Origin: Ferrimonas lipolytica
GTDB taxonomy: Bacteria; Pseudomonadota; Gammaproteobacteria; Enterobacterales; Shewanellaceae
Direction: 5' to 3'
DNA length: 64,000 bases
Assembly (NCBI RefSeq): GCF_012295575.1
Contig: NZ_CP051180.1
Coordinates: forward strand, 3,038,001-3,102,000
Part shown: positions 1-64,000 of the stretch, in pieces
Layout of the letters: each line of letters begins with the position of its first letter
Numbering within the stretch: position 1 is the first letter of the stretch
The notes under the pieces: model-generated
The model's database searches: none
What the model was told of the DNA's origin: nothing
The model's input: the letters and a program-made list of their open reading frames with translations, nothing else
Made by a program: the position numbers and the translations under genes

Positions 1-504
1 GCCGTAGACCTTAACGCTTTCATGGCTATTGATGCTGGCTCCGTCGGAGTTAACAATGCGTGAGTCTGCTGCCATCGCCGCTTGCTCAGCACGCGCAGCC
101 AAGGCCACCGCTTGCTGCGGGTCGAGATCGTACGGGTGGTACAATTCGAGATCGGTCAACTCAGTCGCCATCTGATTAGCTTCTGCCAAACCGTTGTATT
201 GATCAGCGCTGGTTTGACTGGCGATGGTTGCCGCCGCCTTAACCGCAGCACGAATTGCGTCATCAGACAGATCAGAGGTAGAGGCGTTGCCTTTACAACC
301 ATCGCGAAAGACCGAGATCCCTAGGGCACCGTCTTTATTGAACTCCACCGTTTCAACTTCGCCTAGGCGCGTTGAAACCGATAACCCCTGCTGTTTTTGC
401 AAGGCGACTTCGGCGCCATCTAAACCCAGCCCAGTGGCTACCTCTAATGCACGCTCTACGGCCTGCTCCAACTCTGCGCGCTGCAGCGCTAAACGCTCAC
501 TCAT
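1..504 (-). CDS. pmbA: PmbA/TldE metalloprotease subunit (partial, N-terminal part)
   Basis: This is the first 168 codons of a protein that continues beyond base 1. With TldD (6113-7561) the family forms the TldD/TldE heterodimeric metalloprotease, which processes modified peptides such as microcins and degrades CcdA-type antitoxins in the cytoplasm. The start ATG at 504-502 gives MSERLALQRAELEQAV. The N-terminal family block STRLGEVETVEFNKDGALG, followed by a GISVF strand, is typical of PmbA. It diverges from darP with about 180 bp between the starts. In many gammaproteobacteria pmbA and darP (yjgA) are such divergent neighbours, which supports both calls. The C-terminal part is outside the window, so integrity cannot be judged. 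Confidence 0.9.
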   Translation of the reverse strand, partial: MSERLALQRAELEQAVERALEVATGLGLDGAEVALQKQQGLSVSTRLGEVETVEFNKDGALGISVFRDGCKGNASTSDLSDDAIRAAVKAAATIASQTSADQYNGLAEANQMATELTDLELYHPYDLDPQQAVALAARAEQAAMAADSRIVNSDGASINSHESVKVYG

Positions 505-683
505 CAGTGGGTTGCTCTGAATAAATATCAAAGGCACAGCATAGCAAAGAGCCCTGCCCTCGCCCACCCTATAGCAATTTCAGTCGACCAATAGCGCACA
601 AATGCCGATTGTCCTACCATCACAGTCACAATCACCGCCGGTTTTTGCTACACTCCCCGCTTTTAGCCTCGGAGCCGCCCAAG

Positions 684-1196
684 ATGGTCAATAATCAAGA
701 CTTTGAAGATGATTGGATCAGTAAATCTCAGCTGAAGCGGGATGCGGAGCAGATCCAGAAAATTGGTGAGGAGTTACTGGCTCTTAACCCTGGTCAGTTG
801 GCGAAAGTGCCTTTAGACGAGGATCTCATCGCTGCGCTGGAACTGGCGCACAAGATCCGCAATAAGAACGAGGCTTATCGTCGTCAGCGTCAATACATCG
901 GTAAACTGATGCGCAGCCGTGATATCGAGCCAATCGAAGCGGCAATGAACATTTTCCGCAATGAAAGCGCGCTTGCTAACCAGCGTTTCCACCAACTCGA
1001 GCAGTTACGAGACAACCTAATTGGTGGCGGTAATGACGCCTTGCAACAGGCATTGGCTGAGCATCCAAATCTGAATGCGGAGCTGCAGCGTTTACGTCAA
1101 TTGATCCGCCAAGCAGCCAAAGAGCAATCACAGAACAAGCCACCCAAAGCGAGCCGAGAACTGTTTAAACTGCTGCGAGAACTGCTGCTCGACTAA
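684..1196 (+). CDS. darP: Ribosome-associated protein DarP (YjgA, DUF615)
   Basis: The protein has 170 residues, the usual length for the DUF615/YjgA family, which binds late 50S precursors and helps large-subunit assembly. It is almost entirely charged helix. The run KIRNKNEAYRRQRQYIGKLM followed by R and S is the conserved family core, and the C-terminus is a leucine-rich helix. I chose ATG 684 (MVNNQDFEDDWISKSQ) because it matches family N-termini; an upstream in-frame start at 609 would add 25 non-conserved residues. It diverges from pmbA. Its last 32 bases overlap the 3' end of the convergent ABC permease gene. Confidence 0.92.
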   Translation: MVNNQDFEDDWISKSQLKRDAEQIQKIGEELLALNPGQLAKVPLDEDLIAALELAHKIRNKNEAYRRQRQYIGKLMRSRDIEPIEAAMNIFRNESALANQRFHQLEQLRDNLIGGGNDALQQALAEHPNLNAELQRLRQLIRQAAKEQSQNKPPKASRELFKLLRELLLD

Positions 1197-2322
1197 GTCG
1201 ACGCTTACGCAGCAATTGCATTGCCAGTAAGCTCCAGCCCACCGCTTGGCCCCATAGGGTCAAGTGGTGCCATTGCAACGCCTGAGCTGGCGCCCCCAAC
1301 TGATTTAACAAGATCATCCCCTGCATCATCGGTTGCGATGGGATCAACCCCCATAGCGTTAGCCACGGCCACGCCAAGTTACTGGTAGGCCATACGTACC
1401 CCGCACTAAACAGCAGCGGCATGGCGCTAAATAAGATTAACTGCGCCAAACTGTCTCGACGTTGAAAGACACACCCCAGCACAATGGATAAGCTAAAAGT
1501 GGCTAACCAAAATGGGATCATCAATCCCATCAGATTAAGCCAAGTTCCCAATAGAGCGACGTCATAGTGCAGTAACAGCGGCCCTAAATACCACACCCCA
1601 GCTAACACAAATGGTGGCAGCGCAATAGCAGCTAAAACACTCCACAACTGCCCAGAACCAGTGTGCAACCACAAGCCATCTATCTGCAGCAGCCGCACCG
1701 TGGTTAAGCCGCCGCACAGCAATAACAACTGATGCAAGATCAGCACGAATAACCCCGGCAACATGTAATCAAGGTAACCCATCTTAAGGTTACTTGATGG
1801 CGCTGCATTAAGTCGGACACCGCCACTAGCTACTGCTTGCCCAACCATAAGTTGCCGTGCCAATCGCACCTCACCACTAAGGACTTGGCTGGCTTTAATT
1901 ACGCTTTCAGCAATTACCCCGTACGCTAAGAAGTAATGCGCATCGGCTGCAACGGCAACAGTTGCTTGCGTACCAAGACGAAGCTGTTTGCCAAAGCCCT
2001 GCGGGATCAGAACCAAACCCGCAGCCTGTCCTTGATGTACTGCCGTCAGCGCCTCTGCTTCTGAAGCGAGCTGACCGCTAATGGTAAGTCCGGGGCTGGC
2101 TTGCACTGCACGGATCAACTGCCGACTGGCACCGCTGTTGTCTAAGTCCACCAACACCACCGATTGCGATACGGCCACCTGATTGAGATAAGGCAAGGGG
2201 TACAAGACTGCATACAGCAACAACCCGGCAACGAAGGTTAGTCGCACCGCTTTATCGGACAGGATTTGCTGCCCTAATTGCTGCCACAGCTGTAGCCAAC
2301 GCCTTAGGTTAGTTTGCGCCAT
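1165..2322 (-). CDS. ABC-2 type transporter permease (second of a pair)
   Basis: This inner-membrane permease has 385 residues in the ABC2_membrane_3 / YhhJ-YbhS-YbhR style. It has one N-terminal membrane helix (VRLTFVAGLLLYAVLYPLPY), a periplasmic domain of about 150 residues beginning VVLVDLDNSGASRQLIRA, then about five helices. The start at 2322 (MAQTNLRRWLQ) was chosen because upstream in-frame codons lie within the preceding permease gene; the two genes overlap by 19 bases. It is last in a TolC-HlyD-permease-permease operon. Such systems export drugs, bile salts or lipophilic compounds. No ATP-binding subunit lies beside it. Its 3' end overlaps darP tail to tail. Confidence 0.82.
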   Translation of the reverse strand: MAQTNLRRWLQLWQQLGQQILSDKAVRLTFVAGLLLYAVLYPLPYLNQVAVSQSVVLVDLDNSGASRQLIRAVQASPGLTISGQLASEAEALTAVHQGQAAGLVLIPQGFGKQLRLGTQATVAVAADAHYFLAYGVIAESVIKASQVLSGEVRLARQLMVGQAVASGGVRLNAAPSSNLKMGYLDYMLPGLFVLILHQLLLLCGGLTTVRLLQIDGLWLHTGSGQLWSVLAAIALPPFVLAGVWYLGPLLLHYDVALLGTWLNLMGLMIPFWLATFSLSIVLGCVFQRRDSLAQLILFSAMPLLFSAGYVWPTSNLAWPWLTLWGLIPSQPMMQGMILLNQLGAPAQALQWHHLTLWGQAVGWSLLAMQLLRKRRLSRAAVLAAV

Positions 2323-3347
2323 AGCACCACCACAATAGGAACAACAATAAATAGAGGCCACAGCTGCAACCAATCAGCACTGGCGCCAGCGCGATAGCTT
2401 TGTAGCAGCGGTAGGAAATGAGTAGAGGGAATCAGTTGGCCCCACCACTGTGCTGCCGCAGGCATATCCCCAACAGGCATAGTCACTCCCATAAAGGCAA
2501 AGGCAGGGCTAAGCAGCGCGGCGGCACTACTGGCTTGCTGAGTTCCCTCTCGGCCGCTGGTGTTTAACAGCAAGGCCAATGCTAGAAGTGGCAACAGCAT
2601 TGGTGCTGAGGCCAACCACAGTGGCCATAACGACGCCTCGACGGGGATGGCTAACAACGGACGCAGTAAGAGTAAACCCAATCCAGCCCAAGCCCACTGC
2701 CAACATACTAAAGGCAGCAACGCACGGCGCTTGCTTACCCCGGGAGGAGGTCGCTGTAGTAGGTTTATCATCGACAACATCGCACACAGTTGCCAGATAG
2801 CCAGTGCCAGTGGCGGCATTAGGAACTGGGCGTAATCCAAACCAATATTATTGAGTGCCGATACCTGTACTTTAACCGGCGCCAATTGAGCAGCCACGGC
2901 CACCAGCGGCACGCCTTTAGCTGCTAGCGACATCCCTGCTGCATCGGTCAAGATGGAGCCAATCGCTTGCTGCAGCGGGCTTAATAAACGCCTTGCCATC
3001 AACAGGTAAGTGCCGTTGTAACGCAGCTCGATACTGGGGCTGAGGTTATGTTGCAGATCCGCCGAGAACTCCGTCGGGATCACCACCATCGCGTAACTAT
3101 CACCAGAGCGCAGTGAGTCTGCTGCGGCCGCTAGCGTAGGGTAGCTTCGCAACGTCGCCGCAGGCGTCGCCTGCAGCGCACGCCCCAGCCGGCGGCTCAA
3201 ACTGCTGTTATCAAGATCAACAATGGCGACCGCTAAATCGGTAGGACTGCGTGGGGCAAAGATGCTGTAAAGCATCCCTACCAGTAACGCTGGAGCAAGC
3301 AACAATACAAACGCCTGCCACGGATCACCGCGCAACCACTGCAACAT
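2304..3347 (-). CDS. ABC-2 type transporter permease (first of a pair)
   Basis: This membrane protein of 347 residues is paralogous to the next gene: an N-terminal helix (AFVLLLAPALLVGMLYSIF), an extracytoplasmic domain starting VAIVDLDNSSLSRRLGRAL, then about five C-terminal helices. The VDLDNS motif after helix 1 is shared by both permeases and suggests they form a heterodimer. ATG 3347 shares one base with the TGA of the HlyD gene (TGATG), implying translational coupling. An in-frame TTG lies one codon upstream. It is expected to work with the HlyD adaptor and TolC-like channel encoded upstream; the required ATPase must come from elsewhere. Confidence 0.82.
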   Translation of the reverse strand: MLQWLRGDPWQAFVLLLAPALLVGMLYSIFAPRSPTDLAVAIVDLDNSSLSRRLGRALQATPAATLRSYPTLAAAADSLRSGDSYAMVVIPTEFSADLQHNLSPSIELRYNGTYLLMARRLLSPLQQAIGSILTDAAGMSLAAKGVPLVAVAAQLAPVKVQVSALNNIGLDYAQFLMPPLALAIWQLCAMLSMINLLQRPPPGVSKRRALLPLVCWQWAWAGLGLLLLRPLLAIPVEASLWPLWLASAPMLLPLLALALLLNTSGREGTQQASSAAALLSPAFAFMGVTMPVGDMPAAAQWWGQLIPSTHFLPLLQSYRAGASADWLQLWPLFIVVPIVVVLWRKLT

Positions 3348-4324
3348 CAAATTGGCTCAATAATCGCTGTCATGCCAGCGCGGAGGCCATCAATAGCAAC
3401 ATTCGGGCGCAGTTCGACTTCAAAGGTTCGTAGGTCAAAGTCACGGCCACTTTCGGTCGCTCGCCAAGTAGCAAAGTCGCCCTGCACCGCTTTATACGCA
3501 ACAGTAAACGGGAAGCGCTGTTGTAACGCAGGCAGATAGACCTCCACCACTGCACCATCAGCAAATTGGTTAAGTTTGTCTTCACGCACCTGAAACAGCG
3601 CCCAAGCGTCGTCCATGTCGGTTAATGTCAGAACTGGGAATCCCCGCGGAACCAACTCGCCTTGATGCAACATCACTGCGCTTACTTCAGCATGTCGAGG
3701 CGCTAAGATCTGCATATCTGCCAGCACCGCTTTAACTTCATCAAGCTGGGCTATTGCGGCATCGGTTTGGCCTTTGGCTGCTTGGCGCTCTTCAACTCGT
3801 GCACCTTCCGACGCCATATCAAACAGGGCCTTAGCAGCGCTGGATTGATGCAATGACGCTTGCCATTGGGCATAGGCTTCATCGCGTTTCTGTTGCGCCA
3901 TAACACCTTCTTGATACAACACCTTAATCCGCTCGAAGGTCGCTGCTGCAAGCTTTTCTGCTGCTTGGGCTCGTTGCCAATCGTCTTGCGCTGCTTGGAT
4001 TTGCTGTTTACGTGCGCCGGTATCGGCTTGTTGCTGCATTGCCGCAGCAGCATTTACCCCTGCCTGGGCTTGTTGAAATCGAGCCTCTAATTCCGGGCTG
4101 TCGAGCCGAAACAGCTCTTCACCCGCTTGCACAACGTCACCGCGACGGACAGATAGGCTGTCAATTCGACCCGCAGCTTTTGAGGAGATCTGATACTGCC
4201 GCGCCTCAATCTGTCCTTGTATAATCACAGGGCGTGGCTGATAAGCCTGTTTTAGTGCAAACAAACTCAGCCCTGCCAGAATGACCAGCGCAACCCCGCC
4301 CATTACCAAATTACGCACGTTCAT
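3347..4324 (-). CDS. HlyD/YbhG-family membrane fusion protein
   Basis: This periplasmic adaptor of 325 residues joins an inner-membrane exporter to a TolC channel. The order is an N-terminal anchor helix (NLVMGGVALVILAGLSLFAL), then a biotinyl-lipoyl half-motif (GQIEARQYQISSKAAGRIDS and RRGDVVQAGEELFRLDSPEL), then a long Ala/Gln-rich coiled-coil hairpin at about residues 75-200. The second lipoyl half is ILAPRHAEVSAVMLHQGELV, and a C-terminal beta domain ends AGMTAIIEPI. ATG 4324 overlaps the stop of the TolC-like gene as ATGA, so I prefer it to the upstream in-frame start at 4342. It is the second gene of the exporter operon. Confidence 0.88.
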   Translation of the reverse strand: MNVRNLVMGGVALVILAGLSLFALKQAYQPRPVIIQGQIEARQYQISSKAAGRIDSLSVRRGDVVQAGEELFRLDSPELEARFQQAQAGVNAAAAMQQQADTGARKQQIQAAQDDWQRAQAAEKLAAATFERIKVLYQEGVMAQQKRDEAYAQWQASLHQSSAAKALFDMASEGARVEERQAAKGQTDAAIAQLDEVKAVLADMQILAPRHAEVSAVMLHQGELVPRGFPVLTLTDMDDAWALFQVREDKLNQFADGAVVEVYLPALQQRFPFTVAYKAVQGDFATWRATESGRDFDLRTFEVELRPNVAIDGLRAGMTAIIEPI

Positions 4325-5655
4325 CCGTTGCTGCTCTCCCAATTCGTACCGATTAACAGTGGCTCAAAGTTGCCACCAAGACTGACCACTTGAGCCAAGG
4401 CCACCAAATAGTGGTATTGCGCCTGCGCCCGCGCGAGCTGAGCCGCGGTTAAGCTTTGATCGGCATCTACCAACTGCAATGAGGTGGCTAGCCCCTGCTG
4501 GAAGGCCAACTGACGTAAGCGACGGTTTTCAGTAGCCAGTTCAACCGTGCTGGCATACGCCTGATATTCATAAGCGGCTTGCTCTACCGCTTGGTGCTGC
4601 GATTGCAGCAGCAACAACAGATCTTGTTTGGTTTGCTGACGGCGATAACGGGCTTCAAGTTCAGCGCTGCGGGCCGCTCGGAGACGGCCACTGCGACCAT
4701 CGTTAGCAAAAATAGGCATAGAGAAACGAATCCCGACAAACCATTCGGGCTCAAGGTGCGACAAGATACTGTTGTCTTCAGCCAAGGTGTAGCTACCAAA
4801 CAGCCCCAACGAAGGTTTGTAACGCCCCTTTTCCGCGGCGATCGCCCCTTTAGCTTGGCGTTGCTTAGCATCAAACAACAGCAGCGCCGGGTGTTCATTC
4901 CCAACTCGCTGCTCTAACGGTGCCAACGGCGGTACCACCAATGCTCGTTGGTATGGCGTGGGTTCAACTGCTTGTTGCAGCAGGCTGTTGAGCGCGTACT
5001 GGGCCAGCTTTACTTGGTGTTGCGCAGACTTGGCTTCGACCTTGGCATTGTCGAGCGCTACCTGAGCGTTGAGTCGCTCAACCGCAGCTATCTGCCCTTG
5101 CTGTTCTAGCAAGGTCGCGTGGTCAAAATGGGTTTTTCTAGCGTCAACCTGTTGCTGGCGTAAATCAAGGTTTTGCTTGGTTAATACCACCCCGTAATAA
5201 CGCTGAACCAGCAGGTTAAAGCGTTCTCGGCGGCGGATTTCAACCTGTTGCATACTGGCTTCTAGCTCAGCCTGTTTGATCTTTTGCGCCGCTTCAATAC
5301 GACCGCCAGCATAGATAGGAAAAGCACCTGTCAACGAGGTGCGATAGATCTGCCGCTCGGTTAAATCGAGGGCGATATCGATAGGAAGTGCACCAATCGG
5401 GGTTGCCAACTGCTCATCAATTTCAAGTCGCAACGGTTTTTCCAGCTGGACGTAGCTGCCGCTCAAATCCAAACTAGGCAGACCAAGATCCGCCGCAGCA
5501 TCACGAGCACCTTCAGCACGCTTACTTGCTTGTCGCTCTGCAGCCAACAACGCACTGTCGTTATCTAACTGCTGCCACGCTTCATCTAAGCTCAGCGGTT
5601 TAGCCATTAGCATCGCGGGAAAACATGCCAGCACAGCCAGCCTTCGCCAATCCAT
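4321..5655 (-). CDS. TolC-family outer-membrane efflux protein
   Basis: This outer-membrane channel protein has 444 residues. A signal peptide (MDWRRLAVLACFPAMLMA, cut before KPLSLDEAW) is followed by two OEP repeats rich in long Gln/Ala helices; LSLDEAWQQL and the GGRIEAAQKIKQAELEAS region are typical. ATG 5655 is preceded by AAAGAGA at good spacing; the upstream in-frame ATG at 5682 has no such site and would spoil the signal peptide. It is the first gene of the four-gene exporter operon. A repeat-element copy begins 122 bases upstream of the start and may lie in or near its promoter. Confidence 0.88.
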   Translation of the reverse strand: MDWRRLAVLACFPAMLMAKPLSLDEAWQQLDNDSALLAAERQASKRAEGARDAAADLGLPSLDLSGSYVQLEKPLRLEIDEQLATPIGALPIDIALDLTERQIYRTSLTGAFPIYAGGRIEAAQKIKQAELEASMQQVEIRRRERFNLLVQRYYGVVLTKQNLDLRQQQVDARKTHFDHATLLEQQGQIAAVERLNAQVALDNAKVEAKSAQHQVKLAQYALNSLLQQAVEPTPYQRALVVPPLAPLEQRVGNEHPALLLFDAKQRQAKGAIAAEKGRYKPSLGLFGSYTLAEDNSILSHLEPEWFVGIRFSMPIFANDGRSGRLRAARSAELEARYRRQQTKQDLLLLLQSQHQAVEQAAYEYQAYASTVELATENRRLRQLAFQQGLATSLQLVDADQSLTAAQLARAQAQYHYLVALAQVVSLGGNFEPLLIGTNWESSNG

Positions 5656-5776
5656 AGCAATCTCTTTAGAGTAAAAACTCAATAAATTCTAACAGTATGT
5701 CTGCATCACAACCATGACTGTTGCTCGCCTACGCTACTCATCGGATCAGCAACGCCTAAACAAAAGCGATAAAAAG

Positions 5777-6068
5777 GGCTGTGTACCAATTAAGTGTTGT
5801 TCTTTCTAATACAGTTAAAGCACCGGCTAGGCCAGCGTCGATACAAGGGGTTTAGCACTACCGCCGTTGACCTTCTGCCGCATTGGCGCAGTCCAGCGAA
5901 GCGCTTTGGACTGCGGCCTAAGGCAAGGGGGTTTCCAACGGGGGCGAAGCTCCCCGCTAATGCATACAAGAATGTGCCGTCGCCACCGCGACATTCTCCC
6001 CAAAAAGCACCGGGTTCGGTGAAGCCGAAGGCTTAAGATAAACTTCAACAGCTAACTACGACAGAGCC
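5777..6068 (+). mobile_element. MITE-like repeat, copy A
   Basis: This 292-bp element begins GGCTGTGTACCAA and ends with an imperfect inverted copy (ACAGAGCC). It is one of five related copies in the window. An internal hairpin at 5888-5914 has 8-bp arms GCAGTCCA/TGGACTGC, and a G/C-rich hairpin follows at 5941-5955. The flanks ataaaaag and taaaaaag are an imperfect 8-bp target duplication. The right flank is the A-tract of the tldD terminator. With copy C it forms a subfamily whose right end reads CAACAGCTAACTACGAC. Short ORFs inside are in different frames from copy to copy and are not genes. Confidence 0.85.
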
Positions 6069-6069
6069 T

Positions 6070-6099
6070 AAAAAAGCGAGCTCAGAGCTCGCTTTTTTA
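6070..6099. terminator. Bidirectional rho-independent terminator after tldD
   Basis: The stem GCGAGCTC/GAGCTCGC is flanked by AAAAAA on the left and TTTTTT on the right, so it can stop transcription in both directions. It lies 14 bases past the tldD stop and ends the mre-to-tldD group. Repeat copy A is inserted immediately beyond it. Confidence 0.88.
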
Positions 6100-6112
6100 T
6101 CGAATGGATAAG

Positions 6113-7561
6113 TTAAGCTGTGCCACCAACCGTTAAACGATCTAACTTTAAGCTTGGCTGGCCCACTCCCACTGGCACGCTTTGGCCCTCTTTGCCACAA
6201 ACCCCAACACCGTTGTCTAAGGCAAGATCGTTACCCACCATAGAGATGGTTTTCATCGCCTCAGGGCCATTGCCGATAAGGGTGGCACCTTTGACTGGGG
6301 TAGTAAGTTCCCCATTCTCAATTAGGTAGGCCTCGGAAGCCGAGAACACAAATTTACCGCTGGTAATATCAACCTGACCACCACCAAAGTTAGGGGCGTA
6401 GATCCCACGCTCTACCGAGGCAATAATGTCATTAGGGTTGTGTTCACCGGCCAGCATGTAAGTGTTGGTCATCCGTGGCATCGGCAGGTGTGCATAGGAC
6501 TCACGTCTACCGTTACCGGTTGGGTTAACACCCATCAAGCGGGCATTGAGCTTGTCCTGCATGTAACCCTTAAGGACACCATTTTCGATTAGCACATTGT
6601 ACTGACCTGGTGTGCCCTCATCGTCAACCGATAAGCTACCACGACGATCGGCCATGGTGCCGTCATCGACAATGGTACATAGCTCAGAGCAGACTTGCTC
6701 GCCGACACGTCCAGCAAACAACGACGAGCCTTTACGGTTGAAGTCACCTTCAAGGCCATGTCCTACCGCTTCATGCAGCAGTACACCGGGCCAACCAGAA
6801 CCCAATACCACTGGCATCTCACCGGCAGGTGCGTCAACGGCTTCTAAATTCACAGCCGCTTGGCGTACCGCTTCACGGCACAGCTCAAACGCTTTCAGCT
6901 TACCGTCGGTGCCAAGCTCTAATAGCGAGTCGTAACCGTAGCGACCACCCATACCAGCGGCGCCGCGTTCGCGTAGCTCACCTTCGGTCATGATAACCGA
7001 GCAGTTCAAACGCACCAGTGGGCGAATGTCAGTTGCAAGGGTACCGTCAGAGGCCGCTACCAAGATCTCTTCATAGACGCCGCTTAAGCTAACCACTACT
7101 TGGGTAACACGCTGATCGAGCTGACGGACGTAGCTGTCGAGTTCACGTAGCAGGTTTAGCTTGGCTTCGGCTGCCAACGCGTCGATGGGATCAGTTGGTT
7201 GATAACGCGCGGTCATCTGTTGCCGTGCTAAACCTTGCACCTTGCCGTTGGCACCTGCAACAGAGATCCCACGAGCGGCCTCTGCCGATTGTTTTAATGC
7301 CAATGGGCTGATCTCATCAGCGTAAGCGAAACCGGTTTTCTCACCACTGACCGCGCGCACGCCAAGTCCCTGCTCAATGTTAAAGCTACCCTCTTTAACG
7401 ATGCCATCTTCCAGCACCCAGGTTTCGTGCTTGCTGGCTTGCAGGTATACGTCTGAGTAATCCAACTTGTGGTGATGCATCTGCGCTAACGCCTGTTCTA
7501 GGCTGTCGCAGGTTAGATTGGCTGGAGTGAGTAGTGATGCAGCAACAGTATTAAAACTCAT
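6113..7561 (-). CDS. tldD: Metalloprotease TldD
   Basis: The protein has 482 residues, standard TldD length. It is the catalytic partner of PmbA/TldE in a cytoplasmic zinc protease that trims peptides fed through its barrel. The metal-binding HExxxH motif is visible as [18 protein letters not shown] at about residues 265-282. The N-terminal block [19 protein letters not shown] and C-terminal [20 protein letters not shown] are also family features. The ATG at 7561 overlaps the nit stop as ATGA, so the two are translationally coupled. It is the last gene of the group, followed by a strong terminator. Confidence 0.96.
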
Positions 7562-8388
7562 GAATCCTCTTTTATTCGCTCAACCGTCGCGACTCGACGG
7601 TGGTGCAGCACCGGCATATCAATGCGAAGCTGCGCAATATCTTGCAAGGGGAGCTCGGCACTAACCCAACCCTCACCCTGTGGTAATTGAGCGACAATCT
7701 GTCCCCATGGGTCCACAATCATTGATTGTCCCCAGGTTTGACGACCATCGCCATGGCAGCCCCATTGATTGGCGGCAACCATAAAAATCTGGTTTTCTAT
7801 CGCTCTGGCTCGCAACAGCGTTTGCCAATGGGCTGCGCCTGTTGTGGCAGTAAAGGCACTGGGTAACACCACCACATCAACCTGTTCTGCTGCCAGCTGC
7901 TGAAACAACAGCGGAAAACGAACATCGTAGCATACCGCCATGCCGATTCGACCGATTGCGGTATCGATTACCCGCAGGTATTGACCAGGGTGGGTATCAC
8001 GGCTCTCTTGGTAGCGGCTGCCATCATTCACTTCAGCATCAAACAGATGAACTTTATCGTAACGTGCCAAGCCCTGACCATTAGGGCCGAACAACCAGCT
8101 GCTAGCATAGGCGCGGCCATCCTCAGCTGAGACCGGCAATGTGCCGGCGACAAGGTAACAATGGTGTGTTTGCGCAAGCTGCGCCAACTGTAGTTGCCAA
8201 TAGCCGCCGTTACAGGGCTCGGCCTGTTGATTCCAGCGCGAACCTTGGCCGAAATGCAAACACGCCTCCGGTAACACCACTAAGGCGTTATGGCTGTCGC
8301 TCCCCAGTTGCTGCAGATACTGCTGGATCCGACTGAAGTTGTATTGCGGGCTGTGTTGGCTGGTTAGCTGCAGCAGGTGGCACTTCAT
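7558..8388 (-). CDS. Carbon-nitrogen hydrolase (Nit/omega-amidase-like)
   Basis: This 276-residue nitrilase-superfamily protein has the Glu-Lys-Cys triad visible as [11 protein letters not shown] (Glu), YDKVHLFD (Lys) and AVCYDVRFP (Cys). Orthologues between yhdP and tldD resemble Nit1/Nit2 enzymes, which hydrolyse deaminated glutathione or act as omega-amidases; the exact substrate is inferred. A strong Shine-Dalgarno AAGGAGAACG lies inside the yhdP reading frame and fits ATG 8388 (7-base gap) better than ATG 8391. The first about 100 bases therefore overlap the yhdP 3' end. The stop overlaps the tldD start. Confidence 0.88.
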
Positions 8389-11300
8389 CATCGTTCTCCT
8401 TGTGCTCCACCGTTGAGGGGCCATTGTCATTCGTGCCCAGCGATTGGCTTTCGCTGCTGGTTTCTGGGTCACGGATCTCAACTTCCCGCTTGAGTCGCTC
8501 AACCTCAATCAATTCGGGTTCATCCAATGTACCGGTTAAGTGATATTTTAGCTGGGTGACAACCTCAATCACCGGCTCTAGCAGCTTAGTCACCGCAAAC
8601 ACACTGAGGCCGATGGCTAAGGTGCCAGTACTGAGGTACATCACCGCCGGTACACTCGAAGCTAACGCCGGTGAAAAGCTAAGTTGATAGTCGAGCTCAC
8701 GGGTATGCAGGTTAGTCCAACCGTCGACCTTCAAAACCCCAGCACTGCCATCCATGCGGCCATCTTTGGTCGTTGCCACACCATCAGCCAAGCTGATGTT
8801 GCCGCCGAATTCGCTAAAATGCATGCCGCTACCAAACACATCAGAGAAATCCAAAGCCAGCTTGCGCGCCAGCGACTCTAGGCTGAATACCGATAACAAC
8901 CGAGCGCCCTTATCTGAGACTTGGCGCAACCGTCCTTCGGTCATCTTAAAAGCGACATTGCCATCCAGGTGAGTCAACTGCACCTGCCATGGTGCACCCT
9001 GCCAACTGAACTGAAAATCGACATTGGCTTTGGCGTCTTCAATCGATGGTTCAACCGCCATGTATTCGGTCATCTTATCGACTTTTTGGGAGTTCAGGTT
9101 ACCGCTAATACGGGTACGGGTGGTGTTGCCTTGAGCAAGCCAGATCCCTTGACCGCGCACTTTGTGCTTATCGTAACCAAACTCAAAGGTCTCTAATCGG
9201 TAATGTTCGTCTTCATGGTAACCAACCAACTTAGCCTGACCAAATCGCTTCGGCCCAACTCTAAAGTCATCAATATTGATGGTTAGTGCAGGCATGCTAT
9301 CAATATCTGCAGACGTTGCAGCAGCAAATAACGACGCTTCAATTGTATCAGTGCTCGCTTGTTTGGTTGGTGGCTCGGTTGGCAAGTTAGGTGGTAGTTG
9401 TTCCGCACCTGCTTGAACGAGTTCAGCAACGTAAAAGTGCGCCGCATCAACTTCAACCTTAAGCTGATCATTCTCTTCGCCAACATAAACGATGCTTTGG
9501 GTTCGATCGGTATCCAGCTGCAGCTTCCAGCCCGCGCCAGTTTGCGGCACAGCACTTATCTGGCCACTACCTAGCGGAATTTGATATAGCTGCAGCTGTT
9601 GCCCTTCCAGCACAACATTATCGATGCCCGCGAACCATCCGCGCGTGCTGCCATCTTTTTCATCCGCTGCAGCTGCATTGGTCGCAGTGGTGTCCGGAGC
9701 ATCCATTACGGATTTGCTACTAAAGCTATCGATTAACGGTAACCACGACTCCAGCAGCAGTTCATCGCCTATCCAGTGTACTTTGCCACCATGTTGTTGC
9801 GGTAGCAGCAATGGCGCTTCACCTAGCGCCAACAGATAGCGCTCAAACAGCGATGTGTTGTCAAACCCAAGCTCTCCAACCATACCAAACCCAGTGCCCA
9901 GCTCTAATTCCAGCTGTGCTTGTTTGCTGTCACCTTGAATTCGAAGCTGCAGCGGGCTTTCGCCGATAGCGTTCTTACCTAACGGCGCTGGCAGATCGAT
10001 GGCCATTCCCGCAAGGGTGGAATTCAACTCACCGGTATAGTGCAGTTGTTCATCTACCAGCAGATCAATCTCGCCACTGATGGCGGCGCCACCTTGGAAG
10101 AATGGGGTAAGGGGAGTATCCAGCTGCTCTGGCAAACGACTGACTTGCCAGTGGCTCGACAGATCAATATCAATGCCGTATCCCTGCTGCTGTGGTTCCG
10201 CCAAGATCGAAAGCTCCGTTGGCTGCGCCAGTAATTTGGTCATCAAGTTGTTGGCGCTGATGATATTGTTGTTGAAGCGGATCTCACCACGAACCTGCTC
10301 TAGCGGTAACTGCAATGGGGCGATATAGATATCATGATCCCACAAGGTGATAACACCATTCACTTGGTTCTGTAGGTGCTTAACTTGGCTACCAAGGTTG
10401 AAGCTCATATCTAGGCTTAATGGCAGTGCCTGCTGTGGCTGGATGATATCTAATGTGCCGCCAACCGAATCTTCGAGAAAAGTACCAGCTAGTACCGCTT
10501 GCACTTGATCAGGCTGCGCTGTTAACGCGCCGAGTATCTGCAACTGGCTTGCAGGACCAAGGGATGGAATGATGATATCGACATCGGCCACCGCAACCCC
10601 TGCCAGCAAAGCGCGCTCTACCAACAGATCCATCCGGGCATTTTCAAACCGAGCGTCGACATAACCCTCTTTGGCCGCTGGCCATTGTGGCAGATAGTTA
10701 AACTGCAATTGTTGCATGCTAAAGCCAGCAAGGAAGCGACCTTGCTGTTGCTGGTAGGGGTATTGATCAAGATCGCCATGCCAGATGAGGCGGCCATCAT
10801 CAAAATGGCCGTGCTGAATCGCTTTACCAAGATAATCGGCTAAGCTCTGCCCCATCACAGAGGGCAGGTAATGTTTAAGTTCAGAGGCTTGGGCTAACTG
10901 TAAGGTAGCTCCGAGCTGCAGTCGCGGTGATTGCTGTGGAGTAAATTGCAGTGCCGCTTGTGCATCAACGCTAACATCATCATTACCGATCTGCGCTTGG
11001 GTGACTCGCAATACACTGCCAAGCGATTGCGGAACCCATTGCAGATTGAGTTCTAGTGTTGGCAATTCAGCAACACTCGCAAGTTGACTTGGCCAATCGA
11101 CACTCAACTGGTCGCCGCTAATGCGGATATTGGCCCAGCCTGCTTGCCAATCAATCTGTCCAGACAAGCCATCGAACCCCGGCAGTTGTCCCTGTTGTTG
11201 CCAGCCTAAGCCATTAAAGCTCAGCTGGGCGAACCACCCTTCGTCACGGCGTTGCGCTACTAGCGGACCAATCTGCCCTTGCGCTTCACTGTTGGATAGT

Positions 11301-12403
11301 TCTGTAATCAAGGCGTTGTTCAAGCTAGGAATAAAACCAAGCAGCGGCTTTAATCCATCCAGCGGCAATTCCCCCAACTGCAGGCTCAGTTGTCGATCGA
11401 CTTTACTACCTTGAATACTGGTTAGCGGCCATGCATTACCATCATTTGACAACGCCAACGCACTGCTATTTAGCTCCCAACCTCGCACTGTTGGTCGCCA
11501 TAAGAAGCTGCCACTATCAAGGCTAAGCTCATGCTTGTTGTTGTCCTGCCAGCTAAAGCGACTGCCATCCAACTGCCACTGCGCTTGCAGTAATCCACTC
11601 TGATTAAAGCTAATCCAGCTTTCTAGATTTAAAACACCGGAGTAGTCGATGCCATCGACCACTGGTTGTAATTCCTCGTTAAGATGACGCTGAATCCATT
11701 CACCTAAATCCAACTGTTGCGCTTGCAGGTAGGCACGGCCTTGAAACCCATCTTTATCGCGTTGCTCAACCTCCATGGTCAGCAGCAACTGTTCATTGTC
11801 CTGTCGCGCTTGGTCGAGATAAATCTTACCCTGACCTAGGTGGCGCTGTTGTAGGTTACGCCAATGGAATTCGGCCAAATAGATTGGCGCAAAGTGTTGC
11901 TGATCGCGACGGATATCGACGGCAATATTATTGAAGGAGAGTTGTCGTACTTGTTGCAGTAAAGCCGTTTGCAGCGGCTTCAACTTTTGATAATCGAAAC
12001 CTTTATCGCTGCTGTCGCTAGTTAGATGCAACTCCAGCTCAACCCCGTTAATTGAAATCGTGTCGAACTGCGGGCTCCACTCAATTAGGGTTTGCCAGAA
12101 ATCCAGCTTTAACTCTAATTGCGTAATGGACAGCTGCAACGGCATTGCCGCCTGTGCCGGTAGTGAGACGCCTTTAACCACAAGGTGAGGGCCATTGTGG
12201 TACCACTGCGCACCAAGCTCATCAATGCTGAGCTCAATGCCATAACGTTGTTGCAGGGTCTCGGTCAGTTGCTCCCGAGCACCATCGAGTTGCGGCAACA
12301 ACGAACGAACTAGGCTAACGGCTAACGCCAATAGCACCAAAGCCAGCGCCAGCACGTTCCAACAGAAACGCCCGGCCAGCTGACTAAAACGGGTGAGACT
12401 CAC
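8288..12403 (-). CDS. yhdP: AsmA-like envelope lipid-transport protein YhdP
   Basis: This very large protein (1371 residues; the E. coli one is about 1266) is anchored by one N-terminal helix (VLALALVLLALAVSLVRSLL). It has a long periplasmic beta-rich DUF3971 body and a C-terminal AsmA-like domain (GRMDGSAGVLKVDGWTNLHT). YhdP, TamB and YdbH bridge the inner and outer membrane for phospholipid transport. Translation starts at GTG 12403, which overlaps the rng stop. The C-terminus carries an extra acidic, Pro/Gln-rich tail of about 65 residues after the family end (LDEPELIEVERL). That tail is encoded over the start of the nit gene. Confidence 0.9.
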   Translation of the reverse strand: MSLTRFSQLAGRFCWNVLALALVLLALAVSLVRSLLPQLDGAREQLTETLQQRYGIELSIDELGAQWYHNGPHLVVKGVSLPAQAAMPLQLSITQLELKLDFWQTLIEWSPQFDTISINGVELELHLTSDSSDKGFDYQKLKPLQTALLQQVRQLSFNNIAVDIRRDQQHFAPIYLAEFHWRNLQQRHLGQGKIYLDQARQDNEQLLLTMEVEQRDKDGFQGRAYLQAQQLDLGEWIQRHLNEELQPVVDGIDYSGVLNLESWISFNQSGLLQAQWQLDGSRFSWQDNNKHELSLDSGSFLWRPTVRGWELNSSALALSNDGNAWPLTSIQGSKVDRQLSLQLGELPLDGLKPLLGFIPSLNNALITELSNSEAQGQIGPLVAQRRDEGWFAQLSFNGLGWQQQGQLPGFDGLSGQIDWQAGWANIRISGDQLSVDWPSQLASVAELPTLELNLQWVPQSLGSVLRVTQAQIGNDDVSVDAQAALQFTPQQSPRLQLGATLQLAQASELKHYLPSVMGQSLADYLGKAIQHGHFDDGRLIWHGDLDQYPYQQQQGRFLAGFSMQQLQFNYLPQWPAAKEGYVDARFENARMDLLVERALLAGVAVADVDIIIPSLGPASQLQILGALTAQPDQVQAVLAGTFLEDSVGGTLDIIQPQQALPLSLDMSFNLGSQVKHLQNQVNGVITLWDHDIYIAPLQLPLEQVRGEIRFNNNIISANNLMTKLLAQPTELSILAEPQQQGYGIDIDLSSHWQVSRLPEQLDTPLTPFFQGGAAISGEIDLLVDEQLHYTGELNSTLAGMAIDLPAPLGKNAIGESPLQLRIQGDSKQAQLELELGTGFGMVGELGFDNTSLFERYLLALGEAPLLLPQQHGGKVHWIGDELLLESWLPLIDSFSSKSVMDAPDTTATNAAAADEKDGSTRGWFAGIDNVVLEGQQLQLYQIPLGSGQISAVPQTGAGWKLQLDTDRTQSIVYVGEENDQLKVEVDAAHFYVAELVQAGAEQLPPNLPTEPPTKQASTDTIEASLFAAATSADIDSMPALTINIDDFRVGPKRFGQAKLVGYHEDEHYRLETFEFGYDKHKVRGQGIWLAQGNTTRTRISGNLNSQKVDKMTEYMAVEPSIEDAKANVDFQFSWQGAPWQVQLTHLDGNVAFKMTEGRLRQVSDKGARLLSVFSLESLARKLALDFSDVFGSGMHFSEFGGNISLADGVATTKDGRMDGSAGVLKVDGWTNLHTRELDYQLSFSPALASSVPAVMYLSTGTLAIGLSVFAVTKLLEPVIEVVTQLKYHLTGTLDEPELIEVERLKREVEIRDPETSSESQSLGTNDNGPSTVEHKENDDEVPPAAANQPTQPAIQLQSDPAVSAATGERQP

Positions 12404-13905
12404 ATCATCACCACGTCGAACTTATCTTGGCTGTACATTGGCTCGGCTTTAATGCGAACCCGCTTGCTCAAGAAGACTTCAAGCTCGGCAACGCTGTGGG
12501 ACTCTTCACCGCCAAGCAGATCTTCTACCGTAGGTGACACATAAACGACAAATTCATCCACATCGTAGGCTTTATCCACCCGCATGATCTCGCGGAAGAT
12601 CTCGTTGCAGACGGTCTCGGCTGTTTTCAATTGGCCAGTGCCGCGACACGATGGGCATTCGCCACACAGCACGTGTTCAAGGCTTTCGCGGGTGCGTTTG
12701 CGGGTCATCTCCACCAATCCCAGCTGCGACAAGCCACTGATACTGGTTTTAACTCTATCTTGCGCCAGTGCCAGCTCTAAACCGTGCAGCACCCGCTGTT
12801 TGTGATCGTGGGAGATCATATCGATAAAGTCGATAATGATGATACCACCCAAGTTACGCAATCTCAGTTGGCGTGCGATCGCCTGAGTCGCTTCTTGGTT
12901 GGTATTAAAGATGGTCTCTTCTAGGTTGCGATGACCAACAAAGGCGCCAGTATTGATGTCGATGGTGGTCATCGCTTCGGTTTGGTCGATGATCAAATAT
13001 CCACCGGACTTCAGCTCAACCTTACGTTGCAGCGCTCGCTGCACTTCGTTTTCTACATCAAACAGATCGAAGATTGGTGCCTTACCACGATACAGCTCTA
13101 ACGCGGCGCTAACCTCCGGCATAAACTCAGCAACAAACTCTTTTAGCTCTTCATATTCAGTAGCTGAGTCAATCTGTACCCGATCTAGCTGACAGACAGC
13201 CAAATCTCGAACCACACGCAACGGCAGCGATGGCTCTTCGTACAGCAACGACACTCCGCCCTTCTTACTTTGCGGGCGCTTACTGCGCTCACTAACCTTA
13301 CGCCAGATCCGACGTAAAAATGCGGCATCGTGAGCAAGCTCAATTTCCGAAGCACTGTCTGCGGCAGTGCGAATGATAAAGCCACCGTCGCTATCAACAA
13401 ACTGGCCGACAATGGTTTTAAGACGATCGCGCTCACGCGCGTCTTCAACCCGTTGCGATACACCAACATGGGCAGAACCCGGCATAAATACTAAGTAGCG
13501 CGACGGGATGGTGATGTCAGTCGTTAAGCGGGCGCCTTTAGTGCCTAGTGGGTCTTTAACCACTTGCACCACGATGTCCTGGCCTTGGCGTACCAGTGCA
13601 GCGATGTCTTCACTGCGGAAGTTTTTGGCTTCTGCATCATCGACACATTCGGTATGCGGCACGATATCAGAGGCGTGCAGGAATGCTGCACGCTCTTGCC
13701 CAATATCAACAAATGCCGCCTGCATACCGGGCAAGACTCGGGTTACCTTACCGCGATATATGTTACCAACGATGCCACGACGAGAGCGTCGTTCTATGTG
13801 CACCTCTTGCAACATACCGTGCTCTACTAAGGCGACGCGAGTTTCCGTTGGCGAGCTGTTGATCAGCAGTTCAGTGCTGGTGCTATTGTTCTGTTTATGT
13901 GCCAT
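12400..13905 (-). CDS. rng: Ribonuclease G
   Basis: This 501-residue endoribonuclease matures the 5' end of 16S rRNA and decays some mRNAs. It has an S1 RNA-binding domain near residues 38-130 (GNIYRGKVTRVLPGMQAAFV). The catalytic DNase I-like region carries the metal-binding Asp residues (TTIDINTGAFVGHRNLEET and GGIIIIDFIDM). The zinc-link CGECPSCRGTG contains the two Cys used for dimerisation. ATG 13905 (MAHKQNNSTST) is preferred to the TTG one codon upstream. It lies between maf and yhdP as in most gammaproteobacteria; the yhdP start overlaps its stop. Confidence 0.96.
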   Translation of the reverse strand: MAHKQNNSTSTELLINSSPTETRVALVEHGMLQEVHIERRSRRGIVGNIYRGKVTRVLPGMQAAFVDIGQERAAFLHASDIVPHTECVDDAEAKNFRSEDIAALVRQGQDIVVQVVKDPLGTKGARLTTDITIPSRYLVFMPGSAHVGVSQRVEDARERDRLKTIVGQFVDSDGGFIIRTAADSASEIELAHDAAFLRRIWRKVSERSKRPQSKKGGVSLLYEEPSLPLRVVRDLAVCQLDRVQIDSATEYEELKEFVAEFMPEVSAALELYRGKAPIFDLFDVENEVQRALQRKVELKSGGYLIIDQTEAMTTIDINTGAFVGHRNLEETIFNTNQEATQAIARQLRLRNLGGIIIIDFIDMISHDHKQRVLHGLELALAQDRVKTSISGLSQLGLVEMTRKRTRESLEHVLCGECPSCRGTGQLKTAETVCNEIFREIMRVDKAYDVDEFVVYVSPTVEDLLGGEESHSVAELEVFLSKRVRIKAEPMYSQDKFDVVMM

Positions 13906-13923
13906 CAATTACGCCATTAATTC

Positions 13924-14502
13924 TTACTGTTGGGCGAACGTCGCCTCAAGCAACTGTTTGGTTTCTACCAAAGGTAACCCGACTACCGCCGAATAGCTGC
14001 CACTAATACTGCTGACAAAATTGCCACCGATGCCCTGAATGCCATAGCTTCCCGCCTTATCGGCTGGCTCACCGGTATGCCAATACTGCTCTATGTCGCT
14101 GTCGCTCAGCTCACAAAATTGGACATCAGTAACCACCAAGGTGTGCTCAGTGCCTGCCGCAGAAGCCACGGCAATCGCCGTCATGACCTGATGTCCGCGG
14201 TTACTTAAGGTCTGCAGCATCCGCTTGGCATCACCACTGTCCTTCGGCTTACCTAAGATATGACCATCAACCACCACGATAGTGTCCGAGCCAAGCACAT
14301 AAGCGTCAGCGGCTCCGTCAGTTAGCAGCGACAGCCCGGCTTGCGCCTTGCCTCGCGCCAAGCGGATCACCAACTCTGGCGCCAGCTCATCCGGCAATGG
14401 GGTTTCATCAAGCTCAGGTTTTATTAGCGAGAACTCATAGCCTAACTGCGCCAACAACTGCTGACGTCTTGGCGAGGTGGAAGCTAAATAGAGTGTGTTC
14501 AT
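13924..14502 (-). CDS. maf: Maf-family nucleotide pyrophosphatase (YhdE type)
   Basis: The 192-residue cytoplasmic enzyme is of the Maf/YhdE family, which hydrolyses dTTP, UTP and modified pyrimidine nucleotides to monophosphates and so cleans the pool; it is also linked to septum inhibition. The N-terminal LYLASTSPRRQQLLAQLGYE is the phosphate-binding motif, LGSDTIVVVDGHILGKPKD holds the catalytic Asp, and YGIQGIGGNFVSSISGSYSA is the C-terminal substrate loop. It follows mreD by two bases and precedes rng by 18, fitting the conserved mreBCD-maf-rng order. Confidence 0.95.
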   Translation of the reverse strand: MNTLYLASTSPRRQQLLAQLGYEFSLIKPELDETPLPDELAPELVIRLARGKAQAGLSLLTDGAADAYVLGSDTIVVVDGHILGKPKDSGDAKRMLQTLSNRGHQVMTAIAVASAAGTEHTLVVTDVQFCELSDSDIEQYWHTGEPADKAGSYGIQGIGGNFVSSISGSYSAVVGLPLVETKQLLEATFAQQ

Positions 14503-14504
14503 GA

Positions 14505-15002
14505 TTAACGGATCTTAAAACGGCGCCGAATTCGGCCTAATAACCAAAATGCCCACGGCCACAGTATCGCGGTAAACACTGCCGGTTGCAGGTAGGCTGG
14601 ACTGAAAGCGACACTAAGCTCCGGCGAGGTAAGATACTCAACCAAGAACACCACTAAATGTGCCAGAGCCGCTAACAAGCCAACCAATAGTAGTTGTTGC
14701 ACCACGGTGAAGTGACGCAACTTCTGATATTGGACTGCCACCACAAAGGCGACCAGAGCGAAGCCTAAGCCACGTACCCCCATGGTGCCGCCCATCAATA
14801 CATCGAGGATCACCCCGACCAGACAGGCAGAGATAATATTAAAGCGATGCGGTAACGTCAGCACCCAGTAAAACAGGGTTAGCAGCACCCAGTCTGGGCG
14901 AAAAGCTTGTAATGCATGGGGTAATGGCATTACCTGTAATAACAGGGCGATCAGCACCGTTAGCCACATTATGCCTCGGCCAGAGGCGCGTTCACCGGTC
15001 AT
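14505..15002 (-). CDS. mreD: Rod shape-determining protein MreD
   Basis: This small integral inner-membrane protein (165 residues, about five helices) is part of the MreBCD-RodA-PBP2 elongasome. The DWVLLTLFYWVLTLPHRFN block and LMGGTMGVRGLGFALVAFVV helix are typical. The start at 15002 overlaps the mreC stop by 11 bases, and a start further in (MWLTVLIALLLQVMPL, about 14969) is also possible. The weaker sequence conservation is normal for MreD; the call also rests on gene order. Confidence 0.92.
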   Translation of the reverse strand: MTGERASGRGIMWLTVLIALLLQVMPLPHALQAFRPDWVLLTLFYWVLTLPHRFNIISACLVGVILDVLMGGTMGVRGLGFALVAFVVAVQYQKLRHFTVVQQLLLVGLLAALAHLVVFLVEYLTSPELSVAFSPAYLQPAVFTAILWPWAFWLLGRIRRRFKIR

Positions 15003-15822
15003 TAGCAGCCTCTTCGTTGTGCCACAATAATAGGAGATAACGGATCCGCGCTAGTTTCGCTTCTGGGGCAGCAGTAATTTCAGCAAAGGTCTGCCCTTCT
15101 GCTCGCACCACCGAAGTGATTTGGGCAACCGGGTACCCCTCTGGAAAACGTCCACCAAGGCCAGATGTCATTAACACATCGCCCTCTTGCAGATCAGTAT
15201 TCATCGCAACGTTGGGCAATTCTAGGATATCGGTTTGACCACCGCCATGAGCGATTGCGCGGACGTCATTACGACTGTTTCGCACCGGAATAGCGTGGGT
15301 GAGATCAGAGATAAGCAACACCCGCGACGCGGTCTGTCCTACTTCAATCACCTGACCAACCACACCATTGCTATCAAGCACCGGCTGGCCAAGATAAACC
15401 CGATCGCTGGAGCCCTTATTAATCATCACTTGATGCTTAAATGGGTCCTGATCAACCTCAATTACTTCCGCCACGACTCGGCGCGAGTCAACCTGAGTTG
15501 GCGAATCAAGTAGCGCACGCAGGCGTTGGTTCTCTTGTTCAAGGTGACGTAGGCGCAGCAACCGTTCGCTGTTCAACAGTTGTTGTTGTTGCAAACGCTT
15601 ATTGTCATCGAGCAAGTTGGCCCGGGTTGCGAAGTTATCGCTTAGGCCATCAAAGAAGTTGGAGGGCATTGCTGCCAAATATTGAATTGGACTAACCAAC
15701 GTGGCCAAGGTGGAGCGCACAGGGGCAAGCTGCTGATTAAAAAAAATCAGCCCCAAACAGAACAGCACCGCCATAGCAAGGCGGTACTCTAATGCAATTC
15801 CCCTGAGGAAAAATGGCTTCAT
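14992..15822 (-). CDS. mreC: Cell shape-determining protein MreC
   Basis: This periplasmic protein of 276 residues has one N-terminal membrane helix (LAMAVLFCLGLIFFNQQL) and a coiled coil (residues about 65-105, NKRLQQQQLLNSERLLRLRH). The two-barrel MreC domain includes VINKGSSDRVYLGQPVLDSN minus its first residue and DLQEGDVLMTSGLGGRFPEG. It links cytoplasmic MreB to periplasmic PBP2. It begins 14 bases after mreB and overlaps mreD. Confidence 0.96.
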   Translation of the reverse strand: MKPFFLRGIALEYRLAMAVLFCLGLIFFNQQLAPVRSTLATLVSPIQYLAAMPSNFFDGLSDNFATRANLLDDNKRLQQQQLLNSERLLRLRHLEQENQRLRALLDSPTQVDSRRVVAEVIEVDQDPFKHQVMINKGSSDRVYLGQPVLDSNGVVGQVIEVGQTASRVLLISDLTHAIPVRNSRNDVRAIAHGGGQTDILELPNVAMNTDLQEGDVLMTSGLGGRFPEGYPVAQITSVVRAEGQTFAEITAAPEAKLARIRYLLLLWHNEEAANDR

Positions 15823-15836
15823 TGCCGCGCCAACCT

Positions 15837-16928
<1,092 letters not shown>

Positions 16929-16938
16929 TTACCAACGC

Positions 16939-16976
16939 CCCCATGGTGGCACAAGGCGCTTGTGGTCACCATGGGG
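16939..16976. other. Long hairpin between mshQ and mreB
   Basis: An inverted repeat with outer arms CCCCATGGTG/CACCATGGGG and inner arms CACAAG/CTTGTG around a GCG loop gives about 16 paired positions with a small bulge. It lies after the mshQ stop and about 60 bases upstream of mreB. There is no T-tract on either strand, so it is not a classical terminator. It may protect the 3' end of the msh transcript, serve as a rho-linked stop, or act in the mreB leader. Confidence 0.6.
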
Positions 16977-17008
16977 TTGAAACAGCGATATAGGGGTATA
17001 TTTTGAGG

Positions 17009-20000
17009 TTATGGCACACTTCGGCGGTAGATCACTCGATCATTGCCTCGATAACGGCCATAGGTGAGCGTTGCTTTAGGGTTGCACACAGTCGCGGTCG
17101 AACCGGCAAAACACTGGCGACCGATGTCGTCCTCACTGATAGGACGATCCCACCACCAACGCAAGTGAGGCAAGGTCGACTCTAATCGCTGCTCTAAGGT
17201 AACTACGCTCGCTTGCCCTAATGCAGAAGCATTTAACTCACTCAGTCCCGCACTCACGGTGCCACCACCAGAAATGGCAACCATGCTATTGGAAACCACA
17301 GCATCGCTAGAATCGATGACAGTACAGCTGTCTTCAACATTACGCTGATAACGCCCTGCGGTATTAAAATACTGCACTTCTGCGGGAATGGTTAACGCCT
17401 GGGTTTCAGTGCCGTATACCGACTGCAACTGAATGCGACCGTCTCGCCACTCGGTCCCCGTTATATTTGAGAAAACAACCGTTTGGCAACTGCCATTGGC
17501 ATCCGTTTTGACACAGATTGCATCTCTATCGGTAACCGAATCTGCATCGATCTCAAAACCTAAATTGGCATCAAATGGAATCACTGGCGTTGCTGCTCTG
17601 TCGTAGGTAACCGTTGTATCAATAAAATTCATCGTTTGCGATGAAGCAATTAAATTGTAATTGAGCTGCCGAGTTACCGCAGCTGAGGCTCCGGAATCAT
17701 AGACCGACACATCAACTGCATTATTAAATACCCAATAATCACCAGAGTAGTTTTCGGTTTCAGCATCATTACGGCTAAACCCTTCGATGGTTAACGATGG
17801 AGCTAAGCCTGATGCAAACCCCCGAGGTTGCCCCAAATAGCTCATGCTGCCACAAAATGGTTCTAATGCCGGTGAGTTTTGAGTAACCCTTAAGTAAGCT
17901 GGAGTAAAACGTCCAATGGGAAGGGTGTAATAACTTTCTTTGGCAATAGTGCCACTTAAGTAGCTGATGTCGGCACTTTGTTTTGGTTGCCAATTAAATA
18001 CGCCAACTTCGCTGCTAAATGCAGAAACCGTTACGCTACCATCGTTATCAATAGTGGCTTGTGTGAACGCTACGCTTTTCTCCCAGTTATTAGCCTTCCC
18101 CGGCAAAGGCGATAGCAACGACGAAGTGAAATCGATGCCATCATGACGGAAGTTCTTGGCAACACTGCCATTACGAGGGTCACCATCGGCGGAGCACTTA
18201 GCCGCTATATTTAACTCAAATGACTCACCCGCTTGTTTAAAAACATTACAGCTACTATCACCGTTTATACAATGCGCCTCAGCAGCGATTTCAAACCCAG
18301 CGGGCATAAAGTTCAAGGTGACATAACCATTGAGCTGTTGATTGACCCCTTGATTGGACTCTTGATAGTAGGCTCGAAGGTTGAGTTGGCCGACATCGGT
18401 ATACTTATAGTTTAAATTGGCAATACCATTGCTATCAAAAGAGACTAGTAGTGCTGTCCCTAAGGCCGGGTTACCTTGATATTCAGTTATTTCATTTGCC
18501 TGAATAGAAAACTCTGGATCACCTTTGCGGTTGATGGGAATAATTGGGTCAATTGTCCACAATACCGAGACACCCTGCTCACTAAAAAATGGCTCGCAGA
18601 CCTTTGAATCACTAGCACTGGTACGAACTGCTTTTAATTGCAAACCGTTATTTTGCGTTGCACACCCTTGCACATGACTTTGTGCCTGTAACGACCAACC
18701 ACTTTCAGCAAAGTTAATCACGCATGAATCATCACCTGCCCCAGTATTTACACAACTTACTTCAGCTGCATTTGTGGCCGTTAACCCAAGCGTAGTCGGC
18801 GCCGTCACTCCCCATAATGACTGTTCGGTTGCACCTGTGAAAGTTAGCAATTGTCCATCAACCCAACCGTCGTCAGGAACTAACGTTACTGTAGTGTCAC
18901 TCGTTAACAGTGAAGTGTAATCGGCGTCGGCAAAAGCTTCGATAGTAATCGATTCAGGTTCACAGGTTACACCTTCCCCATCGTGGGTAATCCGGTAATA
19001 GACTGCTCCGCTCTCCGGCTTATCGACCTCGATTGCCACATAAGCAATAGACTCAATCGTATGTTTACGATCTTGGGTTTCGTCAATAACAATCGAAAAT
19101 GAATCGGCGTTGTTTTGGCACAACCTAGCCCAACCACCTTGGCCACCATTTCGGCTCTGCTTAGAAGCAAAAACATAAGGGGCGGTGGAGAAATCGTTGG
19201 TGATGTAATCATCAACACTATTACATTGGTTACTTAAGCTTGAACCGCCACTCTGGAAATTGAAGGTACTGCCCGACTCGATTTTTAATCCACTATCCCC
19301 AAAGCTGACTTCGGCACTGCCGCCATCGGTATAGATCGCTAACCAACCAATGGTCTCTTCATTCGGGACACTGTAAACATCAACGTTACCATCCAAGGTT
19401 ATATAGCCTGGATTCCCATTACTGGGCCGACTAAAACTGGTAACAAACTCATTATTATTTTTGGTCTGCCGCTGGGTCAACATCACTGGAGTTTGTGGGA
19501 AATGGCCGCTGTCCCAATCGACAGCCTCATAATTGGCACTGGTATTAGAACCATTGTTTCGAACCAGCTTTTGGCTATTTAGTGTACCTGCCTGAAGCCA
19601 AACCTTGCTCTGCCCATTATCAGCTCGCAGTATGTGCTTACCTTGTGCTACCACCAAGTATGATAGTTTATCCATCGTTTCATCGGCATTGCCAGTAGGC
19701 GAGTCCTGCACCACAGTCGCTTCAGTGGTTGAAACTGACGTAACTAAAGCCGTTGCAGCATTGTCGGTAAAATCGTCGCCGAATTGGGGTCGATTGATGG
19801 TCGGCATCACCAACACTAAAGGTGGTGTTGTGTAAGTATTCTCAAACTTAATGGTGTGGCTGGTTTGAGCCCCTAATGAAAACTGTCCAACTTCGAGAAG
19901 TTGTTCGGGCTCTATTGGTTCCGGTTGGCAACTATATAAATCATCGCTTGGAACAATAGAAAAAAGGCTACTGTCCTGACTTTTTAAGTAAAAGGCATAC

Positions 20001-21196
20001 CCCTCGGAGTTGTACCACTCTTGATGTCTAAACTCTACCGGATGGTACCCTTCAGCTAGCCATATCTGCTGCTGCTCGTGGGCGTAACCTAACATCCCTG
20101 ATGTGCGGTAATCACCGGTAACAACGTCACCATCTATGAGTACTTCGATGGCATTGTTACCATCAACAGCAAAATCATAATAGCCGGCACTATCAATGTA
20201 TAAATACCCTTGAAATAGGCTCAAATAATCATCGTGGGGTATGGAGTCAAAATGAGGATTTATATTATATGCTTGCTCTTGGTAAAGACTCGACGTTATT
20301 GATTTTCCCAATAACTTATTAGGCACCGAATAATTGTTTACCAGAAGTTGATACTCTACCGCACCAGACGGAATATCTTCATAGCCTTCAGTATCGAAAG
20401 TGCTAAATATCAAACCTTGTTGAAGCGACTCTCCAGAATTACAAACAGGAATAGTAACGACCTCACATACATCACCAATACCATCAGAATCTCTATCTGA
20501 TTGATCGGCATTAGAGGTTGATGGGCAGTTGTCACATACATCCCCAATACCATCACCATCGCTGTCCAGTTGGTCGTCATTTGCGGTTAACGGGCAGTTA
20601 TCACACACATCACCAATACCATCAGCATCGCTGTCTAGTTGGTCGGTATTTGCGGTTAACGGGCAGTTATCACACACATCACCAATACCATCAGCATCGC
20701 TGTCTAGTTGGTCGGTATTTGCGGTTGACGGGCAGTTATCACACACATCACCAATACCATCAGCATCGCTGTCTAGTTGGTCGGTATTTGCGGTTGACGG
20801 GCAGTTATCACACACATCACCAATACCATCACCATCGCTGTCTAGTTGGTCGGTATTTGCGGTTAACGGACAGTTATCCAACTCATCAATGATACCGTCA
20901 CCATCAGTATCAGTGCGATCATCAGCAAATACACAGTTGTAAGTATCCGAGTCAAAATCTAATACTGGATCACGCACACAATATATCGGCTCAGGATTGG
21001 GGCATTCAACAACAATTCCGAACAAAGATGACTGGCATGAACGATATGTTGTTTTATTCTCACATTTTAGATTCGAGGAGTTACCGGCCCATTCGCAACT
21101 GCCCGGCTCATCGGCTTTTGCTGAAAAGGACAAAAATACAAGAGACAAAAAAACAAGTAACAGCCTCCAAGATCCCAATTCATAATGCTTAGTCAT
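17009..21196 (-). CDS. mshQ: MSHA pilus biogenesis protein MshQ
   Basis: This very large secreted protein (1395 residues) ends the msh operon. A signal peptide (LLLVFLSLVFLSFSAKA) is followed by a Cys-rich stretch and six 23-residue thrombospondin type 3 calcium-binding repeats (residues about 107-244, DNCPLTANTDQLDSDGDGIG). A PA14-like domain comes next (about 255-420, including YLYIDSAGYYDFAVDGNNAI), then a lectin-like region and a long C-terminal DUF6701 region typical of MshQ. The start overlaps the mshP stop by 8 bases. It is probably surface-exposed or tip-associated, as is inferred for MshQ elsewhere; the function is not settled. Base composition is more AT-rich than in mreBCD. Confidence 0.85.
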   Translation of the reverse strand: MTKHYELGSWRLLLVFLSLVFLSFSAKADEPGSCEWAGNSSNLKCENKTTYRSCQSSLFGIVVECPNPEPIYCVRDPVLDFDSDTYNCVFADDRTDTDGDGIIDELDNCPLTANTDQLDSDGDGIGDVCDNCPSTANTDQLDSDADGIGDVCDNCPSTANTDQLDSDADGIGDVCDNCPLTANTDQLDSDADGIGDVCDNCPLTANDDQLDSDGDGIGDVCDNCPSTSNADQSDRDSDGIGDVCEVVTIPVCNSGESLQQGLIFSTFDTEGYEDIPSGAVEYQLLVNNYSVPNKLLGKSITSSLYQEQAYNINPHFDSIPHDDYLSLFQGYLYIDSAGYYDFAVDGNNAIEVLIDGDVVTGDYRTSGMLGYAHEQQQIWLAEGYHPVEFRHQEWYNSEGYAFYLKSQDSSLFSIVPSDDLYSCQPEPIEPEQLLEVGQFSLGAQTSHTIKFENTYTTPPLVLVMPTINRPQFGDDFTDNAATALVTSVSTTEATVVQDSPTGNADETMDKLSYLVVAQGKHILRADNGQSKVWLQAGTLNSQKLVRNNGSNTSANYEAVDWDSGHFPQTPVMLTQRQTKNNNEFVTSFSRPSNGNPGYITLDGNVDVYSVPNEETIGWLAIYTDGGSAEVSFGDSGLKIESGSTFNFQSGGSSLSNQCNSVDDYITNDFSTAPYVFASKQSRNGGQGGWARLCQNNADSFSIVIDETQDRKHTIESIAYVAIEVDKPESGAVYYRITHDGEGVTCEPESITIEAFADADYTSLLTSDTTVTLVPDDGWVDGQLLTFTGATEQSLWGVTAPTTLGLTATNAAEVSCVNTGAGDDSCVINFAESGWSLQAQSHVQGCATQNNGLQLKAVRTSASDSKVCEPFFSEQGVSVLWTIDPIIPINRKGDPEFSIQANEITEYQGNPALGTALLVSFDSNGIANLNYKYTDVGQLNLRAYYQESNQGVNQQLNGYVTLNFMPAGFEIAAEAHCINGDSSCNVFKQAGESFELNIAAKCSADGDPRNGSVAKNFRHDGIDFTSSLLSPLPGKANNWEKSVAFTQATIDNDGSVTVSAFSSEVGVFNWQPKQSADISYLSGTIAKESYYTLPIGRFTPAYLRVTQNSPALEPFCGSMSYLGQPRGFASGLAPSLTIEGFSRNDAETENYSGDYWVFNNAVDVSVYDSGASAAVTRQLNYNLIASSQTMNFIDTTVTYDRAATPVIPFDANLGFEIDADSVTDRDAICVKTDANGSCQTVVFSNITGTEWRDGRIQLQSVYGTETQALTIPAEVQYFNTAGRYQRNVEDSCTVIDSSDAVVSNSMVAISGGGTVSAGLSELNASALGQASVVTLEQRLESTLPHLRWWWDRPISEDDIGRQCFAGSTATVCNPKATLTYGRYRGNDRVIYRRSVP
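20465..20878 (-). repeat. Six 69-bp tandem repeats in mshQ
   Basis: Six in-frame 69-bp units encode DNCPxTxNxDQxDxDxDGIGDVC. The four central units are nearly identical at the DNA level, so copy number can change by slippage or recombination without breaking the frame. These units give the protein a rod of calcium-binding TSP3 repeats. Confidence 0.9.
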
Positions 21197-21644
21197 ACGC
21201 CAATACCTCTATTACTTCCTTGGCGGTGGCGGCGCCACTACCGCAGTTCCCTTCAACCGATATCAAAAAGCGGGTTGCCGCCGCATCCCCCGGAGCGGCA
21301 TCGGAAGCGTTGCATGATATTGGGGTAGCAGTGCAGTTTACAAAGCCGTCGCCCACTAAACCGTTGCCGGCGGCGAGCGCCTTCGCCTCCACGTTACTGC
21401 AGGCCGCAGCTGGGCTTTCGCTGGCGTTGCGATTGAGCACCCTTGCTAAAGCCCATTCAACGCCGGTGTTAGCCACGGCTAGCGCTCGCGTTTGGTTTAC
21501 ATCTAAACCCAGATTACTGTCTTCCTGACGAAGGTTATTAAGCAAAACTAAGGCAAGGGAAGACATCACCACAATAACGAATACGGCAATAAAAAGCGCC
21601 GACCCCTGTTGACGTTGTGTGCCAGCGCCAGTGCTAAGGTACAT
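21189..21644 (-). CDS. mshP: MSHA pilus biogenesis protein MshP (PilX-like)
   Basis: The 151-residue minor pilin-like protein has a short leader ending QQG, followed by SALFIAVFVIVVMSSLALVL, a type IV pilin-like helix, as in PilX/MshP. The C-terminal half has several Cys and is secreted. ATG 21644 (MYLSTGAGTQRQQG) lies downstream of AGGAGG and overlaps the mshO 3' end by 11 bases. It belongs to the minor-pilin set mshC-D-O-P that primes MSHA pilus assembly. Confidence 0.85.
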   Translation of the reverse strand: MYLSTGAGTQRQQGSALFIAVFVIVVMSSLALVLLNNLRQEDSNLGLDVNQTRALAVANTGVEWALARVLNRNASESPAAACSNVEAKALAAGNGLVGDGFVNCTATPISCNASDAAPGDAAATRFLISVEGNCGSGAATAKEVIEVLAYD

Positions 21645-22428
21645 TCGCAAGTTGTACCTCCTGTACCCAGCGTTGTTGTTGACCATCAACCGCAAACCAC
21701 CATTGCAAGCGCACTAGGTTATTACGGCCCAGGGCTGGTGGTTCTGAAACAAATGGGCACTGTGGATCACCTGCCACTGAGTTGGCACAAACACCGAGAT
21801 CGTTAGTAAGCCCCTCACCCATCAATACATTGTTGCGCCGAATCTGTTCACCGACAACGCACCATTCCACCATTGGTCTGGCCATAAAAAAGCGGTCATT
21901 GGATGAATATGTGGCTGGCTCAATTGTGCCACTGAGCTCCAGCTCAGCGAGACTGCAGTCGGTACCGCAACTGGAGATGTTGGCACTATTAATCGAATAG
22001 AAATAGGGCTGATAACCATCGAACAGCGCCACTTCTGTCGCGCTGCAACCGCTACAATCTGAAGTTGAACAGCAGTTAGGAAGGTAACTGACGATATGAT
22101 CCGTCGTCCCAACTAGAGGATTAGCCAATAAACGCTCCGCCGATTCAAGCGGCCTAAAGGTGATGCAACCCAGTGCAATTGAGTCACCATTAACATCAGT
22201 TTCAGGCCAAACTCTTACGGTACCGGGAACGGCTTGCCCTACCTCAGCAGTAAAGCGCTGCGAGGCCAATCGCAACTGGCTCATCTGCTGTTGCCACGCG
22301 GTACTGGTCTTATAGATCTGCATCCCGTAGGTAATAAAACTGGTAACCCCAAGCGCCAACACCGCAATCACCACAATAGTGACCACCATCTCGACTAAGG
22401 TAAACCCACGATAACCCACTTGCTTCAT
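21634..22428 (-). CDS. mshO: MSHA minor pilin MshO
   Basis: This 264-residue type IV prepilin has leader MKQVGYRG and prepilin peptidase site G/FTLVEMVVTIVVIAVLAL, with Glu at position +5 of the mature form. The C-terminal domain is Cys-rich (YLPNCCSTSDCSGCSATEV), as expected of a disulfide-bonded PilW-like minor pilin. Its ATG shares one base with the mshD stop (TGATG). Confidence 0.9.
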   Translation of the reverse strand: MKQVGYRGFTLVEMVVTIVVIAVLALGVTSFITYGMQIYKTSTAWQQQMSQLRLASQRFTAEVGQAVPGTVRVWPETDVNGDSIALGCITFRPLESAERLLANPLVGTTDHIVSYLPNCCSTSDCSGCSATEVALFDGYQPYFYSINSANISSCGTDCSLAELELSGTIEPATYSSNDRFFMARPMVEWCVVGEQIRRNNVLMGEGLTNDLGVCANSVAGDPQCPFVSEPPALGRNNLVRLQWWFAVDGQQQRWVQEVQLANVP

Positions 22429-22925
22429 CAGAAGTTACCCCGCATTTGGCTAAACTTCATCGCTTCACCACTGGGGCTGGTTACCGTTACGGTTATCGAC
22501 TTAGCGTCTCCCTGCCAGCCGGCACTGCGTTGGCAATTAACGCTAATACCAACCTCAAATCGGTCATAGTGATCGCCGCCCAATAACTCCTCAGCATTAC
22601 CTTGATAGTTATGGAAGTTATCGAGTAACTGCCACTCGCGTGGATCACTATCTGCACCGGGGCACAAATTGCCATCATCGCCACAGCAAGTTATCGAAGT
22701 GACGGTACCACCACCTGCTGGGGTGGTTCGATCAAAGTGACGCCCGTTAAGTTCGGCTAGCACTGCTTTACCAACTTGAGCATTTTGAGCACGGATAAAA
22801 GCATCGGCGGAGCGTTCCGCTAAGGGGTATAACAGCGTACTGAGCAGCGTTAATGATATCGCCAACACCACCATGCCGATAACGGCTTCAATCAGGGTAA
22901 AGCCGCGCTCAGTCTGCATGCACAT
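22428..22925 (-). CDS. mshD: MSHA minor pilin MshD
   Basis: This type IV prepilin of about 165 residues has leader MCMQTERG followed by FTLIEAVIGMVVLAISLTLL with Glu+5. It resembles the PilV/MshD class. The start could be ATG 22925 or ATG 22919; both lie within the mshC 3' end. It acts with MshC, MshO and MshP as a pilus-initiating minor pilin. Confidence 0.88.
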   Translation of the reverse strand: MCMQTERGFTLIEAVIGMVVLAISLTLLSTLLYPLAERSADAFIRAQNAQVGKAVLAELNGRHFDRTTPAGGGTVTSITCCGDDGNLCPGADSDPREWQLLDNFHNYQGNAEELLGGDHYDRFEVGISVNCQRSAGWQGDAKSITVTVTSPSGEAMKFSQMRGNF

Positions 22926-23346
22926 AGCCTTGGGATTCAATACGTAACTTCAACAGCTCATCGGCACTAACATAGATATCGCAGCCAGTGCTGCAGTTAT
23001 TGCCGGCCCCAGTTGCTAGTGGCGTCCCTTCGCGGTTAAAGGTAACTGAGAAGGTTGGAATTCGGTCAAGAACGACTTGAGTCTTCTCAAGTAAAAACGC
23101 CTCAGCAGCACAGTCGCCACTGAGCTGAAATTGGGCACTGGTTACCGCTAGGGCACAAGTTTGCCCCGCCATACTCGCTTGCTGCGCGGCGCGCAGTTGG
23201 GTGATCAATGCATCACGAGTAATTGTGGCATCAAAGGCATTAGAACTAAAAAAGCGCGGTGCCACCGTTACCGCTAAGATGGCTATCAACAAGATAGTAA
23301 CCACCAGTTCGATAAGGGTGAAACCGCGCAGTTTTGACTGCATCAT
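22909..23346 (-). CDS. mshC: MSHA minor pilin MshC
   Basis: This 145-residue prepilin has leader MMQSKLRG and FTLIELVVTILLIAILAVTV with Glu+5. Its soluble domain contains a paired Cys loop (NNCSTGCDIYV). It follows mshA by 13 bases and is probably translated from the same transcript. In Vibrio the orthologue is needed for pilus assembly. Confidence 0.88.
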   Translation of the reverse strand: MMQSKLRGFTLIELVVTILLIAILAVTVAPRFFSSNAFDATITRDALITQLRAAQQASMAGQTCALAVTSAQFQLSGDCAAEAFLLEKTQVVLDRIPTFSVTFNREGTPLATGAGNNCSTGCDIYVSADELLKLRIESQGYVHAD

Positions 23347-23359
23347 GTGCTAGGGCTTA

Positions 23360-23848
23360 TTAACAGCCGTCACCTTCGAGAGTATAAGTCGGCTTAACTC
23401 CATCTCCAGCAGACTGAACATAATCAACGTAGCAAGCAGGCGAATCCGTCTCATCAGTAACCACGATATCTTCAGGATAAATGCGCACAGAAGTATCACC
23501 ATCAACAGCAATAACACTCCAATCTCCAGAGTTGTCGAAAATCAGATTGATTCCAGCTTCAGTATGCGGAACGTAACCGTTCACCAAAGAAGTAACTTGA
23601 CCTGAATCGACACCGTTACCATCAGCATCAACTTTATAGCTGTCATTATCTTCTTGACCAGCAACGAGAGCTTTTGAATGCACTAACTCATTACCACTTT
23701 TAAGAGCACCTTCAACACCATTCAAAGTCGCAATACGCGCATCAGAAGATATATCGATAAACTTTGGTGCAGCAACTGCTGCAAGAATGCCTAAAATTAC
23801 GATCACTACGACCAGTTCAATTAGGGTAAAGCCTTTTTGTTTCTGCAT
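23360..23848 (-). CDS. mshA: MSHA major pilin MshA
   Basis: This 162-residue type IVa pilin has leader MQKQKG and FTLIELVVVIVILGILAAVA with Glu+5, then PKFIDISSDARIATLNGVEG, the conserved N-terminal helix of MshA. The C-terminal Cys pair (PACYVDYV to EGDGC) forms the usual D-region. A good ribosome site (GGAG) precedes the ATG in a 38-base AT-rich gap after mshB. It is the structural subunit of the pilus used for surface attachment. Confidence 0.93.
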   Translation of the reverse strand: MQKQKGFTLIELVVVIVILGILAAVAAPKFIDISSDARIATLNGVEGALKSGNELVHSKALVAGQEDNDSYKVDADGNGVDSGQVTSLVNGYVPHTEAGINLIFDNSGDWSVIAVDGDTSVRIYPEDIVVTDETDSPACYVDYVQSAGDGVKPTYTLEGDGC

Positions 23849-23886
23849 TTTTGTACTCCAAATACAAATAATATTTTATTTTTTAA

Positions 23887-24492
23887 TTAGTTATCAAAGC
23901 TAATGATCTGGCCAGTGCCCGGGTTGTAGCTGAAGCCAACGGTACCGGCTGCGTCAACTGGGTCAGCAGTTTCAGGACGGCCAGTACTCGCATCAAGCTC
24001 TAGGGCAGAGGTTAAGAAGTAATGGCACATATCAACGTTGGCAACGTCGTTACCCTCTAAATCCTTAACAGTACCAACACCATTGGTCTCCACTCGAACG
24101 TAATAACGTGCATCACGAAGATCATCGTTTGCCGAGGTCAGGTAAGACGGGGTGCTTTGCAGGATATCGTCAAACACGCCACCGCAATCGGCACTAGACA
24201 TATTGCTACTGTCACGGTTGCTATCGTTAGTAGGGTAACCAAACTGGTTAACATTAACGGTACTACCGTTCAGTAAGATGTTGTCGTTGCGACGACCATC
24301 CACTTCCCACTGGGCGCGAACCAAACCAACTGCTGCGGCAAAACCACCGCCAACACCCTCTGCAGCAGCGACTTCAGCTTCATCGGTTAAGTTAATAAAG
24401 CGTGGTAGGGCAACAGCTGCCAGTAAGCCTAAAATCACCACGACGATAACCAATTCGACGAAGGTAAAGCCTCGTTGTTTTTGTGTATTCAT
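23887..24492 (-). CDS. mshB: MSHA pilin-like protein MshB
   Basis: This 201-residue prepilin has leader MNTQKQRG and FTFVELVIVVVILGLLAAVA with Glu+5. The RFINLTDEAEVAAAEGVGGG helix resembles MshA, as in other msh loci where mshB sits just before mshA. I chose ATG 24492; upstream in-frame codons back to 24528 would add a non-prepilin extension. It is preceded by a 113-base AT-rich gap that may hold a promoter for the pilin genes. Confidence 0.88.
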   Translation of the reverse strand: MNTQKQRGFTFVELVIVVVILGLLAAVALPRFINLTDEAEVAAAEGVGGGFAAAVGLVRAQWEVDGRRNDNILLNGSTVNVNQFGYPTNDSNRDSSNMSSADCGGVFDDILQSTPSYLTSANDDLRDARYYVRVETNGVGTVKDLEGNDVANVDMCHYFLTSALELDASTGRPETADPVDAAGTVGFSYNPGTGQIISFDN

Positions 24493-24605
24493 ATTACTCT
24501 TCCACGCAAGAATGAAGCGGTTTAACAAACAAAGTCGATTACCGCCTAGATTGACACAGCTATTAAATATTATCTACTTAGAGCCGAGTTAATAACTTCA
24601 TAAAA

Positions 24606-25043
24606 TCAATTATATAACAACACACTGCCAGTACTCGGGTAGTAATGAAGCTCACCCCCTGTCGTTAACAGATAACTGCAATAATCCGCTCGCTGCTGCT
24701 GGCGAACCAGCAACGCTTCAGCGGGCTTACCCATCAATTGTTGCCACAGCAGCTGACAGCCATGTTGCGGTTGTGGCCAACCTTGAGCAGACATAACCGT
24801 AAGTGTATATACATTACCATCGGGTGATGAAGAAGAGAGTGATACAGGTTTATTTTTAACCAACCAGTTTCCTCGGACAATCAGCAATGAATCAATAAAA
24901 CGCTGTTGCACTACCGTTGCTGGAATCGTCTTCTCTATCTCACCAATGGGTAACCGCCACCACAACACCAACATAATCAACAATGATAACAGCAACATAA
25001 ACAGTCGTTGTTGCCGAGTGTCAGCACGTTGTTGACGGCTCAT
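24606..25043 (-). CDS. mshF: MSHA biogenesis protein MshF
   Basis: This 145-residue protein has one membrane helix near residues 15-33 (LFMLLLSLLIMLVLWW) and a periplasmic domain. Sequence conservation in MshF is low, so the call rests on position between mshG and mshB and on length. ATG 25043 shares its A with the mshG TGA (TGATG). Its exact role in MSHA assembly is unknown. Confidence 0.78.
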   Translation of the reverse strand: MSRQQRADTRQQRLFMLLLSLLIMLVLWWRLPIGEIEKTIPATVVQQRFIDSLLIVRGNWLVKNKPVSLSSSSPDGNVYTLTVMSAQGWPQPQHGCQLLWQQLMGKPAEALLVRQQQRADYCSYLLTTGGELHYYPSTGSVLLYN

Positions 25044-26260
25044 CAGTGTCCCTGTACTGCGCTGAACATATCCCACATCGGCAGATAGATACCCAATGCC
25101 AATACCGCTAACATACACGCCACAATCACCAGTAAGATTGGTTCAAGCTTGGCGGTTAAGCCTTTTAGCTCGTGTTCAACCTCACGATCGTAAAACTCGG
25201 CAGCATCATCCAACAGCTCATCCAAACGGCCTGTTTCTTCGCCTACCGAAATCATCTGCATCACCAGCGCAGTAAACAAGCCACTTTGACCAGCAACCCG
25301 CTGCAAACTATCACCACCTTCAATCCCTCGGCGCATGGTAACAATGCTTTGCTGCATGTAAGTGTTGTCGACTGCTTCGGAAACCAATTGCAACGATTGA
25401 TGGATCGGCACCCCACCGCGCAACATCATCGCTAGGCTGCGGCTAAACCGGCTCAAGGTGGCACGACGGATCAAGCTGCCAAGCAACGGCATCCGCAGTT
25501 TGAATTTATCCCAGTTATAGGCACCAGCTGCCGACAACAGATAAGCACGGATCCCAAAAAAGGCGGCAATGACGCCAATAGTTAGCAGCCACCAATAGTT
25601 GACAAAAAAATCAGACGTACCGATAAGGATTCGGGTAGGCAGCGGCAATTCAGCACCGAACTTGGCAAACATGCTGGCAAACTGGGGGATCACAAAGATA
25701 TTCAATACCACCATTGCTACGGCAATCACCGCGACCACAATCGTCGGATAGCGCATCGCTGCTTTGACTTGGCGTTTGGTCTCAGAGTCTTGCTCGATGT
25801 GCTGATGCAAACGGCCAAAAGCCTCATCCAAGTTACCGGTATTTTCACCAACGTGGATCATCGCCACATACATGGCGCTAAACACTCGCGGATGTTGGTT
25901 CATCGCCGCAGACAGCGGGTGCCCTTGCACTAACTGATCACGCAGATCGAGCAAGGTTTCCTTCATTAACTCGTTATCTTGTCCTTCAGCCAAGCCCGTT
26001 AAAGCTTGCAGCAATGGGATCCCCGATTTAGCCAGCGACTGCATCTGTCGCGTAAATAACAGCAAGGCTGTTGTCGGAATCTTCGATTGAAACAGCGCCT
26101 TAAACTCAAGCCCTTTGCGCTCACTGATTGGCTTAAGCTCGAGCGGGATTATCGACCGCCGCATCAGCTGTTCCATCGCCGCACTTTCGCTATTGGCCTC
26201 TAAAGTGCCATCCACTTTGTTGCCACCGGGACCTCGTCCTTGATATTGATATTGAGGCAT
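25043..26260 (-). CDS. mshG: MSHA platform protein MshG (GspF/PilC family)
   Basis: This 405-residue polytopic inner-membrane protein is of the T2SSF/PilC family, the platform on which pilin subunits are inserted. It has two GspF repeats (residues about 68-190 and 270-395), with signatures LFTRQMQSLAKSGIPLLQAL and LSRFSRSLAMMLRGGVPIHQ. Three membrane helices include YPTIVVAVIAVAMVVLNIFV and EPILLVIVACMLAVLALGIY. It begins one base after the mshE stop. Confidence 0.94.
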   Translation of the reverse strand: MPQYQYQGRGPGGNKVDGTLEANSESAAMEQLMRRSIIPLELKPISERKGLEFKALFQSKIPTTALLLFTRQMQSLAKSGIPLLQALTGLAEGQDNELMKETLLDLRDQLVQGHPLSAAMNQHPRVFSAMYVAMIHVGENTGNLDEAFGRLHQHIEQDSETKRQVKAAMRYPTIVVAVIAVAMVVLNIFVIPQFASMFAKFGAELPLPTRILIGTSDFFVNYWWLLTIGVIAAFFGIRAYLLSAAGAYNWDKFKLRMPLLGSLIRRATLSRFSRSLAMMLRGGVPIHQSLQLVSEAVDNTYMQQSIVTMRRGIEGGDSLQRVAGQSGLFTALVMQMISVGEETGRLDELLDDAAEFYDREVEHELKGLTAKLEPILLVIVACMLAVLALGIYLPMWDMFSAVQGH

Positions 26261-26261
26261 A

Positions 26262-28007
26262 TCAAGACTCGTCTATTCGTTGAGCCAGACTCTGGCTGAG
26301 TTCGCTGATGTCTTCAGCTAAGCGCATCGCCTCTGACAGCGTAGTTAAACCTTGGCTGGCGTAATCAAGCGCAGCTAAAGCCAACGGCTGGAAGCTTGGG
26401 TTACGGCGCGCCGCTTTGGCAAAGGCAAGTGGGTCGCCGTCGCGCAGGGCATCAATCATCGGTTCATCAAGCTCAAGCAGTTCATATACCCCGATACGAC
26501 CGCGGAAGCCGGTTTGGTTACAGCGCTGACAACCAACACCGCGATGGAAGGTTCGTGCCGCTACTTGAGCATCTGCAACGTGGGTTAACCAGGCTTTTTC
26601 AGCTGGTTCTGCCTCAACCTCAGTGGCGCAATGATTGCAGATCCGACGCACCAAACGCTGGGCCAGAATAGCCCGCAGTGCCGATGAAACCAAGTAAGGT
26701 GCGGCGCCCATATCGATTAAGCGCAAGGTCGAGCTAATGGCGTCGTTGGTGTGCAAGGTTGATAACACCAAATGACCGGTTAGGGCGGCTCGCAGGCCAA
26801 TTTCAACGGTCTCTTGATCACGCATCTCACCAACCATGATGATGTCCGGATCCTGACGTAAGGTGGTACGCAGCACTTGCGAAAAGGTTAAGCCGATCTT
26901 CTGGTTTACCTGTACTTGGTTAATGCGGTCGAGGCGATATTCGACAGGATCCTCAACGGTGATGATCTTATTGCTCGGCTGGTTAAGCTCATTCAACAAA
27001 CCATACAGCGTGGTGGTTTTACCTGAACCAGTTGGGCCGGTAACCAAAATCATGCCGTGGGGACGATTAATCTGTGCTCGTAAGCGACGTTGAATCGCAT
27101 CGGGCATACCGGTTTTGGCAATATCGAGCAGGCCCGCCGATTGGTCCAGCAAACGCATCACCACTGCTTCGCCATTTTGGACCGGCATGGTGGATACTCG
27201 CACATCAACCTCATGCTGGGCGATGGTAAACTGGAAACGACCATCTTGCGGTAAGCGCTTCTCCGAAATATCGAGCCCAGACATCAACTTAATCCGCAGC
27301 ACCAAGGCATTAGCGACTCGGAACTCGGTTAAGGTGTTCTCCATCAACTGACCATCAACCCGGTAGCGAATCCGCAATACGTTCTCATCCGGCTCAATGT
27401 GAATATCCGATGCACGTACCTGCATCGCATCTTCAAAAATCGATTGCAGTAGCCGCACTACGGTCGCGTCACCACCGTCGTCATCGGCCATCAATCCAGA
27501 CAGAGTGAAGTCTTGCTCGTCGCCATACTCTTCTTGCAACTCACCAGCAATTGAGGCGATCTTTTCTGTGTGGCGGTAAAGGTTGTCAAACGCGTCCAGC
27601 AGCTGCCCTTCTGTCGCAACCGCTAGGCGGATCTGGCGCGGAGCCAACAGCGTTTCTAGGGTATCCAACGCGGCCAGATCAGCGGGATCGCTCATAGCGA
27701 GCAACACCCCATCTTCATCGGCTTCAACCACTAAAGCGCGGTAACGACGAGCGTGAACCTCGGGTAATAACTGCACCAACGCAGGGGCAATACGACGGCG
27801 ACTGATATCAAGGAATGGAATTGCCATCTGCTGCGACAAAATGGTCAGCAGCTGCTCCTCGGTAATCGCTCCCATATCAATCAGGGTACGACCGAGCTTA
27901 CGCCCACCACTTTTTTGCGCGGTTAACGCCGCCATTACCTGCTCTTCGGTTACGGCGCCTTCGGCTACCAGCAAATCACCTAAGCGTTGTTTTAATTGTG
28001 GTTTCAT
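26262..28007 (-). CDS. mshE: MSHA assembly ATPase MshE with c-di-GMP-binding motifs
   Basis: This 581-residue GspE/PilB-type hexameric ATPase powers pilus extension. The N-terminal domain (residues 8-31 and 37-60) shows two tandem MshEN c-di-GMP-binding motifs, RLGDLLVAEGAVTEEQ... and KLGRTLIDMGAITEEQ..., each ending in a Gln. The catalytic domain has Walker A (TGPTGSGKTTTLYG), the Asp box and Walker B (DPDIIMVGEMRDQET). The C-terminal zinc site is CNHC with CQRC. The ATG overlaps the mshN stop. Activity is thus expected to rise with c-di-GMP. Confidence 0.95.
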   Translation of the reverse strand: MKPQLKQRLGDLLVAEGAVTEEQVMAALTAQKSGGRKLGRTLIDMGAITEEQLLTILSQQMAIPFLDISRRRIAPALVQLLPEVHARRYRALVVEADEDGVLLAMSDPADLAALDTLETLLAPRQIRLAVATEGQLLDAFDNLYRHTEKIASIAGELQEEYGDEQDFTLSGLMADDDGGDATVVRLLQSIFEDAMQVRASDIHIEPDENVLRIRYRVDGQLMENTLTEFRVANALVLRIKLMSGLDISEKRLPQDGRFQFTIAQHEVDVRVSTMPVQNGEAVVMRLLDQSAGLLDIAKTGMPDAIQRRLRAQINRPHGMILVTGPTGSGKTTTLYGLLNELNQPSNKIITVEDPVEYRLDRINQVQVNQKIGLTFSQVLRTTLRQDPDIIMVGEMRDQETVEIGLRAALTGHLVLSTLHTNDAISSTLRLIDMGAAPYLVSSALRAILAQRLVRRICNHCATEVEAEPAEKAWLTHVADAQVAARTFHRGVGCQRCNQTGFRGRIGVYELLELDEPMIDALRDGDPLAFAKAARRNPSFQPLALAALDYASQGLTTLSEAMRLAEDISELSQSLAQRIDES

Positions 28008-29158
28008 TTACTGCCTCTTAACTGCTGCAGACGTTGCTGCGCATAGTCGGTTGCACTGGCATCTAATCCCGGTAGCAACAACGCCTGTTGATACGCATTA
28101 ATGGCTTGATCACTGCTTGCGATAAATTCAAGGTTGTAAGCCAAACTGACCCACCAATTCGGGTTATTGGGTTGCAGTTGTGCCAGCTGTTGCCAATCCT
28201 GTGCGGCCATCTCGTGCTGTTGCAGTTGCTGCAACAAGGTTGCTCGCTGCGCTAACTGCACCGGTTCAACTGATAACGACTGACTAAACTGCAGCCACTG
28301 TTGCGCCAGCGTGTGCTCATCTCGGTTTATGGCACGCTGGGCCGCAACAATGGCGTAACCGGCGTATCGTGGATATTGCGCTAGCGCCCGCTGCAACAAA
28401 CGCTCCGCTTCATCAACTGGCATCAGCGAAATCAGTGCAACACGTGCTTGATGGAGCTCGGGATCAAGCTCTAATGCCCGTTGCAGTGTTGCGCGGGGAT
28501 CGGTTTCAGTCTGGGCCTGCTGCCACAACTGTTGTGCTAGTTGTTGCGGTGACAACGGCGAAGGTTGAACTTGTAAGGTCGCAACAGGTTGGGGCTGAGT
28601 AACTTTCCCTACTCGTTTCGGAGTCGATTCAGCGCTCTTTACTGGCGCTGAGAACGTCGGCTGCTGATTGATATTAGCCAGCACTGGAGTCGCTTCATCT
28701 CGCCTTATCGGCTGAGGCTGTTCAACTTCAATCATGGTTTTAGCGACAGCTTGAACCGCATTGGATTCAACCTCAGCCAGATCGGGTGCATTAGGCTCAA
28801 TCACAGCAGCTTCCTCAACAGGTACTGGTGTAAGTTGTGTATCGGGCAGCGCTACCGAGGCGATCGTTTGTGCTTGTGGCTCAAGCGCTACCGGTAATGA
28901 TGTTTCAATGGCCACGTCAGGTTCACTGGGTGTCAACAGCTTGTTATTATCGGCACTCATGTTGGCGAGCAATGGCGTTAACGTTGGCCACCACAGCCAC
29001 AGCACTATGGCCAGCAGCAACACAACAACCAACCATTTGTGTTTTGCTCTGGGTTTCGCCGCTGTAACCACTTGGCTGGCACTGAATGTTGGAGCAATGG
29101 CACTGGGGTTGCGGCCTGAGCGCTCGAGCTGCTTTAAGGTATCGTTGATAATACTCAT
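28004..29158 (-). CDS. mshN: MSHA biogenesis protein MshN (TPR protein)
   Basis: This 384-residue protein starts SIINDTLKQLERSGRNPSA, typical of MshN, then a single membrane helix (WLVVVLLLAIVLWLWWPTL). A Pro/Gln/Val-rich periplasmic linker of about 130 residues and C-terminal TPR repeats (from about 215) follow. ATG 29158 overlaps the mshM stop as ATGA. An upstream in-frame start at 29224 would run back into mshM and is rejected. Confidence 0.9.
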   Translation of the reverse strand: MSIINDTLKQLERSGRNPSAIAPTFSASQVVTAAKPRAKHKWLVVVLLLAIVLWLWWPTLTPLLANMSADNNKLLTPSEPDVAIETSLPVALEPQAQTIASVALPDTQLTPVPVEEAAVIEPNAPDLAEVESNAVQAVAKTMIEVEQPQPIRRDEATPVLANINQQPTFSAPVKSAESTPKRVGKVTQPQPVATLQVQPSPLSPQQLAQQLWQQAQTETDPRATLQRALELDPELHQARVALISLMPVDEAERLLQRALAQYPRYAGYAIVAAQRAINRDEHTLAQQWLQFSQSLSVEPVQLAQRATLLQQLQQHEMAAQDWQQLAQLQPNNPNWWVSLAYNLEFIASSDQAINAYQQALLLPGLDASATDYAQQRLQQLRGSK

Positions 29159-30069
29159 ATAGCCAACTCCGCAAAAAAGCGCAGCCACACACCTGCTACC
29201 AATAACCCGCATAGCGCTAACCACAGCGGTGTACTACGCGGCCAGTTGTCCCAAAACTGAGGCTGATGTGCCGCTTCAGTATCGACAATGGCTTTGCGAA
29301 CAATGCTCTTATCGAGATTGGCTTGGCCAGAACCAAAGCCCAGCATTAATGATTTGTGAGCCAATACATTGAGTAAGCGAGGAATACCGCCACTGGCACG
29401 CCATAGCAACTTGGTCAGCGCTGGGCTAAATAGCGATTGTTGAGTGAAGCCTGCGATCTGTAAGCGGTGCTGCAGATAGCCATAGCACTCGTCAACAGAG
29501 AGGCCCCGTAAGCGATAGGAAAAGGTGATTCGTTGCCGTAATTGACGCAACTCCGGCTGAGCAAGACGGTGATCCAACTCCGGTTGTCCCAACAACACCA
29601 CCTGCAATAACTTAAAGCTTTCGGTCTCGAGGTTAGTAAACAACCGCAACGCTTCCAAACTGTCATTTGGTAACGCCTGTGCCTCATCAACCACCACCAC
29701 CACTGGCTTGTTTTTCATGGCACTACGCATCAGCTTATTGCCAATGGTTTGAGTGAGCAGTAGCGCGTCTTGTTGTACTGGTAGCCCTAACTCAGCCGCT
29801 AGAGCACGGCGCAGCTCATCGCCATTAAGATAAGGGTTCGGTAGCCAGGCGAATTGATACTTATCCGCTAACTCGTTAATGAGTTTGCGGCAGATCATGG
29901 TTTTGCCAGTGCCAACCTCACCAGTCACCTTGATGAAGCCTTCCCCAGCAGCCAAGGCAGTATGAAGTACCTGTAGCGCCTCCTGATGGGGAGGCAACTG
30001 ATAATAAAACTGCGTATTAGGGGTAAGCGTAAACGGCAGTTTTTTTAGGCCAAAATGGTACAGGTACAT
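29155..30069 (-). CDS. mshM: MSHA biogenesis ATPase MshM (ExeA-like)
   Basis: This 304-residue AAA ATPase of the GspA/ExeA family has Walker A (VTGEVGTGKTMICRKL) and Walker B (PVVVVVDEAQALP). A C-terminal membrane helix is visible (LWLALCGLLVAGVWLRFF). The N-terminal YLYHFGLKKLPFTLTPNTQF is the standard family opening. It is thought to help place or assemble the MshL secretin, by analogy with ExeA. It starts 7 bases after mshL. Confidence 0.93.
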   Translation of the reverse strand: MYLYHFGLKKLPFTLTPNTQFYYQLPPHQEALQVLHTALAAGEGFIKVTGEVGTGKTMICRKLINELADKYQFAWLPNPYLNGDELRRALAAELGLPVQQDALLLTQTIGNKLMRSAMKNKPVVVVVDEAQALPNDSLEALRLFTNLETESFKLLQVVLLGQPELDHRLAQPELRQLRQRITFSYRLRGLSVDECYGYLQHRLQIAGFTQQSLFSPALTKLLWRASGGIPRLLNVLAHKSLMLGFGSGQANLDKSIVRKAIVDTEAAHQPQFWDNWPRSTPLWLALCGLLVAGVWLRFFAELAI

Positions 30070-30076
30070 CTACAAA

Positions 30077-31714
30077 TTAATACCAGTCAGTGATTTTACT
30101 CTGGGTACGTTTAAGTTGCTCGCTCCAGGTATTTTTGCCAACGATTGTTGGCCGTAACAAGATCACCAGTTCGGTCTTATCGGTTTGTTGAGCGCGGTTG
30201 GTAAACAGCTCACCTAAGATTGGGATATCACCTAAAATTGGCACCTTAGATTCGTACTGATAGTTGCTGGTCTTCATCAAACCACCAATCACCACCACAT
30301 CACCGCTGCGAGCTCGAACCAAGGTATCCGACTCACGAATCTCACTTTGTGCCAATGGCAAAATGGTTGGTTCTGAACCGCCGCTGATGGATTTATTTTG
30401 CTCAGAGATCTCGGTAACTGAAGGGTGTACATGGAGTAGTACGTCACCATCGGCACTGATCTGTGGCGTCACATCCAGCGCAATTCCTGAGAAAAATGGC
30501 GTTAGTTCAATGTCTGACTCAACGTTGTCGTTGTCTGTACCGGTTGAGAACGAGCTGTAGTCCGTGACGAAGTACTCATCGGTTCCCACTTTAATAACCG
30601 CCTTTTGGTTATTCACCGCAGTCACACGAGGGCTAGATAACGTATCCACGTCACCTTGGGTATCAAGCAAGGTCACCACGGCTGAGAAGTCAGTACCAGA
30701 AAAGGTTAAGCCGGTAATGCCGCCAATTGCATCGGTTACTGTATCGCCAAAGCTACCTGAGGTGGTATCGCCTCTAACATCAATGTTACCTGAGTTACCT
30801 ATGCTGGCGGTGACATCAGACCAATCGATACCCTGCTGGTAGCCATCACTTAGTTTGACTTCGAGGATCCGCGCTTCTAGCACAACCTGACGGGTGAGGT
30901 TGGTTTCAGCACGCTTGAGGAACTCCTTCACTTCACGCAATTCACTTGGTGAGCCTTTCACCGTGACGAGCCCAGCTTGCGGCAGCACAATCACGTTACG
31001 TCCTGGACCGTTGCCAACCATCTGCTGTAGGACTTGCTCAAGTTGAGTCCAAAAATCGGTATCGGTGCGGCTAGTGATAAAGGTGCCGTTGGTGGAGTCG
31101 CTGCTGTCACTGTCGCTCGAGGATCTGGAGGAATCAGAATCGTTATCATCCGAGCTAGAGTCCGAACTGGAATCATTTTCATCACTAATACGACCAGAGT
31201 TTACTGAAGTCACACTCAAGCCGTTACGTTGCATCAGCAGATAGTTAACGGGGATGGTTTCACTGCGTAGACCGGCTGGGTAAATCTGTATAACACTGCC
31301 GCTGCGGCGAATCTCGTAACCGTACATGTCTTGCACGGTCACCAACGCTTGCTTTAGAGTCACTCGGCGTAAATTGAGTGAAATAGTGCCCTGAACACTT
31401 GGGTGAACGGCAACATTGTAATCACTATTGCCCGCTAAGCTGGCAAAAAACACCTGTGCATCAACACCGTTGGCGGCAATGTCGATCAACGGCTCGGTAG
31501 GTGCCGTTGGTGTTAGTGCGCTGCGTTGAATCTGCTGCTGTACTGACAGCGGCAATGGTGGCGGTGTGGTGTTGGCTCTTTCGCTTGCCTGCATGGCTTC
31601 ATCTAACGCATTGAGCGAATCAGTGGGTTCAATATGCTCTGATGGCATATTTTGACAACCGCTAATCCCTAGCAGCAGCGCTGCCGTCCAGCAGCCTTTC
31701 ATTACACGTTCCAT
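30077..31714 (-). CDS. mshL: MSHA secretin MshL
   Basis: This 545-residue outer-membrane secretin lipoprotein has a lipobox ISGC near residue 20. An N-terminal STN-like domain (residues about 88-150) is followed by a Ser/Asp-rich stretch, N-domains (NVIVLPQAGLVTVKGSPSEL minus its first residue) and a C-terminal secretin barrel (VPILGDIPILGELFTNRAQQ). It forms the pore through which the pilus exits. ATG 31714 shares a base with the mshK stop; an in-frame TTG lies one codon upstream. The 30-residue SD-rich insert is unusual. Confidence 0.94.
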   Translation of the reverse strand: MERVMKGCWTAALLLGISGCQNMPSEHIEPTDSLNALDEAMQASERANTTPPPLPLSVQQQIQRSALTPTAPTEPLIDIAANGVDAQVFFASLAGNSDYNVAVHPSVQGTISLNLRRVTLKQALVTVQDMYGYEIRRSGSVIQIYPAGLRSETIPVNYLLMQRNGLSVTSVNSGRISDENDSSSDSSSDDNDSDSSRSSSDSDSSDSTNGTFITSRTDTDFWTQLEQVLQQMVGNGPGRNVIVLPQAGLVTVKGSPSELREVKEFLKRAETNLTRQVVLEARILEVKLSDGYQQGIDWSDVTASIGNSGNIDVRGDTTSGSFGDTVTDAIGGITGLTFSGTDFSAVVTLLDTQGDVDTLSSPRVTAVNNQKAVIKVGTDEYFVTDYSSFSTGTDNDNVESDIELTPFFSGIALDVTPQISADGDVLLHVHPSVTEISEQNKSISGGSEPTILPLAQSEIRESDTLVRARSGDVVVIGGLMKTSNYQYESKVPILGDIPILGELFTNRAQQTDKTELVILLRPTIVGKNTWSEQLKRTQSKITDWY

Positions 31715-32022
31715 CAATGCTCCTGACTCATCTCACTGATCTGAGGAAATAGGCTTAGTTTGCTGCCATCACTCAGTACGACTTGATCTCGATGAATGGT
31801 GCGGATCCTTTGTTGCCCCCACCTATCGCCTTCGCGGTAACTTTTACCACCAATAATCACCAAGCGTTGCTTACCTTGAATCACAATGGATTCCAGTTCG
31901 CCCTTGGCTTGTTGCTGTTTCACTACTGGGATACTCCAACTTGGAGGCTCAGTAGGGTCGATGCTGTTAGCGGCTGCTGGCAACGCCAGCATTAGCATCA
32001 TCACCTTGATGATATCCAACAC
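31714..32022 (-). CDS. mshK: MSHA biogenesis protein MshK (PilP-like)
   Basis: This 102-residue periplasmic protein has a signal peptide (VMMLMLALPAAANS) and a small C-terminal domain (ESIVIQGKQRLVIIGGKSYR) that resembles PilP/GspC HR domains, which dock to the secretin. The GTG at 32022 is preceded by AGGAG at a seven-base gap, so I accept it as the start. It overlaps the mshJ 3' end by 56 bases. Confidence 0.85.
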   Translation of the reverse strand: MLDIIKVMMLMLALPAAANSIDPTEPPSWSIPVVKQQQAKGELESIVIQGKQRLVIIGGKSYREGDRWGQQRIRTIHRDQVVLSDGSKLSLFPQISEMSQEH

Positions 32023-32647
32023 GGATAGGCTCCTGTTCAGTCCCCAATGTATCTAAGTGCAGTTGCAATCGAGCCAACGGAAAGTCCGTTACCTTGTAAC
32101 TAAACTGGCGCCAATAAAAACGGCGTTCCATCTGCTCCATCCGCGCCAGTGCTGACTGTAATGCGAAGTAACTGCCTTCCAGCTCCAATAACACCCCATG
32201 ACGATATAAACCGCCCTGCTCGGTCATCGCTTCACTGCTCAGAATCTCCAATTTAATCAAATCGACCCCTTCGGCTTTGGCAAGCAGAAGGGCCAACGAA
32301 GCCGCCATCTGTTCCGGTACCACTAAATCTACCAGCTCTTGCTGCAGCGCCCCTTCAATCGACTCGATCTGTTGCTGCAATTGCTGTGATTGCTGCGTTA
32401 GCTGTTGGTTAGGATCTTGCTGTAACTGTGCCAACAGCAATTCAATTTGCTGTTCTAGTTGCTTATTTTCACGCACCAGTTGGGTGTTTTGATTGTCAGC
32501 CTTGGTTGTGATTTTAAGCGCTGGCTCGATACCAAAGGTGTAACCCAACAGCACGATAGCAAACCAAGCTGAAACACCAATAAGTACTCGCTCACGCTGG
32601 TTTAGGCCACTAAAGAGTTTGACGTAATGCTGCCATTGCTGCTTCAT
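31967..32647 (-). CDS. mshJ: MSHA biogenesis protein MshJ (PilO-like)
   Basis: This 226-residue bitopic inner-membrane protein has one helix (VLIGVSAWFAIVLLGYTFGI) and a long Gln-rich coiled coil (residues about 47-95). The C-terminal ferredoxin-like domain is of PilO type. It forms part of the alignment complex MshI-MshI2-MshJ-MshK. The start overlaps the preceding stop, and the C-terminus overlaps mshK. Confidence 0.88.
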   Translation of the reverse strand: MKQQWQHYVKLFSGLNQRERVLIGVSAWFAIVLLGYTFGIEPALKITTKADNQNTQLVRENKQLEQQIELLLAQLQQDPNQQLTQQSQQLQQQIESIEGALQQELVDLVVPEQMAASLALLLAKAEGVDLIKLEILSSEAMTEQGGLYRHGVLLELEGSYFALQSALARMEQMERRFYWRQFSYKVTDFPLARLQLHLDTLGTEQEPIRVGYHQGDDANAGVASSR

Positions 32648-33252
32648 TGGCCCTCCTTAGTCGTTAATGCCTGTGGCTGATGGCTGGCCTCAAACTTCAC
32701 CGGCCCACCCTCTTCACCATTGATGGTGAGGTTACTTAGCGCTCGGCCGCGCAACGACTCTTGGCTGCCTAGCTTGTCGATCCATGCTGGTACCGCTGCT
32801 GCGCGTTGGGCTAATCCTGCTAAACGCATATGGCCACTAGAAACCGCAAACTCTTGCAACCACACCTGCTTATCTGCCGCCTTGGACAGATCTTGCATCA
32901 GGTTGGAGAAGCCCGGTTCAATCAGAAACTTATCATGCTCAAGCAGCGACTGGATCTGTTGCAGCCCCTGTAACTTTGATTGCGCTTGAGCAACGTCCGC
33001 TTGCAACTGCAATGAAGGGGTTAGCTTAGCCAGCTCAGCGCTGTACTGTGCCACATCAGCAGTAAGGGCCTGTTTTTGAAGCGTCAGTTGTTGCTGTTGT
33101 TGCTGTAACTGTTGCAACTGCCAGTTGTGGTAAACACCCAACAACAGCATTAACACGAGCAACAGTAATGACGCCCCCAACACTAGTGGCAAGGTCAACC
33201 GTGGCTTCACCGGCAGCATAGTTGCTGAATAAAGGTTAATTCTTGTCTTCAT
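32644..33252 (-). CDS. MSHA biogenesis protein MshI2 (PilN-like)
   Basis: This 202-residue bitopic protein begins with the PilN-type motif KTRINLYSATMLP, then a membrane helix (LPLVLGASLLLLVLMLLLGV), a Gln-rich coiled coil (QQLQQQQQQLTLQKQALTAD) and a C-terminal PilN-like domain. The INLY motif in PilN binds the PilM groove, so this fits MshI upstream. I chose ATG 33252; it overlaps the mshI 3' end by 17 bases. It is often annotated as MshI2. Confidence 0.85.
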   Translation of the reverse strand: MKTRINLYSATMLPVKPRLTLPLVLGASLLLLVLMLLLGVYHNWQLQQLQQQQQQLTLQKQALTADVAQYSAELAKLTPSLQLQADVAQAQSKLQGLQQIQSLLEHDKFLIEPGFSNLMQDLSKAADKQVWLQEFAVSSGHMRLAGLAQRAAAVPAWIDKLGSQESLRGRALSNLTINGEEGGPVKFEASHQPQALTTKEGQ

Positions 33253-34093
33253 CGTGCCCCCGAACCATTGCTGCGGCATGTGCCATCAACTGTGCAGGTG
33301 TTTGCCCTGAATCGGCCAAATTTTGTACCGGCAAGCCAAAGGCCTGTTCCAGCCTAGTTGCCAAAAATGCTTGATGCTGGGGCGGTACAATCAATGAAAT
33401 ACTATCGGCTGGTGGTTGGCGTAACTGCCGCTCGAGATAATCCATGGACCGCTGCAACTCCAGTTGAAGAGCGTCGAATAAGCCCATCTCCAGCTCTTGT
33501 TCACTCATGCTATCGAGTTGATTAAAGCCACGAAAGGAACGAGAAAATAGCAACTTACCATCGCTGGTAATCAATAGCTTTAATGGTTGCTCGGGTTGAT
33601 GCCATAACAGGATTTGTGGTCTAGGGTTGGCCGCCAGCAGTTCTAACAACACCAACTCTTCGATGGTTACCATATCAAGCTGCAGATCATTGTTATCCGC
33701 GTGGGTGACCATTTTAGTCAACACATCGCGATCGCTAACGACGACCTGCAGCATATCGCGGTCGGCCGGGTTAACGGCTAATTGAAAGTAATCCAGCTGC
33801 ATTCGCGCTAGTGGCAGGGTCGCTAAATCCCGTACGGTAAACGGCAGCGCTTGCACCAGTTCCTCTTCCGGCACTGGTGGTCGGTCAATGGCGATCATTT
33901 GGTAGTGACTGGCGGTTAATGCCAGCTGCATTCGACTCGGGCCAATGCGTTTCGCCGCATCATGCCAAGCGGTTGGATCTGTGCTATTGAAGCCGAAACC
34001 CCCTTGCTCGTCCATCACCCAAATGGTGTTGTCACCAAGCAAACAGGCACCGGTCACCCGGTTTACTGTTTTTTTACGAGTCCATTCGAACAC
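33236..34093 (-). CDS. mshI: MSHA biogenesis protein MshI (PilM-like)
   Basis: This 285-residue actin-like cytoplasmic protein is of the PilM class and binds the N-terminus of the PilN-like partner. The open reading frame extends to 34180, but the better start is GTG 34093 (encoding MFEWTRKKTVNRVTGACLL), which has AGGGGG a few bases upstream and removes an AT-rich non-conserved leader. It is the first gene of the pilus operon proper, 127 bases after csrD. A palindromic pair of TGCGCATA arms lies in the upstream gap. Confidence 0.83.
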   Translation of the reverse strand: MFEWTRKKTVNRVTGACLLGDNTIWVMDEQGGFGFNSTDPTAWHDAAKRIGPSRMQLALTASHYQMIAIDRPPVPEEELVQALPFTVRDLATLPLARMQLDYFQLAVNPADRDMLQVVVSDRDVLTKMVTHADNNDLQLDMVTIEELVLLELLAANPRPQILLWHQPEQPLKLLITSDGKLLFSRSFRGFNQLDSMSEQELEMGLFDALQLELQRSMDYLERQLRQPPADSISLIVPPQHQAFLATRLEQAFGLPVQNLADSGQTPAQLMAHAAAMVRGHDEDKN

Positions 34094-34141
34094 TAGAACC
34101 CCCTGAAAACCGTAAATTTGATTTACGGTTGCGACTAACAC

Positions 34142-34179
34142 TGCGCATATTTTTATATAATAATCAGCAATTATGCGCA
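34142..34179 (-). promoter_or_regulatory. Inverted repeat in the mshI upstream region
   Basis: Arms TGCGCATA (34142-34149) and TATGCGCA (34172-34179) match perfectly across a 22-base AT-rich spacer containing TTATTATATAAAA. The pair sits about 50-85 bases before the mshI GTG. It could be an operator around a promoter; the AT-rich centre would hold the -10 region. No regulator can be named from sequence. Confidence 0.4.
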
Positions 34180-34220
34180 TTACTTCATACGCTTACCAGC
34201 ACTAGATTATATCAATATAA

Positions 34221-36107
34221 TTAGTCGCCTTCAGTGTTGAAAAATCGCCCTTGCCCTACCTTGATCCCCAGCTCCTGCAAGTAACTCCATTCAACCTGCT
34301 CCTCTACTCCTTCGGCAATGATCCGCAGGTGGTGATGAGCTGAAGCTTGGCACAGGCTGGTTACCACTAGCTGGCAATCTGGACGACGATCAATGTGCCG
34401 CACTAAACTAGGGTGAAGCTTGAGCCAATCAACAGAAAAGTCTTCAATGTAGCGGGTGTGTTCAACCGTATAACCGACGCCGTCGACAGCCAACTGCAAC
34501 CCCATCTTCTTCAGTTCGGTTAACACCGAAGACATCTTGGCACCGTAGTGAACCAACTGACGTTCGTTGATCTCCACCACCAATTGGGTTCGCCGTACCT
34601 GATAATTGGCCAATAACATTGCCACCGATTTGCCAAAGCGCGGATGCATCACCGACTCAGCCGACAGGTTTACCGATACCGGTTCTTCCCAGCCCTGCTG
34701 CTGCATCTGTTGCAACGCCATGGCTATCAAGTCACGTTCAATCCGCGGGCGTAAGCCACAACGCTGAGCCATTGGTAAATACAGCGAAGCCGGTAACACC
34801 TTGCCGTTCTGGTCCAACAACTGACTAAATTGCTCGCGCTTAACCACCGCTCCGGTGTCGTCGTACAATGGCTGATAGTGGGTTTGTAATCGATTTTTAC
34901 TGAGCGCAGCTTCGATGATGCTGCGCCAGCGTACCGTCCCTTGCGCGAGTTGCCGGTCAACATTGCCTTTTTCATACATGAACCAGTTACTCTGTCCCTG
35001 TAACTGCGCCGCGCGCAGTGCCTGTTCGGCATCATCAATCGCTTGTTCATAGAACTCATTGCGGCAGAAGTAGGTCACACCGATATTTAAAAAGTGCTCG
35101 CTATCGGCTTCGTCGGGCAGATGCAGTCGCTCCCCCAATCGATGCAGTTTTAACGCTAAGCTTTCCGCCTCTTTGAGCGGCAACCCCGGAATAACCAAAC
35201 CCAGTTGCAACCAATGCAGTCGAGCAAATACTGACTTGCTGTGCTCCGTGAGAATAGGCTCAGCCAGATCGATAAACTGCTTCAATACCGGCAGGCGGAT
35301 CTCCACCGGCAGATCTTCTAAACCGGCAAATTGTAATAAACAGATAACTCCATTAGTTGTAAATTGGCCATCTTCAGACATCGACATCAGCCGACGCTCG
35401 AAGAACAAGCGGTTGCCTAAGCCAGACTCTTTATCTTGGAAGGCATTGGTACGTACTTGTCGGTCTAGCTCGAGTTTCGATTGTCGTTCTTGGCGCCATA
35501 GGTCGTACAGGGTGTTATAAGCTCGCGCGGCCGATAATGGTCGCATCGCTTTGGTCGACTCTGCTGCTGCTGCAACGTCGCCTTGGTTAATTCGAGCACC
35601 ATGACTGGCTAACAATTCAATGCCATGCATCTCCTGCCTTAACCATCGACGCCCATAGAGCACCATCAATAACGCCACCATGAACCCACCACCAATCATC
35701 ACCCACTCCGGCCAAGAAAACTGCTGAAACAAACGTGGACTTGGGACAACTAGGGTTAGGGTATAATCATCATGGATTTGGCGAACAGTGGTGATAACCG
35801 ACGTTGAGGTAATCTTGACGCTGTTCCAATCCATCAACACCTGATTGTTGCGCTCTAGCTTGAAGCTTTTAGCGCGAAATGAGGTCAGGATTTCGGGCAA
35901 CCACTGCTGCATCTCAGTTGCTTGGGGGTCGTGTTCGACTTGCACCTCAACGATATTGACCAGCTGTCCAATCCCGTGGGTACGGTAATTCATTGCCGCG
36001 GAGAAAACGGCACTAAAGCTGCTAAACAGCAAACTGAGGGAGATGAATAATAGTGACACGCCCCAAAATAGGACTAGCCGTTGAGTTTGTTCTCGGTTAC
36101 GTTTCAA
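34221..36107 (-). CDS. csrD: CsrD/MshH-type regulator with degenerate GGDEF and EAL domains
   Basis: This 628-residue inner-membrane protein has two helices (LVLFWGVSLLFISLSLLF at about 11-28 and WVMIGGGFMVALLMVLYG near 136) bounding a periplasmic domain. A HAMP-like linker, a degenerate GGDEF domain (about 225-370) and an EAL-like domain (about 395-620) follow. The diguanylate cyclase signature is replaced by a RLHWLQLGLVIPG stretch, and the EAL triplet by KRE in AVVKREQFSQL, so both look inactive as in E. coli CsrD, which directs CsrB/C decay. The start is TTG 36107 after AGGAG. In Shewanella and Vibrio the orthologue heads the msh locus as mshH. Confidence 0.9.
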   Translation of the reverse strand: MKRNREQTQRLVLFWGVSLLFISLSLLFSSFSAVFSAAMNYRTHGIGQLVNIVEVQVEHDPQATEMQQWLPEILTSFRAKSFKLERNNQVLMDWNSVKITSTSVITTVRQIHDDYTLTLVVPSPRLFQQFSWPEWVMIGGGFMVALLMVLYGRRWLRQEMHGIELLASHGARINQGDVAAAAESTKAMRPLSAARAYNTLYDLWRQERQSKLELDRQVRTNAFQDKESGLGNRLFFERRLMSMSEDGQFTTNGVICLLQFAGLEDLPVEIRLPVLKQFIDLAEPILTEHSKSVFARLHWLQLGLVIPGLPLKEAESLALKLHRLGERLHLPDEADSEHFLNIGVTYFCRNEFYEQAIDDAEQALRAAQLQGQSNWFMYEKGNVDRQLAQGTVRWRSIIEAALSKNRLQTHYQPLYDDTGAVVKREQFSQLLDQNGKVLPASLYLPMAQRCGLRPRIERDLIAMALQQMQQQGWEEPVSVNLSAESVMHPRFGKSVAMLLANYQVRRTQLVVEINERQLVHYGAKMSSVLTELKKMGLQLAVDGVGYTVEHTRYIEDFSVDWLKLHPSLVRHIDRRPDCQLVVTSLCQASAHHHLRIIAEGVEEQVEWSYLQELGIKVGQGRFFNTEGD

Positions 36108-36623
36108 TGTGGCTCCTGCCTTTTAAAACCTGCTAATGCGACCCTGCTTAGCGTTAAATTATTAACCAAACGCACGCATCACTGACGCCGGACAATTAGC
36201 ACAGTTGCATACGGCGATAAGTATAGATGGCGACACATTGCCACAACCTTAACAGCAGAAGTGCCCCCCTTGGCTCACTTTTTTAGGCTAGATAAGAAAA
36301 ACAGATCAGAATGGTCGCCAAAACAACCAAAGACATACATTTGTATCAGCGCTATAGCTCATTCCCAGTGCGCCTCCCTAACTGAATCTTCCCTTTCGTT
36401 GCTGCTTGGCCTACTGGTCGGTCTTAACCTGCTTGCCAACATTTAGGTTGTGAGCCCACTTCTAGATTAAGGTTGATGGATTCAGCGCTTGTGGCACCGT
36501 ACAACTAGTCTCACTCCAACGGTTACAGCTGGCAAAGACGACCTTCGCGGCCAAGCAAAAAGTTCACCAGCGTCGCAAAGGCACCAGTGATGTTCATCTA
36601 TATAATGGCTCTAGTTCAGATAG
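36108..36623. other. Intergenic region between csrD and the LysR gene
   Basis: These 516 bases hold the csrD promoter region near the left side. The only open frame (36261-36446) has no ribosome site, family features or coding-like composition. I see no tRNA, repeat-element copy or strong terminator. It lies past the stop-side of the LysR gene, whose last codons end at 36624. Confidence 0.5.
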
Positions 36624-37523
36624 TTATGCCGCTGGCACAACAGTTAGCCGGGAGGATTGTAGTGATTGCTCAATCATGCCGATGAAGCGACTGGCCATCG
36701 GGCTGAGGTTATTTTGGGTAATTAAGCTTCGATGCAGGAAGTGATTGAACTCAGGAATCTCAAAACCAACCGCTTGCCCACTGGCAAGTAAAGGCTGCAC
36801 TAAACTGTGTGCGATAAAGGCGATACCTTGGCCACTAAGAATGGCATCCAACGCCAAATTGAGATCGTCCATCACCACTACCGACGGAAAATCACCGACG
36901 CTGCAATCATTTTTCTTAAGGTTATCTTCGAGCAGATCGCGCGAACTGCAACCGCAGCGTGCGGTATACAAACGATATTGCAGCAGTTGTTGGAGCGAGG
37001 TGGGTACCTGCGTCCCAGCTTTGGCGACAAATAACGTATGTTCTGGCGTCAAACAGCGCTGTTGCCCTTGGTGCAGCGGCAGGGCGTGGTGGTGTTCAAG
37101 CACAGCAAGATCTAAGGTCTGTTCGTTAATCCCTTTGATCGCATCCTGAGGAACCCCCTGCAGCACACTTAAACTGGAGGTATCTCCCATCATTTGATTA
37201 AAGTCGTGCATTACGCGCGGCAAACGGGAATAGCCAAACACTGGGGTACAAAACACATTCAAAGAGTTAGTTTGCACCGAAGGTGCCCCCTGCATCTGCT
37301 GTTCTAACGCTAAAATCTGGCGGCCACAATTGATCACCTGCTCGCCTTTGTCGGTGAGTTGCAATGGCGAACTGCGATACAACAGCGGCTGCCCAAAGTA
37401 GCTCTCTAGATTTTTAAGTCGTTGCGATACCGCGGATTGAGTTAAATGCAGTGCTTTAGCCGCTTGCGACAAGCTACCGTACTCCATCACTTTGATTAGC
37501 GTTTCCAGATCTACCGTTCTCAT
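36624..37523 (-). CDS. LysR-family transcriptional regulator
   Basis: This 299-residue regulator has an N-terminal winged HTH (residues 1-60; LSQAAKALHLTQSAVSQRLK is the recognition region) and a C-terminal periplasmic-binding-like effector domain. The start is ATG 37523 or ATG 37526, with GAGG upstream. It lies downstream of the octaheme cytochrome gene on the same strand, separated by repeat copy B, so it might control respiratory genes, but the target is not shown by sequence. Pairs of Cys (YTARCGCSSRDLL) in the effector domain are notable and could be redox-sensing; that is speculation. Confidence 0.88.
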   Translation of the reverse strand: MRTVDLETLIKVMEYGSLSQAAKALHLTQSAVSQRLKNLESYFGQPLLYRSSPLQLTDKGEQVINCGRQILALEQQMQGAPSVQTNSLNVFCTPVFGYSRLPRVMHDFNQMMGDTSSLSVLQGVPQDAIKGINEQTLDLAVLEHHHALPLHQGQQRCLTPEHTLFVAKAGTQVPTSLQQLLQYRLYTARCGCSSRDLLEDNLKKNDCSVGDFPSVVVMDDLNLALDAILSGQGIAFIAHSLVQPLLASGQAVGFEIPEFNHFLHRSLITQNNLSPMASRFIGMIEQSLQSSRLTVVPAA

Positions 37524-37656
37524 CATGAGACCTCAAAGAGTGTAACCTCCTCAAGTATATTAGAAAAATCTAATTCTACATTGATAGATATCAAAGAAAC
37601 CACATTCATCGACCTGATGCGGTTGCTTTGATGCCGTCGGCTAAGCGTTATCTAAT

Positions 37657-37929
37657 AGCTGTGTCGCAGTTAAGTGTTGAGGTTTATATCAAGCCTTCGG
37701 CTCTACTGATTTCGGTACTGTTAGGCGACGGCACATTCTTGTATGTATTAGCGGGGAGCTTCGCCCCTTTGGAGTCTCCCTTGCCTTAGGTCGCAGTCCA
37801 GAACGCTTCGCTGGACTGCTCCAATGCGGCAGAAGAGCAACGGCGGCAGTGCTTTCCCCTTGTATCAAAACTCGCCTAACCGTTGCTTTAACAGCATTGG
37901 CAAGAACAACACTTAGTTGGTACACAGCC
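37657..37929 (-). mobile_element. MITE-like repeat, copy B (at the octaheme cytochrome stop codon)
   Basis: This 273-bp copy is in reverse orientation. Its ends are AGCTGTGT and ACACAGCC, flanked by a perfect 8-bp duplication TATCTAAT (37649-37656 and 37930-37937). The right-hand duplication carries the last codons of the octaheme cytochrome gene: the first base of the element completes a TAG stop. Removing the element and one duplication leaves ATT AGA TAA, so the original stop was TAA. The internal hairpin GCAGTCCA/TGGACTGC is kept. Confidence 0.9.
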
Positions 37930-39359
37930 TATCTAATAGCAGCAGCCTCTCGGTTTTTCATTGGGTCTGCAGGGAACCCAAGCGCCTGCCAGTCCATTCG
38001 GCCAGATTTTCCATGACAATCCATGCAACCTAAGCTTTGCTCTTTAGGTGCCACCATATGGTTTAATCGCCACCACATTTCGGTCTCAGCGAAGTCCAAC
38101 TTACCGCTGTAGCTTAGCCCTTTAGCTTGCATAACCACATGTTTGTCCATGCCTAGCTCAGCAGCAAGATCCCAATCAAAGGTGCTCCAAAAGCCATCTT
38201 TGCCGGTGGTCTGCGGCGGAATAAACACCCGATGTTTAACGTCATAAGGTTGACTGCCACGATGTACCTTAAAGGGATAAATTTTGGCACTAGAATCGTT
38301 GATGTCACCCAGTGGCCAGGCCAATTTAGTCACCGTTTCTGGAATCATCTGCTCTCCCGTAACGTAAGCGCCGGCCTTACCGTTGAACCAAGCGTATTCA
38401 GGCTCTACGTTTTGAGCAAAGGTAAAGTGACCCTTCTTCTTATTGAAACTGGCTTTGCCATACTTATCCTTAGGTGCTGGCAAGTCTTGGCCAGCAGTAG
38501 ACCAATCCCAGCTCATCTTGGTTGGTTCTATCTTGGCAAACGTTGGGATATGGCAAGTTTGACAAGCCACCGATGCAGTATGGTTATTAAGCTGTGCTTT
38601 TTCATGCGGTGCCGCATCATGGCAACTCTCACAACCTAAGGTACTGCTGCCTTTTGGTGACACCCCCATAGAGTGGCCAGGGATGTCATGCTTTTCGGTG
38701 ATATGGCAGGCCTGACATTGCATGTCGTTGCCATCAACGTCCATATGAACATCGGTATCGCGATCGGGATAGCCCATACTGGAATCCAGATCACCGTGTT
38801 TAATTGCATCACCACCGCCCCCAAAGAAGTGGCAACTGCCACAGTTATCACGGACAGGCTTACCCACGTTACGAGCAATCCGTTCCAACTTACCAATGGT
38901 GCTGGCTGTTGGCTCACCCGCTTGGCCACTTTTCACATAGCTGCCCGTGGTGTCATGGCATACTAAGCAGTCGATGTTGGTGGCATCTTTAAAATCAAAC
39001 TGATTGTCTTTCCAACCGTAGCCAGAGTGGCAACGGGTACAGCTTTGCTGATTGCCGCCACCAATGGCGATGCAGTAGTTGTTAATTGCAGTTTTCTTAC
39101 CGTGTTCAACCAACTTACCGTCAATCAATTGCTCTTTAGACCAGTTCCAATGCACGGTTTTCATTACATCGTGGGCCTGCTCTTCATGGCAAGCTAAACA
39201 GGTCTCGGTCACTTGTGAGCCGCTAGTAAAGGGGCCATGAATCATATCTTGGTGAGGCGTTTCGCCTAACGCCGGTAACCCAACTAACAGTGTTGATACC
39301 GCCAACGCGAGGTGTGATTTGCGCCAGCCGCGCACCACAGGTGAAAATCGAAGGGACAT
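37929..39359 (-). CDS. Octaheme cytochrome c, tetrathionate reductase (OTR) family
   Basis: This 476-residue periplasmic protein has a signal peptide (LALAVSTLLVGLPALG) and eight CxxCH heme sites at about residues 54, 107, 131, 173, 215, 243, 266 and 453. CHFFGGGGDAIKHGDLDSSM matches Shewanella OTR, where a Lys serves as the distal ligand of the active heme; the Lys in IKHGD is the likely counterpart. OTR reduces tetrathionate, nitrite and hydroxylamine in vitro. SD AAGGAG precedes the start. A stem-loop lies just upstream. The stop codon was rebuilt by repeat copy B. It follows a DUF3373 protein and a small cytochrome c, as in Shewanella. Confidence 0.93.
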   Translation of the reverse strand: MSLRFSPVVRGWRKSHLALAVSTLLVGLPALGETPHQDMIHGPFTSGSQVTETCLACHEEQAHDVMKTVHWNWSKEQLIDGKLVEHGKKTAINNYCIAIGGGNQQSCTRCHSGYGWKDNQFDFKDATNIDCLVCHDTTGSYVKSGQAGEPTASTIGKLERIARNVGKPVRDNCGSCHFFGGGGDAIKHGDLDSSMGYPDRDTDVHMDVDGNDMQCQACHITEKHDIPGHSMGVSPKGSSTLGCESCHDAAPHEKAQLNNHTASVACQTCHIPTFAKIEPTKMSWDWSTAGQDLPAPKDKYGKASFNKKKGHFTFAQNVEPEYAWFNGKAGAYVTGEQMIPETVTKLAWPLGDINDSSAKIYPFKVHRGSQPYDVKHRVFIPPQTTGKDGFWSTFDWDLAAELGMDKHVVMQAKGLSYSGKLDFAETEMWWRLNHMVAPKEQSLGCMDCHGKSGRMDWQALGFPADPMKNREAAAIR

Positions 39360-39370
39360 AGGATCTCCTT

Positions 39371-39390
39371 GGAGCGGCTGTAGCCGCTCC
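39371..39390. other. Stem-loop before the octaheme cytochrome ribosome site
   Basis: GGAGCGGC and GCCGCTCC pair around a four-base loop in the 41-base gap between the DUF3373 gene and the octaheme cytochrome start. It ends immediately before the Shine-Dalgarno. It could set relative expression of the two genes by processing or by partial termination. Confidence 0.6.
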
Positions 39391-39400
39391 TCATTAACAG

Positions 39401-41110
39401 TTAGAACTTGACCGTAATCGACGCATTGATGTCGTAGGCTTTATCGATAACCGGCAGTAACGACACCGCCGTACCATCTTGCAGTTCATCGATACTTTGT
39501 GGTTCTCCGACTGGAGTACCGCTGCCGGAGTATTCGTAGTCGTAGTACAAGCCAGCGAGCTTAATAAACATGTTCGGATTGATGTCGTACATGTAATACA
39601 GTTCGCCAACATGACCACGAGTGGCGAGCTTGCTGCCAATAGGGTCATCTTGAGCTTGGGTAAATGGAGTCCAATACTTCGAGCCGTAGTTATATTCCAA
39701 ACCAAACTTACCGTTACCAACGGGCACCTGAATGCCGGCATAGAGAGAGTACCCATCGCGATCTTTGCTGCTAGTGGCACCACTCACTGCCATTACCGGC
39801 ATGCCGGTGGCGTCGATATCAGTCACCTGATAAACCGCATCCGAGTGGAAACCTCCAAACATACCGGCTTCACCATTTGGCATGCTGCGTGTCCAACCAA
39901 CTGAGGTGAACCACTTAATGTCGTTGTCCTCTTCACGAGCGAAGGTCAGCCCACCAAGCAGCATATCGCCAATCACATTACCCGGCTGGTAACGGACAAC
40001 AGGGCTAATCCCGGTTCCTTGTTGATCTTCAGGCAGCATCATGTCGGGCATGGCAAAGGTGCCTTTAAAACCATCATTGATGTCTTTAGCGCCAAACAGA
40101 ATGAACTGGAGGAAGTTGTTGTCGTCATTCAGTAGATCAATATTGAAGCCACCAAGGTAGGTATCTTTGGTCACAATTTCGTTGTATAGCTCACCGTTAC
40201 CATATTCCGATTCATAACCTTGGCCTAAACACAGGCGCACGACTTGACCTTCTGTACCGGTGATCTCATCCATGTGGTAACCAAAGGTCGCGCCATCAAA
40301 ATTGAAGTTAACCACGTGGCCTGATGGTGTTCCGCCACGCTTCTCATTTTCGCGGAAGTTGGTCGGCACGCCGTAGGTCGATGGCCGCCGACCGAAGGAG
40401 ATGTAAAGCGGTGAACCAGCAACATTTTTCCAATCGAAGTAAGCACGCTCGACAAACAAGTCGTCGCCAGAGGGGTTGCCACTGCTGGTGCCATCCATAT
40501 TGAATGAACGCCATGAATCAAATACTTGAACGTCGGTGTCATCCCCCCAGTTTTTGAACATGGTCAATCGACCAGAGAAGCTAACGTTGTCCCACACCTC
40601 GGCGCGCAGATTCAGGCGCAAACGGGTGGTATAGAACATGTCGTTATCGATATCGTATTGCTGCGGTGCGCCACTGGCAAAGGCTCCAACCCCCTGCAAC
40701 TGCCCAGCCATAAAGGCTTGTGCTAAATCCGGGTAGGCCTGCATCATTTTACCAATAGGCGAATCGGCACTCATTGGATCGCCAAACACCCCTTGCATCG
40801 CCTTGGCAGCAAAATCATCAAAATCAACATTGGCGCCGGGGGCATAGGTAACGTCGTCGTAGCTCAACGTGTGCACCTTGGTACGGAAGTCGCCACTGAT
40901 CTGAATTCTATCTAATGCGGTATGCCGCTCGGTATCATCAAGCCGTTCATCGTTTTCCTCTAACCACTCCGTCAGCTCAATGACTTGGCTGTTAAGGCTC
41001 TCAACCTGACGTTGCAGATCGGATACTTTGTCTTGACTGATTTCTGCTGCTAAGCAAATAGGGGCCGCTAATAATTGGGCCACACATAAAGCAATGATTG
41101 ATTTACGCAT
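39401..41110 (-). CDS. DUF3373-type outer-membrane beta-barrel protein
   Basis: This 569-residue protein has a signal peptide (SIIALCVAQLLAAPICLAAE), then a short coiled coil (VSDLQRQVESLNSQVIELTE). A long barrel of alternating aromatic/polar strands follows, ending in SITVKF with C-terminal Phe, the barrel-insertion signal. DUF3373 proteins often sit next to multiheme cytochromes and may be porins or sheaths for electron transfer. The start is ATG 41110 (GTG at 41113 also possible). It lies between the small cytochrome c and the octaheme cytochrome genes. Function is inferred from context only. Confidence 0.8.
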   Translation of the reverse strand: MRKSIIALCVAQLLAAPICLAAEISQDKVSDLQRQVESLNSQVIELTEWLEENDERLDDTERHTALDRIQISGDFRTKVHTLSYDDVTYAPGANVDFDDFAAKAMQGVFGDPMSADSPIGKMMQAYPDLAQAFMAGQLQGVGAFASGAPQQYDIDNDMFYTTRLRLNLRAEVWDNVSFSGRLTMFKNWGDDTDVQVFDSWRSFNMDGTSSGNPSGDDLFVERAYFDWKNVAGSPLYISFGRRPSTYGVPTNFRENEKRGGTPSGHVVNFNFDGATFGYHMDEITGTEGQVVRLCLGQGYESEYGNGELYNEIVTKDTYLGGFNIDLLNDDNNFLQFILFGAKDINDGFKGTFAMPDMMLPEDQQGTGISPVVRYQPGNVIGDMLLGGLTFAREEDNDIKWFTSVGWTRSMPNGEAGMFGGFHSDAVYQVTDIDATGMPVMAVSGATSSKDRDGYSLYAGIQVPVGNGKFGLEYNYGSKYWTPFTQAQDDPIGSKLATRGHVGELYYMYDINPNMFIKLAGLYYDYEYSGSGTPVGEPQSIDELQDGTAVSLLPVIDKAYDINASITVKF

Positions 41111-41143
41111 CACACATATCTCCCTGTGCGTGAAAGTGGATGA

Positions 41144-41470
41144 TTAGCCGCAGGTTTGAGGCTGATCGGAGTCCAAGGCGTGATCGAATAGAAACTGGTT
41201 AATATCTAACTTTTCCTGATCGGATAACGCCTGCCATGCATCGGGGTTGTGCTTGTGTTTATTGCGTTTGAAGTATCGATCCCACTGCTTCATTGTTTTC
41301 GATAGAGGCGTCAACTCTGGCGCCTCAGCGCCGGCGCTATGACACGCTTTGCAGTGTTTTTTATAGAGGTACTTACCCTTTTTAGGGTTGCCCCCTTCTG
41401 CGGCTAAGGCGCCACCGGCAATAACAGTTGCAACTAATGCGACTAATGCCAAAGTGCTGTGCTTTTTCAT
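41144..41470 (-). CDS. Small monoheme c-type cytochrome
   Basis: This 108-residue periplasmic protein has a signal peptide (LALVALVATVIAGGALAAEG) and one CKACH heme site near residue 40, with a Met likely serving as the sixth ligand (KTMKQWDRYF). It is followed by a lysine-rich stretch. It is class I cytochrome c in size and probably carries electrons to or from the octaheme enzyme. ATG 41470 is preceded by AGGAG at six bases. It is the first gene of the three-gene respiratory set. Confidence 0.88.
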   Translation of the reverse strand: MKKHSTLALVALVATVIAGGALAAEGGNPKKGKYLYKKHCKACHSAGAEAPELTPLSKTMKQWDRYFKRNKHKHNPDAWQALSDQEKLDINQFLFDHALDSDQPQTCG

Positions 41471-41756
41471 CATCTACTCCTGAAGGCTTTATCGGTGCCT
41501 TATGGCGACCTTCTAACCCAAAGGGTATTAGCAGAATCTTATATTTAGTAACGACGAATTCTTATACCCCCATTAGCGTCACTTAATATCGGCTCAGATA
41601 AGCCGATTGAACCCGACAAAATGAATTAAATTCGGATTAAATTGAATGGAATAGCACTGAATAGCGCTGCTTTCTAAAAAAAGATGATGAAATAGAGCGG
41701 CAATATATAGGCCAAATTTGTGAGCTTGATAACATCAACAACCGAGCGCAAAGAAG

Positions 41757-42047
41757 GGCTGTGTACCAATTAAGTGTTGTTCTTTCTAATACAGTTACAG
41801 CACCGGCTAGACTAGCGCCGATACAAGGGGTTAAGCACTACCGCCGTTGACCTTCTGCCGCATTGGAGCAGTCCAGCGAAGCGCTTAGGACTGCGACCTA
41901 AGGCAAGGGGGATTCCAAAGGGGGCGAAGCTCCCCTCTAATGCATACAAGAATGTGCCGTCGCCACCGCGACATCCTCCCCCAAAGCACCGAAATCGGTG
42001 AAGCCAAAGGCTTAAGATAAACTTCAACAGCTAACTACGACACCGCG
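41757..42047 (+). mobile_element. MITE-like repeat, copy C
   Basis: This 291-bp element starts GGCTGTGTACCAA and ends ACACCGCG. The flanks CAAAGAAG (41749-41756) and CAAAGATG (42048-42055) form an 8-bp duplication with one mismatch. It belongs to the same subfamily as copy A (right-end sequence CAACAGCTAACTACGAC). It lies downstream of ridA and upstream of the cytochrome c gene promoter side. Confidence 0.88.
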
Positions 42048-42173
42048 CAAAGATGGGGTTAAACAGGGCAGAGATTGAACGAAATGAGCCATCGCTATTA
42101 GCTTAAATTCGCTAGGGTAATTACCAATAACGCTCTGTCTAAATCGTTACCGGTAACTGGATAATCTAAGCGA

Positions 42174-42539
42174 TTAGGCTAAGTCTGTTTTGGTCACCGC
42201 CGCAACCACCGAGATCTCCACCAACAGCTCAGGCCTTGCCATCGCCGCTTGCACACAGGCGCGAGCTGGAGCATCGCCAGCTGGAATCCACGCATCCCAC
42301 ACTGCATTCATGGCGGCAAAATCACCCATCGTTTTTACATAAATGGTGGCCGACAACATGTCACTACGGCTAGAGCCGTAACGATTTAATAGTTCATCCA
42401 CCTTATCCAGCATGGTTTGCGTCTGTTCAGTAATATCTTTGCTGGCGTCGGCAGCCACTTGGCCACAAAGGTACAGGGTATTGTTGTGCACAACCGCACG
42501 ACTCATGCGCGGCTTGGTTTCATAACGTTCAATCATCAT
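42174..42539 (-). CDS. RidA-family deaminase
   Basis: This protein of about 121 residues is of the RidA/YjgF family, which hydrolyses reactive enamine/imine intermediates made by PLP enzymes. The catalytic Arg is present in [16 protein letters not shown]. The N-terminal block [20 protein letters not shown] and the [11 protein letters not shown] strand are typical of the RidA/Rid6 subgroup. ATG 42539 or 42536. It stands alone between two direct copies of the repeat, so its expression unit is isolated. Confidence 0.9.
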
Positions 42540-42714
42540 TGGTCTCAACGAATAGGGTTAATTGTGGGGGGAAAGATATTGATAGCAAGGATACCCCAAC
42601 CCAATTCATTTGTGGCAATGGTTCTGCGCCAGCGAGTTGAAACCACAACTATCCCAAATGGTTGCGCTTACCGTAGCAAAAAAAACTAACCTGATTTACC
42701 CCGCCATTATTAAT

Positions 42715-43008
42715 GGCTGTGCACCAACTAAGTGTTGTTCTTGCCAAGGCTGTTAAAGCACCGGCTAGGCGAGTATTGATACAAGGGGAAGGCACTACCG
42801 CAGTTGCTCTTGTGCCGCATTGGAGCAGTCCAGCGAAGCGTTTTGGACTGCGACCTAAGGCAAGGGGGGGATTCCAAAGGGGGCGAAGCTCCCCGCTAAT
42901 GCATACAAGAATGTGCCGTCGCCACCGCGACATAACCCCTTAAGAGTACTGCAACCGGCAGAGCCAAAGGCTTGATATAAACCTCAACACTTAACTGTGA
43001 CACCGTCG
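42715..43008 (+). mobile_element. MITE-like repeat, copy D
   Basis: This 294-bp element starts GGCTGTGCACCAA. The perfect 8-bp flanks TTATTAAT (42707-42714 and 43009-43016) form a duplication. The right end carries CAACACTTAACTGTGACAC, a close inverted copy of the left end, as in copies B and E. It lies between ridA and the TonB receptor and ends about 75 bases before the candidate Fur site. Confidence 0.88.
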
Positions 43009-43084
43009 TTATTAATCACTAGCACGCCAAGTGATTAATAATCAACACAATTACCTGCGTAAGATCACAAAACACAATCTAAAT

Positions 43085-43103
43085 GGTAATGATTTGCATC
43101 TGC
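43085..43103 (+). promoter_or_regulatory. Candidate Fur box upstream of the TonB receptor
   Basis: GGTAATGATTTGCATCTGC matches the 19-bp Fur consensus at about 12 positions, strongest in the left half (TAATGAT). It lies 100 bases before the receptor start, where repression by iron-loaded Fur is expected. Confidence 0.5.
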
Positions 43104-43202
43104 AATATTGATCGAAAAATGAATCTGGTTAAAGTGAGCGCAAGTTTGCTTAATCGTCTGGTTAAGCGCCGTAAATTTCGACTAAAAATGGATTGATGAC
43201 CG

Positions 43203-45230
43203 ATGACTTCCCGTTCACGCTACTCACTAACTCCCGTTGCTATTGCAGTCGCCGCTTTGTGCTGTGCTATGTCTGCACAGGCCCAAACTGAACAAGATGC
43301 TCAAGACGACAAAATGGTGGTTTGGGGCACACAGGTTAGCAACGATAACTCCTTGTTTAGTGAAGATATTGCCCTAAAGCAGGCCGATCACCTATCAGAT
43401 CTACTGCGCGACCAAGCCGGGGTTGATATCGGTGGCAGTCACTCAATGAACCAAGGCATCAACATCCGTGGCGTAAGCGAGCTGGATCTTGAGATCACCA
43501 TCGACGGCGTAAACCAAGCCAACAACGTGTTCCACCACGCTGGTAACCTACTGGTCAACCCAGACATCCTTAAAACGGTTGACCTACAGGTTGGTAACAA
43601 CTCTGTATTGACTGGCGGTATCGGTGGTGGCATCGCCTTCGAAACCAAGGATGGCGCAGACATGTTGCGCGCAGATGAGAAGTTTGGCGCACGAGTAATG
43701 GCAGGCGTAGCCAGCAACGATTACTACAACTACTCGACCACCGCTTACGGCCAATTAACTGACACCGTTGATGTGTTGGCTTACTTCAGCACCATCGATC
43801 GCAATAACCCAGAAGATGGCGATGGCGTAGAACGGGAAGGCCAAGAGGGCGAAACCAAAAACTACTTAGTTAAATTCGGTTGGAACGCCAATGCCAATAA
43901 CCGCCTTGAACTGGCCTACGACTACTACGAAGACGCTGGCGACTACACCCAGAAGTCTAACTTTGGTTACTACGATCACGAAAATTTAATCTACCCAATC
44001 GAGTACACCCGTGATTCAGTGTCACTGAACCACGAGTTAACGCTAGACAATACCAACGTTCATACCTCGGTATACTACAACGAGATGAACTACGCGACCG
44101 ATAAGAGCAGCACCTACTTCGGTGATGCTAACTTTAGACAGCGACTGGACGAGCCATGCACACCAAACGGCAGTGACTGCTTCGTTGGTACCTTAAGTGA
44201 AGGTAACGTCGTTAACATCGGCATTAAGACCCTAGCGGAAACCGAACTAAACCTCGCCGATATGTGGCACACCGTGCGCTACGGTGCTGAATACAACACC
44301 CAAGAGTCGAAATTGCTGGTTAACGGTTCCACCTCTGGCGAAGAAGAAACCGCTGATAGCTGGGCCGTGTACGCTGAAGATGAGGTAGAGGTGGCAACAG
44401 GCTGGTTCGTTACTCCTGGTATTCGCTACAACAGCTACAAACTCGATATGGCGGCGTCAAACGACACCTTTACTGATACCACTTTTGGCTTGTCGACTAA
44501 GTATGAACTGACCGAAGCGTGGACCTTACGCGCTGCAGCAACCGAGCTATTCAAAGGCCCTGCATTGACTGGTTCTTTCCTAACCTCTGGTTCTGCGCTA
44601 AACCCAGATCTTAAGCCTGAAACCGGCGTCAACTACGAAGTAGGTGCAGCGTTCCAGCAAGAGCAATTTATTGGATTAGACCGCTTTGGTTTCTCCACTA
44701 CCGTGTTCCAAACCAATGTTGATGATTACATCGATGATGCTATGAGCGGTAAGGCTTCGCTATACAGCAACCTTGGTGACTACGAGAACAGCGGTTACGA
44801 AATCGTATTCAACGCCAGTAAAGGCAACCTAAGCAGCCGTCTAACTTACTCTGCGTCTGATTCTGAGTTCACTCGCGTTGAAGCCGACAGCGGCCTTATC
44901 AAAGGTGAATCACTGCCTGACGAAGTGGGTGACAGCATCTCCTTCAACTTAGGCTACACCGTTGACAGCATCGGTTTGAACCTAAGCTGGACCAGCTTGG
45001 TAACTATGGATGTTGAAGTCGATGACGCCGATGGTACCGAGAAAGACAGCTACGACGTTCATAACATCAGCGCGGCTTGGACCCCAACCCAGCTTGACCG
45101 CCTAACCATTACCGCTGGTGTTGAGAACCTGTTCGACGAGCAATACGCTTCGCACGCTTCTCACGACATGGGCTTCACCGACTACGAGCCAGGCCGTAAC
45201 GTTAAAGTTACCGTGGCTTACCAGTTCTAA
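43203..45230 (+). CDS. TonB-dependent outer-membrane receptor (iron/heme type)
   Basis: This 675-residue receptor has a signal peptide (AVAALCCAMSAQA). A TonB-box-like segment (DKMVVWGTQ), a plug domain (LSDLLRDQAGVDIGGSHSMN) and a 22-strand barrel ending VTVAYQF with C-terminal Phe follow. The LFKGPALTG...NPDLKPETG region resembles the FRAP/NPDL region of heme receptors but lacks the full FRAP motif, so substrate is uncertain. The start ATG 43203 has no strong Shine-Dalgarno. A candidate Fur box precedes it and a terminator follows. Iron-regulated uptake is the best inference. Confidence 0.85.
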   Translation: MTSRSRYSLTPVAIAVAALCCAMSAQAQTEQDAQDDKMVVWGTQVSNDNSLFSEDIALKQADHLSDLLRDQAGVDIGGSHSMNQGINIRGVSELDLEITIDGVNQANNVFHHAGNLLVNPDILKTVDLQVGNNSVLTGGIGGGIAFETKDGADMLRADEKFGARVMAGVASNDYYNYSTTAYGQLTDTVDVLAYFSTIDRNNPEDGDGVEREGQEGETKNYLVKFGWNANANNRLELAYDYYEDAGDYTQKSNFGYYDHENLIYPIEYTRDSVSLNHELTLDNTNVHTSVYYNEMNYATDKSSTYFGDANFRQRLDEPCTPNGSDCFVGTLSEGNVVNIGIKTLAETELNLADMWHTVRYGAEYNTQESKLLVNGSTSGEEETADSWAVYAEDEVEVATGWFVTPGIRYNSYKLDMAASNDTFTDTTFGLSTKYELTEAWTLRAAATELFKGPALTGSFLTSGSALNPDLKPETGVNYEVGAAFQQEQFIGLDRFGFSTTVFQTNVDDYIDDAMSGKASLYSNLGDYENSGYEIVFNASKGNLSSRLTYSASDSEFTRVEADSGLIKGESLPDEVGDSISFNLGYTVDSIGLNLSWTSLVTMDVEVDDADGTEKDSYDVHNISAAWTPTQLDRLTITAGVENLFDEQYASHASHDMGFTDYEPGRNVKVTVAYQF

Positions 45231-45255
45231 GCACTGCAGTAGCTAAGCACCAAAA

Positions 45256-45280
45256 ACAAAGGGCCTTATCGGCCCTTTGT
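45256..45280 (+). terminator. Rho-independent terminator after the TonB receptor
   Basis: The stem ACAAAGGGCC/GGCCCTTTGT with a TTATC loop is followed by a T/G-rich stretch. It begins 25 bases past the receptor stop and separates it from the next two genes. Confidence 0.8.
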
Positions 45281-45379
45281 TGTGTCTGGTGCTGTAACTA
45301 ACCACGGTGACTGTCACTCCTGCCACCGTATACGCTCGCCATTATTCCTGTTAACGCTGCTCTATAAGGTTTGCCAGCA

Positions 45380-45850
45380 ATGTCCGATTGGAAACAAAGT
45401 CTGCAAAAAACACGTTACGTCATGGATGTGTTATTGCTTGTCAGCTTCATCATCATCTCTGCCCCTAAAGCCACCGGCATCCCCTTACATGAATGGTTGA
45501 GCCTATTGTTTGTTATTCCTTTTCTCATTCATTTGCTGCTGCATTGGAGTTGGTTTAAGAAAAGCTTCAGCCGCTTAATCGCTAATATCTCACTTAAAGA
45601 GCGCATTAATATTGTTTGGAACTACGTCATCTACCTCACCATGCTGCTTGCTTTTGTTAGTGGTTTTTTAATCTCCGAGGCACTGCTACCAGCCCTCAAT
45701 ATTGAGATTAATATTCTCGACTTCTGGTCCAAGTTACACCACAGCTCGTCGGTTCTGTTGATGCCAATGACCGGTATCCATCTAGCCCTGAACTGGAGTT
45801 GGGTAGTAAAACTAACAAAACGGATGAGAGCTAAAGGAGTGACGCGATGA
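45380..45850 (+). CDS. DUF4405-like integral membrane protein
   Basis: This 156-residue protein has four predicted helices: YVMDVLLLVSFIIISAP, WLSLLFVIPFLIHLLLHWSW, VIYLTMLLAFVSGFLISEAL and SVLLMPMTGIHLALNWSWVV. Paired HxxxHW and IHLALNW segments in helices 2 and 4 are typical of DUF4405 proteins, which look like small cytochrome b-type heme carriers. ATG 45380 is chosen over an upstream in-frame start at 45371. It overlaps the next gene as ATGA. Function unknown; possible heme-binding redox partner. Confidence 0.7.
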   Translation: MSDWKQSLQKTRYVMDVLLLVSFIIISAPKATGIPLHEWLSLLFVIPFLIHLLLHWSWFKKSFSRLIANISLKERINIVWNYVIYLTMLLAFVSGFLISEALLPALNIEINILDFWSKLHHSSSVLLMPMTGIHLALNWSWVVKLTKRMRAKGVTR

Positions 45851-46137
45851 AGTACTTACAACAAGATTGGCAAGCGCGCACAGCCATAATCGTGTTGGTT
45901 TCGGTGGTGATCAGTATTGCCATGATCGCATTGGAGCTCACCCCCTGGGCTGAACAAATAAACCTGCAAGGGTATGAGCATGGTGGCGGCAAGGAGGGGA
46001 AGAAATCGATGGACTCGGCGCTGATCTACATCCTGCCCTTTGTAAAAGTGCTGGTATTAACCGGCGTACCGCTGCTAATAACTCTCATCGTGTTAAAGGT
46101 AACCAACACCATAAAGCGCTGGCTGCGCCGCAAGTAA
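45847..46137 (+). CDS. Small two-helix membrane protein, unknown function
   Basis: This 96-residue protein has helices at about residues 13-31 (AIIVLVSVVISIAMIALEL) and 62-83 (ILPFVKVLVLTGVPLLITL). Between them lies a Gly/Lys-rich hydrophilic loop (EHGGGKEGKKS), and the tail is basic. I do not recognise a family. Its ATG overlaps the DUF4405 stop, so the pair is translationally coupled and probably works together. A 16-bp perfect hairpin follows. Confidence 0.65.
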   Translation: MKYLQQDWQARTAIIVLVSVVISIAMIALELTPWAEQINLQGYEHGGGKEGKKSMDSALIYILPFVKVLVLTGVPLLITLIVLKVTNTIKRWLRRK

Positions 46138-46142
46138 ATCTC

Positions 46143-46179
46143 AGCAGCAACATCAACAGACAGTGTTGATGTTGCTGCT
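46143..46179 (+). terminator. Perfect 16-bp hairpin after the DUF4405 pair
   Basis: AGCAGCAACATCAACA pairs perfectly with TGTTGATGTTGCTGCT around a GACAG loop. It starts 6 bases after the stop. The T-tract is short, so termination is likely but not certain. Confidence 0.65.
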
Positions 46180-46461
46180 CTTCACTTAGCGCCATGCTCT
46201 ACAGCGGTTATTGCATCCGCTCACCCTGCCCTACTGCCACTTTTCACCTCTTAGCAGCTCAGCTAGCACCACCACCATTTTCTTGGCGACTTTGTTCTAT
46301 CCAGTAATGACCGCTCTCCACTGGGCTCCATTTGCCATGATTTAATTCGGCTCTGACTATAGTTGATCGGCAAAATGTGATCAGCTTCACTGCCAGCCTC
46401 GCCGACAATAGACATACTGCGCGCATACAACTGATATATCAGACTTGAGAGACAGCAAATA
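46180..46461. other. Upstream region of the catabolic cluster
   Basis: About 280 bases without a gene between the hairpin and the FAD oxidoreductase. Apart from the CTGATATATCAG palindrome listed separately, I see no clear feature. The promoter of the cluster should lie here. Confidence 0.5.
46431..46442. promoter_or_regulatory. Candidate operator palindrome before the FAD oxidoreductase
   Basis: CTGATATATCAG is a perfect 12-bp palindrome 19 bases before the start codon. It is a plausible site for the GntR regulator encoded at the end of the cluster, though no second copy was found to confirm it. Confidence 0.35.
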
Positions 46462-47820
46462 ATGCAAAACTGGAAACTCAACAACACCATCCCTCAGCAG
46501 CAACAACAGTTGCCGATCCTGCGTGAGGTTGATGTAGTGGTAGTAGGTGGTGGCAGCGCGGGCGTCGCGGCAGCGACAACCTGTGGCCGTAATGGCTTGA
46601 GCACCGTAATGATTGAGAAGTACGGTTTTTGCGGTGGCAGCGCGGTAGCCGGTATGTCAGGCACCATCTGCGGCATGTACATGGCCAGCGATAACATTGC
46701 AGACGAGCCTGAGCAGGTGGTATTTGGCTTTACCGAGGAGTTCCGTCAGGCATTGGCCGACAAAGGCGGCGTAACCGAGCCTCAGCGTTACGGTAAAACC
46801 TACACCGTAACCCACGATCCGTTGGTATGGCGTGAAGTGGCTGATGACTTTCTCGAAGACGCTGGAGTAGAAACCCTATTCCACACTGCTGTAGACGGTG
46901 TGGTAATGGATGGTGATAACTACTGTGGTGTTGTTGTTGAATCCAATGCTGGCAAGAGCGTTATTCTGGCGAAGCGCATCATCGATGCCTCTGGTGACGC
47001 AGCAGTGATTGCCCGTGCTGGTGGTGAATACTTCTTTGGTGACAACGGCGTTATCCAAAACCCATCGATGTTCTTCCGCTTCGGCGGAGTAGATATGGAG
47101 CAGTACCTAGAATACTACGGCGAAGACACCATCTGTCCGCCCAAAATGACTGCCAAAATCCTCGAGTTAAACGCCTCTGGTGAGTACAACTTGCCACGCC
47201 ATAAAATCTGGATCTTCCCAACAACACGCCCTGGCGAACTCATGGTTAACGCCACTCGTTTGGCTGGCCAAGACGGTCGCGTTTTAAACGTTATCGATCC
47301 TGTCGACTTCACCGAAGCAGAAGTGTTTGGTCGTCGCCAAGTACGTGATTACGCCAAGTTCCTTAACCACTTTGTTCCCGGCTGTGAAAATGCTTACGTC
47401 GTTGATACTGGTGTCGAAGTTGGTATTCGTCAAACCCGTTCTATCGAAGGGGTCAGCAAGCTTTCAAACGACCACGTTGTGGAGTGCCATAAAGACCAAG
47501 ACGGGATCTGCCGTACACCGTGGCCAATTGAGTTGCACTCTGGTACCGCGCCTAAGCTGCACTGGTTGCTAAACGATTATTACGACGTGCCATACAACAC
47601 CTTGGTACCCAAAGTCGGTGAGAACATCATTGTTGCTGGCCGTTGCTTATCAGCGGAACACGAAGCCTTGGCTTCAGCGCGCGTAACGGCGCAAACCTTC
47701 GAATATGGCCACGCTGCAGGCACTGCTTGTGTCTTATCACTAAAAGATGACAAGCCATTACGCCAGCTACAAGGTCGTGAGGTTGCAGCGCAAATGAAGC
47801 TGGCCGGTAGCGCCCTTTAA
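46462..47820 (+). CDS. FAD-dependent oxidoreductase (FAD_oxidored family)
   Basis: This 452-residue cytoplasmic flavoprotein (no signal peptide) has an N-terminal Rossmann motif DVVVVGGGSAGVAAATTCG (GGGSAG at residues 29-34) followed by EKYGFCGGSAVAGMSG. A second nucleotide-binding strand (IIDASGDAAVIARAG) and the C-terminal FAD motif NIIVAGRCLSAEHEALASAR complete the fold. These features fit pfam FAD_oxidored proteins of unknown substrate. The SD is GAGAGACAG. It is first in a cluster with a mandelate-racemase-like enzyme, a BCCT carrier and a GntR regulator, so it probably oxidises or demethylates the imported compound; that is inference. Confidence 0.85.
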   Translation: MQNWKLNNTIPQQQQQLPILREVDVVVVGGGSAGVAAATTCGRNGLSTVMIEKYGFCGGSAVAGMSGTICGMYMASDNIADEPEQVVFGFTEEFRQALADKGGVTEPQRYGKTYTVTHDPLVWREVADDFLEDAGVETLFHTAVDGVVMDGDNYCGVVVESNAGKSVILAKRIIDASGDAAVIARAGGEYFFGDNGVIQNPSMFFRFGGVDMEQYLEYYGEDTICPPKMTAKILELNASGEYNLPRHKIWIFPTTRPGELMVNATRLAGQDGRVLNVIDPVDFTEAEVFGRRQVRDYAKFLNHFVPGCENAYVVDTGVEVGIRQTRSIEGVSKLSNDHVVECHKDQDGICRTPWPIELHSGTAPKLHWLLNDYYDVPYNTLVPKVGENIIVAGRCLSAEHEALASARVTAQTFEYGHAAGTACVLSLKDDKPLRQLQGREVAAQMKLAGSAL

Positions 47821-47836
47821 TCGAATTTAGCTGGGG

Positions 47837-47850
47837 CCCTGACAACAGGG
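47837..47850 (+). other. Intercistronic hairpin in the catabolic operon
   Basis: CCCTG and CAGGG pair around ACAA between the FAD oxidoreductase and the enolase-superfamily gene. It is short and has no T-tract; it may influence mRNA processing. Confidence 0.35.
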
Positions 47851-47879
47851 TCTCCGCCACAGACGTAGAGAGACCAATT

Positions 47880-49007
47880 ATGAATACTGAAGCCAAGATC
47901 AAACGTATTGAACTGTATGCCGTTGCTGACGATCACGCTGATACCCTGCCGTGGGCCGCTGATCAGGAACCGTTACTGCATACCAACAATATCGTTCGCA
48001 TCATCTGTGAAGACGGTACAGAAGGCGTTGGCGCAACCATCAGTTACACCGAAAACGACTTTGATAAGTGCATCGTTGAAGCGATGCGCAATATCGCTCC
48101 GGGCATGATCGGCAAGAATGCCATCAATACCGGAGCCATCAACGCTTGGTTAGCCAACCGCTGTAACTGGGGAGGCCTAGTGGCCAAATCGCCATTTGAT
48201 ATCGCTTGTTGGGATATCAAAGGCCGTAAAGCCAACATGCCTATCTATCAAATGCTCGGTGGATGCCGCGACAAGATGTTGTCGTACGCATCTACTCCGA
48301 TGTTCGAAACAGTTGAAGAGTACATTCCGTTCATTGACGACTGCATCAAGCACGGCTTTAAGGCGGTGAAAATGCACTGCCCATGTGTATTTGAACGTGA
48401 TTACAAGCTGGTTGAAGCGGTACAGGAGCATTACGGCGACAGTGGCGTCGCATTTATGTTGGATACCGCCATGTACTACAACCAACAAGATGCATTGAAG
48501 ATGGCCAAGCGCCTCGATGAATATGGCTGGATGTGGTTTGAAGCCCCGATCTCCGATTACGACACTAAGGGTTATCAACGACTGGTTCGTGAAACCAACT
48601 TAGAGATCTCCAGCCACGGCAACTGCCTGCTAACCCTACCGGAAGTAGCCAACGCTCTGGCCAATGAGGTTTGGTCCGATGTTCGTCAGGATGCCACCGT
48701 TTGCGGCGGCATCACCCCACTAGTGAAGTGTTTTGCATTGGCAGAAGCCTTCGGCAAACCGTTAGAAGTGCAAAGCTGGGGCTACACCATTACCCAAGCC
48801 GCTAACCTGCATGTGGCACTGGCCCACAACAACGGCAAGTTCTTCGAACAAGCCTACCCGTACGAAAACTTTGAATACGGCGCTAAGAACGTAATCCGCA
48901 CCAATAAAGAGGGCTTCGTTACCGTACCAGACGCGCCTGGCCTAGGCGTTGAGATGGACTGGGATAAAGTGCGCGCCGCTTCAATCCTAAGCTACATCAT
49001 CGAATAA
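47880..49007 (+). CDS. Mandelate racemase/muconate lactonizing-like enzyme with altered active site
   Basis: This 375-residue enolase-superfamily protein has an N-terminal capping domain (residues 1-125) and a (beta/alpha)7-beta barrel. Aligned by eye with mandelate racemase, the first two metal ligands are kept (Asp195 in FMLDTAMYY, Glu221 in WMWFEAPIS). The third, normally Glu in the AGE motif, is Asn248 (ISSHGNCLL). The catalytic KxK is KMH (164-166), the Asp of the His-Asp dyad is present (Asp271 in VRQDATVCGGI), but the His is Gln298 (LEVQSWGY). It is therefore unlikely to do a standard racemase or sugar-acid dehydratase reaction. It lies between the FAD oxidoreductase and BCCT genes. 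Confidence 0.85.
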   Translation: MNTEAKIKRIELYAVADDHADTLPWAADQEPLLHTNNIVRIICEDGTEGVGATISYTENDFDKCIVEAMRNIAPGMIGKNAINTGAINAWLANRCNWGGLVAKSPFDIACWDIKGRKANMPIYQMLGGCRDKMLSYASTPMFETVEEYIPFIDDCIKHGFKAVKMHCPCVFERDYKLVEAVQEHYGDSGVAFMLDTAMYYNQQDALKMAKRLDEYGWMWFEAPISDYDTKGYQRLVRETNLEISSHGNCLLTLPEVANALANEVWSDVRQDATVCGGITPLVKCFALAEAFGKPLEVQSWGYTITQAANLHVALAHNNGKFFEQAYPYENFEYGAKNVIRTNKEGFVTVPDAPGLGVEMDWDKVRAASILSYIIE

Positions 49008-49042
49008 GTTCGCTTTAGCACTACCACGACACCGACACCATC

Positions 49043-49071
49043 GCTCTCAGTTACGCTAACAGGCTGAGAGC
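49043..49071 (+). other. Hairpin before the BCCT gene
   Basis: GCTCTCAG and CTGAGAGC pair across 13 bases just upstream of the BCCT ribosome site (AGGAAT). It may modulate expression of the transporter relative to the enzymes upstream. Confidence 0.4.
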
Positions 49072-49085
49072 ATTAGGAATCCCAA

Positions 49086-50702
49086 ATGCAAAATAGTCAC
49101 CCAAGTAACTTTGACCGCACCACCGTTGCGATCTCATTGATCATTGTGGCCGCGCTATCGGCATTCTTTCTGACCGACACAGAAAGAGCTATTGCCGTTG
49201 CTGGCGACATCTTCAGCCTAATTGCCTACAACCTTGGCACCCCAATCCTGTGGTTTGGTTTTGCCATGGTTGTTATTGGTTTCTACTTTATGCTCAGTAA
49301 ATACGGCAGCATCCGTATGGGCAATGAGAAGCCGGAATACTCAACTTTCTCTTACATCACCATGATGGCGTTAGCTGGTGTCGGTTCTGGTACCGTGTAC
49401 TGGGCCTTCTTGGAGTGGTCTTACTACATTAAGACTCCACCATTCGCTATTGAAGCTGGCTCAACTCTAGCTCACGAGTGGGCGGTAACTTACTCGCTGC
49501 ACCACTGGGGCGTAACCGCTTGGGCGCTATATGCCATTAGCGCAGTGCCAATCATGTACTCTTACTACGTGCGTAAGAACCCGTCACTGAAGATCAGCGA
49601 CGTAGTTAAAGGCATGATCAAGAATGAAACCGCCGGCAAGGTTATCGGTCGTATCATCGATATCACCTACCCAATCGCGGTGGTATTTGGCCTCATCATC
49701 GTACTTGCGCTGGGCGTGCCAATCGTGTCTGCCTCGGTAGCTCAACTGGTCGGTGTAACCGATGGCTTAAGCTTGAAACTCGCCATGCTAGCTGTGGTTG
49801 CGGCACTGCTGATCATTAGCTCTTTCGTTGGTATCGAAAAGGGCATGCAGAACATCTCCAGCTACGGCACTTACTGCTTGATCGGTTTGGTGGCGTACAT
49901 CCTGATCTTCGGCCCAACCCTATTCATTCTGGAAAACACCAGCACCTCGCTGGGTATGTGGGCGTCTAACTTCATCCACATGAGTCTGTACACCGACGCG
50001 ATCGACCAAGCTAAGTTTCCACAAAACTGGACCGCTTACTTTTGGGCTTACTGGATGATCTACATCCCAATGATGTGTGTCTTCGTAACCAAGGTTTCTA
50101 AAGGTCGCACCCTACGTGAAGTAATTGCTTGCATGCTGGGTGGTGGTACTGCTGGTACCGCAACGCTGTTCGCTGTAGTTGGCTCGTTCATGATGAAGAC
50201 TCAGCTGGACGACAAAGTAAACATCAGCCAAATGGTTGCAGATGGCAGCGCCAGCCAATCCATCGTTGCAGCATTGAACACCTTACCGTTCCCCTCAGTG
50301 ATTCTGGCGGTGTTTATTGTGGCAACCTTCCTGCTGCTGGTAACTACCCTAGATGGCTCGGTATTCACCGTTGCTTGCCAAACCCAGCGTGTACTTGACC
50401 GCAATAAGAACCCAGCCACCGCACTAAAGATCTTCTGGTGTTTGGTTATCATCGCCATTCCTGCGGTATTCATCATCGTTGACGCACCGGTTGGTTCAAT
50501 GCAGTCTGCCATTTTGATTTTCGCTGCACCGCTATTGGTTCTGTTGACCTTTATGATCACCAAGACCTTTGGCTACATCCGTGAGGATTACGGCCACCTA
50601 AGTGCAGCTGAGATTGAGGCAATGCATAAGCTGGAAACAGCGCCTGCGACCAGCCAATCATCAGTTGCCGAGCAAGCGAAAGCGGCAGCAACCGCAGCCT
50701 AA
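49086..50702 (+). CDS. BCCT-family betaine/carnitine/choline transporter
   Basis: This 538-residue secondary transporter has about 12 membrane helices. BCCT hallmarks include VGSGTVYWAFLEWSYYIKTP, HHWGVTAWALYAISAVPIMY and the helix-8 region FIHMSLYTDAIDQAKFPQNW. The Trp-rich segments correspond to the quaternary-ammonium box. BCCT carriers import betaines, carnitine, choline or related compounds by Na+ or H+ symport or by antiport. SD AGGAAT precedes the ATG. Gene context suggests the substrate is a carbon/nitrogen source processed by the two preceding enzymes rather than an osmolyte; that is inference. Confidence 0.92.
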   Translation: MQNSHPSNFDRTTVAISLIIVAALSAFFLTDTERAIAVAGDIFSLIAYNLGTPILWFGFAMVVIGFYFMLSKYGSIRMGNEKPEYSTFSYITMMALAGVGSGTVYWAFLEWSYYIKTPPFAIEAGSTLAHEWAVTYSLHHWGVTAWALYAISAVPIMYSYYVRKNPSLKISDVVKGMIKNETAGKVIGRIIDITYPIAVVFGLIIVLALGVPIVSASVAQLVGVTDGLSLKLAMLAVVAALLIISSFVGIEKGMQNISSYGTYCLIGLVAYILIFGPTLFILENTSTSLGMWASNFIHMSLYTDAIDQAKFPQNWTAYFWAYWMIYIPMMCVFVTKVSKGRTLREVIACMLGGGTAGTATLFAVVGSFMMKTQLDDKVNISQMVADGSASQSIVAALNTLPFPSVILAVFIVATFLLLVTTLDGSVFTVACQTQRVLDRNKNPATALKIFWCLVIIAIPAVFIIVDAPVGSMQSAILIFAAPLLVLLTFMITKTFGYIREDYGHLSAAEIEAMHKLETAPATSQSSVAEQAKAAATAA

Positions 50703-50776
50703 GACGCGATGCACTAAACATAGGGGCTGGCAGCAATGTCAGCTCCAGCTTACTTACGATACAACGACTGTTCGCA

Positions 50777-51073
50777 ATGATTCCGTTTGAATTTGATTGG
50801 AAAACCATTATCAGCTTAATTGCCGTTACTGGTTACCTAGCGCCTTTTATTTTGTTGCAGACCGGGCGAATGGCTGCAGATAATCCGCTTTACTCGGTGT
50901 TGAATATCGTTGGTGCCGGGCTCATTTTGGTCACTATGACCTACCAATATAATTTAGCATCGCTACTCACCAATAGTGTCTGGCTAGTGTTCAGCCTATT
51001 TGGATTGCAGCGAACGCTTAAGGCTCGTGCCAAATCAAAGCGTACTGAAACGGCAGCGCAAAGCACGGCATAA
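50777..51073 (+). CDS. Small CBU_0592-like membrane protein
   Basis: This 98-residue protein has three hydrophobic segments (IISLIAVTGYLAPFILLQTG, YSVLNIVGAGLILVTMTYQY, LTNSVWLVFSLFGLQRTL) and a basic C-terminal tail. It resembles the CBU_0592 family of small membrane proteins, whose function is unknown. It follows the BCCT gene by 74 bases and may be co-transcribed. No clear ribosome site precedes the ATG. Confidence 0.7.
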   Translation: MIPFEFDWKTIISLIAVTGYLAPFILLQTGRMAADNPLYSVLNIVGAGLILVTMTYQYNLASLLTNSVWLVFSLFGLQRTLKARAKSKRTETAAQSTA

Positions 51074-51245
51074 GCCGCCAACCATTTTGTCAGCAGTGCT
51101 GGTGCCGGGTCGAACGGTACCGGCATTTTTATTCCAATGACGTTAATGCCTAGGTATTAGCTCACAAATGCACAACGCCATCAGAGCATAACCGCACGAC
51201 ATTGCGCTAAATCCTTACCGGTTCTGATAAACTCACAAGCTAGCT

Positions 51246-51260
51246 GACCACCATTTGGTC
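51246..51260. promoter_or_regulatory. Inverted repeat upstream of the GntR gene
   Basis: GACCA and TGGTC flank a 5-base spacer 46 bases before the GntR start. FadR-type (FCD) regulators often bind TGGT/ACCA-containing palindromes, so this may be an autoregulatory site. Confidence 0.35.
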
Positions 51261-51306
51261 GAACTATCAATTGCTACTGGCACCAACCTAACTGGATTGT
51301 TTCCCT

Positions 51307-51945
51307 GTGATAAAAGAGGCCTCCCAAACCGATTCCGCTTACCTAAAGCTGGAACAGATGATTATCTTCCAACAACTGCAACCGGGTGCTATGTATTCGG
51401 AAAAGCAGTTAGGTGAGATGGTAGAGGCCGGCCGTACACCGGTGCGTGAAGCCCTACAAAAGTTAGCCTGGGAACAACTAGTGATTATCCACCCACGGCG
51501 TGGTATCCAGATCCCAGAAGTTAAGGTTGAGAGTCAGCTTAAGCTGCTTGAGATCCGCCGAGCGCTGGAATCGTTGTGTGCCAACCTAGCCGCTGAGCGC
51601 GGCACCGAACAGCAAAAGCAACAGATGCTCGAGCTTGCCGATGCCATTCTTATTTGTGCCGATAACGGCGATGATCAACAGTTCTTTTTACTGTTGCGCC
51701 AAGTCCATGCGTTACTAATTGAAGCCTCTGGCAATGAATACATCCGCCAGGCTATGCTGCCACTGCAAGGGTTATCTCGCCGCTTCTGGTTTGCCTATAA
51801 AGGTACTGAAGGAGTGCATCCAGCTAAATTGCACGCTGAAGTAATGCGTGCCGTCGCCGCCGGTGATGTGCAGCAAGCCGAGCATGCCGCCAACCAAGTA
51901 ATCGACTACCTGCACCAGTTTGCTATCGCGCGACTAACTCGCTAG
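51307..51945 (+). CDS. GntR-family regulator (FadR/FCD subfamily)
   Basis: This 212-residue regulator has an N-terminal winged HTH (residues about 8-70; YSEKQLGEMVEAGRTPVREA is the DNA-recognition part) and a C-terminal all-helical FCD domain (VESQLKLLEIRRALESLCAN onward). FCD domains bind carboxylic acids with a metal held by His/Asp residues. It starts at GTG 51307 with weak Shine-Dalgarno. It ends the catabolic cluster and most likely controls it, responding to the substrate or an intermediate. Confidence 0.88.
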   Translation: MIKEASQTDSAYLKLEQMIIFQQLQPGAMYSEKQLGEMVEAGRTPVREALQKLAWEQLVIIHPRRGIQIPEVKVESQLKLLEIRRALESLCANLAAERGTEQQKQQMLELADAILICADNGDDQQFFLLLRQVHALLIEASGNEYIRQAMLPLQGLSRRFWFAYKGTEGVHPAKLHAEVMRAVAAGDVQQAEHAANQVIDYLHQFAIARLTR

Positions 51946-51980
51946 ACATAAGTGCCCCCGTAGGAAAATAACCACTCCAT

Positions 51981-52012
51981 AAAAAATGTCAGCCAGATTA
52001 ACTGGCTGACAT
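51981..52012 (-). terminator. Terminator between the GntR and tetraheme genes
   Basis: ATGTCAGCCAG and CTGGCTGACAT pair around ATTAA; a run of six A on the left gives a U-tract for the minus-strand tetraheme transcript. The stem may also end the convergent GntR transcript. Confidence 0.85.
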
Positions 52013-52052
52013 CTCAAGGCTTAAAGCCTCTGCCTACTGTTCAGCTCGACGA

Positions 52053-54164
52053 CTAATCGTTAGCGTGGCAAGTGACACAAGCATAAGGGTCTGGATATAC
52101 CGGATCGGTAGTCCAATCGCTATTGGTACGTACTTTCATATCATCTGGGTAATAGCCCCAGTAGCCCTGCCATGAAACCCCTTCCGTACCAGGATAAATA
52201 CTAAGATCCATCCAAGGAACAAGATCTTGCTGTAACTTCGCTTCTAGCGCAGCCACCGCATCGGCATCGTTACTATCAACATCAACTACCTCATAGGTGC
52301 GATTAGGGATAGTTGGTGTATTTCCACCTTCGTACATCTTGGTGATATAACTATTTATGGTGCCGTGCCCCGTTGGTTCGAAGTCTTCTGAGTGACACCA
52401 GAAACAGCGGCCGGTTTCACCATGGCCAGCAGGTGCGCCATTGCCGCCGTGACATTCGGCACATTGGAATGGTGCCACAACCAATTTGCTGCGATCGCTT
52501 TCTGGGTAGCTTTGCACACCTGTGTCTAATATCGAGACTGGCGTTGGGTTTACCCCTAAACCGTCGGCAATGTCGCCATCAACGTGAATCCCGTCCAAAG
52601 AGTGGCAGTTTCCACAATCAGCAACGCCCCAACCGAAATGCTGTTCATCCAATGGTTTAACGGCATCTTTGGTATCGTAGATTGGCCATTTTTCGTCGCC
52701 GGCCCAACGTTGAGATTCAGCTGGGGCGTACATACCATACATATTGATATGACCTACCCACATCATGTCACCTGGATAATTCATTACCCATACATCACCA
52801 AATATGTGCGCCTCTTGGTCAGCATACCAATCGGTGATGTCGGTTAATTCAGGATCACAGTCCTCAAACAGCGCTGCAATACCTACTTCATCAATAATGC
52901 CATCTGGATGATCTAAGCTGTTGTCACTCGGGTCATACGGGTTGGATTGACCGACGTGATCACAGTAGGTCGCCTGTGTAGACTCAACCGAGGTAAGCGC
53001 GCCGGTTGAATTATTCAACTCGGTTTGTTGGCTCACTAGGTATTTGGCAGCAAAGTCCGCCATAGCCCAACTCACTCCAGTGTTACCTCCGTAACCATGA
53101 ACACCGGAACCACGAACACCATTAATCTCATTTAGCAAAAAGTGTTGAATATCGACGCCTGATTCCAAAGTACCCCAGAAGCTATAACCGACATCGATAA
53201 GCCCCTGTTCACGCATACTCAATAGCACGTCGGCACGAGTGATCGCTTTGTCTTTCTTAAAAATATCTGGACGTAGATTGTGGCTGCGAGCTTCAACGTT
53301 TTGGAACATCAACATCTCGCCAGACATGGTTTCATCACCAAGGGTTTCGATCGGCGTCACGCTCACCATCGGCACCACAATCACGTCAGTATCGTCATCA
53401 TAGTACGAAGGTTTACTTGCAGCCTTCAACTCGGCCTGAAACTTATGAACTGACTGGCGACGTTTGGTCATCATCGGACTGTAAGAGCGGAAGTGGAGAC
53501 CAGAGTTTGGCTGTATCAATACCGTCTCTAGGCGCATATAGAGTGCTTCACCGGATGGCTCATAGAATAACTCTCGACGAAATTCACCGAAGTCGATCAT
53601 ATAGGTGGCATACCAGTTAGGATCGGCCTTAGAGTCTCCTTCATCGTCGAAATCACCGTCACCATTTTTATCGTAAGAGACCTCCCACAGGTAAGTCTTT
53701 AAACTGTCATCCCACTCGTAATCAACATGGAAGTCGGTGCGGGTTTGCGACAGATACATCAGCGCATCAGCGAACGTAATCTGATTATCATTAAACATTT
53801 CGCTAACGATATAAAGGCCGTCTTCAGCTTCAAGCGAAGCCGACTTAGCTTGCCGCAGCTTTTCCGGATCAATGGCGATACCATTTGCCGGAGTTTTACG
53901 CTGGAACTGATCCACCATGTCTTGCCGATCTAGTTGACCGTCTAAGTACGCGTATAAGGTGGTATTAAGTTCAAACTTAACGTCAGGGCCCCAAACATTT
54001 TCGAAAACGCCGGTGCCAGTGGCCGGCTCAGGCGTAGATTCCGGCGTGCTCGTTTCCGGCGGGTTAACTTCGGGGACGGAAACGGTTTTGTCATCGTCAT
54101 CATCGCTACAGCCAACCACCAATGAGCCGACTAATGCCGTCACTAATAGTAATTTTGCATTCAT
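52053..54164 (-). CDS. Tetraheme c-type cytochrome lipoprotein
   Basis: This 703-residue exported lipoprotein has a signal peptide with lipobox LVVGC, then an acidic DDDDD stretch and a Pro/Thr/Glu linker (residues about 25-50). A large N-terminal domain of about 430 residues has no heme sites and includes DYEWDDSLKTYLWEVSYDKN and an EF-like DKNGDGDFDDEGD segment. A C-terminal quarter carries four CxxCH sites (CGNCH, CAECH, CFWCH, CVTCH). Many Trp/Tyr/His residues surround the hemes. I do not recognise the N-terminal family. The neighbouring genes give no clear partner. It may be an outer-membrane or periplasmic electron carrier or an oxidoreductase. Confidence 0.82.
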   Translation of the reverse strand: MNAKLLLVTALVGSLVVGCSDDDDDKTVSVPEVNPPETSTPESTPEPATGTGVFENVWGPDVKFELNTTLYAYLDGQLDRQDMVDQFQRKTPANGIAIDPEKLRQAKSASLEAEDGLYIVSEMFNDNQITFADALMYLSQTRTDFHVDYEWDDSLKTYLWEVSYDKNGDGDFDDEGDSKADPNWYATYMIDFGEFRRELFYEPSGEALYMRLETVLIQPNSGLHFRSYSPMMTKRRQSVHKFQAELKAASKPSYYDDDTDVIVVPMVSVTPIETLGDETMSGEMLMFQNVEARSHNLRPDIFKKDKAITRADVLLSMREQGLIDVGYSFWGTLESGVDIQHFLLNEINGVRGSGVHGYGGNTGVSWAMADFAAKYLVSQQTELNNSTGALTSVESTQATYCDHVGQSNPYDPSDNSLDHPDGIIDEVGIAALFEDCDPELTDITDWYADQEAHIFGDVWVMNYPGDMMWVGHINMYGMYAPAESQRWAGDEKWPIYDTKDAVKPLDEQHFGWGVADCGNCHSLDGIHVDGDIADGLGVNPTPVSILDTGVQSYPESDRSKLVVAPFQCAECHGGNGAPAGHGETGRCFWCHSEDFEPTGHGTINSYITKMYEGGNTPTIPNRTYEVVDVDSNDADAVAALEAKLQQDLVPWMDLSIYPGTEGVSWQGYWGYYPDDMKVRTNSDWTTDPVYPDPYACVTCHAND

Positions 54165-54417
54165 CATTCATTCCTTATCAGCCCCCGAAAGTGGGTGCTT
54201 ACCGGAATAATGGGAGCAAACAAGTAAAGTTAGACTTCACTAAATCACACTACTTTTCTGATGATTCGCAAAAATGTGAGCCATTACCTAACTTTATTTC
54301 CACCAATAAATTAAAACCCTATTTACAGAATTAACAAAACAACAATACAAACATTCGTTTTTTCGACTCAGTAAAGCGTGGCTAAAAAGATAAATCGAAT
54401 CATTCGAGGTGTTAAAT

Positions 54418-55143
54418 ATGGATAACAAGGCCAAACAAAAGGTCAAACACTGCCAAAGTATTTTGAAAGCAACAACCAAGAAGTTAGCAGCTGAAGATAT
54501 CGTCTTTCACTTTGACTTTACTAACCCACAGGATTGGCTTGGAAGACGCTGGATGCATGGCGTAAAGTCGCGTTCATCTTTGATGTTTAGCTCAGAAAAA
54601 CTGAACCACCTAGTGACAAAAATGCGTAAAAGTATGGTCACAATGAACCCCGATATAATTAGGGCTACAAAGAATCCCGTTCATGTATGGTCACAGAATG
54701 AAACTTTATCAGCGAACAAATTTAAAACCGGACTGTTTAATGAATTAGGATACGAAAAACAAATATCGATTGGTTTTGATTCACCCAAGTTTAGTCAATT
54801 ACGAAGCTCATTCTGTGTCTTTTATGGTTCGGATTGTAATATGCCGGAAACGGAACGATTAGCGTTGTTGCAGAACTCAATGTTGGACTTAGAGCTATTG
54901 TCATCTCACCTTAGTATGTTAGGTGTTCTTAATAGCCCGGTTGAAGACTATGGCTTGTTAAAAGCACCAACAGTGGCCGTTATTCGTAACGTAGCGAAAG
55001 GATATTCTCGAAATCAATTATCTACAATCCACTCAATGTCAGCTCGTGGTATCGATTATCACATCGAAAAAGCCAGATTAACTCTCGGTGCCAACAATAG
55101 TGCGAGCTTGGTAGATAAAGCGCATGAAATGATGCTGATTTGA
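54418..55143 (+). CDS. LuxR-type transcriptional regulator (divergent, orphan)
   Basis: This 241-residue protein ends in a LuxR/FixJ-type HTH (about 180-240). VIRNVAKGYSRNQLSTIHSM, then SARGIDYHIEKARLTLGANN, keeps the pattern of Ala-x-Gly-x-Ser, Ser-x-x-x-Ile-x-x-His and Leu-Gly. The N-terminal half has the size and Trp/Tyr pattern of autoinducer-binding domains but is weakly conserved. No luxI-type synthase gene lies in the window. SD GAGG precedes ATG 54418 (GTG 54409 is an alternative). Its base composition is clearly more AT-rich than its neighbours, suggesting acquisition by transfer. Repeat copy E lies 47 bases downstream. Confidence 0.7.
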   Translation: MDNKAKQKVKHCQSILKATTKKLAAEDIVFHFDFTNPQDWLGRRWMHGVKSRSSLMFSSEKLNHLVTKMRKSMVTMNPDIIRATKNPVHVWSQNETLSANKFKTGLFNELGYEKQISIGFDSPKFSQLRSSFCVFYGSDCNMPETERLALLQNSMLDLELLSSHLSMLGVLNSPVEDYGLLKAPTVAVIRNVAKGYSRNQLSTIHSMSARGIDYHIEKARLTLGANNSASLVDKAHEMMLI

Positions 55144-55190
55144 CAGCATCAGCACTGCCCCCTCCAACGTCGATAATTTATTAAAGAAAA

Positions 55191-55481
55191 GGCTGTGTAC
55201 CAACTAAGTGTTGTTCTTTCCAATGCTGCTAAAGCACCGGCTAGGTGAGTGTTGATACAAAGGGTAAAGCACTACTGCCGTTGATCTGTTGCCGCATTGG
55301 AGCAGTCCAGCCAAGCGTTTTGGACTGCGAGCTAAGGCAAGGGGGATTCCAAAGGGAGCGAAGCTCACCCTAATGCATACAAGAATGTACCGTCGCCACC
55401 GCGACATAACCCCTTAAAAGCACCGCAATCGGTGACGCCGAAGGCTTGATAGAAACCTCAACACTTAACTGTGACACAGCC
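55191..55481 (+). mobile_element. MITE-like repeat, copy E
   Basis: This 291-bp copy shows the clearest ends: GGCTGTGT at the left and ACACAGCC at the right, with the inverted homology continuing over about 25 bases (TAAGTGTTG shared). The flanks AAAGAAAA (55183-55190 and 55482-55489) are a perfect 8-bp duplication. The right flank is the T-tract side of the ssb terminator. It belongs to the B/D/E subfamily. The 67-codon open frame inside it is not in the same frame as those in other copies. Confidence 0.92.
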
Positions 55482-55508
55482 AAAGAAAAGCCCAGCAATG
55501 CTGGGCTT
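55482..55508 (-). terminator. Terminator after ssb
   Basis: AAGCCCAGC and GCTGGGCTT pair around AAT; on the minus strand the stem is followed by TTTTCTTT. Repeat copy E is inserted right at the end of this U-tract, whose AAAGAAAA was duplicated. Confidence 0.85.
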
Positions 55509-55546
55509 CAATGTCATTAATTGACCTGTTCAGGCGCAGGTAAGTG

Positions 55547-56218
55547 CTAAAACGGGATATCGTCGTCCCAGCCTTCATCCATTTCAGGAGTGAAGCTTTT
55601 CGCTGGCTGCTGTGCTGGCGCTTGTTGCTGAGCCGGCGCTGGACGAGACTGCTGTTGCTGCTGTGGAGCAGACTGTTGAGCTGGCGCTTGCTGTTGAAAA
55701 CCACCCTGGTTTTGGTTTTGATTAAAACCACCACCTTGCTGCTGGCCACCTTGGTTCTGATTAAAACCACCGCCTTGCTGCTGTTGACCGCCTTGGAAGC
55801 CGCCTTGGTTTTGGTTCTGATTAAAGCTGCCACCTTGCTGCTGACCGCCTTGGAAGCCACCACCTTGTTGACCACCGCGAGAATCCAGCATCTCCATGGT
55901 GCCACGCATATCAACAATCACTTCAGTGGTGTAACGGTCGTTACCGTTTTGATCTTGCCACTTACGGGTTTGCAGTTTGCCTTCCAGGTAAACTTTAGAA
56001 CCTTTTTTCAGGTAGTTACCTGCAACTTCGGCCAAGCCACCAAACATTGATACATTGTGCCACTCAGTACGCTCTTGACGTTGACCCTGCTGATCTTTCC
56101 AAGACTCAGAAGTTGCCAATGTCAGGTTTGCTACTGCTTTACCATTTGGCATGTAACGTACTTCTGGATCCTTACCCAGATTACCTACCAAGATAACTTT
56201 GTTGATGCCGCCGGCCAT
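55547..56218 (-). CDS. ssb: Single-stranded DNA-binding protein
   Basis: This 223-residue protein has an N-terminal OB fold (residues 1-110; [20 protein letters not shown]) and a long Gln/Gly/Asn-rich linker (about 115-205) with tandem [11 protein letters not shown]- and FNQNQNQGG-type units. The C-terminal tip DDDIPF recruits repair and replication proteins. ATG 56218 (MAGGINKV) is chosen over an in-frame start at 56230 because a GGAGAGAACG site precedes it. The linker is longer than in E. coli Ssb (178 residues). No LexA-type site was seen upstream. Confidence 0.96.
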
Positions 56219-56277
56219 CGTTCTCTCCACACTTAATTTGATCCGCTCAATTTACCACATGCTGTTGCTCAGCACAC

Positions 56278-56964
56278 TCATTGGCTGGTGTTCAATTCAA
56301 ACTGTTTTTTCGCATGCGCTTCATCTTTCCACCGCGCTGTGATGTCACTACTAGGACAACTCAACTCGGCATTAACTAGCCGTTGCGGATTGCTGTTGAA
56401 GTGTTTGGGGTTGGCGTCAAACAGCGCCATCATCATGCCATAACGACCTAAACCATATGGTACAGCTAAGCGGTTCGCCCCGCGCCACAAGCTTTCTCCG
56501 GCCGCTAGGTGGCACTGCTCGGACTTAGTTGCCACAGCTGGTTGAGCCACAACAACAGCTGTGGCTTTGCTGTTAGTAACAGGCACCTGCTTAGCCGAAG
56601 CAGCATGGCTCAATGGCTGCACCGATTGAATGACATGAGCGGCGGTAAGCTTAAAGCGACCAAGGGCATCGTCTTTACTGTCCAATAAGGTGCTCACCAG
56701 TAATTCAGCGTCGCCGGTTAAGGCTCCCTCGCTATCTAAGCGCATCATAAACTGACCTTCGGGCCGGCCCGTTAACGGTTTTACCGTGCCTTGCTGCACC
56801 AGATAGAAGCGCAGTTTGCCAAAGCTGGCTTGGTCCGCCACCACATTGACGTAGATCCATGTCATTCGCTGTCCAGACTGCTCGATGCGATTCACACTAA
56901 GGTGATCGACCTTGGCAATCGCGACACTACTGAACAGCAATAGCAGCAACCACAAGCACCGCAT
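56278..56964 (-). CDS. FimV/LysM-like periplasmic protein
   Basis: This 228-residue protein has a signal peptide (CLWLLLLLFSSVAIA). A beta-rich domain comes next (DHLSVNRIEQSGQRMTWIYV), then a Ser/Ala/Val linker with paralogous VxxQPAV runs. A C-terminal domain resembles FimV/HubP LysM-type segments: CHLAAGESLWRGANRL and MMALFDANPKHFNSNPQRL. Such domains bind peptidoglycan. The start has AAGGAGAG upstream. A terminator separates it from the MFS gene, and it lies 59 bases before ssb on the same strand. The function is not known; a cell-wall role is inferred. Confidence 0.65.
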   Translation of the reverse strand: MRCLWLLLLLFSSVAIAKVDHLSVNRIEQSGQRMTWIYVNVVADQASFGKLRFYLVQQGTVKPLTGRPEGQFMMRLDSEGALTGDAELLVSTLLDSKDDALGRFKLTAAHVIQSVQPLSHAASAKQVPVTNSKATAVVVAQPAVATKSEQCHLAAGESLWRGANRLAVPYGLGRYGMMMALFDANPKHFNSNPQRLVNAELSCPSSDITARWKDEAHAKKQFELNTSQ

Positions 56965-56995
56965 TTTGTCTCTCCTTAACCGATAATAAAACGAA

Positions 56996-57023
56996 AACAG
57001 CCCAGTGATTAACTGGGCTGTTT
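56996..57023 (-). terminator. Terminator after the YajR-like gene
   Basis: AAACAGCCCAGT and ACTGGGCTGTTT form the stem around a GATTA loop; the minus-strand transcript then reads TTTTCGTTTT. It ends the MFS gene 55 bases after its stop. Confidence 0.85.
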
Positions 57024-57077
57024 GGTCACGTTAGAGAGACAATCTAACGCAGCATTTATTTATCGTAAAACAAATAT

Positions 57078-58457
57078 TTAACCGCTAATGGCAGAACGAG
57101 CTTCGGCAACATCAAAACCGTCCGCGACCTTCAAAAAGGCCGCGTGCTGCTCGGGTACTAAAATCACCTCAACCACCCCCGGCAAAGCCGTTAGCCGAGT
57201 CACAATAGCATCGATTTGGTTTGCTTCTGCATGAGGCACCTCTAAAGTAAGGCTCTTCACCTCTTGCGGGTTTTCCATCTTCAGCATCAGCACAAACCAG
57301 ATGGCGATAATGGCTGCACAAAGGAAAAACACACCAGCAGCGCCCATGGTTTGGAACAAAACTCCACCCAAGACACCACCAGCAAAGGCACCACCAAACT
57401 GCGCCGTAGAGTAGATCCCCATCGCTGAACCTTTGTCGCCCGGCGGGCTAATGCGGGATATCAGGCTAGGCAAAGCAGCTTCTAGGTAATTTAGGCCAGT
57501 GAAGAACAACACGGTACCGATGGCAAGTGCCCAGACCTGGCTGCTACCGGCGCCAAAGGCCAACGTTGCAACGCCCATCACTAGGGTCGCAAGTAGTTGC
57601 AAACCGATAGCAAACAACATTGGTCCACGCGTGGTCTTTTTCTTCACCCCAAAGATGATGATGGGCACCATCAATACAAATGCAATCAACATGCACGGTA
57701 GATACATCTGCCAGTGTTCATCCGCCATCATGCCAGCATCAAGTAGTGCTAGTGGCAGGGCTACAAACAGTGCGGTGATGAGCATGTGCAACACCATAAT
57801 GCTGAAATCTAAGCGCAGCAAATGCGGGTTTTTGAGCATCGCAGCTAACCGCTTTGGTGCCGCCACCAGATCGCCAGAAGGCGCACGCTGAACCGCGTTT
57901 GGCACCAACAGATGCACCACTGCCAATGCCGCCAGCGCCAATACTGACGTCAGTGCAAATAAGCCATTAATCCCTAAGCTTTCCGCCAACAACGGACCTG
58001 CTACCAGCGCAACCGTAAACGACAAACCAATAAAGGAGCCGATAACTGCCATCACTTTGGGCCGTTGTTCATCTCGGGTCAGGTCGGAAGCGAGTGCCAG
58101 TACCGCCGAGGCAATGGCTCCGGCCCCTTGCAAGGCTCGACCAACGGCCACCATGTAGATGGAGTCTGCCATTGCCGCGACGACCGAACCGATGGCGAAA
58201 ACAATCAATCCAACAGTAATCACCTTTTTACGGCCGAAGCGGTCAGACGCTAAACCAGCAGGGATCTGCAACAGCGCTTGGGTTAAACCGTAAGCGCCAA
58301 TCGCCAGACCCACCCACAGCGGTGAAAAACCCTGCAGATCTTGGCCATAGGTCGCCAACACCGGCATGATCAAAAACAGGCCAAACATCCGCAGCCCGTA
58401 TACTCCGGCAAGAGAGAATGCCGTTTTCTTTTCGGTTGGATTTAGTCCCTGACTCAC
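57078..58457 (-). CDS. MFS transporter, YajR-like with C-terminal YAM domain
   Basis: This 459-residue protein has 12 helices and the MFS motif A-like GLASDRFGRKKVITVGLIVF after helix 2. A cytoplasmic C-terminal domain follows (about 390-459; SLTLEVPHAEANQIDAIVTR), a ferredoxin-like YAM fold as in E. coli YajR. It is a proton-driven exporter of unknown substrate. It faces away from uvrA with a 209-base shared promoter region. The N-terminal SQGLNPTEKKTAFSLAGVYG is typical of this subfamily. Confidence 0.9.
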   Translation of the reverse strand: MSQGLNPTEKKTAFSLAGVYGLRMFGLFLIMPVLATYGQDLQGFSPLWVGLAIGAYGLTQALLQIPAGLASDRFGRKKVITVGLIVFAIGSVVAAMADSIYMVAVGRALQGAGAIASAVLALASDLTRDEQRPKVMAVIGSFIGLSFTVALVAGPLLAESLGINGLFALTSVLALAALAVVHLLVPNAVQRAPSGDLVAAPKRLAAMLKNPHLLRLDFSIMVLHMLITALFVALPLALLDAGMMADEHWQMYLPCMLIAFVLMVPIIIFGVKKKTTRGPMLFAIGLQLLATLVMGVATLAFGAGSSQVWALAIGTVLFFTGLNYLEAALPSLISRISPPGDKGSAMGIYSTAQFGGAFAGGVLGGVLFQTMGAAGVFFLCAAIIAIWFVLMLKMENPQEVKSLTLEVPHAEANQIDAIVTRLTALPGVVEVILVPEQHAAFLKVADGFDVAEARSAISG

Positions 58458-58666
58458 CCATCGCTCCTAACACGTAGCAATCACATTCAATTATGGACGG
58501 CAGTGTATCAAAACCGCCCAGACTACTGTCGCTAATATTATTGGTGCCGTGAACCTTACGTAATCAGTCAGGTATTATTGCGATCTGGATCTGAGTTTTG
58601 ACAACGGTGCCGCAACTGAATAGTTGTGCGATACTGATAAGACTTTGATCTCATTAATGCGGCTCG

Positions 58667-61495
58667 ATGGAAAACATAGAAGTTCGTGGTGCTCGTACCC
58701 ACAACCTAAAAAACGTCAACCTTACTATCCCTCGCGACAAGATGACGGTGATTACCGGTCTGTCTGGTTCGGGTAAATCATCGCTGGCGTTCGACACGCT
58801 CTACGCGGAGGGTCAGCGGCGTTACGTTGAATCATTATCTGCCTACGCAAGGCAGTTTCTCTCCTTAATGGAAAAGCCTGATGTCGACCACATCGAGGGG
58901 CTGTCGCCGGCAATCTCCATCGAGCAGAAGTCGACCTCGCATAACCCGCGCTCTACCGTCGGAACCATTACTGAGATCTATGATTACCTGCGCTTACTCT
59001 ACGCTCGCGTCGGTGAGCCTCGTTGCCCAACCCACCACGAGCCGTTAGCAGCGCAAACCGTTAGTCAGATGGTAGATAAGGTGTTGAACCTACCCCAAGG
59101 CAGCAAACAGATGTTGCTGGCACCGGTCATCAACGACCGTAAAGGTGAACACCTTAAGTTATTAGAAAGCTTGGCTGCGCAAGGTTATATCCGCGCCCGT
59201 ATTGATGGCGAAGTGTGCGATCTGTCCGATCCACCTACGCTTGAGCTACACGTTAAGCACACCATCGAGGTAGTGATCGATCGGTTTAAGGTGCGTGATG
59301 ATCTCCACCAACGTTTGGCCGAGTCATTTGAAACCGCACTAGAGATGTCAGGTGGGGTCGCCACGGTGGCATCAATGGATGACGATGGTAGCGAACCGCT
59401 GCTGTTCTCAGCTAACTTCGCCTGCCCAATCTGTGGTTACTCAATGGCCGAGCTAGAGCCACGGATATTTTCGTTCAACAACCCTGCCGGTGCCTGCGCC
59501 ACCTGTGATGGTCTTGGTATTCAGCAGTTCTTCGATGAAGAGCGAGTGGTTACAAACTCTGATCTATCTCTGGCAGGCGGGTGTATTCGCGGTTGGGACC
59601 GGCGCAACTTCTACTACTACCAGATGCTATTGAGTTTGGCTGAGCACTACAGCTTCGATATTGAAACACCGTGGCATGAGTTGCCAAAGAAGATCCAAAA
59701 ATTGGTGTTAGAGGGCTCTGGGCGCGAAAGCATCAGCTTTAAATACAACAACGACCGTGGCGATACGGTGATCCGCAAACACCCGTTTGAGGGCATTCTC
59801 AATAACCTCAACCGCCGCTACAAAGACACCGAATCCAACACTGTGCGTGAAGAGTTATCGAAATACATTTCGACCAGCTCCTGTCGCAGTTGTGGTGGTT
59901 CCCGCCTGCGCGAGGAAGCCCGCAACGTCTTTGTTGGTGAAACCCCACTGCCACAGTTAACTGAGTGGTCAATTGGCGCCGCCAGCGATTGGTTTGCCGC
60001 ATTAGAGTTCGAAGGGCAAAAGGCCAAGATTGCCGACAAAATCTTAAAAGAGATCCAAGACCGCTTGGGTTTCTTGGTTAACGTTGGCTTGAACTACCTC
60101 ACCCTCTCCCGTTCGGCGGACACCCTCTCTGGCGGTGAGGCACAGCGTATTCGCTTAGCCAGTCAGATTGGTGCCGGCTTAGTCGGGGTAATGTATGTCT
60201 TAGACGAACCCTCTATTGGTCTGCATCAGCGCGATAATGAGCGCTTACTTGGCACCCTCGAACATCTGCGCGATTTGGGCAACACCGTGCTGGTGGTTGA
60301 GCACGACGAAGACGCCATCCGCGCCGCCGATCATATCATCGACATTGGCCCTGGCGCTGGGGTTCACGGTGGTGAGGTGGTGGCCGAAGGTAGCTTGCAA
60401 GATATCCTCGCAAGTGAGGAATCACTTACTGGCCAATACCTATCTGGCCGTAAACAGATTGAGATCCCCGCGGCGCGAACGCCGAATAACCCAGAGCAAC
60501 AGATCAAGCTATTTGGCGCCAGTGGTAACAACCTAAAGAATGTCGATCTGAGCATCCCTTGTGGTTTGATGACCTGCGTAACTGGTGTTTCCGGTTCCGG
60601 TAAGTCGACGCTAATTAACGATACGTTCTACAAGATTGCCCATATCGATCTCAATGGCGCCACCGTCGATGAACCAGCGCCTTACAACAAGATAGAGGGG
60701 ATGGATTTATGCGACAAAGTGGTCGACATCGATCAAAGCCCGATTGGTCGTACCCCGCGCTCCAACCCCGCCACCTACACGGGGATCTTCACCCCAATTC
60801 GAGAACTGTTTGCCGCCACCCATGAATCGCGCTCCCGCGGTTACAAACCGGGTCGGTTCTCGTTCAACGTTAAAGGCGGTCGTTGTGAAGCCTGTCAGGG
60901 CGATGGCGTGATTAAGGTAGAGATGCATTTCCTACCAGATGTGTACGTGCCTTGTGACCAATGTAAGGGCAAACGCTACAACCGCGAGACCCTTGAGGTG
61001 ATGTATAAAGGCAAGTCGATTCATCAAGTGTTAGAGATGACAGTTGAAGAGGCCAATGAGTTCTTCCAACCAGTGCCAGCCATTGCCCGCAAGCTCAGTA
61101 CCCTAATGGATGTTGGCCTGTCGTACATCCGCTTAGGTCAAGCGGCAACCACCCTCTCCGGCGGTGAGGCGCAACGAGTTAAGCTGGCGAAAGAGCTGTC
61201 AAAACGCGATACCGGTAAAACCCTCTACATTTTGGATGAGCCAACCACTGGCCTGCACTTTAAAGATATCCAAATGTTGTTGGACGTACTGCATCGGCTG
61301 CGTGATCATGGCAATACTGTAGTGGTAATTGAACACAACCTCGATGTGATAAAAACCGCCGACTGGATCGTCGATTTAGGCCCAGAAGGTGGCTCCGGCG
61401 GCGGCCAGATCTTAGTAACTGGCACCCCAGAGGAAGTAGCCGAGTGTAAAGAGTCTCATACCGCACGATTCTTAAAGCCGCTGCTTAGGGGCTAA
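58667..61495 (+). CDS. uvrA: Excinuclease ABC subunit A
   Basis: This 942-residue DNA damage-recognition ATPase of nucleotide-excision repair has both ABC modules: Walker [17 protein letters not shown] near residue 31 and [16 protein letters not shown] near residue 640. The signatures [16 protein letters not shown] and [16 protein letters not shown] are present. Three zinc sites are visible (CPICG with [20 protein letters not shown] with CDQCKGKR). Full length. No Shine-Dalgarno stands out before ATG 58667. No LexA box was found upstream, unlike E. coli. A strong terminator follows. Confidence 0.98.
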
Positions 61496-61518
61496 TAACT
61501 GCAGGCTATCCAATGCGA

Positions 61519-61550
61519 ACAACAACGGCGCCTTTAGGCGCCGTTGTTGT
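61519..61550 (+). terminator. Terminator after uvrA
   Basis: AACAACGGCGCC and GGCGCCGTTGTT pair perfectly around TTTA, 24 bases after the uvrA stop, and the stem is followed by a T/G stretch. Confidence 0.85.
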
Positions 61551-61610
61551 AGCTGCTGTAATAGTTACCACCAACGCGGCAATGCAAACATTAGCACTAG
61601 TGAAATCCAT

Positions 61611-62393
61611 TCAACCAAGGGCAATTTCAGCGCTAATTTTATCGCACTGTTGCAAGCCATTTAGTCGCTGACAAAATTTGCAGCTTTTATTCTGTTGATA
61701 ATACTTATCAAAAAATAAGTTTATTTTATCCGCTAGTTGACGTAGCTCGCTGGCAGTAAACCGTTGGATCCATTTATATTTATTTAATTGGCCACACAGT
61801 AAGTTAAAAAAAGTCTCGTCGTGTTTACCTAAATATTTTTCATCCATTAGGCCGCTTTCAAAGCTCGACAATATACCCGCTAAGAAAAAGTAGATTGATT
61901 GGGTAACTTCTAAAACTTTATCTGCAGGCTCCAGTAATATCTGTTGCTGTTGCGCCTGCTCAATGTGGTAGTAGTTGCGATGCCAAAATAGGTTTACTCG
62001 CTGCCGGAACGCATTGACCTTATCATCACTGGCAAGCTGCCAGCAGAGGCTGTTAATCGATACACTACGCAAGGTGTTAAAGGTCGGACTTCGTTGCACT
62101 GCGACAAACGAGAACACCGCTGCAAATGCCGCCAGCAACCTTGGCTCTATATCTTTGTTTTTCTCTAAAAAAACCGGCATAAAATTGGAAGTGCAATTGC
62201 GTAAAAACAGGCACACTAGAACATCTTCTTTAGACTTAAAGTGTTTATACAGCACGTGATTAGAGCAACTGGCCAGTTTTGCCATTTCAGCGAATCGAAA
62301 TGACACCAACCCATTCTCGTCGACTAAATCTTCAGCCGCATTCAATAGTTGATCACAATGTAAACGTTCACTGTTGGTATTAGGACAGCGCAT
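61611..62393 (-). CDS. TetR-family transcriptional regulator
   Basis: This 260-residue regulator has an N-terminal HTH (about residues 12-60; SFRFAEMAKLASCSNHVLYK then HF, the usual TetR tail). A helical ligand domain of about 160 residues and an unusual C-terminal Cys cluster (SCKFCQRLNGLQQC) follow. ATG 62393 (MRCPNTNSERL) is preferred to an upstream start at 62456. It diverges from the Tat flavoprotein gene and probably controls it. It is AT-rich compared with uvrA. The Cys cluster suggests metal or redox sensing; that is not shown. Confidence 0.82.
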   Translation of the reverse strand: MRCPNTNSERLHCDQLLNAAEDLVDENGLVSFRFAEMAKLASCSNHVLYKHFKSKEDVLVCLFLRNCTSNFMPVFLEKNKDIEPRLLAAFAAVFSFVAVQRSPTFNTLRSVSINSLCWQLASDDKVNAFRQRVNLFWHRNYYHIEQAQQQQILLEPADKVLEVTQSIYFFLAGILSSFESGLMDEKYLGKHDETFFNLLCGQLNKYKWIQRFTASELRQLADKINLFFDKYYQQNKSCKFCQRLNGLQQCDKISAEIALG

Positions 62394-62474
62394 ATTGTTA
62401 CCCCAATAAAACCTTAACTTTGTCAGTTTAATTTGTTGTTGTCTTGTCACAAACATTATTTATGAGACATCACC

Positions 62475-62486
62475 AAATAATTATTT
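62475..62486. promoter_or_regulatory. Candidate operator in the TetR/flavoprotein intergenic region
   Basis: AAATAATTATTT is a perfect 12-bp palindrome in the middle of the divergent promoter region. It is flanked by two direct copies of CACAAACATT at 62448-62457 and 62498-62507, 50 bases apart. TetR-type repressors typically bind such intergenic palindromes. Confidence 0.35.
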
Positions 62487-62601
62487 CAAACCGCTACCAC
62501 AAACATTTTTTCTAACCAAATATCAGTGTGACACACTTCACAATAGCACCGGGGGTGTTTACCCCAAGATGAATATGAATTAACTAATAGTGAGAATACT
62601 C

Positions 62602-64000
62602 ATGACAGACAGACGTTCATTTCTAAAATTCGGCGCAGGTGCTGCCGCAGCAGGCGCACTGTTTCCAATCTCTAGCCAAGCCAGCAATGGCGACACCAAA
62701 TGGGACCAAGAGTACGACATTATTATTGTCGGCTCTGGCTTCGCCGGCCTTGCCGCTGCAGTGGAAGCTAAGCGCCTTAATGCCAAGTCAGTAGTGGTAT
62801 TTGAGAAGATGGGGGTTTACGGCGGCAACAGCACCCTCAATGCAGGCCAATCCTGCTTTGCTGGCACCGAGCTGCAAACTAAGTTAGGCATTACCGACAG
62901 TGCTGAGCTGATGGTAAAGGATCAGCTTAAAGCCGGTCGAGGCATCGCCAGCGAATCGCTATTACGCCACAGTGCCGAACTTGGCCCTTACGTCTATCAA
63001 ATGACTCAAGATTGCGGCGTAAAATACCGTGATCACATCATCACCACCGGCGGCACCAGTGCCACCCGTAGTCACCAAACCATCGAGCGCTCTGGTGCTG
63101 GCTTTATCCAACCAATGCTTAAAACCGCACGAGAACTTGGGGTGGAAACCCACAACCGCCATAAGTTTGAACACCTAATCCGCAACGACAACGGCGATGT
63201 ACTTGGGGTTCAGATCCGTCGTGGTTACCACTTTGGCCATGAAGACAGTGGCGAGCTGATCAATGTTCGCTGTAACAAAGGGGTGTTAATCGCCACCGGT
63301 GGTTTTGGTTTCAACGTTAACTTCCGCATGGCTCAAGACCCAACCTTAACTGCCGAAGTAGGCTGTACCAATGCTAAAGGGGCTACCGGCGATGGGCTTA
63401 TTGAGATGTTGGCTGCTGGCGCGACCCCGGTGCACTTAGCCCATATCCAATCTGGTCCATGGGCCTCCCCTGATGAAGGTGGCTTTGGCTACGGTGCAGG
63501 TTTCTCGCTGTATAACTTCCCCCATTCAATCGCCATCGATCGTAATACCGGTCAGCGCTTTATGAATGAGATTGCTGACCGTAAAACCCGTGCTGATCTC
63601 GAACTGCAACGCCGCGACAAAGATGGCAATCCACAACCGGCACTATTGATTGCACCGAAGGCCGAAGCACAAAAAGATCCATCAATGAAGAAAGTACTGA
63701 AGTACAACGTCGCCTGGGAGTTCGACTCCGTAGAGGCGATTGCTGCTCACTTTAAGGTGCCGTTGAAACCGCTGCAGCAACAGATAAAGGATTGGAACGG
63801 CTACGTAGCGAATGGCACCGATCCACAGTTTGGTAAACGTATGGATGCCGGCCGAGGCATCAAACTTACCGCCCCATTTATCGTGCAACGATTATGGCCA
63901 AAGGTGCACTACTGTCAGGGCGGAATTCAAATCAATACCAAGGCTGAAGTAATGGCTGCAAAAACCGGTGTACCAATTAAAGGTCTTTATGCCGCAGGGG
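62602..64000 (+). CDS. Tat-exported flavocytochrome-c-family FAD reductase (partial)
   Basis: The first 466 codons of a periplasmic flavoprotein that runs past the window end. A twin-arginine signal (TDRRSFLKFGAGAAAAG) is followed by the FAD-binding fold (EYDIIIVGSGFAGLAAAVEA) and GGNSTLNAGQSCFAG, as in fumarate/urocanate reductases. The active-site Arg is present (RFMNEIADR; Arg327). The substrate-carboxylate His of fumarate reductases, normally in IQxHPT, is replaced (IQSGPWAS, 282-289), so the substrate is probably not fumarate. No heme site is seen in this part. It would accept electrons from a cytochrome for anaerobic respiration. It diverges from the TetR gene. Confidence 0.88.
   Translation, partial: MTDRRSFLKFGAGAAAAGALFPISSQASNGDTKWDQEYDIIIVGSGFAGLAAAVEAKRLNAKSVVVFEKMGVYGGNSTLNAGQSCFAGTELQTKLGITDSAELMVKDQLKAGRGIASESLLRHSAELGPYVYQMTQDCGVKYRDHIITTGGTSATRSHQTIERSGAGFIQPMLKTARELGVETHNRHKFEHLIRNDNGDVLGVQIRRGYHFGHEDSGELINVRCNKGVLIATGGFGFNVNFRMAQDPTLTAEVGCTNAKGATGDGLIEMLAAGATPVHLAHIQSGPWASPDEGGFGYGAGFSLYNFPHSIAIDRNTGQRFMNEIADRKTRADLELQRRDKDGNPQPALLIAPKAEAQKDPSMKKVLKYNVAWEFDSVEAIAAHFKVPLKPLQQQIKDWNGYVANGTDPQFGKRMDAGRGIKLTAPFIVQRLWPKVHYCQGGIQINTKAEVMAAKTGVPIKGLYAAG

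Follow-up and report, generated by a model that had tools for sequence, protein, structure and literature searches.

Insertion sequences of the IS1595 family fall into seven groups, ISSod11 among them; they have one transposase gene, usually generate 8-bp target duplications and, in all groups except IS1016, encode an N-terminal zinc finger (PMC8101967). Copies of the family occur in excess between tandem genes and, for Beta- and Gammaproteobacteria, at 500–550 bp from genes (PMC9208149). ISApl4, a member of the IS1016 group with 39 copies in one genome, has GGGGCTGT-type ends, A/T-rich 8-bp direct repeats and many non-coding insertions (PMC12561309). The repeat described here, from the chromosome of Ferrimonas lipolytica, resembles IS1595 elements in its associated transposase family (NF033547, PF12762), its 8-bp A/T-rich duplications and its GGCT-type ends. 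It differs from them in having no gene and an interior unrelated to the insertion sequence (IS), and its sites lie close to gene 3′ ends, unlike the IS1595 placement given in the accessible part of PMC9208149. The likeness to ISApl4 extends to the features listed above, but ISApl4 is autonomous and 712 bp long, and the accessible part of its description does not mention a terminator preference (PMC12561309).

In build, the repeat belongs with the miniature inverted-repeat transposable elements (MITEs) Correia, QMITE2, Chunjie and MITEAba12, which are likewise short, non-coding, bounded by terminal repeats and moved in trans, lie mainly between genes, and include truncated copies and variants of differing size; those elements, as far as the consulted parts of the reports go, are moved by other or unnamed transposases (PMC10969869, PMC6382973). 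Copy numbers given there are over 120 for Correia, 78 for QMITE2 and up to 22 for MITEAba12 (PMC10969869, PMC6382973), and the approximately 275 copies counted here lie above these figures, although we claim no record. Two further systems are comparable in target only. Group IIC introns insert at intrinsic terminators but are RNA-based retroelements with a different mechanism (PMC4424553). IS elements that target REP palindromes likewise prefer extragenic palindromic DNA as a harbour, but belong to other families and use REP repeats instead of terminators (PMC1525189). With most subscription journals outside its scope, our literature search returned nothing joining Ferrimonas with miniature inverted-repeat elements, and no title on terminator-targeting IS1595 elements among the matches listed.

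The window analysed is a 64,000-nt stretch, positions 3038001–3102000 of the complete 4,133,133-bp host chromosome. Its UvrA protein has its best match, at 94%, in an uncultured Ferrimonas and the next, at 88%, in F. balearica. It contains five copies of the repeat, one of them reversed, all at the places where an earlier note on this DNA had reported them (Table 1). Their ends are GGCTGTGT-type inverted repeats, and the 8-bp flanking duplications described in that note were recovered by reading the sequence, down to the one it had called blurred. Within 41600–43200, no consensus site was found by which the MITE itself could act as a promoter or terminator.

Table 1. Copies of the repeat and associated features, in window coordinates
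Feature	Position	Strand	Details
MITE copy A	5777..6068	+	flanks ATAAAAAG (5769-5776) / TAAAAAAG (6069-6076), 6/8, "blurred"
MITE copy B	37657..37929	-	duplication TATCTAAT at 37649-37656 and 37930-37937, 8/8
Stop codon of cytochrome gene (37929-39359)	37929..37931	-	TAG, made of the duplication and the first G of the MITE
MITE copy C	41757..42047	+	flanks CAAAGAAG (41749-41756) / CAAAGATG (42048-42055), 7/8
MITE copy D	42715..43008	+	duplication TTATTAAT at 42707-42714 and 43009-43016, 8/8; right end with one extra base
MITE copy E	55191..55481	+	duplication AAAGAAAA at 55183-55190 and 55482-55489, 8/8
Left terminal inverted repeat, copy E	55191..55216	+	family consensus GGCTGTGTACCAACTAAGTGTTGTTC
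Right terminal inverted repeat, copy E	55456..55481	-	family-consensus right end matches left end of the G008 IS1595 element, 24/26
Terminator-like hairpin (GCCCAGC..GCTGGGC)	55490..55506	-	downstream of SSB gene; adjoins copy E duplication
SSB gene	55547-56230	-	hairpin 55490..55506 downstream

Blastn with a single copy as query gave scores for just 40 of 328 candidates, so copies were counted from sequence patterns allowing up to three mismatches. The host chromosome contains 275 left ends (154 on the plus strand, 121 on the minus strand) and 243 cores (143 and 100), with 19 more of a short core form. Reversed control patterns gave zero matches for the left end, the core and the short core form, so that the repeat first seen in five copies is far above chance, and the expectation of a large genome-wide number, drawn from five copies per 64 kb, was borne out. 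If all 275 were full length, the family would amount to some 80 kb and take up about 1.9% of the chromosome. A collection of plasmids gave no match.

Among the matches listed, 213 distinct model matches were detailed, 139 of them near full length. The 126 copies with ends satisfying stricter limits were used for the duplication and terminator counts, from which the remaining 87 matches (truncated, nested or rearranged) were excluded. Full copies are 248–316 bp long (median 291). The first eight and last eight positions pair with each other in 91.6% of cells across the 126 copies. Any completely open frame is present in just four of the 126, and the frame with the longest open run is scattered over all six, in agreement with the earlier observation that no frame is conserved. 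The flanks of full copies differ from one another. The repeat is thus a MITE, a short element with inverted-repeat ends, a target duplication, no coding capacity and many copies in unrelated surroundings.

The duplication was read in the 126 full copies as 8 bp starting four bases beyond the end of the model. In this register 42 copies have perfect duplications and 73 match in at least seven of eight positions, with a mean identity of 6.31/8; left flanks compared with the right flanks of other copies gave a mean of 3.24 and 0.4% perfect, and registers moved by two or more bases gave no perfect duplication. Duplications of this kind require transposition. The sequence logo of the 73 good sites is symmetric, with eight A/T-rich positions and G/C at outside positions 2 and 3 on both sides, giving the target consensus SS-N-W8-N-SS. 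The MITE also enters itself: at 1813168–1813708 one copy lies inside another, with outer flanks matching at 7/8 and inner flanks at 6/8 by reading, and several other junctions inside MITEs follow an ATTCCAAA-like 8-mer that fits the target consensus.

The repeat is non-autonomous, and the partner transposase predicted for it was found. A PF12762 profile search of the host genome scored above the cut-off at one place, with stops inside. This place lies in a decayed IS1595 element of 1029 bp, which is bounded by GGCTGTGTCTTAATTAGCTGTTG and GGCTGTGTTTGAGTTAACTGTTG and flanked by a 7/8 duplication; nine stops fall across its transposase match. A second remnant near 3.351 Mb is internally deleted to 439 bp and has flanks that do not match. 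These two remnants are all that was found in the host genome, with no intact IS1595 transposase. In a congener (G008), a 1023-bp element with an 8/8 duplication encodes an intact transposase of 315 aa and has 75% DNA identity to the host remnant. The G008 protein scores 185.4 bits against NF033547, the IS1595 family transposase model (cut-off 75), and 42.9 bits against PF12762 (cut-off 27). The earlier prediction of an IS1595-type transposase with the same terminal repeats is therefore upheld by the decayed and deleted host copies and by their intact relative.

How far the MITE can be tied to this transposase depends on its ends. The right end matches the left end of the G008 IS at 24 of 26 positions and the host IS at 22 of 26, and both IS elements share with the MITE an A/T-rich 8-bp duplication. 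The left end is more distant, at 16–18 of 26 against the host and G008 IS ends, and this, together with the failure to find an intact IS1595 transposase in the host genome, is what could favour as the mover a transposase from outside the IS1595 family that also makes 8-bp duplications. Judged from IS1595 elements, the family searched for, such a mover is very improbable given the right-end match and the identical duplication length and A/T-rich sites of the IS1595 elements themselves. The MITE did not arise from the IS by simple deletion, as its interior does not clearly match that element. We infer from the ends and target sites that the MITE was moved by this IS1595 transposase, and we hold with high confidence that the repeat is a non-autonomous IS1595-type MITE family, probably mobilised in trans and leaving 8-bp duplications. 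On this model a DDE transposase of the IS1595 family would act in trans on a non-coding unit of about 291 bp, bounded by imperfect inverted repeats, and place it in an A/T-rich 8-mer framed by G/C, which would thereby be duplicated.

The copies differ from their consensus by 9.5% on average; the nearest pair among the 126 is 96.2% identical and none reaches 97%. By arithmetic, the 6.31/8 identity of the duplicated arms implies a change of about 10–11% per arm, which is close to the divergence of the element and indicates that the interior drifts about as fast as the flanks. Against this reading, duplication identity and divergence show no significant correlation copy by copy (rho −0.12, p 0.17). 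The spread of the copies may date from a single old burst or a few such bursts, which would have stopped once the transposase decayed.

Element-free sites were sought in congeners at copy B, because the gene to the left of copy E was not found in loci L032–L045. The comparison is one of orthologous sites without the element and not of alleles of one species. The element is absent in all eight congeners with the cytochrome gene (58–64% identical), and two further congeners searched at this site are without the gene. One of the congeners, G010, keeps the same LysR-type neighbour at this site. Fixed syntenic positions, which the earlier note had named as evidence against a transposable element, are thus not seen at site B. 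The stop codon of the cytochrome gene is TAA in flanks without the element and TAG with it; since TAA merely becomes TAG, the protein is unchanged.

Relatives of the MITE are narrowly distributed. A blastn search of 60 genomes found related sequence in the host and in G010, of the same genus, only, and the core motif occurs in none of 393 other genomes of the order, a sample without G010. The G010 elements have the same end type as the host MITE; five of them, taken from an end-pair scan with duplications of at least 6/8, are 291–618 bp long, with 8/8 duplications in three and 7/8 in two. The host and G010 families have in common a central module with 73–82% identity in the listed matches of at least 65 bases. 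Either constraint acting on the mobile lineage or hairpin correction driven by a template could have produced this module. A comparison of 12 G010 stretches with host stretches gave eight gene matches over thresholds and two pairs of loci with an element in the same intergenic region. In one pair (L221/L279) the elements have opposite relative orientation, which indicates independent insertions. In the other (L027/L273) they have the same orientation and adjoin the 3′ end of a gene common to both species (protein 96% identical), the G010 units being without ends; this fits an old shared insertion as well as two hits on a single gene end.

We also considered that the repeat might be a structured RNA gene or a regulatory RNA under selection, with the inverted ends and flanks incidental. 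The consensus does fold into several hairpins. Stem H1 keeps its pairing through three paired changes between the host family and the G010 copy L276 (GCAGTCCA/TGGACTGC in host copies, GGTGCCCA/TGGGCACC in L276), and stem H4 (model 232–245) pairs more often in host copies than in shuffles (88.1% versus 85.0%), with 40 double-changed cells versus 21.6, a number reached by none of 400 shuffles. However, among six helices named by hand for the covariation test, five equal or nearly equal the shuffles in host copies. The H4 excess comes mostly from one pair, 232–245, which is C-G in 59 copies and T-A in 35, and a comparable surplus of double changes arises when the H4 partner is slid by +1 or +3 columns; the pair is a haplotype difference between related copies, and with the slid controls also in excess, relatedness suffices. 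Rfam gave no match in the window at the gathering threshold, nor in locus L186 at E values up to 1. Furthermore, the interiors have diverged about as much as the flank arms, and the 8-bp duplications call for transposition. An RNA gene, the other outcome that had been named as contrary to a transposable element, is poorly supported, and we regard it as highly unlikely.

The gene context of the insertions, taken from open reading frames of a simple caller rather than from annotation, is convergent for 48 of the 126 copies, tandem for 59, divergent for 15 and unclassified for 4. The copies lie at a median of 61 bp from the 3′ ends of genes and of 223 bp from 5′ ends. At copy E, the duplication forms the T-tract (TTTTCTTT on the minus strand) of the terminator-like hairpin that follows the SSB gene. 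Empty sites were reconstructed by joining the flanks of 125 copies, and in 66 of them a hairpin immediately adjoins the duplicated 8-mer (66 or 68 of 126 under two alternative definitions of the 8-mer). The peak is sharp, with counts of 54–66 at offsets of −4 to +4 and 3–7 of 125 at ±10 to 15 bp; the 35 counted at each of ±30 probably reflect the opposite flank of these hairpins. By gene context, hairpins abut 35 of 48 convergent, 30 of 59 tandem and 2 of 15 divergent copies. The orientation of the MITE relative to the hairpin is even (17 versus 15). About half of the copies examined therefore sit in the T-tract of a terminator-like hairpin.

Sites that match the target consensus served as controls. 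Hairpins abut 45 of 914 such sites within genes, 16 of 151 at other intergenic positions and 26 of 92 at up to 200 nt from a gene 3′ end. One part of the excess is thus target-like DNA near gene ends, and another part goes two- to threefold beyond that. Specifically, the 66 of 126 copies differ from the 26 of 92 gene-3′ controls with an odds ratio of 2.8 (p 5e-4), while restriction to the 73 good duplications gives 32 of 73, which is borderline (p 0.049).

Two accounts of this association seem to us equally tenable, neither reaching the level of a probable conclusion. The association may be one of survivorship, in which insertion is random among A/T-rich sites and the other insertions are lost. 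The frequency of hairpins at target-like gene-3′ sites, the borderline excess in the best sites and the finding that an open reading frame of at least 150 aa crosses the joined site in none of 123 cases are consistent with it. The significance of the excess over all full copies, the fall of the signal within 10–15 bp inside the same intergenic spaces and the flanks of the G008 IS argue against it; four of those flanks are not cut off where a contig ends and could be judged, and two of the four abut hairpins. Alternatively, this IS1595 branch may be truly specific for intrinsic terminators, and would then recognise the junction of stem and T-tract and duplicate the T-tract, sparing the terminator. 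What is recognised might be the DNA sequence of the junction or a hairpin that transcription extrudes there. As the 8-mer is duplicated, the stem would keep an adjoining T-tract, so that the terminator of the upstream gene should survive the insertion; terminators would then be hit often and yet be harmless to occupy.

A terminator preference as a general IS1595 trait was considered and is not supported. None of the three placed copies of another IS1595 type (G036, eight loci) abuts a hairpin, loci L128, L130 and L142 are without abutting hairpins, and the decayed and deleted host remnants do not abut scoring hairpins.

In summary, the family is an abundant new MITE of known build, with a target preference that is notable and worth testing. 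It suggests how a bacterial MITE reaches hundreds of copies with little visible damage, the commonest target being one where the insertion's own duplication would restore the part that it interrupts. Were the specificity for terminators true, the family would represent a DDE transposon whose own target choice gives it a safe harbour at the ends of genes, which would account for its high copy number. With so many insertions in a single chromosome, the family is also a resource for work on how transposases choose their targets, and the annotation of terminators and intergenic regions in such genomes needs masking for repeats of this kind.

The core of the MITE, an internal stretch with long and short forms, is present at one F. 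lipolytica locus (L186) as a tandem array of eight units of ~180 bp each, in which both forms are mixed and terminal repeats are absent. The ORF adjoining this array contains, as judged by eye, many CxxCH motifs. The elements of the congener G010 (at L271, L273, L276, L278 and other loci) fall into several size classes, share one central module with each other and with the F. lipolytica MITE, and include arrays without ends.

Coordinates of rearranged, deleted and G010 elements
Feature	Genome	Locus, positions	Chromosome
Core-unit tandem array	F. lipolytica	L186 1547-2943	1003357-1004753
Three-unit MITE tandem	F. lipolytica	L018 876-1781	909394-910299
Element at gene 3′ end	F. lipolytica	L027 1504-1775	
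Element at gene 3′ end	G010	L273 3241-3675	
Mini-element, ~100 bp	F. lipolytica	L175 1399-1499	
Mini-element, ~100 bp	F. lipolytica	L199 3083-3183	
IS1595 copy, internal deletion	F. lipolytica	L295 1293-1731	
G010 element	G010	L276 3535-3825	

In the three-unit tandem, AACAAAAA is found at both outer flanks and TTTTATTT separates the units, a sequence pattern that looks as if it had arisen by recombination between MITE copies. The two mini-elements occupy different sites and carry an almost identical internal deletion, from position 49 to 228 of the family model. The deleted IS1595 copy retains both ends, lacks transposase residues ~77-242, and has left and right flanks that do not match.

Within the window, MITE B lies inside, and MITE C adjoins, a gene group (36624-41113) encoding a LysR-type regulator, an MtrC/MtrF-like cytochrome and DUF3373, which we take to be a possible extracellular electron transfer locus. 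Separately, a tandem repeat with a 69-bp period (20394-20945; six overlapping 207-nt register copies) falls within a minus-strand ORF (17009-21196) with TSP_3 and DUF6701 domains.

In both species the same gene has an element adjoining its 3′ end, at L027 in F. lipolytica and at L273 in G010, and the two elements have the same orientation; this pair could represent either an old insertion common to both species or one gene end struck twice.
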